Shown in pieces: positions 1-64,000 of a stretch of DNA of 64,000 nucleotides. The notes beneath the pieces were generated by a model that searched no databases, was not told where the DNA came from, and was given only the letters and a program-made list of their open reading frames with translations. The position numbers and the translations under genes were made by a program. Origin of the DNA: Azorinus chamasolen. Lineage: Eukaryota; Mollusca; Bivalvia; Cardiida; Solecurtidae. The DNA lies in the NCBI GenBank assembly GCA_963576725.1, contig OY755246.1, forward strand, positions 72,719,467 to 72,783,466, written 5' to 3'. Each line of letters starts with the position of its first letter. Positions within the stretch are counted from its first letter, which is position 1.

Positions 1-19
1 AAAGGCAAGTAAAACTTGT

Positions 20-57
20 TTGAGCGATCGAGGGCTGTCATAGCCCTCATGTTTTAA
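20..57 (+). repeat. 3' end of an AGCTCACC-type HINE (fragment)
   Basis: A TGAGCG motif is followed by a short hairpin (GGGCTGTCATAGCCC) and then CATGTTTT. This is the diverged 3' terminus of the family whose usual end is GGTGAGCG, a GGGCC hairpin and CTCTTGTTT. The body lies outside the window. Confidence 0.5.
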
Positions 58-258
58 ATTAATTATCTAAAGATAAGACCCCCACCCCCACAATTGTTTG
101 CCGTTTTTAGCTCACCTGAGCCAAAGGCTCAAGGTGAGCTATTGTGACTTCCTGTCGTCCGTCTGTACGTCTGTCCGTCTGTCTGTCCGTTCACTTTTAT
201 TTAACTTCTTCTCCTAAACCACTGGGAGGATTTCAACCAAATTTCACAGAAATGTACT

Positions 259-2287
259 GTAATGAATGAATGAAAGACTTTATTTAACGAGGGTAGCTCA
301 ATTAGTCATAATGACTAATCTACCTTGAGGCCCTCAAAACGAGCATTTCATACAAAATACAAAACAGTAAAACACAGATCTATAATTATACACAAGAAAT
401 CAATGTTCAGAAATTCAGTAATGTTGCGTCTGGATAATTAATAAATGTTGTCTGCTTCAATTTGTAGATTTTTTCTTTATGGACACGCATTTGGATCCTG
501 ATAAAACTCCGAGTAACATGGCGTATAATCTGGATCCAATCTGTTATCATAGATTTGATTTGCCACTAGCATCAAGATAGTTAATATAAAGCTATAATAT
601 ATAAAGTGTTGCACATAAAAAATGAAATGCATAAATGACATCTGACGCCGATTCAGGTGGATGAATGCACGCGCTATTAAAATCACATATTTGTGACGTC
701 ATTTACCCACGCTGTCATTATTATAAATACGAGAAAATATTTGTGCTCAGTACTAGTTAAACTAAAATGACCTCTGCTTCAAATTTTGAAAAAATCAGTT
801 ATGTGTAAACTAATTGAACCTGATGAGACTTTGAGTTATTCAACGTCTCGTCTGGATCGAAACTGTTTGCAGATTTGTGTAAGAAACAGTGACATGAATA
901 TTAATTAGATGTCTTGATAAGGACATATGAACATAGGACATTTTGGTTCAGGCAGAAAATGCAGAATCAGATCTATATTATACCATATGATAAGCAACAG
1001 AACAGACCTTGAACAGATGGCTCCTGTAGGAGCTTTCTGATCTGGGTATGCTCTGTTTGCAAGCATGAAAGAATGAATGGGATCGAAACTGTATGCAGAA
1101 GGTTTATGACGGATTGAATGAATGGATGAAGGGCTTTCTGAGTAACTCAATCAAAATGAATGAATGAATAAAATACCGTAATCAATAAGGGTAGCTCTGA
1201 ATCGGTACATTTCATACATTTATGAGCAAAAATATCAATCACGGAACATATTATTAAACAATGTGTCAAGTACAGTAGTTACGCTATTAAACCAGTTCAA
1301 TAATGCAAAATGAAATCAGCATAATTATACAAACTACAGCAACAGATAGAACTGAACCAAGCCAGAAACCTCATTGGAAAGTTTCCTAATTGGATCCGTT
1401 CCATTTGCGCCCTGTGCCTATATACATGTACATTTATACTTTTGTTTTGATGATGTAATTATCATTAATAGTAATCAAAGGTTGTGCTATTAACATGTTA
1501 ACTTTGAAAAAAAAGTAAGTTTCATTGATGCAAAAGATTAAAAATATCAAACCATGTACCCTATGTATATTTCTTCAGGCATAGAATTAGGCAGAGAAAT
1601 AAATTTAGTAAATAATATAATGTGATTATTGTGTGGCATTGAACTGGTTTAAAAATTGCTTTAAAAACAATAACAACAGTATCTAGCATATGCAAATAAA
1701 ATCAAAAACAACCTCCTACATACATCCTCTAGATTTAGACAAGAAACTTGAACAGCGTCTACTATGAATGAACATTGAATGAAATGAACGACATTATAAC
1801 AAAGGTAATTGATCTTCATTGAGTCCCTCTAGTAAAACAATCTCATACAAAGTACCAAACATTAAACAAAGTAACAATTCAGTTACAATGTGCGAAAGCG
1901 CTCTTCCGCCCCAGACAAATAATAAGAGACTCGGGCAATGAGGATTATGTTTACAATAAAGGGCCAGATCAGACACTAAAACCCTTAGTGTCTGATCCAG
2001 TCCCACACTGCAAATTTATGGGTGAAAGAAAAACGCTTTCGTTATTGCATACAAAATATTTATGTAACGATTTTAAAACACTTGGCATAAGAAAACCCTG
2101 TGACTTTCAGCTTGCAGAGAATGTGTCTTGTGCTTATTTTTGTCGGCTGCCAAAGTTTAGTAAAGTTACGAAAAGAGATTCTTAGTGTAATATCATTGTC
2201 ACACATTGTCACACAATTAGGATCCTAATTACATATGATCTATTATTTCCGATATTGCAGACATAATATATATATATATTTATATTA
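259..2287 (-). mobile_element. insert made of retroelement 3' tails
   Basis: This sequence interrupts the HINE that begins at 104. At about 263-345, 1152-1225 and 1764-1850 there are three related blocks. On the minus strand each reads as a short unit with GAGGGCCT/TACCCT-like text and AATAAAGT, ending in (TTCA)n. That is the usual look of a non-LTR retroelement or SINE 3' end with a microsatellite tail. No coding sequence is recognisable. A hairpin unit of the GCAAACAGAGCAGACC type lies at 993-1064 and a second palindrome family near 798-870. Confidence 0.4.
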
Positions 2288-2363
2288 GGGTGTCCTCTAT
2301 CAGATTTGTTCAAATCATGACCCCGGGCAAAAAATGGCCCCGCCCCACTACTTTTAAAGGTTT

Positions 2364-5300
2364 TTTTATACGCCCACCTAATAAAGGTGGTCGTATATTG
2401 TCGTGGCCCTGTCCGTCCGTCCGTTCGTTCGTTCGTTCGTTCGTTCGTTCGTACGTTCGTCCGTCAACATTTTGTTTGTCCGCTGTTTTCTGGGAAAACT
2501 ATTAGAGAGATATTAATAAAACTTCACACAAATGTTTAATGCATCAAGATCTAAAGCTGAGTTGATTCTGAAGTTCATTTGATTTTTCATTTCAGAGTTA
2601 TGGCCCTTTTTTTTAAAAAAATGCAAATAGTTTGTCCGCTGTTTTCTGGGAAAACTATTTGAGAGATATTAATGAAACTTCACACAAATGTTTAATGCAT
2701 CAAGATCTGAAGCTGAGTCGGTTCTGAGGTTCATTTGATTTGTCGTTTCGGAGTTATGGCCCTTTTACTTAAAAACAGTGCAAATACATGCAAATAGTTT
2801 GTCCGCTGTTTTCTGGGAAAACTATTTGACAGATATTAATGAAACTTCACACAAATGTTTAATGCATCAAGATCTGAAGCTGAGTTGATTCTGAGGTTCA
2901 TTTGATTTTTCATGTCAGAGTTGTGGCCCTTGTTTTAAAAAAAATGCAAATAGTTTGTCCGCTGTTTTCTGGGAAAACTATTTAAAAGATATTAATGAAA
3001 CTTCACACAAATGTTTAATGCATCAAGATCTGAAGCTGAGTCGATTCTGAGGTTCATTTGATTTGTCGTTTCGGAGTTATAGCCCTTTTACTTAAAAATA
3101 GTGCAAATATATGCAAATAGTTTGTCCGCTGTTTTCTGGGAGAACTATTTGACAGATATTAATGAAACTTCACACAAATGTTCAATGCATCAAGATCTGA
3201 AGCTGAGTCAGTTCTGAGGTTCATTGGATTTTTCGCTTCAGAGTTATGGCCCTTGTCCTTAAAAAATATGCAAAAAGCTTGTCCGCTGTTTTCTGGAAAC
3301 ACTATTTGAGAGATATTAATGAAACTTCACAAAAATGTTTAATGCATCAAGATCTGAAACCAAATTGATTCTGAGGATCATTTGATTTTTCTTTTCAGAG
3401 TTATGGCCCTTGTCCTTAAAAAATAATGCAAATACATGCAAATAGTTTGTCCGCTGTTTTCTGGGAAAACTATTTGAGAGATATTAATGAAACTTCACAA
3501 AAATGTTTAATGTATCAAGATCTGAAACTGAATTGATTCTGAGGATCATTTGATTTTTCTTTTCAGAGTTATGGCCCTTGTCCTTCAAAAATAATGCAAA
3601 TACATGCAAATAGTTTGTCCGCTGTTTTCTGGGAAAACTATTTGAGAGATATAAATAAAACTTCACAAAAATGTTTAATGCATCAAGATCTGAAGCTGAG
3701 TTGATTCTGAGGTTCATTTGATTTTTCATTTCAGAGTTATGGGCCTTGTCCTAAAAATATGCAAATAGTTTGTCCGCTGTTTTCTGGGAAAACTATTTGA
3801 GAGATATTAATGAAACTTCACAAAAATGTTTAATGCATCAAGATCTGAAGCTGAGTAGATTTTGAGGTTTATTTGATTTGTCGTTTCGGAGTTATGGCCC
3901 TTTTACTTAAAAATTAATGCAAATATATGCATATAGTTTGTCCGCTGATTTCTAAACTGTTTGACAGATATTAATGAAACTTCATACACATGTTTAATGC
4001 ATCAAGACCTGAAGCTAAGTCGATTCTGAGGATCATTTGATTTGTTGTTTCGGAGTTATGGCCCTTGCACTTAAAAATTAATGCAAATCTATGCAAATAT
4101 GAGGATGGCCATAACTTTTCATTTGAAATGATATTTACTTCAATTTTTTAGCTCACCAGAGCACAAAGTGCTCAGGGTGAGCTTTTGTGATCGCCCGTCG
4201 GCGTGCGTCGTGCGTCGTTCGTCGTCCGTCGTTCGTCGTCCGTCGTCAACAATTTGAACCTTTAAAAATCTTCTCCTCTGAATCTACAGGGATCTCAACT
4301 TTCATCTTTGGCACATAGCATCATATTCAGGTCCTCTACAAAAGTTATATAAATTATGCCCCTGGGGTCAAAATTGACCCCGCCCCAGGGGTGCCTTGTT
4401 TTCAATAGAAATATATAGTAAAACTTTGAAAATCTTCTTCTCTGAAGCCAGAAGCTTCTCAGCTTTCATAATTGGCACATAGCATCATGTTCAGGTCCTC
4501 TACAAAAGTTATATAAATTATGTCCCTGGGGTCAAAATTGGCCCGCCCCAGGGGTGGGCCGTTTTCCATAGAATCATATATTGCAAACTTTGAAAATCTT
4601 CTTCTCTGAAACTGGAAGGCTCTCAGCTTTCATATTTGGCACATAGCATCATGTTCAGGTCCTCTACAAAAATTATATAAAGTATGGCCCCGGGGTCAAA
4701 GTTAGCCCCGCCCCAGGGGTGGGCAGTTTTCAATAGAAACAAATAGTGAAATCTTTGTAAATCTTCTTCTCTGAAACTGGAAGCTAGGCTCTCAGCTTTC
4801 ATATTTGGCACAGCGCATTATGTTCAGGTCCTCTACAAAAGTTATGTAAATTATGGCCCCAGGGTCAAAATTGGCCCCGCCCCAGGGGTGGGTAGTTTTC
4901 AATAGAAACAAATAGTGAAATCCTTGAAAATCTTTTCCTCTGAAACTGGAAGGCTCTCAGCTTTCATATTTGGCACAGCGCATCATGTTCAGGTCCTCTA
5001 CAAAAGTTATATAAATTATAACCCTGGGGTCAAAATTGGCCCTGCCACAGGGGTAGTAGGCAATTTTCAATAGAAACATATTGAGAAAACTTTGAAAATC
5101 TTCTTCTCTGAAACTGGAAGGTTAATCTCAGCTTTCATATTTGGCTCATAGCATCATGTTCAGGTCCCCTACAAGTTTTTCTAAATTATTCCCTGGGGTC
5201 AAAATTGGCCCGCCCCAGGGCCGGCTAGTTCTCTATAGAAACATATAGTGAAAACTTTGAAAATCTTCTCCTCTGATTGTCTGGTGAGCGCTTCAGGGCC

Positions 5301-5454
5301 ATTCTGGCCCTCTTGTTTTAAAAAATAGTATCACCTTAATATGGAAATCAAGATCTGAAGCACAGATTAGAAAATGTCAACACTTATGAGGCATGTTGAA
5401 TCAGAGAACATTTGCAAGTGGGCGTATTATGTACCGTATGCGGTACTCTTGTTT
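2364..5454 (+). repeat. ATACGCCCACC-type HINE, copy 1
   Basis: The 5' end has a T-run, ATACGCCCACCT, a loop and GGTGGTCGTAT, then a (GTTC)n tract at about 2413-2460. The core has about ten tandem units of roughly 158-169 bp, each containing TTTGTCCGCTGTTTTCTGGG. The 3' end carries the inverse motif GTGGGCGTAT, then a GTACCG..CGGTAC hairpin and CTCTTGTTT. The core is interrupted at 4147-5316 by an AGCTCACC element. The 3' flank after the interruption is nearly identical to that of copy 2 at 26184-26344. Confidence 0.85.
4147..5316 (+). repeat. AGCTCACC-type HINE nested in copy 1 of the ATACGCCCACC HINE
   Basis: Complete element. It has TTTTAGCTCACC, the GAGCACAAAGTGCTC stem, a GTCGTCCGTC tract, tandem core units (CTCAGCTTTCATATTTGGCA, GGTCAAAATTGGCCCCGCCC), then TCTGGTGAGCG, the GGGCCATTCTGGCCC hairpin and TCTTGTTT. 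It sits in a T-run of the host element and the host sequence continues on the far side. Confidence 0.85.
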
Positions 5455-5760
5455 AAATCTTTAAAAATCTTCTTCTCTGAAACCACAATATCTAGAGCTT
5501 TGGTATTTGGTATATAGCATCATCTAATGGTCCTTTACCAGGTTTGTTTAAATGATGACCCCCGGGCCCAAAAATAGCCCTGCCCTGGGGCTTGTATTTT
5601 TTACATAGACTTATATAGGGAAACCTTTAAAAATCTCCTTGTCTGAAACCACATAATCTAAAGCTAAGATATTTGGTATGAAGCATCACCTAATATACCA
5701 CTACCAAGTTTGTTCAAATAATGACCCCTGGGCCAAAAATGGTCTCACCCTGGGGCTTTA

Positions 5761-6736
5761 GACAACTACAGTTAAAAAGTTTCCCCCTTAACAATTTCCT
5801 CACAGTTACTTCCCTTGTCTCATCAGCATAGCCATAATGGACAAAGGGAGATAATAGGCTAGTAAACGTAGCTGAAATTACCACCAAACCTTGAACTAAT
5901 TGCAACAGAAATGTTTTGGCAGTTTTTAACATTACTAATATGTGTTATTTGCCAAGCCAAAAGTTGCACACTGTTGCAGAAGGGGAAATGTACAAAAATC
6001 GTGCCCAAATACCGTTACTATAAAATCTGAGACCAAAGTAAAGATTTTCCATCACATATTATTTCAACCACATGACACATTTCAAAGCTTAACTTTAGGT
6101 CCCATTCACTCATATACATGTGTAATTATTGCTTTCTACAATAATGGTGTTCACAAAAGACAAAAAACATGTATTTTTCATTATAATTTGTAATTTTTCA
6201 GGGGTCAAAATACCCCACCCACTTCATTAGACAATATGAATGCAAGATTATCAAAACGTATTTATAGTTCAAATTATTTCAACATAAAATATGTAATACA
6301 TGAGTCAAATCTAGCTACATTTTAATTTGACAACAAAAATGTGTTGGATACAGATAGGAATAGTCAATTTTGTCTTAACTCTTAGCCTGCTATGAAAATG
6401 ATGCCTGCTTAAGTTCCGATTTGTTTGCCGTCGTCACTTCTGATTCGTTCAAGCTTTTGAGATACTCTTGACAGAGTGTAAAACAGCTTGGGCCCTGATG
6501 AAACGCTAAGTTGCTCGATGTCTCATCTGGATTCAAGCTGTTTGCAAATGTCAGTGAGGTTGCGCTTAACAGACTAAGGGTTAAGCGACCATTCTACGAA
6601 GAGGTCACGAGGTAATACTTTATTTGCATGTTTGAAAAGGTCTTGTAACAAGAAATATACATGCTAGGTATGAGCATGTTATATATACAGAAACAGACAA
6701 ACGGATGGACAGAGCAAACACAATATCAGATTGGGG
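5761..6736. other. no gene seen; diverged repeats
   Basis: AT-rich sequence without a supported exon. At 6490-6553 there is a member of the palindromic family related to GTCTCATCAGGATCCAAACT. The short open frames here have no domain, splice signals or codon pattern that I can support. Confidence 0.5.
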
Positions 6737-6754
6737 GGGGGGGGGGGGGGGGCA
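6737..6754 (+). repeat. poly-G tract
   Basis: A run of about 18 G followed by CAACACC. Similar G-runs occur near 19888-19904 and 42582-42593. Such tracts can fold as G-quadruplexes and are also prone to sequencing-length errors. Confidence 0.9.
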
Positions 6755-7480
6755 ACACCTGTACAACAGCATTTAATCATACTAACTAAATCCCAAATAT
6801 TAGTTATATTGAAACAAACAGTGTATACGAACGGATGGTTCTTGTAAGAGTCATACAATCTGTGACTACACCTTAATACATAGACAATACTTCAGGTAAA
6901 ATACAATCAAATGATATTCTACTAGCTCCAGTCGCAGCCATGGCATATATCATCTCCTATAGCATACATTTTGCAGAGAGACAAGACTTCAAATACTATG
7001 CTAACAGGTTACAATTGTATTACATGTGCATTTGTCCTTTGAGACAAAGAGTGCAGACACAGTGCAGATACCTCTTGCTGGAGCCATACACTCTTGGTCC
7101 ATACAGTTTGCAGAGACAACTATGGAAATGGCAATGACACAACGTGTGTCTCCTGCAGAAAACAACACGTGATTCTTAATCTGACGACGGCATTACACTA
7201 TGGTCATTTAGCAAACAGTGTTGATACAGAACAGATGACTTTGCAGGATCCATCCGTTCTGGGCATACATTTCTTGTTGAACAACCATCCCACTAAAAGT
7301 GTTATCGTATGATATTACATTATAATTAAGAAATTTAATGCAATGTGCAATTTCATTTTCAGTTGAATAGTAAAATTGTTTTTGTTTAACTATTTACTTA
7401 ATAATGAAACTTTTGAATATTCATGTATGTATTTGTAATGGGGACTAATTCGGTCATGGGTTCAATCATCTTCAATTTCA
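6755..7480. other. no gene seen
   Basis: No supported exon or recognisable element. Fragments resembling the GTTTGCAGAGACAACT/CATTTGCAGAG type dispersed hairpins are present (about 6960-7260), but too diverged to delimit. Confidence 0.4.
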
Positions 7481-7499
7481 AGTTCTGAAAGTGTCTGAG

Positions 7500-9701
7500 A
7501 GTTTGAGCAACTTACTCCGCGACATGCTCCGCACCCAACTGAACACTCTTAACCGTGTTTCCTGCAGCAGGAGCATCGCTTACTGTCACATTCTGATTTA
7601 CAGTTGCAACGAATAACCGTAAGCAGATTTTCAGGAGCTGGGGGAAGCGTGGTTTTTACAGGCAGATATATGTTGTCGACTAACTCCCATCCCCATTCTT
7701 CTGGTTTCAACATTGAGTTTCTTGTCCAGATACTAGTTTGGTAAAATACCCGGAGACTGTGAAATGCTGTAGCAGCTGATGTTCGGGGCAGAGTATGGAC
7801 TTGTACAAATGTTCTTTTTGTTATAACCTGTGTTGCAAACTTGTAGAATCTCAGTGTATCTAGATTGTCGCTTAAACCACCATTCATCAGCAGGCAAACC
7901 GCAATTTCTCAAGTAATAATATTTTCCCTTGATGTCCAAGCCATGAAACGTTTTGCAACTTCTTGAAGACTTTTCCTGAGTATGCGTAGTGCCGCAGACT
8001 TGCCTACACCATATATCATTGAAGTTGTGTCACATCCTGATATGGCATGCACGAATGACAGGACTTCGCATATTTGCCTTGTTAATGTTGATTGGTTTTT
8101 TTAGATGTCCCAGATTTTGTCAAACTTAATTGTGGCCAAACGATTTTATAAAAAAAAAGTCAAAGTGCCCTAGGTTGAGCCTTTCTGCACATAGCATTCC
8201 TTCAATCTGGGAAATGTCCTTAAAGTACATGTCATTAGGTGACCTATATTCAGGTGGATTGGCGTATTTTATATCAATCTCATCTTTTGCAGCAAGATCA
8301 TCAACATATACGCCATTCCTAGGCATCGAACGACTTACATTGAAGCCTGGTGTAAACAGAACAGGCGATGATTCCTATTCCATGAAATGTGTTATGGCCA
8401 TCTGGTGTTATGGTCAGCATTATCTGCAACAAACTGCAGAAACTTACCAGGAAAGAACCCCGGTATACTTGTCTGGAGAGCATGCGCTGCATTGGCCTCA
8501 AACTTCAGAATTTCAAAATATGAAGCTGTAAACCCAAGACTGCTCAGTAGGTCTATCAAAAACCTTGACCCAAATTGGTGATGAAGTTGAACGCCTAACC
8601 CTATTTGCAGAGGGGCTATAACAGCTTTTGGTCTACATGCTTGAACTGTGGCTAGCCCGATTGAAGATTGTTTAATATATGTTTCCTTACCACTAAAACA
8701 TGTTGCAAGAAGCAACTGCAAAACTTCAAGGAGGAATTGCATGTTTTTGGCTGCTGACGCAACATCAGTAAAAGCAGGATAAAATGTTCTATCTGTTTGC
8801 ATCATAGCACTGTCGTTTTTGATCAGTTTGCCTGCTGCTTTGAATATGTTTAGCTCCTGTGAAACGTTACAGCTGCTTTTTGCAAAGTTCTGTATAATTA
8901 CAGATGCAGTTTGTTTCAAAGTTACTTGGTCTTCCTTTCCCATTACAGTACTTATTGAAATCATGTCACCAAACTGGTATAATAGTTTCTGTTTCAGGTA
9001 TTTAGTACTAAAAGCTCTTTCACCACATTTATCTTTCATTATTTTAGCAAGTTCATTCATTGATATAACAGTCCCAGCAGTGTCTTCCAAGAAACCAATG
9101 ACACACTTAAATGCTTCTGATGTATCAACATTGTCTGGCCTACCTGAACATTTCTTCTTTGTAACCATGTCACCATCCATAAAACATTTTGGAACGGACC
9201 TGTTTGTTCTAATATTTACACAACAAGCTTGGTGATAGACAGATTCAGAAGCAGGTAAATCAATGACTGAAGACAGACTGCTAAGAACTTTTTCAGCCCA
9301 GTAATCTTTCTTCTCTGCACATTTCTCTTTAATGTTCTTTTCGAAGTCTAATGTACGAACAGAATACACCTCGGGACCTCTTTCCCGGTTAGACAATTTA
9401 GCAGTTTTACCACAAAACACACAATTATTCTTAAAATCAAAACATGCATCGTTACATCTTGTAGAGGGTAAACTTGTAGGTGTTTCATTGTCTACACCTG
9501 AATTATTATGCCTGGGTGAATGGTATCTCTTCTACACTTGGTGTGGATCGCTTGCCCTGTCAAAACCTGGACGACATGTCTTATACTGCATGCTTGTTTA
9601 ATTCCTTTATCTGTCAGTCTTACGTACGGTGAGTCACCAGTCAATGGCTTTTCGCATATTGGACAGTCTTCCATCTGAAATAAAAGCCTTTGCTGATGCA
9701 C
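7500..9701 (-). pseudogene. broken multicopy cysteine-rich gene with GCDTTS motif
   Basis: Reading leftwards from 9701, a splice-acceptor-like TTTATTTCAG precedes a methionine and CPICEKPL. A C-x2-C segment (CVFCGK) and a 342-codon open stretch (9420-8392) follow, ending at FVADNADHN. A frame change then gives DGHNTFHGIGIIA, and a second gives the stretch down to 8126. Near 7990-8055 lies HAISGCDTTSMIYGVGKS. The C-terminus is cysteine rich (CNCKSECDSKRCSCC) and continues past an in-frame stop into GCGACRG. At least three frameshifts and one stop make it a pseudogene. I know this architecture as an uncharacterised protein repeated many times in molluscs, corals and fishes. The GCD..GVGK segment resembles the helix-two-turn-helix of FEN1/XPG nucleases, but that is my inference. 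It lies antisense, in or just upstream of the M1AP exons. Confidence 0.7.
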
Positions 9702-12240
9702 ATGCTTTTATTGAGCCCTATGTAACAGTAAGTAGAAATTGCAAACAGCCTGGATCACGAATAGAAGTAAAACTTATTGCCTAACCATATTCAAACTTCT
9801 TTTAATTATATAATGTAAAATCTGACTCGGTGGCTCGGATAGATTCTACAAATTATACTGATCTATTTGGTAGCAAATTGCACCGATAGTGTTTAATTCA
9901 GTGTAAAATTGCTTGGAATCATGAAATGTGAATCTTTATGAAATATGCACTTATAATTGTGTAAACCTGACAATGTACACATTTTACCATCCATATTATG
10001 CTCTCATATGTGCATTATCTTTCAAGGAATTTAGCAGTTTCAAACATGAGCACCACTAGATTTTCAACCATAAGCCCATGCAAGCAGCGAAGACCAAGAT
10101 CAGTCTCCTTGTCTTCGGGATTTCACCGTTGGATATTCTTCAGAAAGGGACATTATTTTGAAATAAATCATTTAACAAGATAATAGAGAATGAATTATTT
10201 GAACATAGGATACGAAACATGAAACGTCTCCTCACATTTTAATTTTTTAACAGTCTCTTAAGGTTGGAAATCTTATAGCGGTACTCAAATATACATACCT
10301 TTGTCTAAAAAAAAATTCTCATTGCTTGACATGTCTCCACTCCTCCCTTTTACAATTCATTATGGTCTGAAAAATAAAGTAGCATGCTCCTGCTTGAATC
10401 AAGCTTAGTTATCAAATTATGTCTGGTACTAATTATTGTATGGTTATACGCTATCATAATAGAGAAACGTGATAATTGTTTTCTTCAAAAGTTGTACTCT
10501 GGATTGATTATTACAAAAACAGCTTCTGGTGCTTTGTGATGTGTTGTCAATATAGCTACTTGTTACGGCTTATATTTGATAAGAAAGATGAACATTTATT
10601 ACAGGTAATGTTAGAGTAAATCATTTGTATTTACAAACTTTGAAAGCAGTATGTGCGAGTTCTTACCGTGCTGTGCCTATGTTGCAATGGAGACACTGGT
10701 TTTCAATATGGGTTGACCATTTCAAGTTTGTAACCGTGCTAACCTCCACAGAAACCTTCCACTTTGTGTCATTTGACTGTAAATAAATTTATTATGATAA
10801 ATAATAAACAGTGATGTGTTGTGTGGTTTTTGTTGTAGCATTTGAATATGTTAAATTTAACAAATTACACAAATTTATCGTCCAAAGATAAGATTTCCGA
10901 ATTTTAGCAGTGTGACGAATGGCCTTCCGTAGAAAAAAAAATAGCGATAAAACGTGACGTCATTGAATTATTTACAAAGTAATGAAAACCATGTCATAAT
11001 ATTTCCGTAGTGAGATAAATTTTCTTTTCTAATCTGGAGAGCGTTATTTCAGGCTGAATTCACATGAAAGTTTAAAAGAAATGCACAATAATCGGTAGAA
11101 ACACGCTAATAAATCAGTAACATCAACAACCACACAACAACGAAAATTCAAATCGGTGATAATTCGATTATTCACTCGACATAGAGTTTTTCAGTTCTCA
11201 TATGCGCAGACAATCGATTAAAATTTATTATAACTTACAGGCAAAGCACAATGAGTATGTACTTACAGTTTTACATCTCGAATTTGTTGACCTTATTGCC
11301 GTTATCGTCGATTTTCAAACAACAGCGCGTGCAGAACTCAGTGGAGGTTGAAGAGTATTCGTCATGGTGAGTCATTATTGCCAAATTATACGACAGAATT
11401 CGGCTATTTTTTTTTAAACTTAAATTCGTAATTTCTGTTTTGGGACACACATTCAGGAGTGCAACTTTTTCCGTGATAGTTATGTTACTTTGGTCTATCG
11501 TACAGTGGAAAAAGAAATTCTGTTGCAATTAGTTCGACCCCCAACTCCACGTTTACTAGCCTATAACTGCAATGGACTTCTAGTACCTCCTGAATAGTTA
11601 TTCTATTTATAACTATTTATGATAAAATATGAAAGGTGGATCAGTGTAGCTGTTTTAGAAGGCATAGAAACAGATCTATCAAATTCCATTAGCAAACAGC
11701 AGACCCTGATCCTATAGGAGCCACCTTATCTGGGTCTACTCTGTTTGCAGATGCGTGAAAACATGTTTATATGAGGGAAATTAAGGGTTAAATAGACTTC
11801 TTCATATCAGAGGTTACAGCACTGGGCAGTAAAATCTCTCCAGGTCAATGCATGACTCTTAACTCTTTGCACGCTAGTGGTGAAACTGGTTACCTATGCA
11901 AACAGTTTGGATCCAGATGAGAGGCTGCATAATGCGGCGTCTCATCAGGATCCAAACTGTTTGTCATCTTAACCATATTTTTGCAAAAAAATGAAAGTAA
12001 GTTTATTTTAAGAATCGAAGCAGATGACAATAACTTTTTGTTGTAGACGAAAAATTAAAGGCATTTTGAAAGGAATGCTGACCCATTAACCACATAGTGT
12101 GTAGTGTGAGTGATTTGTGGTGCTACACAAGGAATTTCACAGCTAGATGTTATCATAGGTCTTTGCACAATGTTATGTTTGTTTCTGCAGTTAATTTATG
12201 TGATTGTCCACTGAAAAATTTACATTGTCAATATATTACT
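9702..12240. other. intergenic or intronic; hairpin units, no supported exon
   Basis: Mostly single-copy-looking AT-rich DNA. A full CRE-like TGACGTCA lies near 10957. A minus-strand open stretch at 11271-11528 includes a CTRCCLK motif and a good GTAAGT donor just after its stop, so a 5' exon is possible but unproven. Hairpin units lie at 11692-11757 (GCAAACAG..CTGTTTGC, followed by AAGGGTTAA near 11790) and at 11899-11968 (a long palindrome with GGATCCAGATGAGA and its inverse). Confidence 0.4.
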
Positions 12241-12283
12241 GTAACTCAGGTGAGCGATATAGGGCCAATGGCCCTCTTGTATT
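12241..12283 (+). repeat. solo 3' end of an AGCTCACC-type HINE
   Basis: CAGGTGAGCG is followed by an AGGGCCAATGGCCC hairpin and TCTTGT. No matching 5' end is found upstream, so this is a 5'-truncated copy. Confidence 0.6.
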
Positions 12284-12289
12284 AGGTAA

Positions 12290-12911
12290 TACCTTTGGCA
12301 GGGGATATCAATTCTATGAATTTGCTTGTTCCCCTTAGTTACTTTTCAGAAGCAATTTTTTGTCTGGAGTATAACTTCTCAAGTATTGTAGGCACAACTG
12401 TGAAACCTTATATATGGATAGAGGGTGATGAGAGGATGTGGAGACAACAAGGGTTGTAACTCTAAATTCATTTTTGAGGGAGTTATTCCCCTTAGTTGCT
12501 TTTCAGATGCAATATTTTGTCCGGTGCATAACTCCTGAAGTATTGTATGGAGGTTCCCAGTGTGTTGAACATTGATGTAGTGTAGTTAAAATTTAAAATA
12601 AAACTGAATTTTAGTCAAAATTTCACCTGTTTTGGACTTAGCTTTTTGGGCTGAAATCTCAAAGTTAAAGTTTTGGGGTAAGTGTTAGGATGCACCAATA
12701 CAACATGAAATACTTGCCATAGGTATCTGGTATTTGGAATAGAGTTTGCCAGTAGGTTTAATATTGATGTAGTTCAGTTAAAGTAGAAAAATGTTTTGGT
12801 CTTCATCTTTGTAGACAAGGTCTACAATAGGCGAGCTTTGCTGTCCTGCGACAGTCTAGTTTGACAATCACGACAGACGAGACTCTGCACCCGCTTGCGG
12901 TGCTCTTGTTT
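12290..12911 (+). repeat. HINE-like element with GCGGTGCTCTTGTTT end
   Basis: A two-unit core shares GTTCCCCTTAGTTRCTTTTCAG. It is followed by GGCGAGCTTTGC, then a GCACCCGCTTGCGGTGC hairpin and TCTTGTTT. The terminus fits the general HINE pattern. The 5' end is not clear. Confidence 0.5.
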
Positions 12912-13551
12912 GTCAAATCTCATTAGAATGATTGTCTTGATAACATCTCTGACAAGATAGAAAATTGGGTATGCTAGGTGATAAACTAGGTCACTAGATC
13001 AAATAGTAGTAAAATCTTGTGAACACTGTAGATGTCACATTTATAGCCAAATCTTCATGAAAATTGGTCAGAATTATTGTCTTGATAAAATCTTGGGTTA
13101 GTTTGTAAGTGGGGTACGTGGGGCCAAAAAAGTAGGTCAATTGGTCAAAGCTTAGTATAATCTTGTTTACACTTCAGCGGCCACTTTTTTTAGACCAATC
13201 TTCCTCAAATTTGCTCAGAATGTTTGTCTTGGTGATATCAAGGTTGAGTTTGATCATGGGTGGGATGGGATAAAAAAAAAGTAGGTTGCTATGTCAAATC
13301 TTAGAAAAATCACTTTAGAGGACACATTTTTAGCCCAATCTTCATTGGTCAGAATGATTGTCTTGATAAAATCAATAATCTAAATCCTGGAAAATCTTGT
13401 TCACCAGAACCACTGCTCATGATCCACTATCAACATTGTTCAAATAGTGTCCCTTAGGTCAATATTGGCCCCACCCAGGGGCTACCAAGCTATAATCTTA
13501 AATCTATGTTAATCAGGTGAGAGATTAAGGGCCACCTTGGCCCTCTTGTAC
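12912..13551 (+). repeat. AGCTCACC-type HINE with TCTTGATAAAATC core (5' truncated)
   Basis: Core units contain AGAATGATTGTCTTGATAAA and AGGTCA-type text and match the longer copy at 42594-43762. The 3' end is CAGGTGAGAG, a GGGCCACCTTGGCCC hairpin and TCTTGT. No 5' stem-loop is present. It ends about 165 bp before the first M1AP exon. Confidence 0.7.
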
Positions 13552-13715
13552 ATGGTTCTTTTGTGTCTAGAAAGAAATATATGTGGAAGATAGAGTAATC
13601 TAGAGTAATCTATTAATGCATTACATCAGTTTGTTAATGTATTTCATAGTTTATAGTTAATTGTTGCTTCTGATTGCATATGGCTAAAAACATGTTTGCC
13701 TTGGTCTGCTCTCAG

Positions 13716-13952
13716 GATCAAGCCATGATTGCAAATCTTTATGAAGAACCTATAAGAACCTATCCAGGCCATAAAACCAGCAACCAAGATACTAAGCCTA
13801 CAGGTCATTTTGTGCTGCTTCCAGCCAGCAATTGTTCACTGCTTGTCAAGTGTATAGCTACACAGGAGCTCATGTTACCGTACAACACCGGAAACCATCA
13901 GGAAGAACTGTCAGAGGATTACCTAGCTGTGATAAGTGATGCCTTGGACCAG
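13716..13952 (+). CDS. M1AP: M1AP internal exon (79 codons)
   Basis: The exon is preceded by TTGGTCTGCTCTCAG (a good acceptor) and followed by GTTAAT (donor). It is open throughout, starting at GAT and ending at CAG, phase 0 to phase 0. The translation contains HFVLLPASNCSLLVKC and IATQELMLPYN, ending SDALDQ. As I remember vertebrate M1AP (meiosis 1 arrest protein), its C-terminal third has a closely similar LLVKAVATRELMLP segment followed by an acidic linker. The next exon continues that similarity. M1AP acts in male meiotic recombination with the ZZS-type factors SHOC1, TEX11 and SPO16. An upstream frame to 13674 exists, but a TGA at 13671 and the strong acceptor argue that coding starts at 13716. 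Earlier exons were not found and may lie left of the window. No search was run, so the identity rests on recalled similarity. Confidence 0.72.
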
Positions 13953-13979
13953 GTTAATATCACATTATTATATATCTAA

Positions 13980-14395
13980 GTATATTTTAACATAAATTTA
14001 CCTTACAAGCATTGAATCATCCTCATTGCAGGGCTGACCATAAGCTGACTGTACTGCAAGCAGAATAGATTTACATCAGTTTCTAATAACAAAAGTAGAA
14101 TGTAAGAAGGGAATTTGGAAATGACACATGGAAGTACACAGCAACATCAGAAGCACAAATGAAATTCTTGCTCACAAAATCATACATACATGACCTACAT
14201 AGAACTGTTCCACATCAACGCCATATTAGCAGTGTCACAATACCAAACCTTGACGAAACTCATCAAAAACAAAACATGCCACAACCCATAAAAGGATATA
14301 AATTAACAGTTTGAATTGCAAAACAAATATTATTCCTTGCACTGTAAAAAGTCTGTGACAAGTTCATGACCATTTCTTCCACAATCGCTATGTAA
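13980..14395. other. start of the large M1AP intron, nothing recognised
   Basis: AT-rich intronic sequence directly after the exon. No element boundaries or open frames that I can support. Confidence 0.4.
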
Positions 14396-17112
14396 ACCTG
14401 TAGCTGGGAAGATGTGGTGGTGAAACAGTTGATAGGCTTAGACTGTGTGGCTTGGTACAGTACAGATCTCGCGGAACTTTCAAAGCCCGCGATGTCGCGA
14501 TGGGGTTTTGGCTAGCTTCGTGTATAATCCTTGCGATTTTATCACGATTAGGCATCGTGATGCATAATTATTCATGATGCTCAACGCGGATACGACAGCG
14601 GCAATCTCCGCTGCCATCCATGGCCACGCTTATCATGACGAGTGATCGCGATTTACAGGTGATACAGTGCACACATTTTGTGAACGTCGTACAGTACGTT
14701 TAACATTTACAATGTATGCACATTCTTTTACCGTTTTTTACAGTAACTGTTGTACGTGTATGTAATTTGAATTGATAAAAAATGCACACATGTTGATTCA
14801 GTTTTTGTTTTCATTTCCGAATCTTGCTCGATTTACACGTTCCAAATTCAGAATAAGTTCTATGTTATGATGTAAAATCGAGTGATAAATATGAGATGAC
14901 AAATTGGCCAATATACAGTCGCAGCGAAACTGTATGGTATTCTAGGTCCCATAAGGAATGGTGTGTAATCTCATCTGATAGTTTTGCTCAAGCACCTTAC
15001 GACTTCCATTTTGACGAAACATATTCTCATTTCCTACATACATTCATTTATTATAGACAAACTGGCAGTAATACGAAATGTCCGACACCCATGCGTTCAC
15101 CTCATTAACAACTTTTTAAAAATTTATTTCATTGAATACAAGTGCTACTAATGCTATAAAATGCATGTTGTACAATGTATGTGGTATGTGGGAAGATGTG
15201 TTAAAAGTTAATAAACTAAATAAATCGCCAGATCCAGCATGCAGACGTACAATCACTGCATCATTAAACTGGTTGAGAACCTATCTCAATGAATGTGAAA
15301 TGCATATAATATATATCCATTATAATAAAAAAAATGAAATACTTTGTACCTCTTCTGTCGTGCGGAAACAATCCTGGCCCTCTGACATGAAACTTGATGT
15401 CACACAAGTACTGAACAAGTAAGGTACGACAATCCTCGTAAAGAACTTAGTCCAGGAATTGCACTGCACGGCTAAATTGACAATTGAATCTAATAATAAT
15501 CTTAAGAACGAACGTATCATCAACTTAACCTTTCAAAAAGTATCAAATTGACTTTGACCATTGAATGAAAACCTTAGCCTAATAAATTTGTCACACAATT
15601 ACGCTTGATCAATTATTCACAGAATTTACTTTCGAAGTGTGAAAAACTACTACAAGTTCAAAGGGGTCGGCTGTGTTTTAAATTTGCACTGTCTTTACTC
15701 TACCGGTTTTGCGGCATTTGTTTGTTACTTTGATCCAATTTCAAGTATTTTTTTCACTTCTCTAAGAGAAATCTTTGATGTCTTAGATCGGTACCGAAAT
15801 ACAAATTCTTCCATTACATGTACCATAATTCCCCTATTAACCCCTGGGCTGTAACATTTTCAATAAGGCGTCTATAAAAGGCTAAAAAAATGTTTCGCTT
15901 TTTTACCCCCATATATATGCCCCAATAACTTTTTTCTAAACGTCCATGTGTTTTTTATGTAAAATTTCGCCGATTTAAATGCATAAATGAAGTTTCAAAT
16001 TTTAACCGCTTGGAGCCTTTACGGTAATGCAGGTGTTCACTCTGGGAGGATATTAACACAGCAGCCCTGTGAGCCGACCCAGGGTCCTGCCATAACCTAA
16101 TTTGAATAAAGCTAATTTCTGCAGAGGTCCCCTTTCCCTTAATTTGCATAAAGCTCCTTCCTACACAAGTCCAGCACACGTTAAATTTAACCATTCCACT
16201 GTATGTTTATTACAAGTTTCTCTATTGGTCGTTCATGGACAAAAAAGATATAATGATTATGAAATATGGAAGGTGGATCATTGTAGCCATTTTAGAAAGT
16301 AAATAAACATATTTTATCAAATTCCATAAGCAAACTGAGCAGACCCTGATCAGACGCCTCCTATTATAGGTACCTTAATTATGATCTGGGTCTACTCTGG
16401 GTCTGCAAATGCGCGAACACACGTTTGTATGAGGGTAAGAGTAAGAAATGGTGTTCAATACTTTCAAATCGTGAAAATGGCAACACGCGTTGAAAAACAC
16501 ACGGCGTATATTGCGTGCTTCAAGCTTATCAAAGTTACATTAAATTCATACTTGGAGTGGATTTGGATAGTTCAGGATAACGGAGGTGAGCCTGTTTGAT
16601 TGTTTTGTTTGTTTATTTGAACGGTGGTATATTTTTTTCTGGGGAGTCGGGATTCTTGTCAGTAATTAGGGAAACATTGATATAATGCGCTTGGTCTTAT
16701 GTGTGAAATGGTTTGAGGACGAAACTTCACAGTTAGTCTTTCGATACTAAACATTGTTTTATCATTAATAAAGCTAGGTTGCGAGTAGTGCTTGTACATG
16801 TTCTGTGTAGTGTTGAAGCTGACATCTCATTATTTAAAGAGCAAAAGCTCAGGTAAGTTACAATCGCGATGCATCATAGCGTTTATCGAAATCACCGTGA
16901 ACCGTCGCAGATTAAAAACGCGATGTCAAATGCGATGGGTTCCCGTGATTTTCTTTAATCCGCGGCAGATTTTTTCTTCCCGCGAAAGGTCAAAATCGCG
17001 ATGAATCGCGTTTTGCGAAAGTTCCGCGAGATCTGTACTGTAGCTAGGTCGATAGTGTTGGCATGGTAAGCCAGAGACCCTGGGTTTGAACCTTTTCACC
17101 ATGTTACATTTG
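14396..17112 (+). mobile_element. tRNA-derived SINE copy 1, split by a TA-flanked transposon
   Basis: The two halves (14396-14457 and 17041-17112) join to match SINE copy 2 at 17237-17382. They contain GTTGATAGGCTTAGACT, a degenerate A box (TAGCTAGGTCGATAG in place of TAGCTCGGTTGGTAGAG) and a B-box-like GGGTTTGAACC. Both are typical of a Pol III promoter in a tRNA-related SINE. The insertion replaced nothing: the join falls at a TA dinucleotide. Confidence 0.6.
14458..17040. mobile_element. 2.58-kb TA-flanked DNA transposon, non-autonomous
   Basis: The ends are 24-bp perfect inverted repeats beginning CAGTACAGATC (14458-14481 and 17017-17040). TA flanks each side (14456-14457 and 17041-17042). 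The related SINE at 17237-17382 supplies the empty site with a single TA. CAGT ends with TA duplication are usual for Tc1/mariner/pogo-type elements. Beyond the perfect part, both ends hold diverged CGCGAT repeats. No transposase is recognisable: the open frames at 14896-15108 and 15132-15422 show no DDE/D context. It also carries a hairpin unit (16328-16412) and must be moved in trans. Confidence 0.75.
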
Positions 17113-17236
17113 GCACCCAACGTATGTAACGTAAATAACCAGCATTTTGATTTGTATGAAAGAATTGTAATAATTAGAAACTCATGGAGTGTTCTTTGAG
17201 TAAGAATTCGGGACAAATTCTTGTGTGGAGGGGGTG

Positions 17237-17382
17237 TGTGTAGCTGGGTAGAGATTGTGGTGAAACAGTTGATAGGCTTAGACTATGTGGCTTGGTAGCT
17301 CGGTTGGTAGAGTGTTGGCATGGTAAGCCGGAGGCCCTGGCTTGGAGTCTCAGTTGAGTCAAAACGTTTTCACCATGTTACA
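17237..17382 (+). mobile_element. tRNA-derived SINE copy 2
   Basis: Contains an A-box-like TAGCTCGGTTGGTAGAG and a weak B box (GGCTTGGAGTCTC), preceded by GTGAAACAGTTGATAGGC. It lies in direct orientation with copy 1 and about 125 bp downstream of it. Its uninterrupted sequence proves the insertion site of the 14458-17040 transposon. Confidence 0.6.
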
Positions 17383-17515
17383 AACCCTCTACCTTATCAA
17401 TATTCAAGTGAGAAATAATGACATCATGAGTATCAGTTAGATGGATATTTATAATAGCATCATCATGAACAGAGGGAAGTTTTGCCATTGTAGAATCCAG
17501 TCAGTATTATCTCAT

Positions 17516-17586
17516 AAGCAAACAGAGCAGAGCCTGATCTGACTGCTCCCATAAGAGCTGTTTTATCTGGATCTTTTCTGTTTGAA
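17516..17586. repeat. dispersed hairpin unit (GCAAACAGAGCAGA type)
   Basis: Imperfect palindrome of about 70 bp: GCAAACAGAGCAGAGCC with a facing GGATCTTTTCTGTTTG arm. Other copies are at 993-1064, 11692-11757, 16328-16412, 20424-20490, 22087-22142, 22345-22416, 27801-27860, 31118-31187, 31302-31371 and 60810-60875. Confidence 0.75.
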
Positions 17587-17877
17587 AAGGTGTCAAAATG
17601 TGTCTCAGTTGAAATGTTAAAGTACATCAGATTTATCAGGAATTAAGTTGTCCATGTAATATAGTAAACTTGCCAAAGCCAATGCGCCATTCTGTACTGT
17701 GATACTTTATTGTCAAAAACATTCAACATTTGCTGTTTAACTTCTTTTTATGCCCCCGTGACGACAGTCAGGGGGCATTAGGTTTTGCACATGTCCGTCT
17801 GTCCGTGCGTCACACTTTGCTATAAAGTGTTATATGTCAGTAATTTCTACATGAAACTTCACATACGCATTAACCAC

Positions 17878-18540
17878 TTTTTATGCCCCCGTTCACGATA
17901 GTCAGGCGGCATTATGTTTTGCACATGTCCGTCCATCTGTCCGTGTGTCACGTTTTTAGGTGCACTTGGATGTCACAGTTTTTCATGTGTTATAAGTCAG
18001 TAATTTCTACACTTATACATATGAATCTTCACATACACATCAATTACCATCTGTGCTATAATTTGACACCCCACCCATGCTGCCGGCAAGCCCAAGGTCG
18101 AGGTCAAATAACTTGGAAATTTTACGTGCAGTTGGTTGTCACATTTACGTGCAGTGTTTTGTCAGTTTTTTCATTGTCTTATATCTCCCTAACCACTGTA
18201 GCTATTGCCATGGAATTGCATATACACATTAAACACCATCCATACTTTCATTGCACACCCAGCCTATGCTGCCCGCAAGCCCAAGGTCAAGGTCAAATGA
18301 CTTAGGAATTTTATGTGCAGTTGGTTGTCACAGTTTTTTCAGTCTTATATATCACTAACCGCTATAGCTAATGGCATGGAATTGCATACACACATTCAAC
18401 ACCATCCATACTTTCATTATGCACCCGGGCCATGCTGCCTGCAAGCCCAAGGTCAATGTCAAATGACTTAGGAATTTAACGTACAGCTAGGCAAGCACCC
18501 ACACGGGGGCATCACTGTCTTACAGACACAATTTTCTAGT
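17878..18540 (+). repeat. complete ATGCCCCC-type HINE nested in its sister
   Basis: The 5' stem GTTCACGATAGTCAGGCGGCAT is adjacent to ATGCCCCC, followed by about three core units and the 3' GGGGGCATCACTGTCTTACA and TTTTCTAGT end. Host sequence flanks both sides within a T-run. Confidence 0.8.
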
Positions 18541-20159
18541 TGTGCTATCATTTGGCACCCAACCCATGCTGCCCACAAGGTCAAGGTCAAAGGACTTGGA
18601 AATTTTATGTGCAGTTGGTTGTCACATTTACGTGCAGTTGGTTGTCACAGTATTTTCATTGTCTTATATCTCCCTAACCACTGTTGTTATTCACATGGAA
18701 ATGGATGTACACATTAAATACCATCTATACTTTCAATGCACACCCAACCCATGCTGCCCGCAAGCCCAAGGTCAAGGTCAAATGAATTTGAAAGTTTACG
18801 TGCAGTTGGATGTCACAGTTTTTATGCCCCCTTTGACGATAGTCAGGGGGCATTATGTTTTGCACATGTCTGTCCGTCTGTTTGTCCGTCCGCGCTAACA
18901 ATTCCTGTTTATGTGACTAAATAATTACATGAGAACAAAGGATCTTTTGTTCTCGTCGTTTTTATGTGGCTTATTTTCAGTTTGTGTGGCTATTTTGAAC
19001 AAAAGAATAGCCACATACACTCAATCCGTTAGAATGTCCGTCCGTCTGTCCGTGTGTCACGCTTTTAGGTGCAGTTGGATGTCACAGTTTTTCAAGTGTT
19101 ATAAGTCAGTAATTTCTACACTTATACACATGAAACTTCACATACACATCAATTACCATCTAGGCTATCATTTTGCATCCCACCCATGCTGCCAGCAAGC
19201 CCAAGGTCGAGGTCAAATGACTTGGAAATTTTACGTGCAGTTGATTGTCACATTTATGTGCAGTTTTTTGTCACAGTTTTTTAGCTCACCAGAGCACAAA
19301 GTGCTCGGGGTGAGCTTTTGTGATCGCCCGTTGTCGGTCGGCGTGTGTCGTCCGTCGTTCGTCGTCCGTCGTCAACAATTTGAACCTTTAAAAATCTTCT
19401 CCTCTGAATCTACAGGGATCTCAACTTTCATCTTTGGCACATAGCATCATATTCAGGTCCTCTACAAAAGTTATATAAATTATGCCCCTGGGGTCAAAAT
19501 TGACCACGCCCAGGGGTGCCCTTTTTTCAATAGAAACATATAGTAAAACTTTGAAAATCTTCTCCTCTGAAACCAGAAGCTTCTCAGCTTTCATAATTGG
19601 CACATAGCATCATGTTCAGGTCCTCTACAAAAGTTATATAAATTATGGCCCTCGGGTCAAAATTGGCCCCGCCCCAGGGGTGGGCAGTTTTCAATAGAAT
19701 CATATAGTGCAAACTTTGAAAATCTTCTCCTCTGAAACTGGAAGGTTCTCAGCTTTCATATTTGGCACATAGCATCATATTCAGGTCCTCTACATAAGTT
19801 ATACAGGGGTGTGATTTTTCCGCGGATCCAATGATCCAAAGGACCATTTTTCCAAAACGTCTAAATCCGTTGCAAAAATCCGAGAGGGGGGGGGGGGGGG
19901 GGGGTCCGCGTCCGGTCTGGTCCGGGAATTAGTCTCGCCGAACTCGCCGCGGATTTACCCTGTGCCATTGCAGCTTCATCTTACCTATACTACGCGGAAT
20001 CCGATTGGCCAAATCTTCGTGCCTACACCAATCATATCGCTGTTATCGTTGCATGAGTTACAAATCCGTTTCCTCCCAAATTGTTAGCAAACTTTCACAA
20101 CAAACGTAAAAAAATGTGGCAACATCTTAAACTATTGCTGTATTTGAATCAAATGGACT

Positions 20160-20350
20160 TAAAGGTCAAGTAAACAGATTGGGTTTTCGTCAAATTCTGA
20201 TAGTATACAGTTAGTTCAACACCAAGCTTTAGAAAATTCTTACCGTTTTTATCTAGTTTTGATTTAAATCGAGTTTTTATTGTACCGCGAACCGTGTATT
20301 TTGAAAATCGATACATGATTATCTCCCTTGCGTGACGTCACTTGTGATGC
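20160..20350. repeat. inverted-repeat block inside the hAT-like element, left copy
   Basis: Contains AAAGGTCAAGTAAACAG, TATCTCCCTTG and a full CRE-like TGACGTCA. The block at 26630-26820 has the same words in inverse order and orientation (TGACGTCA, CAAGGGAGATAA, CTGTTTACTTGACCTTT). Confidence 0.55.
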
Positions 20351-20359
20351 TCGCCAGTC

Positions 20360-22775
20360 AGGGATCCCATTGAGAGGGAGGAATGTACACCGAAACTTAA
20401 CCTTTTCCTTTAAATTAATTCCTCTGCAAACAAAGTAGATCCCGATCAGAGCCTACAGGAACCGTCTAATTAGGGTCTGTTCTGTTTGCTTACAAAATTA
20501 GATCAAATCCGACTCCTAAGTTTCTATAAATACCCAAATTATTTTCACACTTTTCCAGACATTACGTCCATGGATTAGCCATAGAAAGTGACACTTTATC
20601 GAGTAGGGGAAACTATTTATGGGGTGTGATGTTTATTTTAGGTGTGAAATACAATGATACTTAAAATTAAACACATACTTTTTAATTTTGTTAATCTTAA
20701 ACCTTCTCGTGCCTTTTACCCATGCCCTGTTGTATAATTGCATATAGCTTCACTGTGTACACGTAATTTCTCTTTGCTATCACTGCTGTAAATCAACTTG
20801 TAAATAGTGCAGACCCTGATGAGACAGCTCCTGCAGGTTTTCACTATTTACAGGTATATTGACGTGAATAGCAAGCGAATGGTTAAAACTTACTTTACCT
20901 GTCAGTGAATTTACACTATTCATAAACTATAATTTAAAAAGAGGATGACATTAGAACCAAGACCATTAGCAAATAGTGTAGATTCAGATCAGAGGGACCA
21001 TTTGGGTCCCGCCCATGAGTTGGGTCCAAACAACTTTTAGACAGAACCAGACAACTTTAGATGAATTTCATATTTAGGCAAAGTGGGTTCAGATGAAATG
21101 GGACGTTCTCGTTAAGTAACATAGTACTATGTATAAATGTACGTACTTTAGAAGAAAAAAAGAAATTCCACCAAAATGCAGAAAAATAGAAAATTATTTA
21201 TTTATTTATTTTACTTTAATAATTGCAATACCAAAAATGATGCATTACTTTCGGGAAATCAAAGGTTGAACTACCAAAATATGTATTTTGTTGGGAAAAT
21301 GAGAAAAAGGTGGATCTTGAAAATAAATGGTTGTCAGTCTTGAAGAATGACTATTTCTTTTAATATATTCATGTTTCTAAAGTTTGTGAATTATGTTTAA
21401 ATGACTGGACCCACTACAATTAAAAATGTATATAAAAAAATATGGTCAACACATTGAAACTGTTACTACATTTTTCTTTATCATAATTTTACAGTATACT
21501 CGTATGTGCAATTTAATTATGGTTTGTATTACATGTATATGGAAACAACAGTAAACATAGCCATTAGAATTTCTCTATGCATGTATGAATGAATGTGTTG
21601 AATGGCCTTAGGCCATATTGTACTAAGCCATATTACACACGAAATGCCCCATGCTGGGTCAGTCTCCAGATGTCAGTTATCATAGTGGCCTTTTGTCAAA
21701 TGCCCAACAGGGGACAATGATTATTGCAAGGCCATAAAACCCGCTTCCTGTATATTACGTATTGTTGCATTCCTTTATGCTACATATGTGGTAACTTGTC
21801 AAAAGAATCAATCATTGCGGTCATGGTGCCTCAAAGTTAGTTTTGGGCAAAATGTAGGTAATAATCAGTAAAACTATAATTATAAAACGCATCCAATGAA
21901 CAATTCCGTAAATTACAGTAATCCAGAATGACTTTTTTCCTATGGATTTATGGTCAAAATTGTCCATGTTAAAAAATTGCAAAAGGATCATATTTATGAT
22001 AAACTATTTCCCTGATGAAAAAATATGTGTCAGTAAATCACTTCACGAATATAAACCCTTCATTCCACATGCCTGTTTATGCCAATGCAAACATAGTAGA
22101 TCAAGATCAGAGAGCTTCTGATCAGGTTCTTGTCGATTTGCTTATGAAATAATCTATAGCGGTAGGTTTGGTTGTACAATTACTGCCATAGCATGTGCTC
22201 ATATATCATTAACTCTCCATGAAATCATTATTTCTTACACGAATATTCATGAAGAAGATCTAAAGGCTTTTTTCACAATGTTAACTTTTCAAATAGATCA
22301 TTGGCTCTGACAGATCAATTAGGATTAGATCAACAAAATTTCGCAAGCAAACAGAGCAGAACCTGATCAGACAACTCTTACAGGGACTGTTCGATCTGGA
22401 TCTACTCTATTTGCAAACGCGCGTGAAGCCGTTTATATAAGAAGAGAAGGATTGGGAAATTGATTTTAAAGCAAATTAGGTGTCTGCTGCCAGCAGTGCT
22501 AAATCGTGTTTATTAATCATTTATTAAAGATTTCATGACCTCATGAATATTCATTACAGGGATTACAGAGACGCTAGACAACCCTGGTCGAATCTAAAGA
22601 CATAAGTCTTCGGACTAAGCAATCAGAGCATATCCTGATCAAACAGTTCCTGCGTGATTTGGGTTTACGCTGTTAACAAAACGTTTGTATAGAATAAATT
22701 TCCACGAAGAAAAAGCCCATTAACCTACAGTGCTAGACCTAAGTCACATTTATAACAGAATGTAGCATATATCCT
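20360..22775. other. interior of the hAT-like element, no gene seen
   Basis: No supported exon. Hairpin units lie at 20424-20490, 22087-22142 and 22345-22416, with a more diverged one near 22617-22680. The rest is AT-rich and appears to be decayed or inserted sequence. Confidence 0.45.
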
Positions 22776-25700
22776 TTTTATACGCCCACCTAATAAAGGT
22801 GGTCGTATATTGTCGTGGCCCTGTCTGTCCGTTCGTTCGTTCGTTCGTTCGTCCATCAACATTTTGTTTGTCCGCTGTTTTCTGGGAAAACTATTTGACA
22901 GATATTAATGAAACTTCACACAAATGTTAAATGCATCAAGATCTGAAGCTGAGTTGATTCTGAGGTTCATTTGATTTTTCATTTCAGAGTTATGGCCCTT
23001 GTCCTTAAAAAATATGCAAATGGTTTGTCTGCTGTTTTCTGGGAAAACTATTTGAGAGATATTAATGAAACTTCATACAAATGTTTAATGCATCAAGATC
23101 TGAAGCTGAGTTGATTCTGAGGTTCATTTGATTTTTCATTTCAGAGTTATGGCCCTTGTCCTTAAAAAATATGCAAATAGTTTGTCCGCTGTTTTCTGGG
23201 AAAACTATTTGACAGATATTAATGAAACTTCACACAAATGTTTAATGCATCAAGATCTGAAGCTGAGTTGATTCTGAGGTTCATTTGATTTTTCATTTCA
23301 GAGTTATGGCCCTTGTCCTTAAAAATATGCAAATAGTTTGTCTGCTGTTTTCTGGGAAAACTATTTGAGAGATATTAATGAAACTTCACACAAATGTTTA
23401 ATGCATCAAAGTCTGAAGCTAAGTCGATTCTAAGGTTCATTTGATTTGTCGTTTTGGAGTTATGGCCCTTTTACTTAAAAAATAATGCAAATACATGCAA
23501 ATAGTTTGTCCGCTGTTTTCTGGGAAAACTATTTGAGAGATATTAATGAAACTTCACACAAATTTTTAATGCATCAAGATCTGAAACTGAATTGATTCTG
23601 AGGATCATTTGATTTTTCGTTTCAGAGTTATGGCCCTTGTCCTTCAAAAATAATGCAAATAGTTTGTCCGCTGTTTTCTGGGAAAACTATTTGAGAGATA
23701 TTAATGAAACTTCACAAAAATGTTTAATGCATCAATATCTGATGCTGAGTCGATTTTGAGGTTTATTTGATTTTTCGTTTTGGAGTTATTGCCCTTTTAC
23801 TTAAAAAAAATGCAGATATATGCAAATAGTTTGTCCGCTGTTTTCTGGCAAAACTGTTTGACAGATATTAATGAAACTTCATACACATGTTTAATGCATC
23901 AAGACCTAAAGCTAAGTTGAGTCTGAGGATCATTTGATTAAATGTTTTGGAGTTATGGCCCTTGCACTTAAAAAAATAATGCAAATCTATGCAAATATGA
24001 GGATGGCCATAACTTTTCCATTTGAAATGATATTTACTTCAATTCTTTTATATGGTTAAACCTTAATGTGAATTTTCACATATATTGCGGGGGGTTTGAT
24101 ATGTCATTTTATTCTAAAGTTATGGTCCTTGAACTTCGTTTGTTCGTTGCTTTGTTAGTCGGTAAACTTTTAGTTTGTCTGTTGTTTTCTGGGAAAACTA
24201 TTAAAATGATATAAATGAAACTTAACAATTTAACACAAATGTTTTAAGCAACAAAATTTGAAGCTGAGTTTATTTTGAGGTTCATTCAGTTTGTCTTTAC
24301 AGAGTTATGGCCGTTGCACTTTACAAAAATCTGCAAAAATGAGGATTAGCTGTAACTTTTTTATTATGCCCCCAAAGCTAGGCTTTGGCGGCATATAGTG
24401 ATCGCACCGTGCGTGTGTGGGTGGGTGTGTGGGTGTGTGGGTGTGTGGGTGGGTGGGTGTGTGGGTGGGTGGGTGGGTGTGTGTGTGTGTGGGTGTGTGT
24501 ACCTTTTGTCCGGAGTATATTTCCTTTGTCACATCAGCTACGGATACCAAATTTGGTGTGTCAGTTCATCTTGGGATGGGGGAGTGTCGCGTACCAATTT
24601 CATGTCACTGTGACCTTGACCTTGACCTTTGACCTTGATTTTACAAAAAGCTTGTCCGGAGCATATCTCCTTTACCTTACCAGCTACAGATTCCAAATTT
24701 GGTGTGTGAGTTCATCTTAGGATGGCGGAGTGTCGCGTACCATTTCCAGGTCACTGTGACCTTGACCTTGACCTTTGACCTCAATTTTAAAAAAAGCTTA
24801 TGCCTTACCAGCTACAAAAAGCTTGTCCGGAGTATATCTCCTATACCTTACCAGCTAAGGATTCCAAATTTGGTGTGTTAGTTCATCTTGGGATGGAGGA
24901 GTGTCGCGTACCATTTTCAGATCACTGTGACCTTGACCTTGACCTTTGACCGATTTTACAAAAAGCTTGTCCGGAGCATATCTCCTTTACCTTACCAGCT
25001 ACAGATTCCAAATTTGGTGTGTGAGTTCATCTTGGGATGGCGGAGTGTCGCGTACCATTTCCAGGTCATTGTGACCTTGACCTTGACCTTTGACCTCGAT
25101 TTTAAAAACCGCTTATACCTTACCAGCTACAAAAAGCTTGTCCGGAGTATATCTCCTATTCCTTACCAGCTAAGGATTCCAAATTTGGTGTGTGAGTTCA
25201 TCTTTGGATGGAGGAGTGTCGCATACCATTTTCAGATCACTGTAACCTTGACCATGACCTTTGACCGATTTTAGAAAAAGCTTGTCCGGAGCATATCTCC
25301 TTTACCTTACCAGCTACAGATTCCAAATTTGGTGTGTGAGTTCATCTTGGGATGGCGGAATGTCATGTACCATTTCCAGGTCACTATGACCTTAACCTTG
25401 ACCTTGACCGATTTTACAAAAAGCTTGTCCAGAGCATATCTCCTATACCTTACCAGATACGGATTCCAAATTTGGTTTGTGAGATCACCTTCAGATGGCG
25501 GAGTGTCGCGTACCATTTTCAGGTCACTGTGACCTTGACCTTGACCTTCGACCTCGATTTTACAAAAAAGGTTGTCCAGAGAATATCTCTTATACCTTAC
25601 CAGCTACGGATTCCAAATTTAATGTGTGAGTTTATCTTGGGATGGCGGTGTGTCGCGTACCATTTTCAGGTCACTGTGACCTTGACCTTTGACCTAGATT

Positions 25701-26344
25701 TTACACAAAGCTTGTCTGGAGCATTTCTCCTATACCTTACCAGCTACGGAATCCAAATTTGGTTTGTGAGTTCATCTTGGGATGGGGGAGAGTCATGTAC
25801 CATTTTCAGATCACTGACCTTGACCTTGACCTTTGACCTCAATTTTACAGTCCGGAGCATATCTCCTTTATCTTACCAGATACAAAAAGCTTGTCCAGAG
25901 CATATCTCCTATACCTTAAACGTTGACAATCAACCCAGGGTCCTTTTCAACGTTGAGAATGACTTAGGGTCCTTTTTAACTAAGTTTTGACGCTTGGCTC
26001 TTTTCTTAGCTATCATAATCGTCAAAGGTTCTGTTTCTAATGTTAAGAACTCACTCCTGTGTCATTTTTAACAGCATCAAAATTTCATGTTACACCTGCA
26101 TTACATTGTATTGTTTTTCCACCAAAATGCATTTCGGTGTCAAACACTTTGGGGGCATTTGTCACCCGTGACGACCCTCTTGTTTAATAAGATATTCACT
26201 TCATTTTTTAAAAAAAATAGTATCACCTTAATATGGAAATCAAGATCTGAAGCACAGATTAGAAAATGTCAACACTTATAAGGCATGTTGAATCAGAGAA
26301 AGTTTGCAAGTGGGCGTATTATGTACCGTATGCGGTACTCTTGT
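22776..26344 (+). repeat. ATACGCCCACC-type HINE, copy 2 (fifth nest level)
   Basis: The 5' end is nearly identical to copy 1: ATACGCCCACCTAATAAAGG, then (GTTC)n. It has about eight TTTGTCCGCTGTTTT core units, an ATTATGCCCCC element at 24359-26183, and the same 3' end (GTGGGCGTATTATGTACCG, GCGGTACTCTTGTTT). Confidence 0.85.
24359..26183 (+). repeat. ATTATGCCCCC-type HINE rich in nuclear-receptor half-sites
   Basis: The 5' end is ATTATGCCCCCAAAGC, then GGCTTTGGCGGCATA, followed by a (GTGTGGGTGG)n-like tract (24409-24500). The core is about nine units of roughly 145-170 bp with GCTTGTCCGGAGCATATCTC, CCAAATTTGGTGTGTGAGTT and TGTGACCTTGACCTTGACC. The 3' end is CTTTGGGGGCATTTG, a GTCACCCGTGAC hairpin and CCTCTTGTTT. 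Long open frames through it (for example 25352-25990) are artefacts of a repeat unit that happens to stay open. Confidence 0.8.
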
Positions 26345-26920
26345 TTATAATTGTAGACCCAAGTCATCCACTGCATCTCTAGTATAAATTTCACGGAAAA
26401 CAGCCATCGAGATAAAATGTAAATCACATCACATTTTCTTGAACTTCTCGTCTTTTGGTAATTTAAATAATCCTATTTAGTCTCTGTTGGATTAGGAGCT
26501 ACACCCATAGGCAGGGATACGCCCATAGGCAGCACAAATTGCCATTTTAGCACTCAAAACGAAGCAGAAGTTCATTACGTGCGATTCTTTTCTATACGAT
26601 ATCTAGTTCGACATTTATAGCGAATGTCACAAGTGACGTCATCACAAGGGAGATAAGCGAACGACCAAAATCAGCCAGTGCTTACTTATCGGTGATATAT
26701 GACACCTGCTATGTGCGGTATGACTGTATTTTTTTGTGTTTTCGAAACTTCGTCGTAAAAGGTACCCATTTGTCAAATATTTACGAAAAAGTGTCCTACC
26801 TGTTTACTTGACCTTTAAAATGACAATAATATTTTATCGGACAGCTGATTCAGCGGAAATTCTGCGTATTGACACTAGCAGTAGGAATAAGTTCAAGCGG
26901 GACTGGCTAGAAACTGAAAA
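26345..26920. other. flank upstream of the decayed hAT-like gene
   Basis: Includes the right copy (26630-26820) of the inverted block with TGACGTCA. It ends 100 bp before the putative start codon at 26921, so it could be a promoter relic. Confidence 0.4.
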
Positions 26921-28307
26921 ATGACAGCGTGTCCTCGTGCATCTTTGAAGTTGTCATTGACAGAAAACAGCGAAGTGTTGTGTGTGCGACAAATTGATTA
27001 CATACTGCAAAGAGGGAAGCTTGCTATTGTAGAACATAGTTCTTCATCTGACACACACAAGGAAAATGTGATTAAAACCAACAGAAAGTAAGTTACCGCG
27101 CTACGTAACCGGTGGACAATCTGAAGATGACAGAAACTATGGTATTCACCCAATTTTCAAAAACGTATCAAAGCCAAAAGAATGTGAAACACCTGTTCCT
27201 GTAGTATTACTTGAAGACAGAACAGCAAATGCACAGGTAGGAGCAAAAAAGTGTTTAAAATATGTTGATTGATTTTCAATGAATAACTAACCAGCAGCTG
27301 GTTCCTGAATTTTATGAGAAGGTGCATGTCAACTATTAGTAAAATATTTCAATGACAGTGATGACAGGAAATAAATTACAATAAGAAAAATAAAAAAAGC
27401 AATAACAGTAGAAGATTCATGTTGGCACTTTTTCCAGACTTTAAATCATACTGAGCCAGAGTATTCCATCCATGAACCCGAGGGCCATATTTTCTCTATT
27501 TTTCTCTACATTTATGCAACATTTTGCCATACTTAAGATCTATCTGTTTATAATTGCATCATCATGTGCACGGAAATTTGTTATTTTATGCTGGAATTTC
27601 TGGTTACTTCAAAAAGACTGGAGAATATTGCAAGAGCATTCTTTTGTACTTCACTATTTTTTTTATGAATATTCATATCAGAAATAAAGACATCATGAAG
27701 TATAATTAGATTAATTTATATTATGCCACATGAATACAATAATTTTTGGCAATGGCAGAGACTTAAGGATTATTATTTTTTGTATATGATTTTATTTATA
27801 AGCAAATAGAGCAGATCCAAATCAGACTGCTCCTACAGGCCTTCTCAGTTTGCAAAGGAGTATTTATAGAGTGAAGGGTTAAAAACTAGTTCATGAGCAG
27901 AAGTTGAAACATCAAACTGAGGTTTGTCTTGTACAAACAGTTGCATATTAGTAATTCCTTTCACTCTTCTTTTTTCAGGCAATAGTTCTTGGTGTCATTG
28001 CTGAGAGGAATCTACCTCTGTCCATGGTACAGGTCTTGATTGACTTAGCCAAAGAACTTGCGAAGGACATCAAAGCTTTACAGTACCTGAGTATGGTTTG
28101 CACTTCAGCCTCATAAACTTGGTGAAACCTGACTAGGAAAACAGTAGAGAAGCTGAAGAAAACACCAGTTTTGCTAAACCTTGATCAAGCAACAATAACA
28201 AACACATACATTTTGTACCAACAGTTATTTGTAATTACTTTGATGGGAAAGAAGGAAAAGTTGTGCTAGACCAGTTGGCCTCAACAGAAGTTGTGAAAGT
28301 GGATTAA
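26921..28307 (+). pseudogene. decayed intron-bearing hAT-like transposase-related gene (5' part)
   Basis: The first exon starts at ATG 26921 (MTACPRASLKLSLTENSEVL). One extra base near 27073 shifts it into a frame reading SKLPRYVTGGQSEDDRNYGI and ending ANAQ before a GTAGGA donor at 27237. After a 742-bp intron with a clean TTCTTTTTTCAG acceptor, a second exon begins at 27979 (AIVLGVIAERNLPLSMVQV). Two stops interrupt it near 28112-28125. Coding then resumes (TVEKLKKTPVLLNLDQAT), and a last frame change gives NYFDGKEGKVVLDQLASTEV up to a stop at 28305. I recall this arrangement from multicopy hAT-type (DUF4371-like) proteins, where NLDxAT carries the first catalytic aspartate. The C-terminal catalytic and dimerisation parts are missing. 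It lies inside the transposon 19804-28604 and may be its former transposase. Confidence 0.55.
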
Positions 28308-30921
28308 CATTATGAAGTTATGTTTTTGTCTTCAACACCAGCTCTAGTAATAAAATGGTATTTAGTACAGTGCAGTTGTTTTTTTTGGGTGTGTTTTTAA
28401 GTTTTAAATTTTGAACCAGGATAGCTCAGGGAGAGCTTTCCAATTGACCTTTAAAACCCTATTTTTCATTTTCGGTCAGGGGCTTCGTCCCCTGTGACCC
28501 CCACCAGGGCTTTGCCCCTGGACCCCATTGGGGGCCTAAAGCGGCCCCCAAACCCCGCGCCGAAATATTTCCTCCCCTCAGGTCTTAGGTCAATCACACC
28601 CCTGGTCATATTATTTATGGCCCCGGGGTCAAAATTGGCCCGCCCCAGGGGTGGGCAGTTTTCAATAGAAACAAATAGTGAAATCTTTGAAAATCTTCTT
28701 CTCTGAAACTGGAAGGCTCTCAGCTTTCATATTTGGCACATAGCATCATGTTCAGGTCCTCTACAAAAGTTATATAAATAATGGCCCCGGGGTCAAAATT
28801 GGCCCCGCCCCAGGGGTGGGCAGTTTTCAATAGAAACAAATAGTGAAATCTTTGAAAATCTTTTCCTCTGAAACTGGAAGGTTCTCAGCTTTCATATTTG
28901 GCACAGAGCATCATGTTCAGGTCCTCTACAAAAGTTATATAAAGTATGGCCCCGGGGTCAAAATTGGCCCCGCCCCAGGGGTGGGCAGTTTTCAATAGAA
29001 TCATATAGTGCAAACTTTGAAAATCTTCTCCTCTGAAACTGGAAGGTTCTCAGCTTTCATATTTGGCACGTAGCATCATGTTCAGGTCCTCTACATAAGT
29101 TATATTATTTATGGCCCCGGGGTCAAAATTGGCCCGCCCCAGGGGTGGGCAGTTTTCAATAGAAACAAATAGTGAAATCTTTGAAAATCTTCTCTGAAAC
29201 TGGAAGGCTCTTAGCTTTCATATTTGGCACATAGCATCATGTTCAGGGCCTCTACAAAATTTATATAAATAATGGCCCCGGGGTCAAAATTGGCCCCGCC
29301 CCAGGGATGGGCAGTTTTCAATAGAAACAAATAGTGAAATCTTTGAAAATCTTCTCCTCTGAAACTGGAAGGTTCTCAGCTTTCATATTTGGCACAGAGC
29401 ATCATGTTCAGGTCCTCTACAAAAGTTATATAAATTATGGCCCTGGGGTCAAAATTGGCCCTGCCCCAGGGGTGGGCAGTTTTCAATAGAATCATATAGT
29501 GCAAACTTTGAAAATCTTCTTCTCTGAAACTGGAAGGTTAATCTCAGCTTTCATATTTGGCTCATAGCATCATGTTCAGGTCCCCTACAAGTTTTTCTAA
29601 ATTATTCCCCTAGGGTCAAAATTGGCCCGCCCCAGGGCCGGCTAGTTTTCTATAGAAACATATAGTGAAAACTTTGAAAATCTTCTCCTCTGATTGTCTG
29701 GTGAGCGCTTCAGGGCCATTCTGGCCCTCTTGTTCATAGTCTTATATCTCCCTAACCACTGTAGCTATTTGCATGGAATTGCATATACATATTAAATACC
29801 GTCCATACTTTCATTACGTACCCGACCCATGCTGCCCACAAGCCCAAGGTCAAGGTCAAATGACTTAGGAATTTTACGTGCACTTGGTTGTCACAGTTTT
29901 TTCATCGTCTAATATCTCACTAACCGCTATAGCTATTGCCATGGAATTGCATATACACATTCAACACCATCCATACTTATCATTACGCACCCGGCCCATG
30001 GTGCCCGCAAGCCCAAGGTCAAGGTCAAATGACTAAGGAATTTTAAGTGCAGTTTGTTGTCACAGTTTTTAGCTCACCAGAGCACTTTTGTGCTCAGGGT
30101 GAGCTTTTGTGATCGCCTGATGTCGGTCGTCCGTCGTCGTCCGTCGTCAACAATTTGAACCTTTAAAAATCTTCTCCTCTGAATCTACAGGGTTCTCAGC
30201 TTTCATCTTTGGTACATAGCATCATCTGTAGGTCCCCTACAAAAGTTATATAAATTATGCCCCTAGAGTCAAAATTGGCCCCGCCCCAGGGGTGCCTTAT
30301 TTTCTATTGAAATATATAGTAAAACTTTGAAAATCTTCTCTGAAACTGGAAGGTTCTCAGCTTTCATATTTGGCACATAACATCATGTTCAGGTCCTCTA
30401 CAAAAGTTATATAAATTATGCCCCTGGGGTCAAAATTGGCTACACCCCAGGGTGGCCAGTTTTCTAGCAAACTTGAAGCTGACTGCACTTTTAAGCATCT
30501 TATCTTTACTCATAAAGGCCATCATGTCAAGCAGTAGAGAGGGGAGACTGACCAGTTCCAGTGTTTATGCAAGTTTTACCCTTAGTCTGATCAGTAGAGT
30601 AGAAGTTGTGTTTAGCCAAATAAATAACAAACACTCATTTTAGATTGAGAAAACTAAGTGGATAATTCTCAAAATGCTCTTTGCATATCTATGTCCTGCA
30701 TTAAGCTCTCAGATATCAATATAGAGTCTTATCAGTATATCTTTTGTGAAGTTCAGCTGAATACAAGTCAAGTGTTCTATGCTGTAGCATTCTTTATTAT
30801 AGTTGTCTGCTTCAGAATTGTTGTCTGCTTGTCTAAGATTGTTCGCATTGTTTTTTAATACATGTCAATCTTACAATTAACTCTCTTGTACAAAACGATT
30901 ATGAAGTACATTGTACAATAT

Positions 30922-30981
30922 TGGATTCTGATCTGACACATATGTAACTTGAAGTTACATATGCATCAGATCAGAATCCAA
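30922..30981. repeat. 60-bp near-perfect palindrome
   Basis: TTGGATTCTGATCTGACACA meets its inverse (ATGCATCAGATCAGAATCCA) around a central ACTTGAAGT. It would form a stable hairpin in DNA or RNA. Half of a related palindrome survives at 38256-38285. Confidence 0.8.
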
Positions 30982-31264
30982 ACTGTGCTAGGTCTCCCTT
31001 TGCACTTTTGATAACAACTGGATTGCCTCCCTTCTGGGTAGACAACTGATATTTTAGATCTGGCCTATTGCACAGACAATTAACCCTTTACTCCATAATT
31101 ATGCATTTCTACACCATTGCAAACAGAGTAGACCCAGATTAGATGGCTCATTTAGTAGCCATATGATCAGTCTGCTCTGTTTACTTATGATATTATATAG
31201 TGCAAATTGCATTAAATTATTTCCATTTTGTGTACAATATACAATGTATTTATAATATGTTCAC

Positions 31265-31506
31265 TTAACCCTTTCCATCATATAAATTCCTTTTCATGCA
31301 TTTGCAAGCAGAGCAGACCCAGATCAGGTGGCTCCTTTAGCAGCTGTCTGATTAGGGCCTACTCTGTTTGTTAATGGAATTTGAAAGATGTTTTTCATTA
31401 CTTTCTAAAATGGCTACACTTTCTATTTTTCATTATAACTGTTTTGTCCATGAATATTCAGTAGGTATTGAAATTTTGAATAAACATCGAACAGGGGAAG
31501 GGTTAA
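31265..31506. mobile_element. 242-bp TTAA MITE with internal hairpin
   Basis: Begins TTAACCCTTTCC and ends GGGGAAGGGTTAA. A TTAA duplication with a CCCTTTCC-like terminal repeat is typical of piggyBac-type elements (Kolobok also uses TTAA). The middle carries the GCAAGCAGAGCAGACCC hairpin unit (31302-31371). A partial relative begins TTAACCCTTTACTCC at 31080. Confidence 0.65.
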
Positions 31507-32442
31507 AAATAAGTTAAGATATGAATAATAATATGAACTCATGTAGAAGGTATAATGAAAATATCTGAAATTTTGAACATAAGTACAGATTAATTTATTC
31601 TTTCTGAAATTCAACCATTTTGCCCAGGGAGATGCTATACATACTTTTTTATATGACCTTCTTTAGATTTACATTGTTATATGTTTACATTTACATTTTT
31701 CTTTAATTTCTATTCACTTGAGGTCCTCTGCAAATGCTATATAAAGTATGCCCTTGGGGTCAAAATTGGCACACCTCAGGGCCGGCTAGTTTTCTATAGA
31801 AACATAATAGTGAAAACTTTGAAAATCTTCTCCTCTGATTGTCTGGTGAGCGATGTCAGGGCCATTCTGGCCCTCTTGTTTCATCATCTTATATTTCACT
31901 AGCCGCTGAAGCTATTGGCATGGAATTGCATATACACATTCAACACCATCCATATGTTCATTATGCACCCGGCCCATGCTGCCCGCAAGGTCAAGGTCAA
32001 ATGACTTAGGAATACAGCTGGTCAAGCACCCACATGGGGGCATCACTGTGTTTTACAGACACAATTTTCTAGTTTCATCGTCATATACCTCCCTAACCAC
32101 TGTAGCCATTGGCATGGAATTGCATATACACATTAAATACCATCTATACTTTTATTGCACACCTATCCCATGCTGCCCGCAAGCCCAAGGTCAAGGTCAA
32201 ATTACTTGGAAATTTTATGTGCACTTGATTGTCATAGTTTTTTCGTCTTATATATCATTAACCACTATAGCTATTGGCATGGAACTGCATATACATACTA
32301 GTATTAAACACATCCATACTTTTATTAAGCACCCAGCCCATGCTGCCAGCAGGCCTAAGGTCAAGGTCAAGTGACTTAGGAATTTTACGTGCAGCTCAGC
32401 AAACACCAACACGGGGGCATCTTACAGACACAATTTTCTAGT

Positions 32443-32674
32443 TTACAGATGCCATTTGGTTTACAAATATTAAGGATATGAATAGCAGTTGATTGCTTAA
32501 TGCAAGACCCCATGTTTGAACACTACCTGTCAGACCTTTGTCAGATGGCTCTGACAGGACCCATCTGATATGCTTTTACACTATTTGCAAATGCATATAT
32601 AAATGTGTCCCTATAAGCTAAAGGGCTAAAGACTGACGATTTTGAGTGACTGTTTAAGAGAGATTTTACTGCAG
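32443..32674. other. short intron stretch before M1AP exon 2, with hairpin remnant
   Basis: After the end of the outer HINE there is a diverged hairpin unit (about 32525-32595, CCTTTGTCAGATGGCTCTGA) and then the polypyrimidine stretch and acceptor TTTTACTGCAG of the next exon. Confidence 0.5.
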
Positions 32675-32794
32675 GTAGAGACCATCCAGAGTTACAACCC
32701 ACTTCTCTACCAGTCCAACCTGCACAGCAGCTTGAAGAACATGGGCAAGAAGACCCAGACACCAAGGCAGCATAAAAGGTCATTGGAGGAGAAT
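32675..32794 (+). CDS. M1AP: M1AP internal exon (40 codons)
   Basis: Acceptor AGATTTTACTGCAG and donor GTAGGT bound a 120-bp open exon, phase 0 to phase 0, with clearly higher GC than its surroundings. It reads VETIQSYNPLLYQSNLHSSL then KNMGKKTQTPRQHKRSLEEN. In vertebrate M1AP, as I recall it, the LLVK..ELMLP region is followed by an acidic linker and then a YNPL..QS.LYS.L segment, which is what these two exons give in order. An alternative donor four bases later (GTAG then GTGTAT) would change the phase and is less consistent with the next exon. A minus-strand frame over the same place (32541-32816) is a shadow. Confidence 0.72.
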
Positions 32795-33175
32795 GTAGGT
32801 GTATTGGTTGGTGCACAGTAAAACTCTACTTACCGGTATATGTTCATTAACCCTTTACCTGATAGAGAGCTTAACTGGTTTAATTGAATTGCTTTTGAAT
32901 TGCTTTCCATCTCATCAACCACATTACTTTTGAAATACAATTATTACTGCTTTCTCTGCCAAAAAACAACAACAAACTAGAACTATCACTAAAGGTGATG
33001 AATTAAATACACCTGCATGCAGCCTTCATTGCAAATTCAGGGTCTGATAAGGCAATACCACTACCAATGTTACAAGTCCAAATTACTTAAAATACTCAAA
33101 GTTCAAGGGGAGATAATTCTACAATGCCTGGCAGTAAACACCTGAAGATTGCATCTTGAGCATCTACTATTTGTG
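32795..33175. other. intron start, repeat fragments only
   Basis: Contains TTAACCCTTTACCTG (an orphan MITE end near 32848). From about 33060 there is a unit with ATTACTTAAAATACTCAAAG and GGGGAGATAATT that recurs at 34735-34855, on the other side of the HINE at 33176-34674. Confidence 0.5.
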
Positions 33176-34674
33176 TTTTAGCTCACTTGGCACAAAGTGC
33201 CAAGTTGAGCTATTGTGATCACCCTGTGTCTGTTGTCTTGCGTGGTCCACAATTTTTTCAAATGGCCATTTGGAGGATTTCAACTAAATTTCACAGAAAT
33301 GTACCTTGGGTGGTCCTCTATCAAGTTTGATCAAATCATAACCCCCGGGCTAAAAATGGCCCCGCCCTGTGGCTTATCAGTTGTTTTGGTAAAAATCTTT
33401 AAAAATCTTCTTCTCTGAAACCATATACACCAGAACTTAGATATTTAGTATGAAGCATCACCTAATAGACCTCTACCAAGTTTGTTCAAATTATGACTCC
33501 AGCGCCAAAAATGGCCCCACCACAGGGCTTATCAGGTTTTTTATAAATCTTTAAAAATCTTCTTCTCTGACACCACTAACCCGAGAGCTTTGATATTTGG
33601 TATGTAGCATCATCTATTGGTCCTCTTCCAAGTTTCTTAAAATTATGCCCCCGTGCCAAATCTTGCCCTGCCCCATGGCTTATCAGTTTTACATAGACTA
33701 ATATAGGAAAACCTTTAAAAAATCTTCTGCTTTCAAACCCCATACCCTAGAGCTTAGATATTTGGTATGAAGCATCACCTAATAGACCTCTACCAAGTTT
33801 GTTAAAATTATTGTTCAAAGAATTTGATTCCATGCAGAACTCTGCCACGGCAACAAATGTCAAAAAAGAATGAGTTTTAAAAATCTTCTTGTCAAAAACT
33901 GTAAGGCCTAGGGCTACTAAATTTGGTATGTAGAATCATCTAGTAGACCTCTACATAGATTGTTCAAATTTTGTCCCTGGGGTCAAAATTGGCCCAACCC
34001 CGGGGGTCACAAGTTTTACGTTAGATTTTATAGTAAAAAGTTTAAAAATCTTCTCATCCGAAGCTTAGAACTGTGATATAAAATATGTCCCTGGGGTTGA
34101 ACTCGGCCACGCCCTGGGGGTCACAATGTAGTAAAAACTTTAAAAATCTTCTTGTCAGAAACTGAAAGTCTTAGAGCTGTGATGTTTGGTATGTAGCATC
34201 ATCTAGTAAACATTTACCAAGATTGTTCAAATTAAGCCCCTAGGATAAAAATTGGCTCTGCCCTTGGGGTCACAAATTTTACTGAATACTTTAAAAATCG
34301 TGTTGTCAAATTCCGTAAGTTCTAGAGCTACCAAATTTGGTATGTTACTAAGCATCATCTGATGGACCTGTACTAAGATAACTTGAAATTTGCCCCTGGG
34401 GTCAAATTGGCTCTGCCCAGGGGGTCAAAAGTTTTCAAAAGCCTTTTGTCTGCGACCCATAGGCTTGGATCTGTGATATTTGTTTTGTAGTATTATCTAC
34501 TAGACCTCCTCAAAGATTATTCAAATTTTGCCCCTGCCCATTGGGTTGTCAGTTTACATAGGGTTATGTAGTGAAATCTTCAAACATCTTCTTTGAAATT
34601 AATATGGTCAGAGCTTTGATATAGAAAACATAGCAAACCAGGTGAGCCATACAGAGCCATTATGGCCCTCTTGT
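33176..34674 (+). repeat. AGCTCACTTGGCAC-type HINE, complete
   Basis: The stem-loop AGCTCACTTGGCACAAAGTG faces CCAAGTTGAGCT. About nine loosely conserved core units follow (TTTAAAAATCTTCT, TTTGGTATGTAGCATCATCT, CCAAGTTTGTTCAAATTATG). The 3' end is CAGGTGAGCC, an AGCCATTATGGC-type hairpin and CCTCTTGTTT. The flanking repeat unit (33060-33175 and 34735-34855) shows that it split a tandem repeat. It is the intact reference for the fragments at 104-258, 2288-2363 and 5455-5760. Confidence 0.8.
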
Positions 34675-35595
34675 TTATGTATGGCAAGTATCAATTCAAC
34701 TTTCAAATCAAGGAGGAGATCGTGACATGTACCATCTAACCATGTTTCATGCCAAAATTACAAAAAATACTCAAAGTTCCAGGGGAGATAATTAAGGATT
34801 GCCTGGCCAAAATACATGAAAATTTGCTCTTGCACTTCGACTATTTGTGGTTATTATGTATACCAAATATAAAGTTAATAACTTTCCTTCGGGCGAGACT
34901 ATAAACCGAGGTCCGGTGTATCAGTGCTTTACATTAGGCATCTAAAAGAACCAGAGAAACTCAGTTGATAATAAGAGAGGGCATTGCGCCCGGGTTTCAA
35001 ATTGAATGAGGAGTTTATGACACCAACTACCCATGTACAGACTGACCGATTTGCCAATGGGTTGATTCCAGTATACCCCCTCAGATTTTGCAGGGGTATA
35101 ATAATGTTCCAAAATTAAGGTTGTAATTAGATAAAATGCCCTGTCGCTATTAACAACTGTAATCAAGATACAAGAATTTTTTTTTAGAGTCGGTTATGTA
35201 AAACGTAATATATTAGCTTTATAGCTATTTTCCGACAAACACAGCATGTAACAATTAATCAGTAAATAAAAGAACAACACATATATCACATGCTGAACAT
35301 TTGAAGAATATTTACAATACAGTTTCAAGATTTCAAGTAGAATTTTTTTACTGAAAAATTGTACTACAGGAAATTTTGTTTCATGAAAAATTGTAGTATA
35401 GGAAAAATCTAAGATCTACCAATAGTACCTAGAGGTTAGAATAAGAAAAAACCCTCATTTCAGAAGTCTTTATGTCTGAACAATAAGATGATATCCAACA
35501 AACAGAACAGAGGCTGTAAGAGACAGACAGGAGGAACTAGCCCTGAACTGGAGACTAATTTGACTGATACACCACTGTATGACAGGTACTTAGTT
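34675..35595. other. no gene seen
   Basis: Apart from the repeat unit at 34735-34855, I see only AT-rich sequence. The frame at 34942-35166 (minus) has no recognisable feature. Confidence 0.4.
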
Positions 35596-36487
35596 TTTTA
35601 TACGCCGGTTGGAAAAACGGGACGTATTATGGAATGGCGCTGTCTGTCTGTCCGTCTGTCTTTAACATCTCTAACTCAAGTTCCGCTTGGTGGATCCTTC
35701 CCAAATTTAACCACAATGTTTATCTGGACATGCTACAGTAGCATGCCCAGTCCTGGTACGTATATCTAAGGTCAAGGTCACACAGTTGGACTTAGAATTT
35801 GTGTTGTTTAGCAAAAATGTTAACCTGTCTGTCTGTCTGTGAAATCTCTAACTCAGGTTCTGCTTGGTGGATCCTTCTCAAATTGCACCACAATGTTTAT
35901 CTGGACATGCTACAGTAGCATGCCATGGGTGTTTCCCGATACGTTTATCTAAGGTCAAGGTCGCACAATTGGACTTAGAATTTGCGTGTAGCATTTGCAT
36001 TAAGCAAAAATGTTAACCTCAATTTATGTGGAACACATGTTTGTAAGTCTACTTATTTACCATTTGCGATAAAGCTTTGAAACTTAAAACACTTGTTCAC
36101 CATCACAAACTTTATCTGTAAACAAGAGTACATAACTCTGTCCAACATTTTGACATAATTATGGCCCTTTTTAACTTGGAATTTTTGGTTAAGGTTTTGG
36201 TTAAAGTCCGCTTATTTACATAACCCTTTGAGATAAATCTTTGAAACTTGGAACACTTGTTCACCATCAGAAGCTTTATCTGTAGGCAAGAGTTAATAAA
36301 TCTGTCAAGCATTTAGACAGAATTATGGCCCTTTTTAATTTAGAATTTTTGGTTAATTTGTTTTGTTAAAGTACGCCTATTTACAACTCTTTGAGATAAA
36401 CCCTTGAAACTTGGTCATACAGTTGGACTTAGTTTATGTTGAACAAGACCTCGGACAGGCGTATATTGTGCCCACTGGCACTCTTGT
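35596..36487 (+). repeat. ATACGCCGG-type HINE
   Basis: The 5' end is TATACGCCGGTTGG, then AACGGGACGTATTATGG and a GTCTGTCC tract. Core text includes TTCTGCTTGGTGGATCCTTC and CTACAGTAGCATGCC. The 3' end is ACAGGCGTATATTG, a GTGCCCACTGGCAC hairpin and TCTTGTC. Confidence 0.75.
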
Positions 36488-36618
36488 CTAGCTCATGTGG
36501 TACATCTCTAGTAAAAAATGTATTATTGTAACCCCCCTGCCCCCAACACAGAACATACAGAGTTCTGCTTCGATGTTGTAGAAAGTTTATAGGTAGCCAT
36601 TAGCCATATTTCCCCCAT

Positions 36619-36920
36619 TTTATTAGCTCACTTGGCACAAATTGCCAATGTGAGCTATTGTAATCATCATGTGTCTGGCATTGTGCGTTGTCCGGCTTCA
36701 ACATTTAATTTCAAACAACATCTCTAAAATTATAAGATCAAATGTAATGAATCTTTCCAAGGATGGTCTTTGGGTGATCCTCTGTCAAAATAGCTTAAAT
36801 GGTTTGGATTTATGTTACCATGTAGAACTCTGGTTGCCATGGCAAACAAAAGATAAATCTTTAAATCTCTTCTTCTCCAAAACTGATGGTCAGATTTCAA
36901 AATAATTTGTTGGGAATTAT
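36619..36920 (+). repeat. AGCTCACTTGGCAC-type HINE, 5' part only
   Basis: The stem-loop and first core unit are present, including an almost perfect RFX X-box (GGTTGCCATGGCAAAC, 36832-36847). The element fades out near 36920 without a 3' terminus. The stretch 36921-37206 contains a full CRE-like TGACGTCA near 37014 and no gene. Confidence 0.65.
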
Positions 36921-37206
36921 CATTAGGTGACTTTCTACTAAGATGACAATAGAGAGGCTGAGAAATCAATGTGTACAGGTACGTGTAGTCAACATATTTT
37001 GTGTACACGTCATGATGACGTCACAGCTTTTCAAATATTTCTACAAGTAGTTTAGACGTAAAGCAACGTGTAGAAGGCTGTTTACACATACATGTTAACT
37101 TGTACATTTAATCTTTTGTCTTTATGTCATAAATTTATTTTTGGATTGTATATTTTGGTTTTTAATAGCACTTCTTTGATAATTTTTACATCGTTACTGT
37201 GTAGTA

Positions 37207-38745
37207 TTTTATTAGCTCACCAGAACACAAAGTGCTCAGGGTGAGCTTTTGTGATCGCCTGATGTCCGTTGTCCGTCAGCGTGCCTCGTGCGTCATCCCG
37301 CGTCAACAATTTGAACCTTTAAAAATCTTCTCTTCTGAATCTACAGGGTTCTCTGTTTTCATCTTTGGCACATAGCATCACCTATAGGTCCTCTACAAAA
37401 GTTATATAAATTATGCCCCTGGAGTCCAAATTGGCCCCGCCCTGGGGGTGTGAAGTTTTCAATGAAAACATATAGTGAAAACTTTGAAATGCTTCTTTTC
37501 TGAAACTAGAAGGTTCTCAGCTTTCATATTTGGCACATAACTTCAACTTCAGATCTTCTACAAAAGTTATATAAATTATGCCCCTAGGGTCAAAATTGGT
37601 CCCACCCCAGGGATTGCCAGTTTTTTGTAGCTGACTGCATAAACAGCCCTTGGGGTCGCTAGTTATGCATCGGAAAACTTTCAAAACCTTCTTGTAAAAA
37701 ACTACATGTCCTTAGCTTAGATATTTAGTATATAAATTTACTAAGCATACCTTTATGAGTTTTGTAAATATCATAGTTCTGAGGTTAAAATTGGCCATGC
37801 CCTGTGTGTATAGACTTCTTCACATCAGAAACTACAGTTTACAGTTCCCCATGAAGCTAGTGATCTGAGACTAGCCAGTGTGAGTGTATTGGTAATCACC
37901 CTTAGCATGATCAGTAGAGTAAAAATTGTGTTTAGACAAATAATACACACTCATTTTAGATTGAGAAAACAATGTGGATAATTCTCAAAATGCAGAAAGC
38001 TCTTAAAGCTTTTTTTCATATCTATGCCCTGCATTAAGATGTCAGCTATCAATATAAAGCCTATCAGTGTATCTGTTGTGAAGTTCAGCTTAATACAAGT
38101 TCAAGTGTTCTAATAGTAATCTCTCCCCATTCTTTCAGTACATGTACTCTAATGGTGTCTGCTTCAGAATTATTGTCTGCTTGTTTAAGTTTGTTCATAC
38201 TGTTTTTAATACATATCAATCTTACAATTAACTCTCTTGTACAAACCACATATGAAGTTACATATGTGTCAGATCAGAATGTGTGCTAATTTCAGTCAAG
38301 CCATGCTAAGCAGTGATAGGGTTTCTGTCATCTGTAATCTGTTTGTCTGAAAAATTAACACTTTCAATGGCCCTCTTGTCTATAGAAACATATAGTGAAA
38401 ACTTTGAAAATCTTCTCCTCTGAACCTACAGGGTTCTCAGCTTTCATATTTGGCACATAGCACCAGTTTCCGGTCCTCTACAAAAGTTATATAAATTATG
38501 CCCCTGTGGTCAAAATAGGCTCCACCCCAGGGGTGGTCAGTTTTCAATAGAAACATACTGGGCAAACTTTGAAAATCTCAGATTTCATATTTGGCACATA
38601 GCATCATGTTTAAGTCCTCTACAAAAGTAATATAAATTGTGTCACTGGGGTCAAAATTGACACTGCCCCAGGGGTGGTCAGTTTTCAATTGAAACATATC
38701 TGATTGTCTGGTGAGCGATGTCAGGGCCATTCTGGCCCTCTTGTT
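37207..38745 (+). repeat. AGCTCACC-type HINE with internal insert
   Basis: The 5' end and two core units run 37207-37633 and the remaining core and 3' end run 38376-38745. The insert (37634-38375) ends GGCCCTCTTGT like a HINE. It shares long stretches with 30475-30910, including ATTTTAGATTGAGAAAAC and TGGATAATTCTCAAAATGC. Confidence 0.7.
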
Positions 38746-39501
38746 CAATTTGGATTAAGAGAAGTATTTAATCTGCATTTATAAACATGCACTATGAAGA
38801 CCCGAACACAATTGTGACTTTCATAGTAGCTTCAGATTATGAATGCAACAAAAACAATGCAACAAAACATTGTGGAGGTTTAACAGCTACCGGTATACAA
38901 AAGAATGTGATATTAAATCTTGATATTAACTCTTGAAAGTTTTTTAAATAAGTTAAGATAGAAGCGCAAGTTCTGGTCAGTTATCCCTTTGAAACAGTAA
39001 AATGGTGATAATCCGAGGATTGTCAGGAACTGAGAAAATGCTTGGATTACCCCTACCCTCGATTTATCCATGAAATCCTACTTTGTGGATTCAACGTGTC
39101 GAATCTATTGTATAGTGTTTACACGTACATATGCTTTTTGCCTACAGAATGCTAAACAGTTAAATTGATATGTTTGCATATTTTTAGAAAAGTCTTGTTC
39201 ACTCAAACGCTTATTACGAGGGTAAACAATCTTTATAGCGTATTTCAGACGAATAATGCCGAGTGTTCCGATTATTAATTAATTCAACTAGTTGCGACCT
39301 GATTGTTCTTATCACGAAACAGCACGGGAGCAAAGCGATGTTGTTTGTTAACATCCACAACTAAAACCCCGCTATTAAGACCATCCATGAGACCGGACAT
39401 ATATGGTCTTAATAGTGGGGTGGTCTTAGTATTGAGTTTTAGTGTTCATATATACATGTACATGTATATATAGTGAGAATAGTGAGAAGACCCCCTTCCA
39501 C

Positions 39502-39558
<57 letters not shown>

Positions 39559-40590
39559 CAATGCCATATCTCTCAGCTAATTTTCGCTGGCTTAAATTCC
39601 TGCTGTCATTGATCAGCGATACCTTTTCTTGTATGTTAAGTTCTTTTCATTTTTCGTTTCTCCATTCTTTCTACTTATTTCTGACAAGTCTAGGCAGCGA
39701 TATTTACAGTGTTGACTAAACTTAGAAAATGAAAGTATAGATCGATTATCGGTGATAATTTCATCTAGAATTCTAACCTGTCAATCAAAGGTGCAAATGA
39801 CTATAAAACAACAATAAACCAATCGATTAATCATAACATATAATCCACGCCTTAAACCCGTGTTCCACCCTTATTTTCCCATTTTGCATTATCAGTTATA
39901 CAGCTGCGACTGCCTTTTACACATTTACGACAAACACAAAGAGAAATATAATAGTGAACCAATCAATTACATGTAATCTTACCTTGTTATCCCTTAATTC
40001 ACGCATTAAAAACATGTTCCCGCATTATATCTCTATTTGCATAACCAATTAAATAGCTGCGACTGCCTTTCACACGTTTACGACAATCACAAAGTGGTGT
40101 TCTTATCAGCTGCATAATATGCTGTACACACTGACGTGTGTGTATTTCAATGGGTCAATTAGTTTTTGATCAACGACCAGGTCCAGGTGTCCGTAATGGT
40201 GGGTGTGAAAACAGTAGGATAAACACACATGGGACCAATTAAGTGATCGTGTTAGTGGATTAGCGGAGTGCCCCTTTTTAATTGGAGATTATGTTCAAAG
40301 GAAATATAGTGCGAAAAATCCGTCCATCGGTAAGGGCCCGCTGGAGTGGTCGGGTTTTCGGAGTGGTGGTAAAGCTGAATTTTACTGTACATATATTTAC
40401 ATCCTAAGTACTCGCTATGCAAGTTACTCTTTCAGACTTGGCATCTTGTCAAGAGATATTCATGCTGGATAATTAAGTCATAAAGATACTGCTAAGTGTC
40501 AGACATTGCAGACCTTGATTAGATGTAGCACTGGGTTTGTAATGACTGCATAGCCTGAAATGTACATTCCCTTTTGGCATTACTCAGTCC
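38746..40590. other. lower-repeat stretch with foldback and microsatellite
   Basis: No supported exon. A foldback at 39366-39421 (arms ACCCCGCTATTAAGACCAT and its inverse, 18 of 19 paired) suggests a MITE end. A (CT)n tract runs 39508-39555. Two diverged direct repeats at 39827-39942 and 39957-40096 share AGCTGCGACTGCCTTT and TTTACGACAA. Confidence 0.5.
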
Positions 40591-40603
40591 ATATTAATAT
40601 AAA

Positions 40604-41008
40604 TGGAAAAGTAGTAAAGTCAAGCAGTCAAAGCCACAAGACGCAACCACCACCAAAACACCGATAGACAGCATGACACACATACACACACACACACCCA
40701 AACGCACACTCACACACAAGATGAACACAGAAAACACCAAAAGACACAAGAACCAGAGACAAACGTTCCACACATGAACAAAATCACAAGCACAAAGACG
40801 CAAGGCAAACAAAAGGAAGGGTGACAAAGAGAGTACCGCCTTGGCACGGTCAGTAGCAAAAACACCACTGGGGGTTTAAACCGGTTTACGGACGTCCTAA
40901 CCTCACACTTCTCTCAAAGTCACCATAGCTTTACAAATAGTGTAAATAAAGGTATCCCCGCTGGACTTACCCACAACATAGACGACGGTGAACACAGGAC
41001 AACATGTA
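40604..41008 (-). repeat. retroelement terminal/UTR block, inverted copy of 53501-53915
   Basis: On the minus strand it runs from ATGTTGTCCTGTGTTCACCG through TCCAGCGGGGATACC and CCGTAAACCGGTTTAAA to a CTTTACTACTTTTCCAT end. The copy at 53501-53915 has the same words in the same order on the + strand. Here it follows the reverse transcriptase fragment. In the other copy it lies upstream of one. Confidence 0.75.
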
Positions 41009-41175
41009 AAACATAGCATAATAACTGTGACAATCCGCCAAATATGTACTCAATAACTTTGCTGAAGTCAGAGCACCTGCAGGTAAGCCGTTAAGGGCAC
41101 GACAGGGAAAAAGTAATACATGAGTCTAGTAAGCTCATCCTGTATCCAAGTTTAAGAGTATACCATCATAGAGTA

Positions 41176-41910
41176 CTACCCTCGGCCTGTCATCGCACAA
41201 GCAAAGAGGGAAGCGTAGCTACCGACTGTAAAAGGGTCGATAACCAAACATGCAGTGCGTTGCAATATAATAGGTATCATAACCTTTCTTTTTAAATGTT
41301 TTAATGCGTTTAATAAACAAATCATGAAATGGATATGACCCCGAATTTTTCTAAGTTTGTTGATAACATCACCATAAAAGTCTGGTTGAGAAATGCCTTG
41401 TTGCAGTAACGTCCGTAGATTGCAATTATATTTACTAATGAGTGGTAAATTTCGATAATAAAATTTAGAAAAAGTTTTCCGAAGTTTGTGATATCTGTAA
41501 CCTTGCTTAAGAAGTTTATCAGTTATAACTAAATTACGTCTGTTAAAATCTTCAAGCAAAGAACAGGCTCGTGCAAACCTAATAAGTTGAGAAATATAAA
41601 CCCCATAAGATGTAGAACGTGGCACATCTCCATCTAGAAAAGGATAATTAACAATTTTAAAATTAAAATCATCTCTTTTATCGTATATTTTGGACGAAAC
41701 TTTATAATTTGTAATTGAAAGATTCAAATCTAAAAATGAAGCTATAATGTCAGATTGATTAGCTTTGTTTAAAGATAGTTCTTTTGGGTAAATTGAAGAA
41801 ATCATAGTATCAAAATAAGGATTATCTAAATTCAAAATATCGTCTAAATACCTTGAAAATTTATTAAAAGCATTAACAATATCGGTCTGTGTATCACGTT
41901 TTAAATCAAT
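41176..41910 (-). pseudogene. reverse transcriptase C-terminal half with YLDD, truncated
   Basis: The frame is open from a stop at 41911-41913. Reading leftwards it contains FNKFSRYLDDILNLDNPYF, the catalytic YxDD motif of a reverse transcriptase. Then come IYPKELSLNKAN, FLDLNLSI, KIYDKRDDFNFKIV, FLDGDVPRSTSYGVYISQLI and RYHKLRKTFSKFY, ending at a stop at 41176. This family is very common in bivalves. The FLDL..YDKRDD layout reminds me of Penelope-like elements more than LINEs, but I cannot settle the class. No endonuclease is visible and the 5' half of the RT is missing. It is a truncated, probably dead copy and lies within the last M1AP intron, antisense. Confidence 0.75.
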
Positions 41911-42214
41911 TTAACTCTTAAAGTGGAACCACAAAATAAGGCAAACAGTAGGGAATCAGACGGGGCTGTTTGAAAAGGGAAGACTATATAATTATATTGC
42001 TTTTAACTGTTTGCTAATAAACATCAGTACATATTTCGTTAAAGGATTGGCGATTGGAGAAGTATCATTGAAGATCCTTACAGTCGGTCAATAGCATGAA
42101 TTGCACTACAGTATTTGAATTATACTAATCCTTGTAGATAAAAAGAGAGTATAAGTTGGACTTGTCTTAATAGTGTCCATGACATTGGTTTAAATTTTTA
42201 CTTGCAGAATCCAG

Positions 42215-42376
42215 AAACAAGATTTATCTAGGCCTCTGAAGAGAAGTCTGTATTCAGCACCTCATGACAAATTTAAAGCTGAGACCAGTTTATTACCACA
42301 GGAGAACATCTGCAGAGCTAAGTCTGGTAGATACAATCTAGTGAAACCAGCGCTACAATTCCCCAATGCCTTATAG
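42215..42376 (+). CDS. M1AP: probable M1AP terminal exon (53 codons plus stop)
   Basis: A good acceptor (TTTTTACTTGCAG, ending 42207) is followed 7 bases later by a second AG (CCAG, 42211-42214). Starting at 42215 keeps phase 0 with the exon ending 32794. The frame reads KQDLSRPLKRSLYSAPHDKF, KAETSLLPQENICRAKSGRY, NLVKPALQFPNAL, then TAG at 42374. It is basic and proline/serine rich, as the poorly conserved M1AP tail is in vertebrates. Using the first AG (42208) gives an early stop in phase 0. No AATAAA was seen close by. A minus-strand frame at 42262-42546 overlaps it and is probably a shadow. Identity depends on position, phase and composition rather than a clear motif. Confidence 0.45.
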   Translation, partial: KQDLSRPLKRSLYSAPHDKFKAETSLLPQENICRAKSGRYNLVKPALQFPNAL

Positions 42377-42593
42377 CTTAAAAAAACCCAAAAACACTTG
42401 GCACAAAAAGTTATGTGAACTAAACTGAAGAGTTTCAGTGGGTGGCTTCTACAACCACACAGACAGGAGTATTCATGTTTGTAGATACCAGTGAAAGTCA
42501 GCTTTGTTATTGGCAATCTTTTTGGTGAACAATGTTGTTGCTGCATCTAAGACAGGCAATCTTTATTATAACCCTCTAAACAGGGGGGGGGGG

Positions 42594-43762
42594 TTAGCTC
42601 ACCTGAGCAAAGCTCAGGGTGAGCTTTTGGGATACATGAATGTCCGGCGTCCGTTGTGAACACTCTAGTGGTCACATTTGTAGTCCAATCTTCATGAAAC
42701 CTGGTCAGAATTAATGTCTTGATAAAAATCTCGGACGAGTTTGAAAGTGGGTCATGTTGGGTTAAAAACTAGGTCACTAGGTCAAATAGTAGGAAAACCT
42801 TGTGAACCCTCTACAGGTCACATTTTTAGCCCAATTTTCATGAAACTGGGTCAGAATGATTATCTTAATAAAATCTCGGAGGAGTTTGAAAAATGGGTTA
42901 CGTGGGGTAAAAAAATAGGTCACTAGGTCAAACAGTAGAAAAACCTTGTGAACACTCTAGTGGTCACAATTTTAGTCTAATCTTCATGAAACTTGGTCAG
43001 AATGAATGTCTTGATAAAATCTCGGAGGGTTTCGAAAGTGGGTCAAGTGGGGTTAAAAACTAGGTCACTAGATCAAACAGTAGAAAAACCTTGTGAACAC
43101 TCTAGTCGTTGCATTTTTTGTCCAATCTTCATGAAACTTAGTCATAATGAGTGTCTTGATAAAATCTCAAGGATTTTGAAAGTGGGTTATGTGGGGTTAA
43201 AAACTAGGTCACTAGGTCAAATAGTAGGAAAACCTTGGAAACACTCTAGATGTCACATTTATAGCCAAATCTTCATGAAAATTGGTCAGAATGATTGTCC
43301 TAATGAAATCTTAGACAAGTTTGAAAGTGGGTTATGTGAGGTCAAAAAGTAGGTCACTGGGTCATATCTTAGAAAAATCTGGTTTACACTCCAGTAGCCA
43401 CAATTTTAGCCCAGTCTTCCTCAAACTTGCTCAGAGTGTTTGTCTTGGTGATATCAAGGTTGAGTGTGATCATGGGTTGGGTGGGAATAAAAAGTAGGTC
43501 ACTAGGTCAAATCTTAGAAAAATTACATTAGAGGGCACATTTTTAGCCCAATCTTCATTGGTCAGAATCATTGTCTTGATAAAATCAATATACTAAATCT
43601 TTGAAAATCTTGTTCTGCTGAACCACTGCTCATGATCCACTATCAACATTGTTCATATATTGTCCCTAAGGTCAATATTGGCCCTACCCATGGGCTACCG
43701 AGCAAAAATCTTAAATCTATGGTAATCAGGTGAGCGATTAAGGGCCATCCTGGCCCTCTTGT
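42594..43762 (+). repeat. AGCTCACCTGAG-type HINE with DR2-bearing core
   Basis: The stem-loop AGCTCACCTGAGCAAAGCTC is preceded by a G-run. The core has about seven units of roughly 115-135 bp with ATCTTCATGAAACTTGGTCA, TCTTGATAAAATCTC and AGGTCACTAGGTCA. The 3' end is CAGGTGAGCG, GGGCCATCCTGGCCC and TCTTGTC. Open frames at 42741-42926 and 42993-43352 are repeat artefacts. Confidence 0.8.
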
Positions 43763-44062
43763 CTGAAATCAGATTGTCCATCCGTTCATAGGCACAACTT
43801 CATCAGGACAATTACTCCTTTTCTACTGATACAATTGATCTTAAACTTCACATACTGAACAAGCATGATAAGAGTGTCATGCATAAGGTCCACAACTCTA
43901 GCTTCAATAAGTTTTAGTTATACCCCTTTTCATATTTTCTTGTCCAGACAATCACTCATTTTCTATCATAAGCATGTTGAGAGAGTGTCATGTACAATGT
44001 CCATAACTCTGGCATCAATATTCTTCAGTTATTCCCCTTTTTCATATTTTCTTGTCTCTTTT
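43763..44062 (+). repeat. two-unit core fragment of another HINE-like repeat
   Basis: Two units of about 120-150 bp share AAGCATGWTRAGAGTGTCAT and CTTCAATA/TTATWCCCCTTTTTCATA. No terminus of its own is seen. Confidence 0.4.
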
Positions 44063-44611
44063 TAGCTCATCTGAGTATGCTCAGGTGAGGTTTTGTGATT
44101 GCCCAGCATCCGGCCGTCTGTCCAGGCGTCCGTCATCAATTGCTTAACCCTTTCCTCCGTAGGCTATTTTTAGACCCAACCTCTTTGAAAAAATCTACCG
44201 AAAAGGAGCATTAACTAGAGAAAATATTTTTATTTTAGAATTTTGTAGTTCTGAAATCATTGTGATAAATAGAGCATTTGCTCCTAAGGAGCAAATACTC
44301 ATTTTATCACAATGGTTTCAAAAAGTGACTATTACAGAGGCGTAGAAAGGCGTATTTATGGAGGAAAGGGTTAAACGACATCTCCTGTGAAACCATAAGG
44401 TAGAATGTAACCAAACTTTACAAAAATGATCTTTGCATCATGTTCTATCAAAATTTTAAAAGAATCTGGATCCATGTAGACACTGGTTGCCATGGCAACC
44501 AAAAGAAAAATCTCTGAACATCTTTATAACAGTGGTTAGAATTGAATGATATTTGATAGGTATAGTCGTCCTGTGACCCCCCTATCAAAATTGCCAAAAG
44601 CATGTTGATAT
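44059..44611 (+). repeat. AGCTCATCTGAG-type HINE fragment with a TTAA MITE inside
   Basis: The 5' end (44059-44143) joins across the MITE to AACGACATCTCCTGTGAAAC (44375 on), which matches AACGACTTCTTCTTTGAAAC in the element at 45979. It contains a perfect RFX X-box palindrome, GGTTGCCATGGCAACC (44485-44500). The 3' end is replaced by an oppositely oriented element at 44612. Confidence 0.65.
44144..44374. mobile_element. 231-bp TTAA MITE
   Basis: The ends TTAACCCTTTCCTCC and GGAGGAAAGGGTTAA are perfect 15-bp inverted repeats including the TTAA target. The centre is a second, longer palindrome (about 44258-44313, ATTGTGATAAA..CTCCTAAGGAG..TTTATCACAAT). A piggyBac-like origin is likely from the TTAA-CCC ends. 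It is cleanly inserted in a HINE. Confidence 0.8.
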
Positions 44612-44752
44612 TTAAACGAGGGCCATGATGGCCCTGATATTGCTCACCAGACAATCAGAGGAGAATATTTTTAGTTTTCACTATATGTTTCTATAGAAAA
44701 CTGGCCACCCCTTGAGAGGGGTCAGTTTTGACCCCAGGGGCATAATCATGTC
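44612..44752 (-). repeat. AGCTCACC-type HINE 3' fragment, reverse orientation
   Basis: The minus strand reads core text, then GATTGTCTGGTGAGC, a GGGCCATCATGGCCC hairpin and TCGTTT. It is one of only two clear reverse-oriented members in the window (the other is 52891-53098). Confidence 0.7.
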
Positions 44753-44901
44753 TCCCCCATTTATGGGGAGACGTATTTACCAGAGTTGTCTGTCCGTCCG
44801 TCCATCTGTCTGTCACAAACTTATGTCGCGCGTATCTCTGAAACAAGTAGGGCTACAGTCACCAGGAATGTTCACCAGCATGAATTTTTGTGCACCTGGG
44901 T
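44753..44901 (+). repeat. TCTCCCCCATTTATGGGGAGACG-type 5' end
   Basis: A 5' stem-loop (TCTCCCCC, ATTTAT, GGGGAGACGTAT) is followed by (GTCC)n and one core start. It is cut off by the AGCTCACC element at 44902. This is a further family with the same design. Confidence 0.6.
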
Positions 44902-45674
44902 TTTTAGCTCACCAGAGCACAAAGTGCTTAGAGTGAGCTTTTGTGATCACCTGATGTCCGTCGGCGTGCATCGTCAGTCGTCAACAATTTGAACCTTTAA
45001 AAAGCTTCTCCACTAAATCTACACAGTTTTCAGCTTTCATCTTTGGCACAAAGCATCATCTTTAGGTCCTCTACAAAAGTTATATAAATTATGGTCCTGG
45101 GGTCAAAATTGGCCCCGCCCCAGGGGTGGGCAGTTTTCAATAGAAACATATAGCGAAAACTTTGAAAATCTTCTCCTGAAACTGGAAGGTTCTCAGCTTT
45201 CATATTTGGCGCATAGCATCATGTTCAGGTCCTCTACTAAAGTTATATAAATTATTGCCCTGGGGTCAAATTTGACCCTGCCCCAGGGGTGGCCAGTTTT
45301 CAATAGAAACAAATAGTGATATCTTTGAAAATCTTCTTATCTGAAACTGGAAGGTTCTCAGCTTTCATATTTGGCACAGAGCATCATGTTCAGGTCCTCT
45401 ACGAAATTGATATAAATTATGGCCCTTGGGTCAAAATTGGCCTGCCCCAGGGGTAGCCAGTTTTCAATAGAAACATAAAGTGAAAACTTTGAAAATCTTC
45501 TCTGAAACTGGAAGCTTTCATATTTTGCACTTAGCATCATGTTCAGTTCCTCTACAAATTTATACAAATTATGCCCCTGGGGTTAAAATTGACTAGTTTT
45601 CTATAGAGACATAGTGAAAACTTCTTCTTTGATTTGCCTGGTGAGCGATGTCCGGGCCTTTATGGCCCTCTTGT
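44902..45674 (+). repeat. AGCTCACC-type HINE, complete
   Basis: The stem AGCTCACCAGAGCACAAAGT is followed by four core units, then CTGGTGAGCGATGTCCGG, a GGGCCTTTATGGCCC hairpin and TCTTGTTT. Confidence 0.8.
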
Positions 45675-45978
45675 TTATTTATTATATCCCCGAATTGAAG
45701 TGAGGGGGGACCTATTGTGTTTGCTCATTCCTCTTGTTATTATTGTTCTTTCTTCCTATTCTTCTTCTTCCATCTTGAACTAGTCTGACACATTTTTCGC
45801 TAAGTAATGGTCTGATCCTAATGAAACTTCACATGAACATTGCTGGTTACATGCAGATGTGCATCCCACTTTTGGTTTATATGCGTTTCCTTCCAAGAAT
45901 CTTTTAAATTTTTTAGACTTTGTTGTTTAAAGTATGCTGAATTCAAATAAAAATCGAAAAGAGGGGGTTACAGACTTT
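45675..45978 (+). repeat. ATATCCCCGAA-type 5' fragment
   Basis: ATATCCCCGAATTGAAGTGA, then GGGGGGACCTATTG, and a GAAACTTCACATGAACAT core start. It is interrupted by the next AGCTCACC element. A family of the same style with a degenerate stem-loop. Confidence 0.4.
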
Positions 45979-48900
45979 ATTTTTAGCTCACCAGAGCACA
46001 AAGTGCTCAAGGTGAGCTTTTGTGATACCCCTGTGTCCGGCGTCCGTCTGTCCGTCAACAATTTCAAACGACTTCTTCTTTGAAACCGACTGCCCAATTG
46101 TAACCAAACTTGGTCAGATACATACTGTTGGTGGGTGCTTCAAAAGTTGTTAAAAGATAGTGGGTGGGGCCATCGGTCTTGTTGCCATGGCAACCGTACA
46201 CAATATCTAGAAAAATCTTCTTCTCCAGAATGACTTGTCCGATTTGAATATAGTTTTCACCAAAATGTTTCTCAGTTGATAGACTTCAAAAGTTGTTAAA
46301 AGAATTTTGATCTGGCAAAAAACATGGCCGCCAGAGGGCGTGGTCATTTTTTCCGTATATGGTAATATGGAATTTTCATAGGAAAATCTTTAAAAATCTT
46401 CTTCTCTGAAACTATAAAGCCTAGACCTTTGATATTTGGTATGTAGCATGATCTTATGGTCCTCTACAAAAATTGTTCAAATTATGGCCCCCGGGCCAAA
46501 AATGGCCCCGCCCAAGGGCTTATCAGTTTTTCATAGGAAAATCTTTAAAAATCTTCTTCTCTGAAACTGTAAGGCCTAGACCTTTGATATTTGGTATGTA
46601 GCATGATCTTATGGTCCTCTACAAATATTGTTCAAATTATGACCCCCGGGCCAAAAATGGCCCCGCCCAAGGGCTTGTCAGTTTTTCATAGGAAAATCTT
46701 TAAAAATCTTCTTCTCTGTAACTGTAAGGCCTAGACCTTTGATATTTTGTATATAGCATGATCTTATGGTCCTCTACAAATATTGTTCAAATTATGACCC
46801 CCGGGCCAAAAATGGCCCCGCCCAAGGGCTTATCAGTTTTTCATAGGAAAATCTTTAAAAATCTTCTGTTCTCAAACTGTAAGGCCTACACCTTTGATAT
46901 TTGGTATGTAGCATGATCTTATAGTCCTCAACAAAAGTGGTTCAAATTATGACCCCCGGGCCTCAAATGGCCCCGCCCAAGGGCTTATCAGTTTTTCATA
47001 GGAAAATCTTTAAAAATCTTCTGTTCTCAAACTGTAAAGCCTAGACCTTTGATATTTGGCATGTAGCATGATCTTATGGTCCTCTATAAATATTGTTCAA
47101 ATTATGACCCCAGGGCCAAAAATGGCCCCGCCCAAGGGCTTATCAGTTTCTCATAGGAAAATCTTTAAAAATCATCTTCTCTGAAGCTGTAAGGCCTAGA
47201 CCTTTGATATTTAATATGTAGCATGATCTTATGGTCCTCTACAATTGTTGTTCAAATTATGACCCCCGGGCCAAAAATGGCCCGCCCAAGGGCTTATCAG
47301 TTTTCTATAGGAAAATCTTTAAAAATCTTCTGAAACTGTAAGGCCTAGACCTTTGATATTTGGTATATGTAGCATGATCTTATGGTCCTCTACAAGTATT
47401 GTTCAAATTATGACCCCCGGGCCAAAAATGCCCCGCCCAAGGGCTTATCAGTTTTTCATTGGAAAATCTTTAAAAATCTACTGAAACTGTAAGGCCTAGA
47501 CCATTGATATTTGGTATGACTAACATGATCTAATGGTCCTCTATAAATAAGTAGCTGTGGCTTGTGGTCCTCTGCCAAGAATGTTTGACTTGCGACCCTG
47601 ACCACTGGGCGAAACTTGGCCCTGCCTCAGGGCTTATCAGTTTTTAGCTCACCAGAGCACTTTGTGCTCAGGGTGAGCTTTTGTGATCACCCGTTGTCCG
47701 TCGTGCGTTGTGCGTCGTGTGTCGTGCGTCGTCCGTCGTTCGTCGTCCGTCGTCAACAATTTGAACCTTTAAAAATATTCTCCTCTGAATCTACAGGGTT
47801 CTCATCTTTCATCTTTGGTACATAGTATCATCTTTAGGTCCTCTACAAAAGTCATATAAATTATGCCCCTGGGGTCAAAATTGGCCCCGCCCCAGGGGTG
47901 CCTTGTTTTCAGTAGAAACATATAGTAAAACTTTGAAAATCTTCTCCTCTGAAACCAGAAGGTTCTCAGCTTTCATATTTGGCACATAGCATCATGTTCA
48001 GGTCCTCTACAAAAGTTATATAAATTATGGCCCTGGGGTCAAAATTGGCCCCGCCCCAGGGGTGGGCAATTTTAAATAGAAACAAATAGTGAAATCTTTG
48101 AAAATCTTCTTCTCTGAAACTGCAAGTCTCTCAGCTTTCATATTTGGCATAGAGCATCATGTTCAGGTCCTCTACAAAAGTTATATAAATTATGGCCCTG
48201 GGGTCAAAATTGGCCCCACCCCCGGGGTGCCTTGTTTTCAATAGAAACATATAGTAAAACTTTGAAAATCTTCTCCTCTGAAACCAGAAGGTTCTCAGCT
48301 TTCATATTTGGCACAGAACATCATGTTCAGGTCCTCTACAAAAGTTATATAAATTATGGCCCTGGGGTCAAAATTGGCCCCGCCCCAGGGGTGGGCAGTT
48401 TTCAATAGAAACAAATAGTGAAATCTTTGAAAATCTTCTTCTCTGAAACTAGAAGTCTCTCAGCTTTCATATTTGGCACAGAGCATCATGTTCAGGTCCT
48501 CTACAAAAGTTATATAAATTATGGCCCTTGGGTCAAAATTGACCCCGCCCCAGGGGTGGGCAGTTTTCAATAGAAACAAATAGTGAAAACTTTGAAAATC
48601 TTCTTCTCTGAAACTGGAAGGCTCTCAGCTTTCATATTTGACACATAGCATCATGTTCAGGTCCTCTACAAAAGTTATATAAATTATGGCCCCAAGGTCA
48701 AAATTGGCCCCGCCCCAGGGGTGGGCAGTGTTAAATAGAAACAAATAGTGAAATCTTTGAAAATCTTCTTCTCTGAAACTGGATGGCTCTCAGCTTTCAT
48801 ATTTGGCACAGAGCATCATGTTCAGGTCCTCTACAAAATTTATATAAATTATGGCCCTGTGGTCATAATTGGCCCCACCCCAGGGGTGGGCAGTTTTTAT

Positions 48901-49628
48901 TAGAAATAAATGCATGTAGGGAAAACTTTGAAAACCTTCTCCTCTGAAACTTGAAGGTTTTCAGCTTTCATATTTACCACATAGCATCATGTCCAGGTCC
49001 TCTACAATATATATATAAAATATGGCCCTAGGGTCAAAATTGGCCCCGCCCCAGGGTCAAAATTGGCCCCGCTCCAGGGGTGGGCAGTTTTCAATAGAAA
49101 CAAATAGTGAAATCTTTGAGTATCTTCTTCTCTGAAACTGGAAGGTTCTCAGCTTTCATATTTTGCACATAGCATCATGTTCAGGTCTTCTACAAAAGCT
49201 ATATAAATTATGACCCTTGGGTGAAAATTGGCCCGCCCCAGGGGTAGCCATTTTCAATAGAAACATATAGTGAAAACTTTGAAAATCTTCTCGTCTTAAA
49301 CTGGAAGGTTCTCAGCTTTCATATTTGGCATATAGCATCATGTTCAGGTCCTCTACAAAAGTTATATAAATTGTGCCTCTTGGGTTAAAATGAGCCCCAC
49401 CCCAGGGCAGGCTAGTTTTCTATAGAAACATATAGTGAAAACTTTGAAAATCTTCTCCTCTGACTGTCTGGTGAGCGCTTCAGGGCCATTCTGGCCCTCT
49501 TGTTTATTGTAAAAAAATGAAATATTACTTTTCTCTGAAACCATAAGGCTTAGACCATTAATGAACCCCACCCCCCACCCCCTGGAGTTATCTCAGGTGA
49601 GCGCTTCAGGGCCTCATGGCCCTCTTGT
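45979..49628 (+). repeat. AGCTCACC-type HINE with GACCTTTGATATTTGG core, split by a sister
   Basis: The 5' end and core run 45979-47640 with about nine units (TTTTCATAGGAAAATCTTTA, TAGACCTTTGATATTTGG, GACCCCCGGGCCAAAAATGG). The 3' end is 49504-49628 (TCTCAGGTGAGCGCTTCAGG, GGCCTCATGGCC, CTCTTGTT). A perfect RFX X-box GTTGCCATGGCAAC is at 46181-46194. The gap holds the element 47641-49503. Confidence 0.8.
47641..49503 (+). repeat. AGCTCACC-type HINE nested in a sister element
   Basis: Complete copy: stem-loop, GTCGTGCGTC tract, about eleven TTTGGCACATAGCATCATG units, GGTGAGCGCTTCAGGGCC hairpin end and TCTTGTTT. Inserted in the TCAGTTTTT of the host core. Confidence 0.85.
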
Positions 49629-51887
49629 TAGCTCAAAGGTTCAGGATGAGCTATTGTGATCGCGATCCGTCCAGCGTCCGGCCACATTTTCAAACGACAT
49701 CATCTCTGAAACTGCTGACCTGATTTTAACCAAATTTTGTCAGAAGCATCAGTGGTTAGGGGGAACGAAATGTTGTTCACATTTTGACCCCGGGCTAAAA
49801 ATGGCCCCGCCCAAAGGCTTATCAGTTTTTCATAGGAAAATCTTTAAAAATCTTCTCCTCTGAAACTGTAAAGCCTAGACTTTTGATATTTGGCATGTAG
49901 CATGATCTTATGGTCCTCTACAAAGATTGTTCAAATTATGACCCCCGGGCCAAAAATGACCCCGCCCAAGGGCTTATCAATTTTTCATAGGAAAATCTTT
50001 AAAAATCTTCTTCTCTGAAACGGTAAGGCATAGACCTTTATTTGGTATGTAGCATGATCTAATGGTCCTCTACAAAGATTGTTCAAATTGTGACCCCTGT
50101 GCCAAAAATGGCCCCACCCAATGGCTTATCAGTTTTTCATAGGAAAACTTTTGAAAATGTTCTTTGAAACTGTAAGGCCTAGACCTTTGATATTTGGTAT
50201 GTAGCATGATCTAATAGTCCTCTACAAAGATTGTTCAAATTATGACCCCCGGGCCAAAAATTGTCCCGCCCAAGGGCTTATCAGTTTTTCATAGGAAACT
50301 CTTTAAAAATCTTCTTCTCTGTAACTGTAAGGCCTAGACCATTGATATTTGGTATGTAGTATGATCAAATGGTCCTTTACAAAATTTGTTCAAATTATGA
50401 CCCCCGGGCCAAAAATGGCCCCGCCTACGGGCATATCAGTTTTTCATAGGAAAATCTTTAAAAAGTCTTCTTCTCTGAAACTGTAAGGCATAGACCTTTG
50501 ATATTTGGCATGTAGCATGGTCTATCGGTCTTCTACGAAGATTGTTCAAATTATGACCCTGGACCAAAAATGGCCTCACCAAAGGGCTTATCAGTTTTTC
50601 ATAGGAAAATGTTTAAAAATCTTATCCTCTCAAACTGTAAAGCCTAGACTTTTGATATTTGGCATGTAGCATGATCTTATGGTCCTCTACAAAGATTGTT
50701 CAAATTATTACCCCCGGGCCAAAAATGGCCCCGCCCAAGGGCTTATCAATTTTTCATAGGAAAATCTTTATAAATCTTCTTCTCTGAAACTGTAAGGCAT
50801 AGACCTTTATTTGGTATGTAGCATGATCTAATGGTCCTCTACAAAGATTGTTCAAATTGTGATCCCTGGGCCAAAAATGGCCCCACCCAATGGCTTATCA
50901 GTTTTTCATAGGAAAACTTTTGAAAATCTTCTTCTCTGAAACTGTAAGGCCTAGACCTTTGATATTTGGTATGTAGCATGATCTAATGGTCCTCTACAAA
51001 GATTGTTCAAATTATGACCCCCGGGGCCAAAAATTGCCCCGCCCAAGGGCTTATCAGTTTTTCATAGGAAAATCTTTAAAAATCTTCTTCTCTGAAACTA
51101 AGGCCTAGACCTTTGATATTTGGTATGTAGCATGGTCAAATGGTCCTTTACAAAAATTTGTTCAAATTATGACCCTGGGCCAAAAATGGCCCCGCCTACG
51201 GGCATATCAGTTTTTCATAGGAAAATCTTTAAAAATCTTCTTCTCTGAAACTGTAAGGCCTAGACCTTTGATATTTGGCATGTAGCATGGTCTATTGGTC
51301 CTCTACGAAGATTGTTCAAATTATGACCCTGGACCAAAAATGGCCTCACCAAAGGGCTTATCAGTTTTTCATAGGAAAATGTTTAAAAATCTTCTTCTCT
51401 GAAAATGTAAGGCATAGACCTTTGATATTTGGTATGTAGCATGATGTAATGGTTCTCTACAAAGATTGTTCAAATTATGACCCCGGGCCAAAAATGGCCC
51501 CGCCCAAAGGCTTATCAGTTTTTCATAGGAAACTCTTTAAAAATCTTTTGAAACTGTAAGGCCTTGACCTTTGATGTTTGGTATGTAACATGATCTAATG
51601 GTCCTCTACAAATACATAGCTTTGCTTGTCCTCAGCCAAGAATGTTCAACTTACGACCCTGACCTCTGGGAGAAACTTGGCCCTGCCTTGGGGCTTATCA
51701 GTTTTTCATGGGAAAAATATAAAATATTATTTTTCTCTGAAACCATAAGGCTTAGACCTTTAATGGCATACTGCTTTGCCTTGTGGTTCTCTACCAAGGT
51801 TGTACAAATGCTGACTTCTTGGTCAAAAATGGCCCCGCCCCAGGGGTAATCTCAGGTGAGCGCTTCAGCGCCTCATGGCCCTCTTGT
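49628..51887 (+). repeat. AGCTCA-type HINE directly abutting the previous one
   Basis: Starts TAGCTCAAAGGTTCAGGATG with no spacer after the preceding CTCTTGT. About 13 core units follow, then ATCTCAGGTGAGCGCTTCAG, a GCGCCTCATGGCC-type hairpin and CTCTTGTT. The two elements are head to tail in the same orientation and share core and 3' end types. Confidence 0.8.
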
Positions 51888-51914
51888 TGAGTAATTATCA
51901 TGAAATAAATATAA

Positions 51915-52890
51915 GGGTGTTCCCTTTCATTTATATATGGGACATAGCTTTTGAACCAGTACAGATAGAGACTTGATATGTGGCATGCTTGTGTATCTCA
52001 TGAAGCTGCACAGTTTGAGGGGTGACATATCAAGGTCATCCTTCAGGGTCAAAGGTCACCAACTTCAAATTGGCCATAACTTTTGAACCAATAGAGATAG
52101 AGTCTTGGTATGCATGTGTATCTCAAAGCTGCACATTTTGAGGGGCAACATGTCAAGGTAAAGGTAATCTTTTAGGGTCAAATGTCACCGAGTTTAACAT
52201 TGGCCATGCCTTTTGAACCTGTAGATACAGACTTGACATTTGGTATGCATGTGTATCTCATGAAGCTGCACAGTTTGGGGGTGACATGTCAAGGTCATCT
52301 TTCAGGGTCAAAGGTCACCGACTTTAATATTGGCCATAACTTTTGAACCAGTAGAGATACACACTTAGAATTCGGTATACATGTGTATCTCGTGAAGCTG
52401 CACAGTTTGGGGGTGACATGTCAAGGTCATCTTTCAGGGTCAAAGGTCACTGACTTTAACATTGGCCATAACTTTTGAATCAGTAGAGATACAGCCTTGA
52501 TAGTTGGTATACATGTGTTTCTCATTTGGCTGCACAGTTTGAGGGGTGACATGTCAAGGTCATCTTTGAAGGTCAAAGGTCACCAACATTAACATTGGCC
52601 ATAACGTTAGAACCAGTAGATATACAGCCTTGATACTGGTATGCATGTGTATCTCATGAAGCCGCACAGTTTGAGGGGTGACATGTCAAGGTCATCCGTC
52701 ATGGTCAAGGTCACCAACTTTAACATTGGCCATAACTTTTGAACCAGTAGAGATACAGACTTGATATTTGTTATGCATGTGTACCCCATGAAGCTGCACA
52801 GTTTGAGGGGTGACATGTCAAGATCAAGGTCATCCTTCAGGGTCAAATATCATATCGAGGGGGCATAGTGTTTCACAAACACATCTTGTT
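51915..52890 (+). repeat. GGGGGCATA-type HINE, 5' truncated
   Basis: Eight core units of about 120 bp contain ATTGGCCATAACTTTTGAAC, GTATCTCATGAAGCTGCACA and AGGGTCAAAGGTCACC. The 3' end is CGAGGGGGCATAGTGTTTCA, CAAACACATCTTGTT. The same core is found at 56321-56985 with its 5' end. Confidence 0.75.
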
Positions 52891-53098
52891 AAAAGTTTTA
52901 CTATATGTTACTGTAGAACACAAGGCGTTCCTGGTGTGGGGCCAATATTGACCCCAGGGGCAAAATTTATATAACTAGTGTAGAGGACCTACAGATGATG
53001 CTATGTAACAAAGATGATAGCTGAGAACCCTGTAGATTCAGAGTAGATTTTTAAAGATTCTCAGTGTTGACGATCGACGAAGGATGACGGACATCAGC
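52891..53098 (-). repeat. AGCTCACC-type HINE 5' fragment, reverse orientation
   Basis: The minus strand reads a GTCCGTCATCC tract, then AATCTACAGGGTTCTCAGCT and GGTCAATATTGGCCCC-like core. The stem-loop itself is lost at the right edge. Confidence 0.6.
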
Positions 53099-53500
53099 CA
53101 ATTAAATTGAGACATGATTAAATGTTTATAAATGCATGCCGAAATCAGTTGTCCGAAATACGCGTTATCCAGAATACCGGTAAGCTTGTTTCCTTTCTAG
53201 AGAGTATTCAGCGCTAAAAAGCTGCGCAGAACATATTACCGAAATCGTCTTTAAGTTTTACCCTTGTCCGTACGTACATCCGAAATATTTGTCCAGGATT
53301 TCTTGGCTTGTGTAAGGTGGAATGATTTGATATTTGGTCTGAAGCATTATCACAGTGAGTTGTAACGTGTCTCCCTTTTTCAGGTCTGTCGTCTGTCTAC
53401 TTCCTGTTTGCCAACACTTTGATTTAATTTTGGTGATTGTTTAATGACAAAAATTTTCGTCAAAGATTTCTTCGTTTATGTAAGCTGCAATGATTTGATA
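53099..53500. other. no gene seen
   Basis: Two loosely similar stretches share AATGATTTGATAT and CTTATGTAAGCTGCAATG-like text. Nothing else is recognisable. Confidence 0.4.
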
Positions 53501-53915
53501 TGTTGTCCTGTGTTCACCGTCGTCTATGTTGTGGGTAAGTCCAGCGGGGATACCTTTATTTACAATATTTGTAAAGCTAGGGTGACTTTGAGAGAAGTGT
53601 GAGGTTAGGACGTCCGTAAACCGGTTTAAACTCCCAGTGGTGTTTTTTTTCTACTGACCGTGCCAAGGCGGTACTCTCTTTGTCACCCTTCCTTTTGTTT
53701 GCCTTGCGTCTTTGTGCTTGTGATTTGTTCATGTGTGGAACGTTTGTCCCTGGTTCTTGTGTGTCTTTTGGTGCTTTCTGTGTTCATTTCGTGTGTGTGT
53801 GTGTGCGTTTGGGTGTGAGGTTGTGTGTGTGTGTGTGTGTCATGCTGTCTATCGGTGTTTTGGTGGTGGTTGCGTCTTGCATGTGGCTTTGCCTGCTTGA
53901 CTTTACTACTTTTCC
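53501..53915 (+). repeat. retroelement terminal/UTR block, + strand copy
   Basis: Same block as 40604-41008 in opposite orientation. It includes CCGTAAACCGGTTTAAA and a (GT)n tract at about 53790-53840. The open frame at 53680-54030 runs through it, but its counterpart in the other copy is not conserved as protein, so I do not call a gene. Confidence 0.7.
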
Positions 53916-54029
53916 ATGTATAATCATAGTTAGTTGTACCGGTTCTCCCTTTTTCTGGCTGTCAATCGTCTACTTTCTGTTTGCCGTTGGGGGCATCTGT
54001 GTCCCAGCAACACATTTTCTTTTATTTTA

Positions 54030-55985
54030 AATCGCCATAGCAACCAAATGGTGGGCTCTGATTGGTTGAAGTTTAGATATTGTTTGGCAAAGTTACATAT
54101 TCAATTTTGCTGAAAAAAATATCATGTGATATTTTAGTACTCCAAATCGATTGGTAGGCATTTCAAAAGTATTGGATGACATGGTAACTGAATGGTGACT
54201 TGTTGGTCAAAATCTATATCATTTTCGATGAATTGAGATATTGTTCGATTTTGCTTAAAATTAGTATTTCGGGATATGATGGTACTCAGAATTGATTGAA
54301 AGGTCTTTCGAAAGAATTTGTTGCCATGGTAACTGAATGGTTGAATTTAGGTATTGTTCAATTTTGCTGAAAATTGGTATTTCGGGATATTTTGGCAATC
54401 TGAATTGATTGGTAGGTCTTTCGAAAGAATTGGTTAACATGGTAACTGAATGATTACTCTCATTGGTCAAAATTTAATTCTTTTTCGACGAATTTAGATA
54501 TTGTTCAATTTTGTTGAAACTTGGTATGTCAGGATACTTTGGCAGTCTGAATTGATTGGCCATTGTAAATGAATGGTGGGCTATAATTGGTCGAAATTTA
54601 GATGTTCGAATTTACATTTATTTGGGTTCCCCAAATTGGTTATTAGTGTTAAATGGGTCCCCCTAACTTAATGACAGTTTTTATTATACCCCCCTTTTGA
54701 AAAAATGGGGGTATATTGCTTTGCACATGTCGGTCGGTCGGTAGATCGATGGTTTCCGAATGATAACTAATAAACGACTTGGCATAGGATCTTCAAACTT
54801 CCTGTGGTGGTTGGTCATGACAACTAGATGACCCCTATTGTTTTTTAGGTCAAAGGTCAAGGTCACCATGACCTTAACTTGTTAAATGGTTTCTGATCAA
54901 TAACTGCTGAAAGGTTTGGCTTGGGATCTTCAAACTTGCTGTGGTGGTTGGTCATGACAACTAGATGACCCCTATTGTTTTTGAGGTCACTAGGTCAAAG
55001 GTCAAGGTCACCATGACCTTAACTGGTAAAATGGTTTTTGATCAATAACTGCTCAAGGGTTTGGCTTATGATCTTCAAACTCGCTTAGGTCGTTGATCAT
55101 GACCATTAAATGGCCCCTAATGTTTTTGAGGTCACTAGGTCAAAGGTCAAGGTCATCATGACCTTAACTAGTGAAATGGTTTCCGATCAATAACTGTGCA
55201 AGGGTTTGGCTTAGGATCTTCAAACTTGCTGTGGAGGTTGGTCATGACAACTAGATGACCCCTATTGTTTTTGAGGTCACTAGGTCAAAGGTCAAGGTCA
55301 CCATGACCTTAATTGGTGAAATGGTTTCCAATCAATAACTGCTCAAGGGTTTGGCTTAGGATCTTTAAACTTGCTGTGGTGGTTGGTCATGACCACTAGA
55401 TGGCCTGTATTGTTTTTTAGGTCACTAGGTCAAAGGTCAAGGTCACCATGACCTTAACTGGTGAAATGGTTTCCAATCCATAACTGCTCAAGGGTTTGGC
55501 TTAGGATCTTTAAACTTGCTGTGGTGGTTGGTCATGACAACTAGATGGCCTGTATTGTTTTTGAGGTCACTAGGTCAAAGGTCAAGGTCACCATGACCTT
55601 AACTGATGAAATGGTTTCAGAGTAATAACTGCTCAATGGTTTGGTTCGGATTCTTCAAACTTGCTGTGGTGGTTGGTCGTGACCACTAGATACCCCCTAT
55701 AGTTGTTCAGGTCACTAGGTCAAAGGTCAAGGTCACCAATCCATGACCTTAACTTGTGAAATGTTTTTAGATCAATAAATGATCAGTGGTTTGGCTTAGG
55801 ATCTTCAAAGTTGCCGTGTTGATTAGTCATGACCACCAGATGACCTCTATAGTTGAGGTCACTAGATCAAAGGTCAAAGGGTCTGGGGGTATACATGTTT
55901 CACAAACATCTCTTGTTTTTTAAAGTGTTTGTTGCCATGGTAACCCTTTGATGGCCTGTGATTGGTTGAAATTTAGATACCAGTT
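54030..55985 (+). repeat. tandem repeat with CCATGGTAACTGAATGG, split by a HINE
   Basis: Units of about 120-130 bp contain GAATTGATTGGTAGG, TTCGAAAGAATTGGTT, CCATGGTAACTGAATGG and TTGTTCAATTTTGCTGAAA. They occur at 54030-54680 and a last unit at 55918-55985. GTTGCCATGGTAAC in several units is an RFX X-box-like palindrome. Confidence 0.65.
54681..55917 (+). repeat. TATACCCCCC-type HINE with DR1 and IR3 nuclear-receptor motifs
   Basis: The 5' end is TTATACCCCCCTTTTG, AAAATGGGGGTATATTG, then GTCGGTCGGTCGG. Seven core units of about 145-155 bp contain TTTGGCTTAGGATCTTCAAA and AGGTCAAAGGTCAAGGTCAC followed by CATGACCTTAAC. The 3' end is TGGGGGTATACATGTTTCAC, AAACATCTCTTGTTT. Confidence 0.8.
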
Positions 55986-56182
55986 GTCAGTTTCGTTCGG
56001 GGGATATTCTGTATTTGTTTGTGTTGATAAACGTCAGCTTCTGCTCACTTTGGGCGAATTGGACGCCCCAGAGAGAGGGGAGAGGATACAGAGAAATCCG
56101 GGCGCGTTGCCCTACTCTTATTATCGACTGAGTTTCTCTGGTTCTTTTTCGGGTTCTGTTACAATTAGATCTTGTTATTAAT

Positions 56183-57290
56183 ATGTTTTCCGATTCTTCT
56201 TCTTCAGCTGTGAACTTAAATGCTAATAAAGCTTTCTTTACTGACGAGCAAATGAAATGTTACACCAATTGGACTTGCTCAGAAGTTTGTGAATCACTTA
56301 CCTTTCTTCTGGATAACATATTTTTATCCCCCCCCCCCCCGGATCTGATCTGGGGGCATATTGTTTTTGCCCTGTCTGTTTGTTTGTCAGCAACTTTAAC
56401 ATTGGTCATAACTTTTGAGCCAGTACAGATAGAGACTTGATATTAGACATGCATATGTATCTCATAAAGCCGCACATTTTGGGGGTGACATGTCAAGGTC
56501 ATCCTTCAAGGTCAGAGGTCAAATATATGGGTCAAATCACCGACTTTAACATTGGCCATAAGTTTTGGACCAGTAGAGATAGAGACTTGATATTTGGCAT
56601 GCCTGTGTATCTCATGAAGCTGCACATTTTGGGGTGACATGTCAAGGTCATCCTTCAGGGTCAAAGGTCAAATTGTCTGTTTCTTTGTAACTGTAACATT
56701 GGTCATAACTTTTGAGCCAATACAGATAGAGACTTGATATTTGACATGCATATGTATCTCATAAAGCCGCACATTTTGAGGGATGACATATCAAGGTCAA
56801 GGTCATCCTTAAAGGTCAGAGGTCAAACATATTGGTCAAATCACCGACTTTAACATTGGCCATAACTTTCAAACCAGTACAGATAGAGACTTGATATGTG
56901 GCACGCTTGTGTATCTCATGAAGCTGCACAGTTTGAAGGGTGACATGCCAAGGTCATCCTTCAGGGTCAAAGGTCAAATTGTCTGTTTCTTTGATGCTCT
57001 GATTCCTAGAATTTACCCAAAAGAACTCAAATTGAATAAAGCTAACCCCTCCGACACTTGTGCAGTATTTCTTTATCTAGACCTTAAAATTGACAATGGT
57101 ATGATTTCTTCTAAAATATATGACAAAAGAGATGATTTTGATTTTAATATTGTAAAGTTCCCTCATCTTGACGGAGATGTTCCCCGTGCCCCATCTTACG
57201 GGGTTTATATATCTTAACTTATTCGTTTTGCTAGAGCTTGTTCATCTGTTGACGATTTTAACAATCAAAATCTCATTTATTTATTTTTTT
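56183..57290 (+). pseudogene. fragmented YLDD-type reverse transcriptase, split by a HINE
   Basis: Up to about 56320 the frame reads AFFTDEQMKCYTNWTCSEVC and ESLTFLLDNIF, a segment I associate with the part just before the RT core of this family. A GGGGGCATA-type HINE follows (56321-56985). From about 56986 coding resumes at FDALIPRIYPKELKLNKANP, KIYDKRDDFDFNIVKFPHLD and GDVPRAPSYGVYIS, then a stop and more decayed text (LIRFARACSSVDDFN). The catalytic YxDD part is missing. The resumed part aligns with 41176-41910. Upstream 55985-56183 may be related 5' sequence. The block at 53501-53915 lies about 1 kb upstream once the inserted HINE is discounted. Confidence 0.7.
56321..56985 (+). repeat. 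GGGGGCATA-type HINE, 3' truncated
   Basis: The 5' end is TTTTTATCCCCC followed by GGATCTGATCTGGGGGCATA and a GTCTGTTTGTTTG tract. Four core units follow, shared with 51915-52890. No CTTGTT end is seen before the RT text resumes, so a deletion probably removed it with part of the RT. Confidence 0.7.
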
Positions 57291-57860
57291 GGTGTGTTCA
57301 ATAATTTTATTTTCCCCGTAATAGGTGTATGCAGGTCGGGAAATCATCCTGCTCTACACCTTACACTTTTTGCATAGTATTACACATAATAGTATTCTTT
57401 CGTATAATATTACCAATGCAAGGGTATATGTATTATAATAAAGTAATATATGCCTTAATATCATTGATTGAACAAATTTCCTCTAGAACAGAGAAAGAAC
57501 ATAAAGAACATAAAAAAATGGAAAAAGACATACCTTAATACGGTTAACCGTAAATTTACCGAAATGTAACATGTGGTGAGAAATGTTTGCAAGTTAGATT
57601 GAAGTCGTGGAGTTTCTTTTTATATCTCATGAATTTTCATATATTATGTTGATCAGTTCATATTCATGTTCAAATTACCAACTGTTCCTTTAGTATTTGC
57701 TATGAATCTACTAGTGTCTATCGTAAATTTGAGGTACCTTTTAAATGATATTAGGTTCATATCCTGTTTAAGTAGTCTGGTTCTATATATATATTGCTTA
57801 AGACACATTGCTAGGATGTTAATTTTATCACAGTCTGCCCCGAAGAGGACCGACGTTTAA
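57291..57860. other. retroelement flank, no gene
   Basis: AT-rich sequence between the RT fragment on the + strand and the LINE on the minus strand. It probably includes the LINE 3' untranslated part. No poly-A tail could be assigned. Confidence 0.4.
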
Positions 57861-57879
57861 TTGAAACGTACATTTTTTC

Positions 57880-60527
57880 CTCCTTTCGAAATTATACATG
57901 TTTAATGAAATATTTTGTTTTAAAGCATTTATAAAATATATGAGAGATTATTTCATCGTCGTTATTGCAAAAGCTGCACAAACGAGTATCTTTCAACTTT
58001 AATGTATGTAGATATTTGTTTAATGGTAAAATTCGGTTAAAATCCTTACTTGTAACCATTGCAATGTGGTGTCGCGCGTTATTTTAAACGGTAAGTTGTA
58101 AAATTGTCTCCATTGTTTACCTGTAAACCTATATTGGGCGTCACATTTTAATTTACTTGTGGGTTCATGTGCACTTTTGTTTAGATTATCATAGAAGATT
58201 CTACTTCCAGATCTTGATGTAATGATTGGATCTATCAAATGAGGAATAAATGGTGTGGTTATTTCATTCGTTTGCTGGTCATTTTCAATAAAACTTCGCA
58301 TACTTAGAGTTATAACTCTTGTGATTCCTAAAAAGTGTAGGGGATTAACTTTAATATTGTATAGTGTTTCAAAATCTTGCTGTGATAGTTGCTTGCCTTT
58401 CAAATAAAGATCATTTATAAATCGAACCCCTTTATCAAACCATCTTTTTATAAAGAAACTTTTTCCCCCAATCAGAAGTTTGTGATTGTTAAAGAGAGGA
58501 CATTTCAGCCGTTCTGTGCAATTGCTTACCGTTATTGTCGAAATAAATTGTGAGTATGATGTTAAGACGTCTCTCCAAAACATGTTTTCCGTTTTCTCAG
58601 CTGCTATTTCTGGATAATGTTTCCCACCTGTTATCAATCTATTTCTGTCAATATGGTCTATTAAAGTTGTGCATTAGATGTTATTATTCTACGAATCCAT
58701 GTACATTTTAGACTTTGAATGAAGCATTGTATGTTTACCATTCTTAAACCACCGTTTTCATGATCATTAACAAGTATATCTTTCCGTATTTTTGCGGGTC
58801 CCTGCCAAAGAAATTCGTATAGCAATTTGTTTAACTGATTTATAAATTGTTTACTCGGATTAGGCAAGCTAATGAAAAACTGGGTGAATATTGATAAGAA
58901 CAGGGTTTTAGTCACTGCAAGTTTTCCTATTGGCGTAAGATATCTTCTCTTCCAGAAAGTTATCATATTTTTCACTGAAACTAATTTTTCATCAAAGTTA
59001 CTTTTCACCATTTTGTCAAGATCGATGTTAAAATGGACACTCAATAGTTTGAAGTCATATTTTCCCCAGACTAGTTTGAATTTAGTTTTTATTGAAGCTG
59101 AGCTATATTTTTTGAACCTATCCATATGACATGAGTTTTTTCAAACTTCATGTTTAAACCTGATATATCTGCGAATTTTGTAAGTTCATCTAGCGTCTCA
59201 TCCAGAGACTGTGTTGAACCGTCCAGAATGATTGAGGTATCATCAGCAAATTGTGAAAGAACATGTTCTATTCCATTTATTTTAATACCTTTGATGATTT
59301 TGTTCGAATGAATTTTTTTATTAAGAATTTCTACGCAGATTAGGAAGATGTACGACGATAATGGGTCTCCCTGTCTGCAGCCTCTTTCAAACTTGAAAAA
59401 GTCAGTTAAGTAGCCTACCCGTTTTGGATGACGCTAGATTCAATTCCATTATAAAACACCTTTACCCACTTTTTGAATGAAGCACAAAAGTTAAAAAAGT
59501 CCAGAGTCTTAAATAAGAATCTCCACGATAAGGAATCGAACGCTTTTTATACGCCCGAAGGGACGTATTATGGTATGGCTCATGTCGTCCGTCCGTCCGT
59601 CCGTTAGCAATTTCTTGTGCAACTAACTCCTCCTTTATTTTTCAACATAATTTCTTCAAACTTTCAGGAATGATAGATACTGATGTGTAGTTGTGCATAT
59701 CAGTGAGATAACTCTCATATCATTTTTCATTCTGGAGTTATTGCCCTTTGATAGTTTCGGGTAGCAATTTCTTGTGCAACTAACTCCTCCTTTATTTTTC
59801 AACATAATTTCTTCAAACTTTCAGGAATGATAGATACTGATGTGTAGTTGTGCATATCAGTGAGATAACTCTCATATGATTTTTCATTCTGGAGTTATTG
59901 CCCTTTGATAGTTTCGGGTAGCAATTTCTTGTGCAACTAACTCCTCCTTTATTTTTCAACATAGTTTCTTCAAACTTTCAGGAATGATAGATACTGATGT
60001 GCAGTTGTGCATATCAGTGAGATAACTCTCATATCATTTTTCATTCTGGAGTTATTGCCCTTTGATAGTTTCGGGTAGCAATTTCTTGTGCAACTAACTC
60101 CTCCTTTATTTTTCAACATAATTTCTTCAAACTTTCAGGAATGATGGATACTGATGTGTAGTTGTGCATATCAGTGAGATAACTCTCATATCATTTTTCA
60201 TTCTGGAGTTATTGCCCTTTGATAGTTTCGGGTAGCAATTTCTTGTGCAACTAACTCCTCCTTTATTTTTCAACATAATTTCTTCAAACTTTCAGGAATG
60301 ATAGATATTGATGTGTAGTTGTGCATATCAGTGAGATAACTCTCATATGATTTTTCATTCTGGAGTTATTGCCCTTTGATAGTTTCGGGTAGCAATTTCT
60401 TGTGCAACTAACTCCTCCTTTATTTTTCAACATAATTTTATAGAACAGCCTTCGGGCGTATATTGCCCCGTCTTGCGGTGCTCTTGTTCAAAGTCGATTA
60501 CTGCACATCTCTGGTCCTAACTGCTTG
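57880..60527 (-). pseudogene. L1/Tx1-like LINE reverse transcriptase, broken and split by a HINE
   Basis: Reading leftwards, RCAVIDFE ends at 60490 and continues after the HINE as KAFDSLSWRFLFKTLDFF (from about 59545). Then come FERGCRQGDPLSSYIF, QFADDTSIILDG (the catalytic FADD, about 59230-59265), GLNMKFEKTHVIWIG, the long frames 59125-58661 (WGKYDFKLLSVHFNIDLDKM, KRRYLTPIGKLAVTKTLF, LYEFLWQG, GGLRMVNI) and 58637-58020. Last is KYLHTLKLKDTRLCSFCNND, a zf-RVT-type cysteine motif. At least four frameshifts (near 59430, 59110, 58661, 58023) make it dead. The order RT, thumb, cysteine motif and the motif spelling fit L1/Tx1-type non-LTR elements. The 5' part, including any endonuclease, is absent beyond about 60527. 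Confidence 0.8.
59545..60489 (+). repeat. ATACGCCCGAAGG-type HINE with near-identical 157-bp units
   Basis: The 5' end is TTTTTATACGCCCGAAGG, then GACGTATTATGG and (GTCC)n. Five full units plus a partial sixth start at 59606, 59763, 59920, 60077, 60234 and 60391, exactly 157 bp apart and differing by only a few bases. The 3' end is CTTCGGGCGTATATTG, CCCCGTCTTGCGGTGC, TCTTGTT. It interrupts the LINE between the codons for DFE and KAFDS. Confidence 0.9.
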
Positions 60528-61073
60528 CATTACACAAAACATTACTGTTTTTACAATAAACAAACGGCACAACCCTGTGTTCAGCTTACAGTCGGTATGA
60601 TATTACCTGTATATATGTTATAAGTACTGCCCCAGTATTTAAGGCCTTGATCTAAGCATGTTAATGTTAAACATTTCCCTGTCCTTTTTCCACCCCAAAT
60701 TTTAGCACCTTTTGGGTATTCATAAACCAAATATTTATTCTGAACCATCAGATCCAAACATTGCAGCCATTTCTGAAATCAAAGAAGTTTCAAACTCCAT
60801 CAGCAGACAGAGTAGACCCTGATCAGACGACTCCTATTGAAGTCATCTGATCTGGTTCCACACTGTTTACAAATGCTTGAAAATGTATCTATACAAAGGA
60901 AAGGGTTAAAGAAATTGATAAAAATGTATACACGTATATAGAGTACGCTTAAAACAATACATACACACACATATAATACATATATGTATATATTATATAA
61001 CTGGCAATAGAATACATTTTTAAGTTATTAATTAAAGATTTTAAAGCCGTATAACATTTAGTCTTTTTTAATA

Positions 61074-61109
<36 letters not shown>

Positions 61110-62470
61110 CATACATTTATATATATATATATACATATACACATACATTGTCTCATCTCTCATAGGATTACGACAATGCATGTGTCATTTGTAGACTTAA
61201 CCTTTATCCTGTTGAATCTCTGAAATATCTAACAATTTATCAACCCGGACATATGTTAAATACTGATGGAAATCGCAAAAATGTCTATTTCTTAACTTTA
61301 GCTGTGTAGACCCTGGCCACAAAGCAGAAGGCGTTCGATCTGGGTTCACACAACTATGGTAGTTAGCTTACATAACACGAACAAGCGAAGTATACAGGCC
61401 ACAACGTCCATTGAACTCGCAGCGCTTAACCTTTTACATACTGAGTATGATAGCGAATGTTAAACATATTTGCCACTTATACCGAGTGATTACAAATAGT
61501 TTGGGTCCAAGTGAGACGCAGAGTTGCTCACTGTATCACCTGAATCTCGGCTGTCTGCATTGCTCTGCGGTGCTCCTTGATCGTGCCAGTAAGAAACATC
61601 CCTTCCGAAATTAAACAAATAAAACTTTGCTGTAAATTTACAGCAAAAGAAGGAAGGGCTGCGCCAAAAATATCTTTTTTATAATATCACTGTAAACAGG
61701 CATATATAACACAAGAACATTGTAATGTTTGTTAGTTTTATTGAGAATGGCAAAATAAGCAGAACAGTGATAGAACATAAAGCAAGTTGAAGAAACAAAT
61801 TAAAAGTCAAACAAAAGAGGCATATGATCTGTTATAACGATCGTTATAGGAACGGGTACACATTATTTATAAACATTAGTTCTGGAGAAAGAAAGGCAGA
61901 AGACGGACGATGAGTGACCACATTAGATCACCGTTAGCACGTTGTGCTCAGGCAAGCAAAACAAAAATAAACCTTGGCATGACCATCTTACAGATAAAAT
62001 AGACTGGGCAAGTACTTTTGGGTACGTAGGTTTGTATGGGCCCTTTAAAGGATCAAAAAGGTTGAGAACACACGAAAGTATTACTGAAATATATAGAAAA
62101 CAACGTTTATGCAGATACATCTTTTTGGTTTGGGTTAAATGGCACTTTTGGCAATGAAACATGTAATTTGTGATTTGTCATGGTTTTAAATAATATATTT
62201 TGCCATTGTAAATTCCAATAAATAGATGCAAGGCGATGGACCAATACACATCATTTTATTTTAACATCGTGTATTTGCCTGAAAACATGTTTTAGAAGTT
62301 ATGTAAGTCAGGCAATTCACCTTTGGTACTCAGATAGCTTTGGTAATGACCTTACAAATGACAGAGATACCTGAAATCAGGTCAAGGTCATTATTTTGAA
62401 AACTTGGCTGTCATTAAAATATTTCATATCTTCTGCACTACATATGCTAGACAATTTATATTTCGTATGC
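60528..62470. other. no gene seen; hairpins and (TA)n
   Basis: A hairpin unit at 60810-60875 ends in AAAGGGTTAA (60900-60909), a MITE right end. (TA)n with spacers runs 61074-61135. A diverged palindrome of the second family is near 61490-61562. No supported exon. Confidence 0.5.
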
Positions 62471-62471
62471 T

Positions 62472-62700
62472 GGGCCCGGTTGCATGACACGCAGTTAGAG
62501 CTTAGCTGTCTGCTAAATGTCTAGCTACTTGCTATTCATTTTGGTTTAGTAGCCAGCTGAAATAACTGGGTTGCATGAGCATAAAAATAGAAAGCTAGCA
62601 GCTAAAATAACGAGTCAACTTTAGAGGTACACCGAGCAACTTTAATTTTGCTAACTGCTGGCTAAAAACCATGTCTGGAACTATTCACTAGTTTCCCCAC
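62472..62700 (+). mobile_element. candidate left end of a PIF/Harbinger element
   Basis: GGGCCCGGTTGCATGACACG followed by repeated TAGCTRNNTGCTA-like words resembles Harbinger termini (GGGCC.GTTGCATGA). The transposase relic starts 300 bp downstream in the same orientation. The expected 3-bp target duplication and right end were not found. Confidence 0.45.
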
Positions 62701-62769
62701 CGCCATAAGAAGACCTCGCACTTTTTGTAACTGGATTAATCCTTTGATCACGTTAAATTCACGACATTA

Positions 62770-63430
62770 AAATATATGAACGCTTCCGTTTTCGACGAAA
62801 GACATCAAGACAATAGCGGACTTGCAAAGGGATAACTTAACTTTTCCTTACGATAGGAAGGGATCCCTTTCCCCTGAAATGCAGGTTCTGCTTGTCCTCC
62901 GATTTTATGCCACCGGAGCAATCCAAAATTGTGTCGGAGACACAATAAATATACACAAGTCCGCTGTCTCTAGACTTATTCATCGTGTATCAGCTGCTTT
63001 ATGTAGAAGGGCGGGGCGGTTCATCCACATTCCCTGCCAACGAGACGCCAACCGACAGAAACGATTATTTCACAATATGTTTGGCTTCCAAATGTAATCT
63101 GGTGTATTGACGGCTCCCAAGTTCTAAATCAGGCCCTACACAAACCGTGCATGAATTTGTCAACAGAAGGGCGTAACATCAACATCAAAGTGGTCTATAA
63201 TGCCAATTTGAAATTGATAAACTGCGTTGTGAAATACCCAAGATCTGTCCACAATGCAAGAAAGCTACGAGAAATTTTGAACAGAATTCAAAAATTCTTG
63301 AAATATTTATTTTAGGAGACAGCCCCTACTTATTGCGTGACTGGCTGATGACACGCGTCTAAAGCCTCCATACTCATGCAGATAGAAGATTCAACTAGAG
63401 CTTCCACTAAAGGTGATTAATATTCACACC
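62770..63430 (+). pseudogene. PIF/Harbinger (HARBI1-like) transposase relic
   Basis: A first piece reads KIYERFRFRRK, then after a frame change SLSPEMQVLLVLRFYATGAI and KSAVSRLIHRVSAALCRRAG (62822-63094). This is the conserved helical region of HARBI1-type transposases. A frameshift near 63093 leads to NVIWCIDGSQV, the first catalytic aspartate context (usually GCIDGTH). Then come CVVKYPRSVHNARKLREI, where the second catalytic D (usually PGSxHD) is replaced by N, and after another break GDSPYLLRDWLMTRV, followed by stops. The DDE core is therefore broken by frameshifts, a substitution and stops. Identification of the family is secure. The element is inactive. Confidence 0.8.
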
Positions 63431-63569
63431 CACCACCTTGTCACAAGATGCAATGACTTCAATTCAAGAGGCAATAGGTCAATAATCCTTCATTCACACT
63501 TGTGAAAAGTTTTAAAGTCCAATGGAATGACTCGCATGACAATTAAGTCACACAGGTACACATCATTAT

Positions 63570-64000
63570 AAATGCATAAGCAAAATTTAAGGTTCATTGG
63601 TTCACAGTTGTCCCTACGAACCCTTGTTGACTTCACATCCTCCCACTACCCTCAATCCATATATAAAGTTTCACAGTTGTGCCTACTATACTTGAGAGGT
63701 TATGCTCCCGTCAAAAATTTGCTTCTGAAAAGCAACTATGGGGAACATGTTAAAGAAGGGCATAATCCTGTCAAATTAGTTATGCCCCTTAAAGAAGAGT
63801 GCCTCAACATAACACTCATAAGGTGTACCAAGTTTGAAGACAATACCATAAATAAGTTTCAAGAAAATGACATGTCCCAATTAAGAGACAAAATATGAAG
63901 TTAAAAAGGGACATAATTCTGTCACATTTTGTGCAAGAGTTATGAAACATGGAGAAGACTGTCCCCACATAACACTTATAATATGTATTGAATTTGAAGG
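63570..64000 (+). repeat. tandem core of a further HINE-like repeat, running off the window
   Basis: Units of roughly 165 bp contain AAAGGGCATAATYCTGTCA, AAGAGTGYCYCMACATAACA and CTTATAAGGTGTACCAAGTT. The open frame 63572-63898 is chance. No terminus is inside the window. Confidence 0.5.

Follow-up and report, generated by a model that had tools for sequence, protein, structure and literature searches.

What builds one layout around many different repeat cores, and why should nearly all of the copies face the same way? Both questions are raised by the 64,000-nt stretch of Azorinus chamasolen DNA analysed here (C12:72719467-72783466; hereafter, the window), which holds at least eight families of the HINE type, that is, non-autonomous Helentrons. 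Their common layout runs from a T-run through a 5′ subterminal inverted repeat (subTIR) with its inverse copy, a GTCC-like tract, a tandem core and a 3′ subTIR to a hairpin and the end, which is CTCTTGT(T) in most families. All eight family starts named in an earlier sequence-only reading were located on the + strand: AGCTCACC at nine sites (with TTTT and at most one mismatch), ATACGCCCACC at 2368 and 22780, ATACGCCGG at 35600, ATACGCCCGAAGG at 59549, TATACCCCCC at 54685, ATCCCCC at 56326, ATGCCCCC at 17750, 17883 and 18824, and ATTATGCCCCC at 24363. The tail CTCTTGTT occurs at 16 sites on the + strand and 1 on the − strand, where base composition predicts 1.5 and 1.0; by eye, a hairpin precedes 15 of the 16 + strand sites, some stems carrying a mismatch, and is missing at 45731. 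The different terminus ascribed to the ATGCCCCC family, TTTTCTAGTT, was confirmed.

The structural features tested support the identification of the window repeats as HINEs, small non-coding elements that Helentron Rep-helicases copy by a rolling-circle route: a 5′ subTIR forming a stem-loop with its inverse copy, a 3′ subTIR, a microsatellite tract with central tandem repeats, and a palindrome immediately before the 3′ end. For the ATCCCCC copy no 3′ end was found within the window. Insertion into T-tracts, also proposed by the sequence-only reading, was borne out. Three nested insertions, judged against uninterrupted related copies, sit in T-tracts with no visible target duplication: F1a (4150..5317) in an F2 element (2368..5453; ATACGCCCACC ... 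GGGCGTATTATGTACCGTATGCGGTACTCTTGTT, core of ~155-168 bp), F8 (24363..26184; ATTATGCCCCC ... GGGGGCATTTGTCACCCGTGACGACCCTCTTGTT) in a second F2 copy (22780..26345), and F1a (47646..49504) in F1b (45985..49629), all on +, with ends uncertain by a few Ts because the comparison copies have diverged. Across 323 kb, 23/23 distinct AGCTCACC stem-loops have TT just before them when oriented with the GTC-rich tract downstream, and in 30/34 cases the base after the matched 3′ end is T. Canonical Helitrons have 5′-TC ... CTRR-3′ ends and an A-T target; this identity was rejected for the window repeats, whose ends are mostly CTCTTGT and whose target is a T-tract.

The remaining + strand elements fill much of the window. 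The AGCTCACC chassis (F1) contributes an F1c-like element broken by another transposable element and by F2 (109..5758), a 3′ end (12241..12280), the 3′ part of an F1d copy (12925..13549), F1a 5′ parts (19283..19803, 30071..30463 and 37214..37734), a 5′-truncated F1a (28605..29734), F1a 3′ parts (31718..31880 and 38370..38745), an F1c copy (33180..34675), the 5′ part of an F1c-like copy (36629..36908), an F1d copy (42596..43762), a 5′ end (44064..44141), an F1a copy (44906..45675) and an F1b copy starting directly after another 3′ end (49630..51888). F7 (ATGCCCCC) forms a cluster of pieces at 17750..19282, with one TTTTCTAGTT 3′ end finishing near 18541, and further pieces with two TTTTCTAGTTT ends at 31876..32445. 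The other families are represented by F3 (35600..36488), the 3′ part of F6b (GGGGGCATAGTGTTTCACAAACACATCTTGTT; 51930..52890), F5 (54685..55917), F6, the ATCCCCC copy (56326..56993), and F4 (59549..60488).

The sequence-only reading had called the families unrelated-looking and had proposed repeated core capture by a single replication machinery. F1a and F1d have similar termini, but pairwise comparison detected no relation between their cores (z 1.8); the cores of F1a, F1b and F1c are related, as are those of F6 and F6b and, weakly, F2 and F4. F5, F6 and F7 also share an AGGTCA-rich motif, which F8 carries inverted. Homology of all cores was rejected, most pairs lacking support. The families do have mostly distinct cores but are not all unrelated: a terminal motif is common to the three ATACGCC families, and the F1a/F1b/F1c cores are kin. 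Core replacement is supported for the AGCTCACC chassis; the partner search did not establish one machinery for all eight families.

An autonomous Rep-helicase Helentron with the same termini, which that reading had suggested looking for, was found for the AGCTCACC chassis only. The 14.9-kb element at C2:89472967-89487829 carries a Rep-helicase frame of 2593 aa between F1d-type ends: on the 5′ side a subTIR with its inverse copy, a GTCC-type tract and an F1d core array, and on the 3′ side a 3′ subTIR, a hairpin and CTCTTGT. The window F1d copy at 42596..43762 has a 5′ end, core and 3′ end of the same kind, aligning at 53/57 positions with the first 60 bp of the element and at 35/45 with its last 45 bp; the F1d core in the element is 88% identical over 1004 bp. 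The frame matches Helitron_like_N, PIF1, DUF6570 and, once, Herpes_teg_N above the Pfam cut-offs, and at its C-terminus, where a Helentron may carry an AP-type endonuclease, two exo/endonuclease models (E 2.5e-5 and 9.2e-5) fall below Pfam's curated cut-offs. By eye we assigned an HUH-like SPHIHM motif and a two-tyrosine YIVSY stretch, which gives the Helentron arrangement of an HUH, two-tyrosine Rep fused to a PIF1-like helicase. Three other copies reaching the region stop exactly at C2:89487829 (40 of 7292 candidates scored). The other boundary was scored on 40 of 1809 candidates: in 22 dispersed copies of the repeat that flanks the element, the match breaks off after position 119, the element starting at 121, and 17 other copies run through the element start, 15 of them at 100% over 85-86 bp. 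Judged by its ends and core, the C2 element looks like the partner, or a close relative of the partner, of the AGCTCACC-chassis HINEs. HINE-like 3′ ends behind two other coding elements (C and H) were taken, from their position, as separate HINEs.

It is possible, although we lean the other way, that several unrelated Helentron or Helitron machineries serve the families and have converged on one layout. The genome holds 109 Helitron_like_N matches, and subTIRs differ from family to family: the ATACGCC, ATGCCCCC and TATACCCC families have the layout and mostly the CTCTTGTT tail in common but not the subTIR sequence, and no autonomous element with their ends was tied to them in the 10 regions read of those 109 matches. 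Against convergence, most families have in common, by eye, a TATTGT-type stretch that follows the 5′ inverse copy as well as the CTCTTGT tail. Searches with the F1 3′ end pattern gave zero matches in a viral contig collection, and two matches in prokaryotic genome contigs look like chance.

Copy direction, near-uniform in the window, is absent from the sequence-only reading. The + strand carries 30/33 insertions called, the three minus-strand pieces being an F5-like 5′ stem-loop (35072..35103), an F1a 3′ fragment (44618..44746) and an F1a 5′ fragment (52889..53092); it carries 22/25 unnested copies and, when one insertion is sampled per 5 kb, 8/10 (p 0.11). Non-HINE repeats in the window gave 11 direct and 15 inverted matches, which we take as the only control of this kind, because 186 of the 241 direct HINE-masked self-matches over all 11 regions (42 were inverted) come from regions H and J, where they reflect arrays and a duplication. 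A LINE tail was dropped as a strand control as too sparse (330+343 copies). Genome-wide, F1 3′ ends are balanced between strands (9974:10279), and the F2 3′ end pattern has 1944+1925 copies.

We then compared strands on C1:0-10.8 Mb, using the first 100 places listed per pattern, all on C1, with a MITE-like repeat of similar density in the same stretch as control. Among these listed matches, pairs less than 20 kb apart lay on the same strand in 28/30 cases for F1, 13/13 for F2 and 11/11 for F1 with F2, as against 14/32 for the control. The listed F1 matches formed 28 strand runs versus 50.7, none of 100,000 shuffles giving as few, and those of F2 35 versus 51 (p 0.0008), with 55 versus 51 for the control (p 0.82). 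At 20-50 kb, F1 and F2 matches listed still agreed in 14/17 pairs and F2 pairs in just 5/10, and F1 agreement among them fell to 37/62 at 50-100 kb. In ten 20-kb Helitron regions on nine chromosomes, 14/16 adjacent HINE segments share a strand, and the HINE strand equals that of the Rep frame in 8/10, one exception being opposite and the other mixed, with four segments opposite and one with the frame. Neighbouring HINEs of different families are co-oriented over about 20-50 kb, both in the window and, for two families, on C1:0-10.8 Mb, and the same-way facing of unrelated families suggests landing on one particular DNA strand.

We prefer to read these orientation domains as strand-specific insertion into transiently single-stranded DNA. 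The transferred single strand would join T-tracts on the target strand that happens to be exposed at the time, and transcription or fork direction may decide locally which strand that is; we slightly prefer transcription because domain length looks gene-sized. The explanation as a whole, HINEs copied by Helentrons, the C2 element as partner, T-tract insertion and a locally fixed single-stranded target strand, we consider probable. Searches with two candidate exons on the + strand, at about 13702-13953 and about 32673-32788, did not establish the direction of a gene in the window: they gave zero Pfam matches, the former an empty homologue search and the two joined zero PDB matches.

Selection could produce the same domains if HINEs inserted either way and antisense copies in transcribed DNA were removed for their terminators or splice signals, which we find doubtful. 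Domains of tens of kilobases would be gene-like in length, the only two HINEs scorable in genes, both inside a single apparent gene whose direction is known, are sense, and AATAAA/ATTAAA motifs are more frequent antisense than sense in an F2 copy (10 to 3) and an F4 copy (6 to 0). However, one F1a copy lacks both motifs on either strand, yet F1 coherence is strongest; a second, F1a2, has one AATAAA per strand, and the same handicap would be required of all families and of nested copies. Moreover, 9/10 intron stretches (50 kb, seven channel genes) hold no HINEs, those two being the only ones present.

Helentron Reps are HUH-class proteins. The transferred strand might join the lagging-strand template as in IS200/IS605, orientation mapping fork direction, a reading that the agreement with the Rep frame would also fit but that we rate as unlikely. 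Coherence fades by 50-100 kb among the matches listed, which is short for fork-direction domains, and base skew of HINE-free DNA, which barely departs from zero in the window and shows no consistent pattern between regions, was uninformative about replication or transcription. In the available part of PMC5371812, IS608 and ISDra2 transpose as single strands with an orientation that mirrors replication direction; the likeness is one of mechanism, and these elements differ in being bacterial, with replication's polarity. Head-to-tail insertion beside or inside existing elements, or segment duplication, is improbable as the source of the co-oriented clusters: nested and adjacent copies do occur (49629/49630), but 22/25 unnested copies share a strand, F1 and F2 agree at 20-50 kb, and the MITE-like repeat in the same C1 stretch shows no coherence among the matches listed.

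Many families with one layout are already published for Cg_HINE of the oyster Crassostrea gigas. As described in the available part of PMC7492417, Cg_HINE shares with the window families the subTIR, inverse copy, GTCY/GTCC microsatellite, 3′ subTIR, palindrome and T-rich/TT insertion, as well as related flanks around unrelated cores and central repeats, mostly of 140-180 bp, that never change direction with respect to the flanks. In that account no autonomous element is relatable and integration occurs in both orientations, whereas here F1d has an autonomous element with ends and core of the same kind and the genome has local orientation domains. The same source names the bivalve Pearl, MgE and DTC84 elements; Pearl, described there as having flanks that enclose a short array of ~160 bp repeats, is alike in layout. 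HINE/DINE-1 elements and Helentrons of mites, mosquitoes and flies share the anatomy, TT target, boundary T strings and Rep/helicase protein, but here the core array also lies inside the autonomous element and the termini differ; orientation domains are not described for them in the available text of PMC4067079. Beyond the layout known from oyster, this genome thus adds an autonomous relative and orientation domains.

The C2 Helentron provides a candidate machinery and with it an answer to the question left open by the oyster work. To our knowledge, target choice by Helitron-type transposons is poorly understood, and domains common to unrelated families and absent in a density-matched control make strand-specific insertion directly testable. 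Close to an even chance, in our view, is the broader proposition that Helentrons and HINEs insert with a host-set strand polarity, through single-stranded DNA from transcription or replication, which more than 20,000 copies would record in domains of about 20-100 kb. If strand choice is indeed made at insertion, HINE orientation would preserve, like a fossil, which strand had been exposed in the germ line.

All eight families of non-autonomous Helentrons (HINEs, F1 to F8) proposed by the sequence-only reading were found in the window (C12:72719467-72783466) with the layout it described. Elements matching the library built from the window cover 27.4 kb of the plus strand and 1.0 kb of the minus strand, of which 0.4 kb is minus-only, and CTCTTGTT occurs 16 times on plus and once on minus (1.5 and 1.0 expected). 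The called insertions lie on the plus strand in 30 of 33 cases (p = 1.4e-6), or in 22 of 25 when only unnested insertions are counted and in 8 of 10 after thinning to one insertion per 5 kb (p = 0.11).

Over the whole assembly of 1.72 Gb and 137 contigs, F1 3′ ends divide almost evenly between the strands (9974 vs 10279; the pattern read backwards gave 0). Locally, the first 100 F1 places, all in contig C1:0-10.8 Mb, formed 28 strand runs vs 50.7 expected, and none of 100,000 shuffles gave as few. Pairs of these places shared a strand in 10/11 cases at <5 kb, 18/19 at 5-20 kb, 41/50 at 20-50 kb, 37/62 at 50-100 kb and 51/95 at 100-200 kb. The first 100 F2 places (C1:0-43.6 Mb) formed 35 runs vs 51, with 13/13 same-strand pairs at <20 kb and 5/10 at 20-50 kb. 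Such co-orientation could come from a bias against inverted copies of the same family, but strand agreement holds across different families: F1 and F2 on C1 share a strand in 11/11 pairs at <20 kb and 14/17 at 20-50 kb. An assembly or duplication artefact is countered by a control, a non-HINE repeat with 9758 + 9487 copies genome-wide, which lacks strand coherence (14/32 same-strand pairs at <20 kb; 55 runs vs 51; 20/48 when paired with F1). Nine chromosomes contributed ten 20-kb regions that surround Helitron frames; there, neighbouring HINE segments were co-oriented in 14/16 cases, and HINEs were co-oriented with the Rep frame in 8/10 regions. Of ten intron stretches (50 kb in all) from seven apparent ion-channel genes, five of them large and two smaller, nine were free of HINEs, and the tenth contained two elements, both sense.

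HINEs insert into T-tracts without visible target duplication, as seen in the three cases of a HINE nested in another HINE for which the window also contains a related copy without the interruption. In 323 kb scanned, TT precedes all 23 distinct AGCTCACC stem-loops read in sense, and the matched 3′ end is followed by T in 30 of 34 cases, bearing out the T-T insertion proposed earlier.

A search of the assembly for PF14214 (Helitron_like_N) gave at least 109 matches, and ten regions were read. Among them, one complete element (C2:89472967-89487829; 14,863 bp) is the sought autonomous Rep-helicase Helentron, with termini of the same kind as those of F1d. Preceded by TTTTT, it opens with the F1d 5′ stem-loop and a GTCC-type tract, after which F1d core repeats extend for about 2.6 kb; its terminal sequence is GGTGAGCGATATAGGGCCATCTGGGCCCTCTTGT. 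Its 2593-aa open frame matches Helitron_like_N, PIF1, DUF6570, Herpes_teg_N and, weakly at the C-terminus, two endonuclease models; HUH-like and two-tyrosine motifs were assigned by eye. Among 40 of 7292 candidates scored with the 3′ part as query, three further copies stop exactly at its last base. One of these, 98% identical, has its own Helitron_like_N match about 4 kb away and, because that match sits in a 344-aa open frame, may be broken. Among 40 of 1809 candidates scored with the 5′ flank and start, the flanking repeat was recovered in 22 dispersed copies whose match runs to position 119, as if these were empty sites; a further 17 copies match across the element's start (15 at 100%). 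When coordinates were compared by eye with the list of PF14214 matches, which is a lower bound, no match lay within 20 kb of any of these 17, and they therefore look non-autonomous. For oyster, PMC7492417 states that 10 autonomous Repbase elements could not be related to Cg_HINEs. Contig C7 has a strong excess of Helitron/Helentron coding copies, with 39 of the 109 matches (6.2 expected by length, p = 3.6e-21). At C16:55582637-55602636, a 3.3-kb stretch is present twice at 100% identity, 16.5 kb apart, around a Helitron frame, reflecting either recent duplication or assembly duplication.

Within the AGCTCACC chassis, a shared set of ends, the F1a, F1b and F1c cores are mutually related, and no relatedness of F1d to F1a was detected in the core comparison (z 1.8). 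These different cores on one end set resemble core replacement, which PMC7492417 reports for the oyster group 2 HINEs; various cores on similar flanks are already published there. Of the repeated core capture by a single machinery that was first suggested, this replacement on one chassis is the part supported. Families off the chassis share the layout and, F7 excepted, the tail, and have different subterminal inverted repeats; the data therefore do not show a single proven machinery capturing cores eight times independently. Reverse-complement core comparison linked F5 to F8 (z 10.9) and F7 to F8 (z 6.8). A AGGTCAAAGGTCAAGGTCA-like motif is common to the F5, F6 and F7 cores and inverted in F8 (window 24506-25838 and 51930-55917); it resembles nuclear-receptor half-sites.

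Two extra stem-loop starts, each followed by a GTCC-type tract, lie on the plus strand at window 18963-19060 (TATGTGGCT...AGCCACATA) and about 44751-44815 (TCTCCCCCATTTATGGGGAGA), and another HINE-like family (GTGTCACCTGCCGAGAGGCAGTGTGTCAC ... GCAGGTGACACATGTGTTCCTCCGAACACTCTTGTT) occurs at C1:29609646-29612645. At window 7552-9531, the minus strand has open frames of 379 aa, 119 aa and less that matched nothing in Pfam and are possibly a broken transposon gene. An RVT_1 (reverse transcriptase) match on the minus strand at 59092-59433 is adjoined by minus-strand frames; the frame at 58023-58673 had no Pfam match. Two candidate plus-strand exons with splice-like borders, at 13702-13953 and 32673-32788, gave no Pfam match; a homologue search with the first and a PDB search with the two joined also found nothing.

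We found no report of Helitron orientation domains in the available text of open-access literature on Helitron or rolling-circle orientation bias (including PMC5371812 and PMC5738225), and "helitron" has 0 occurrences in that of the Mercenaria genome paper (PMC8905726). PMC5371812 links IS200/IS605 and Tn7 orientation to replication, its available text describing nothing comparable for Helitrons. For the HINEs, transcription, replication and selection are candidate causes of the orientation, and local strand coherence across unrelated families would arise if the transferred strand were joined to T-tracts on an exposed strand and that strand were locally fixed.
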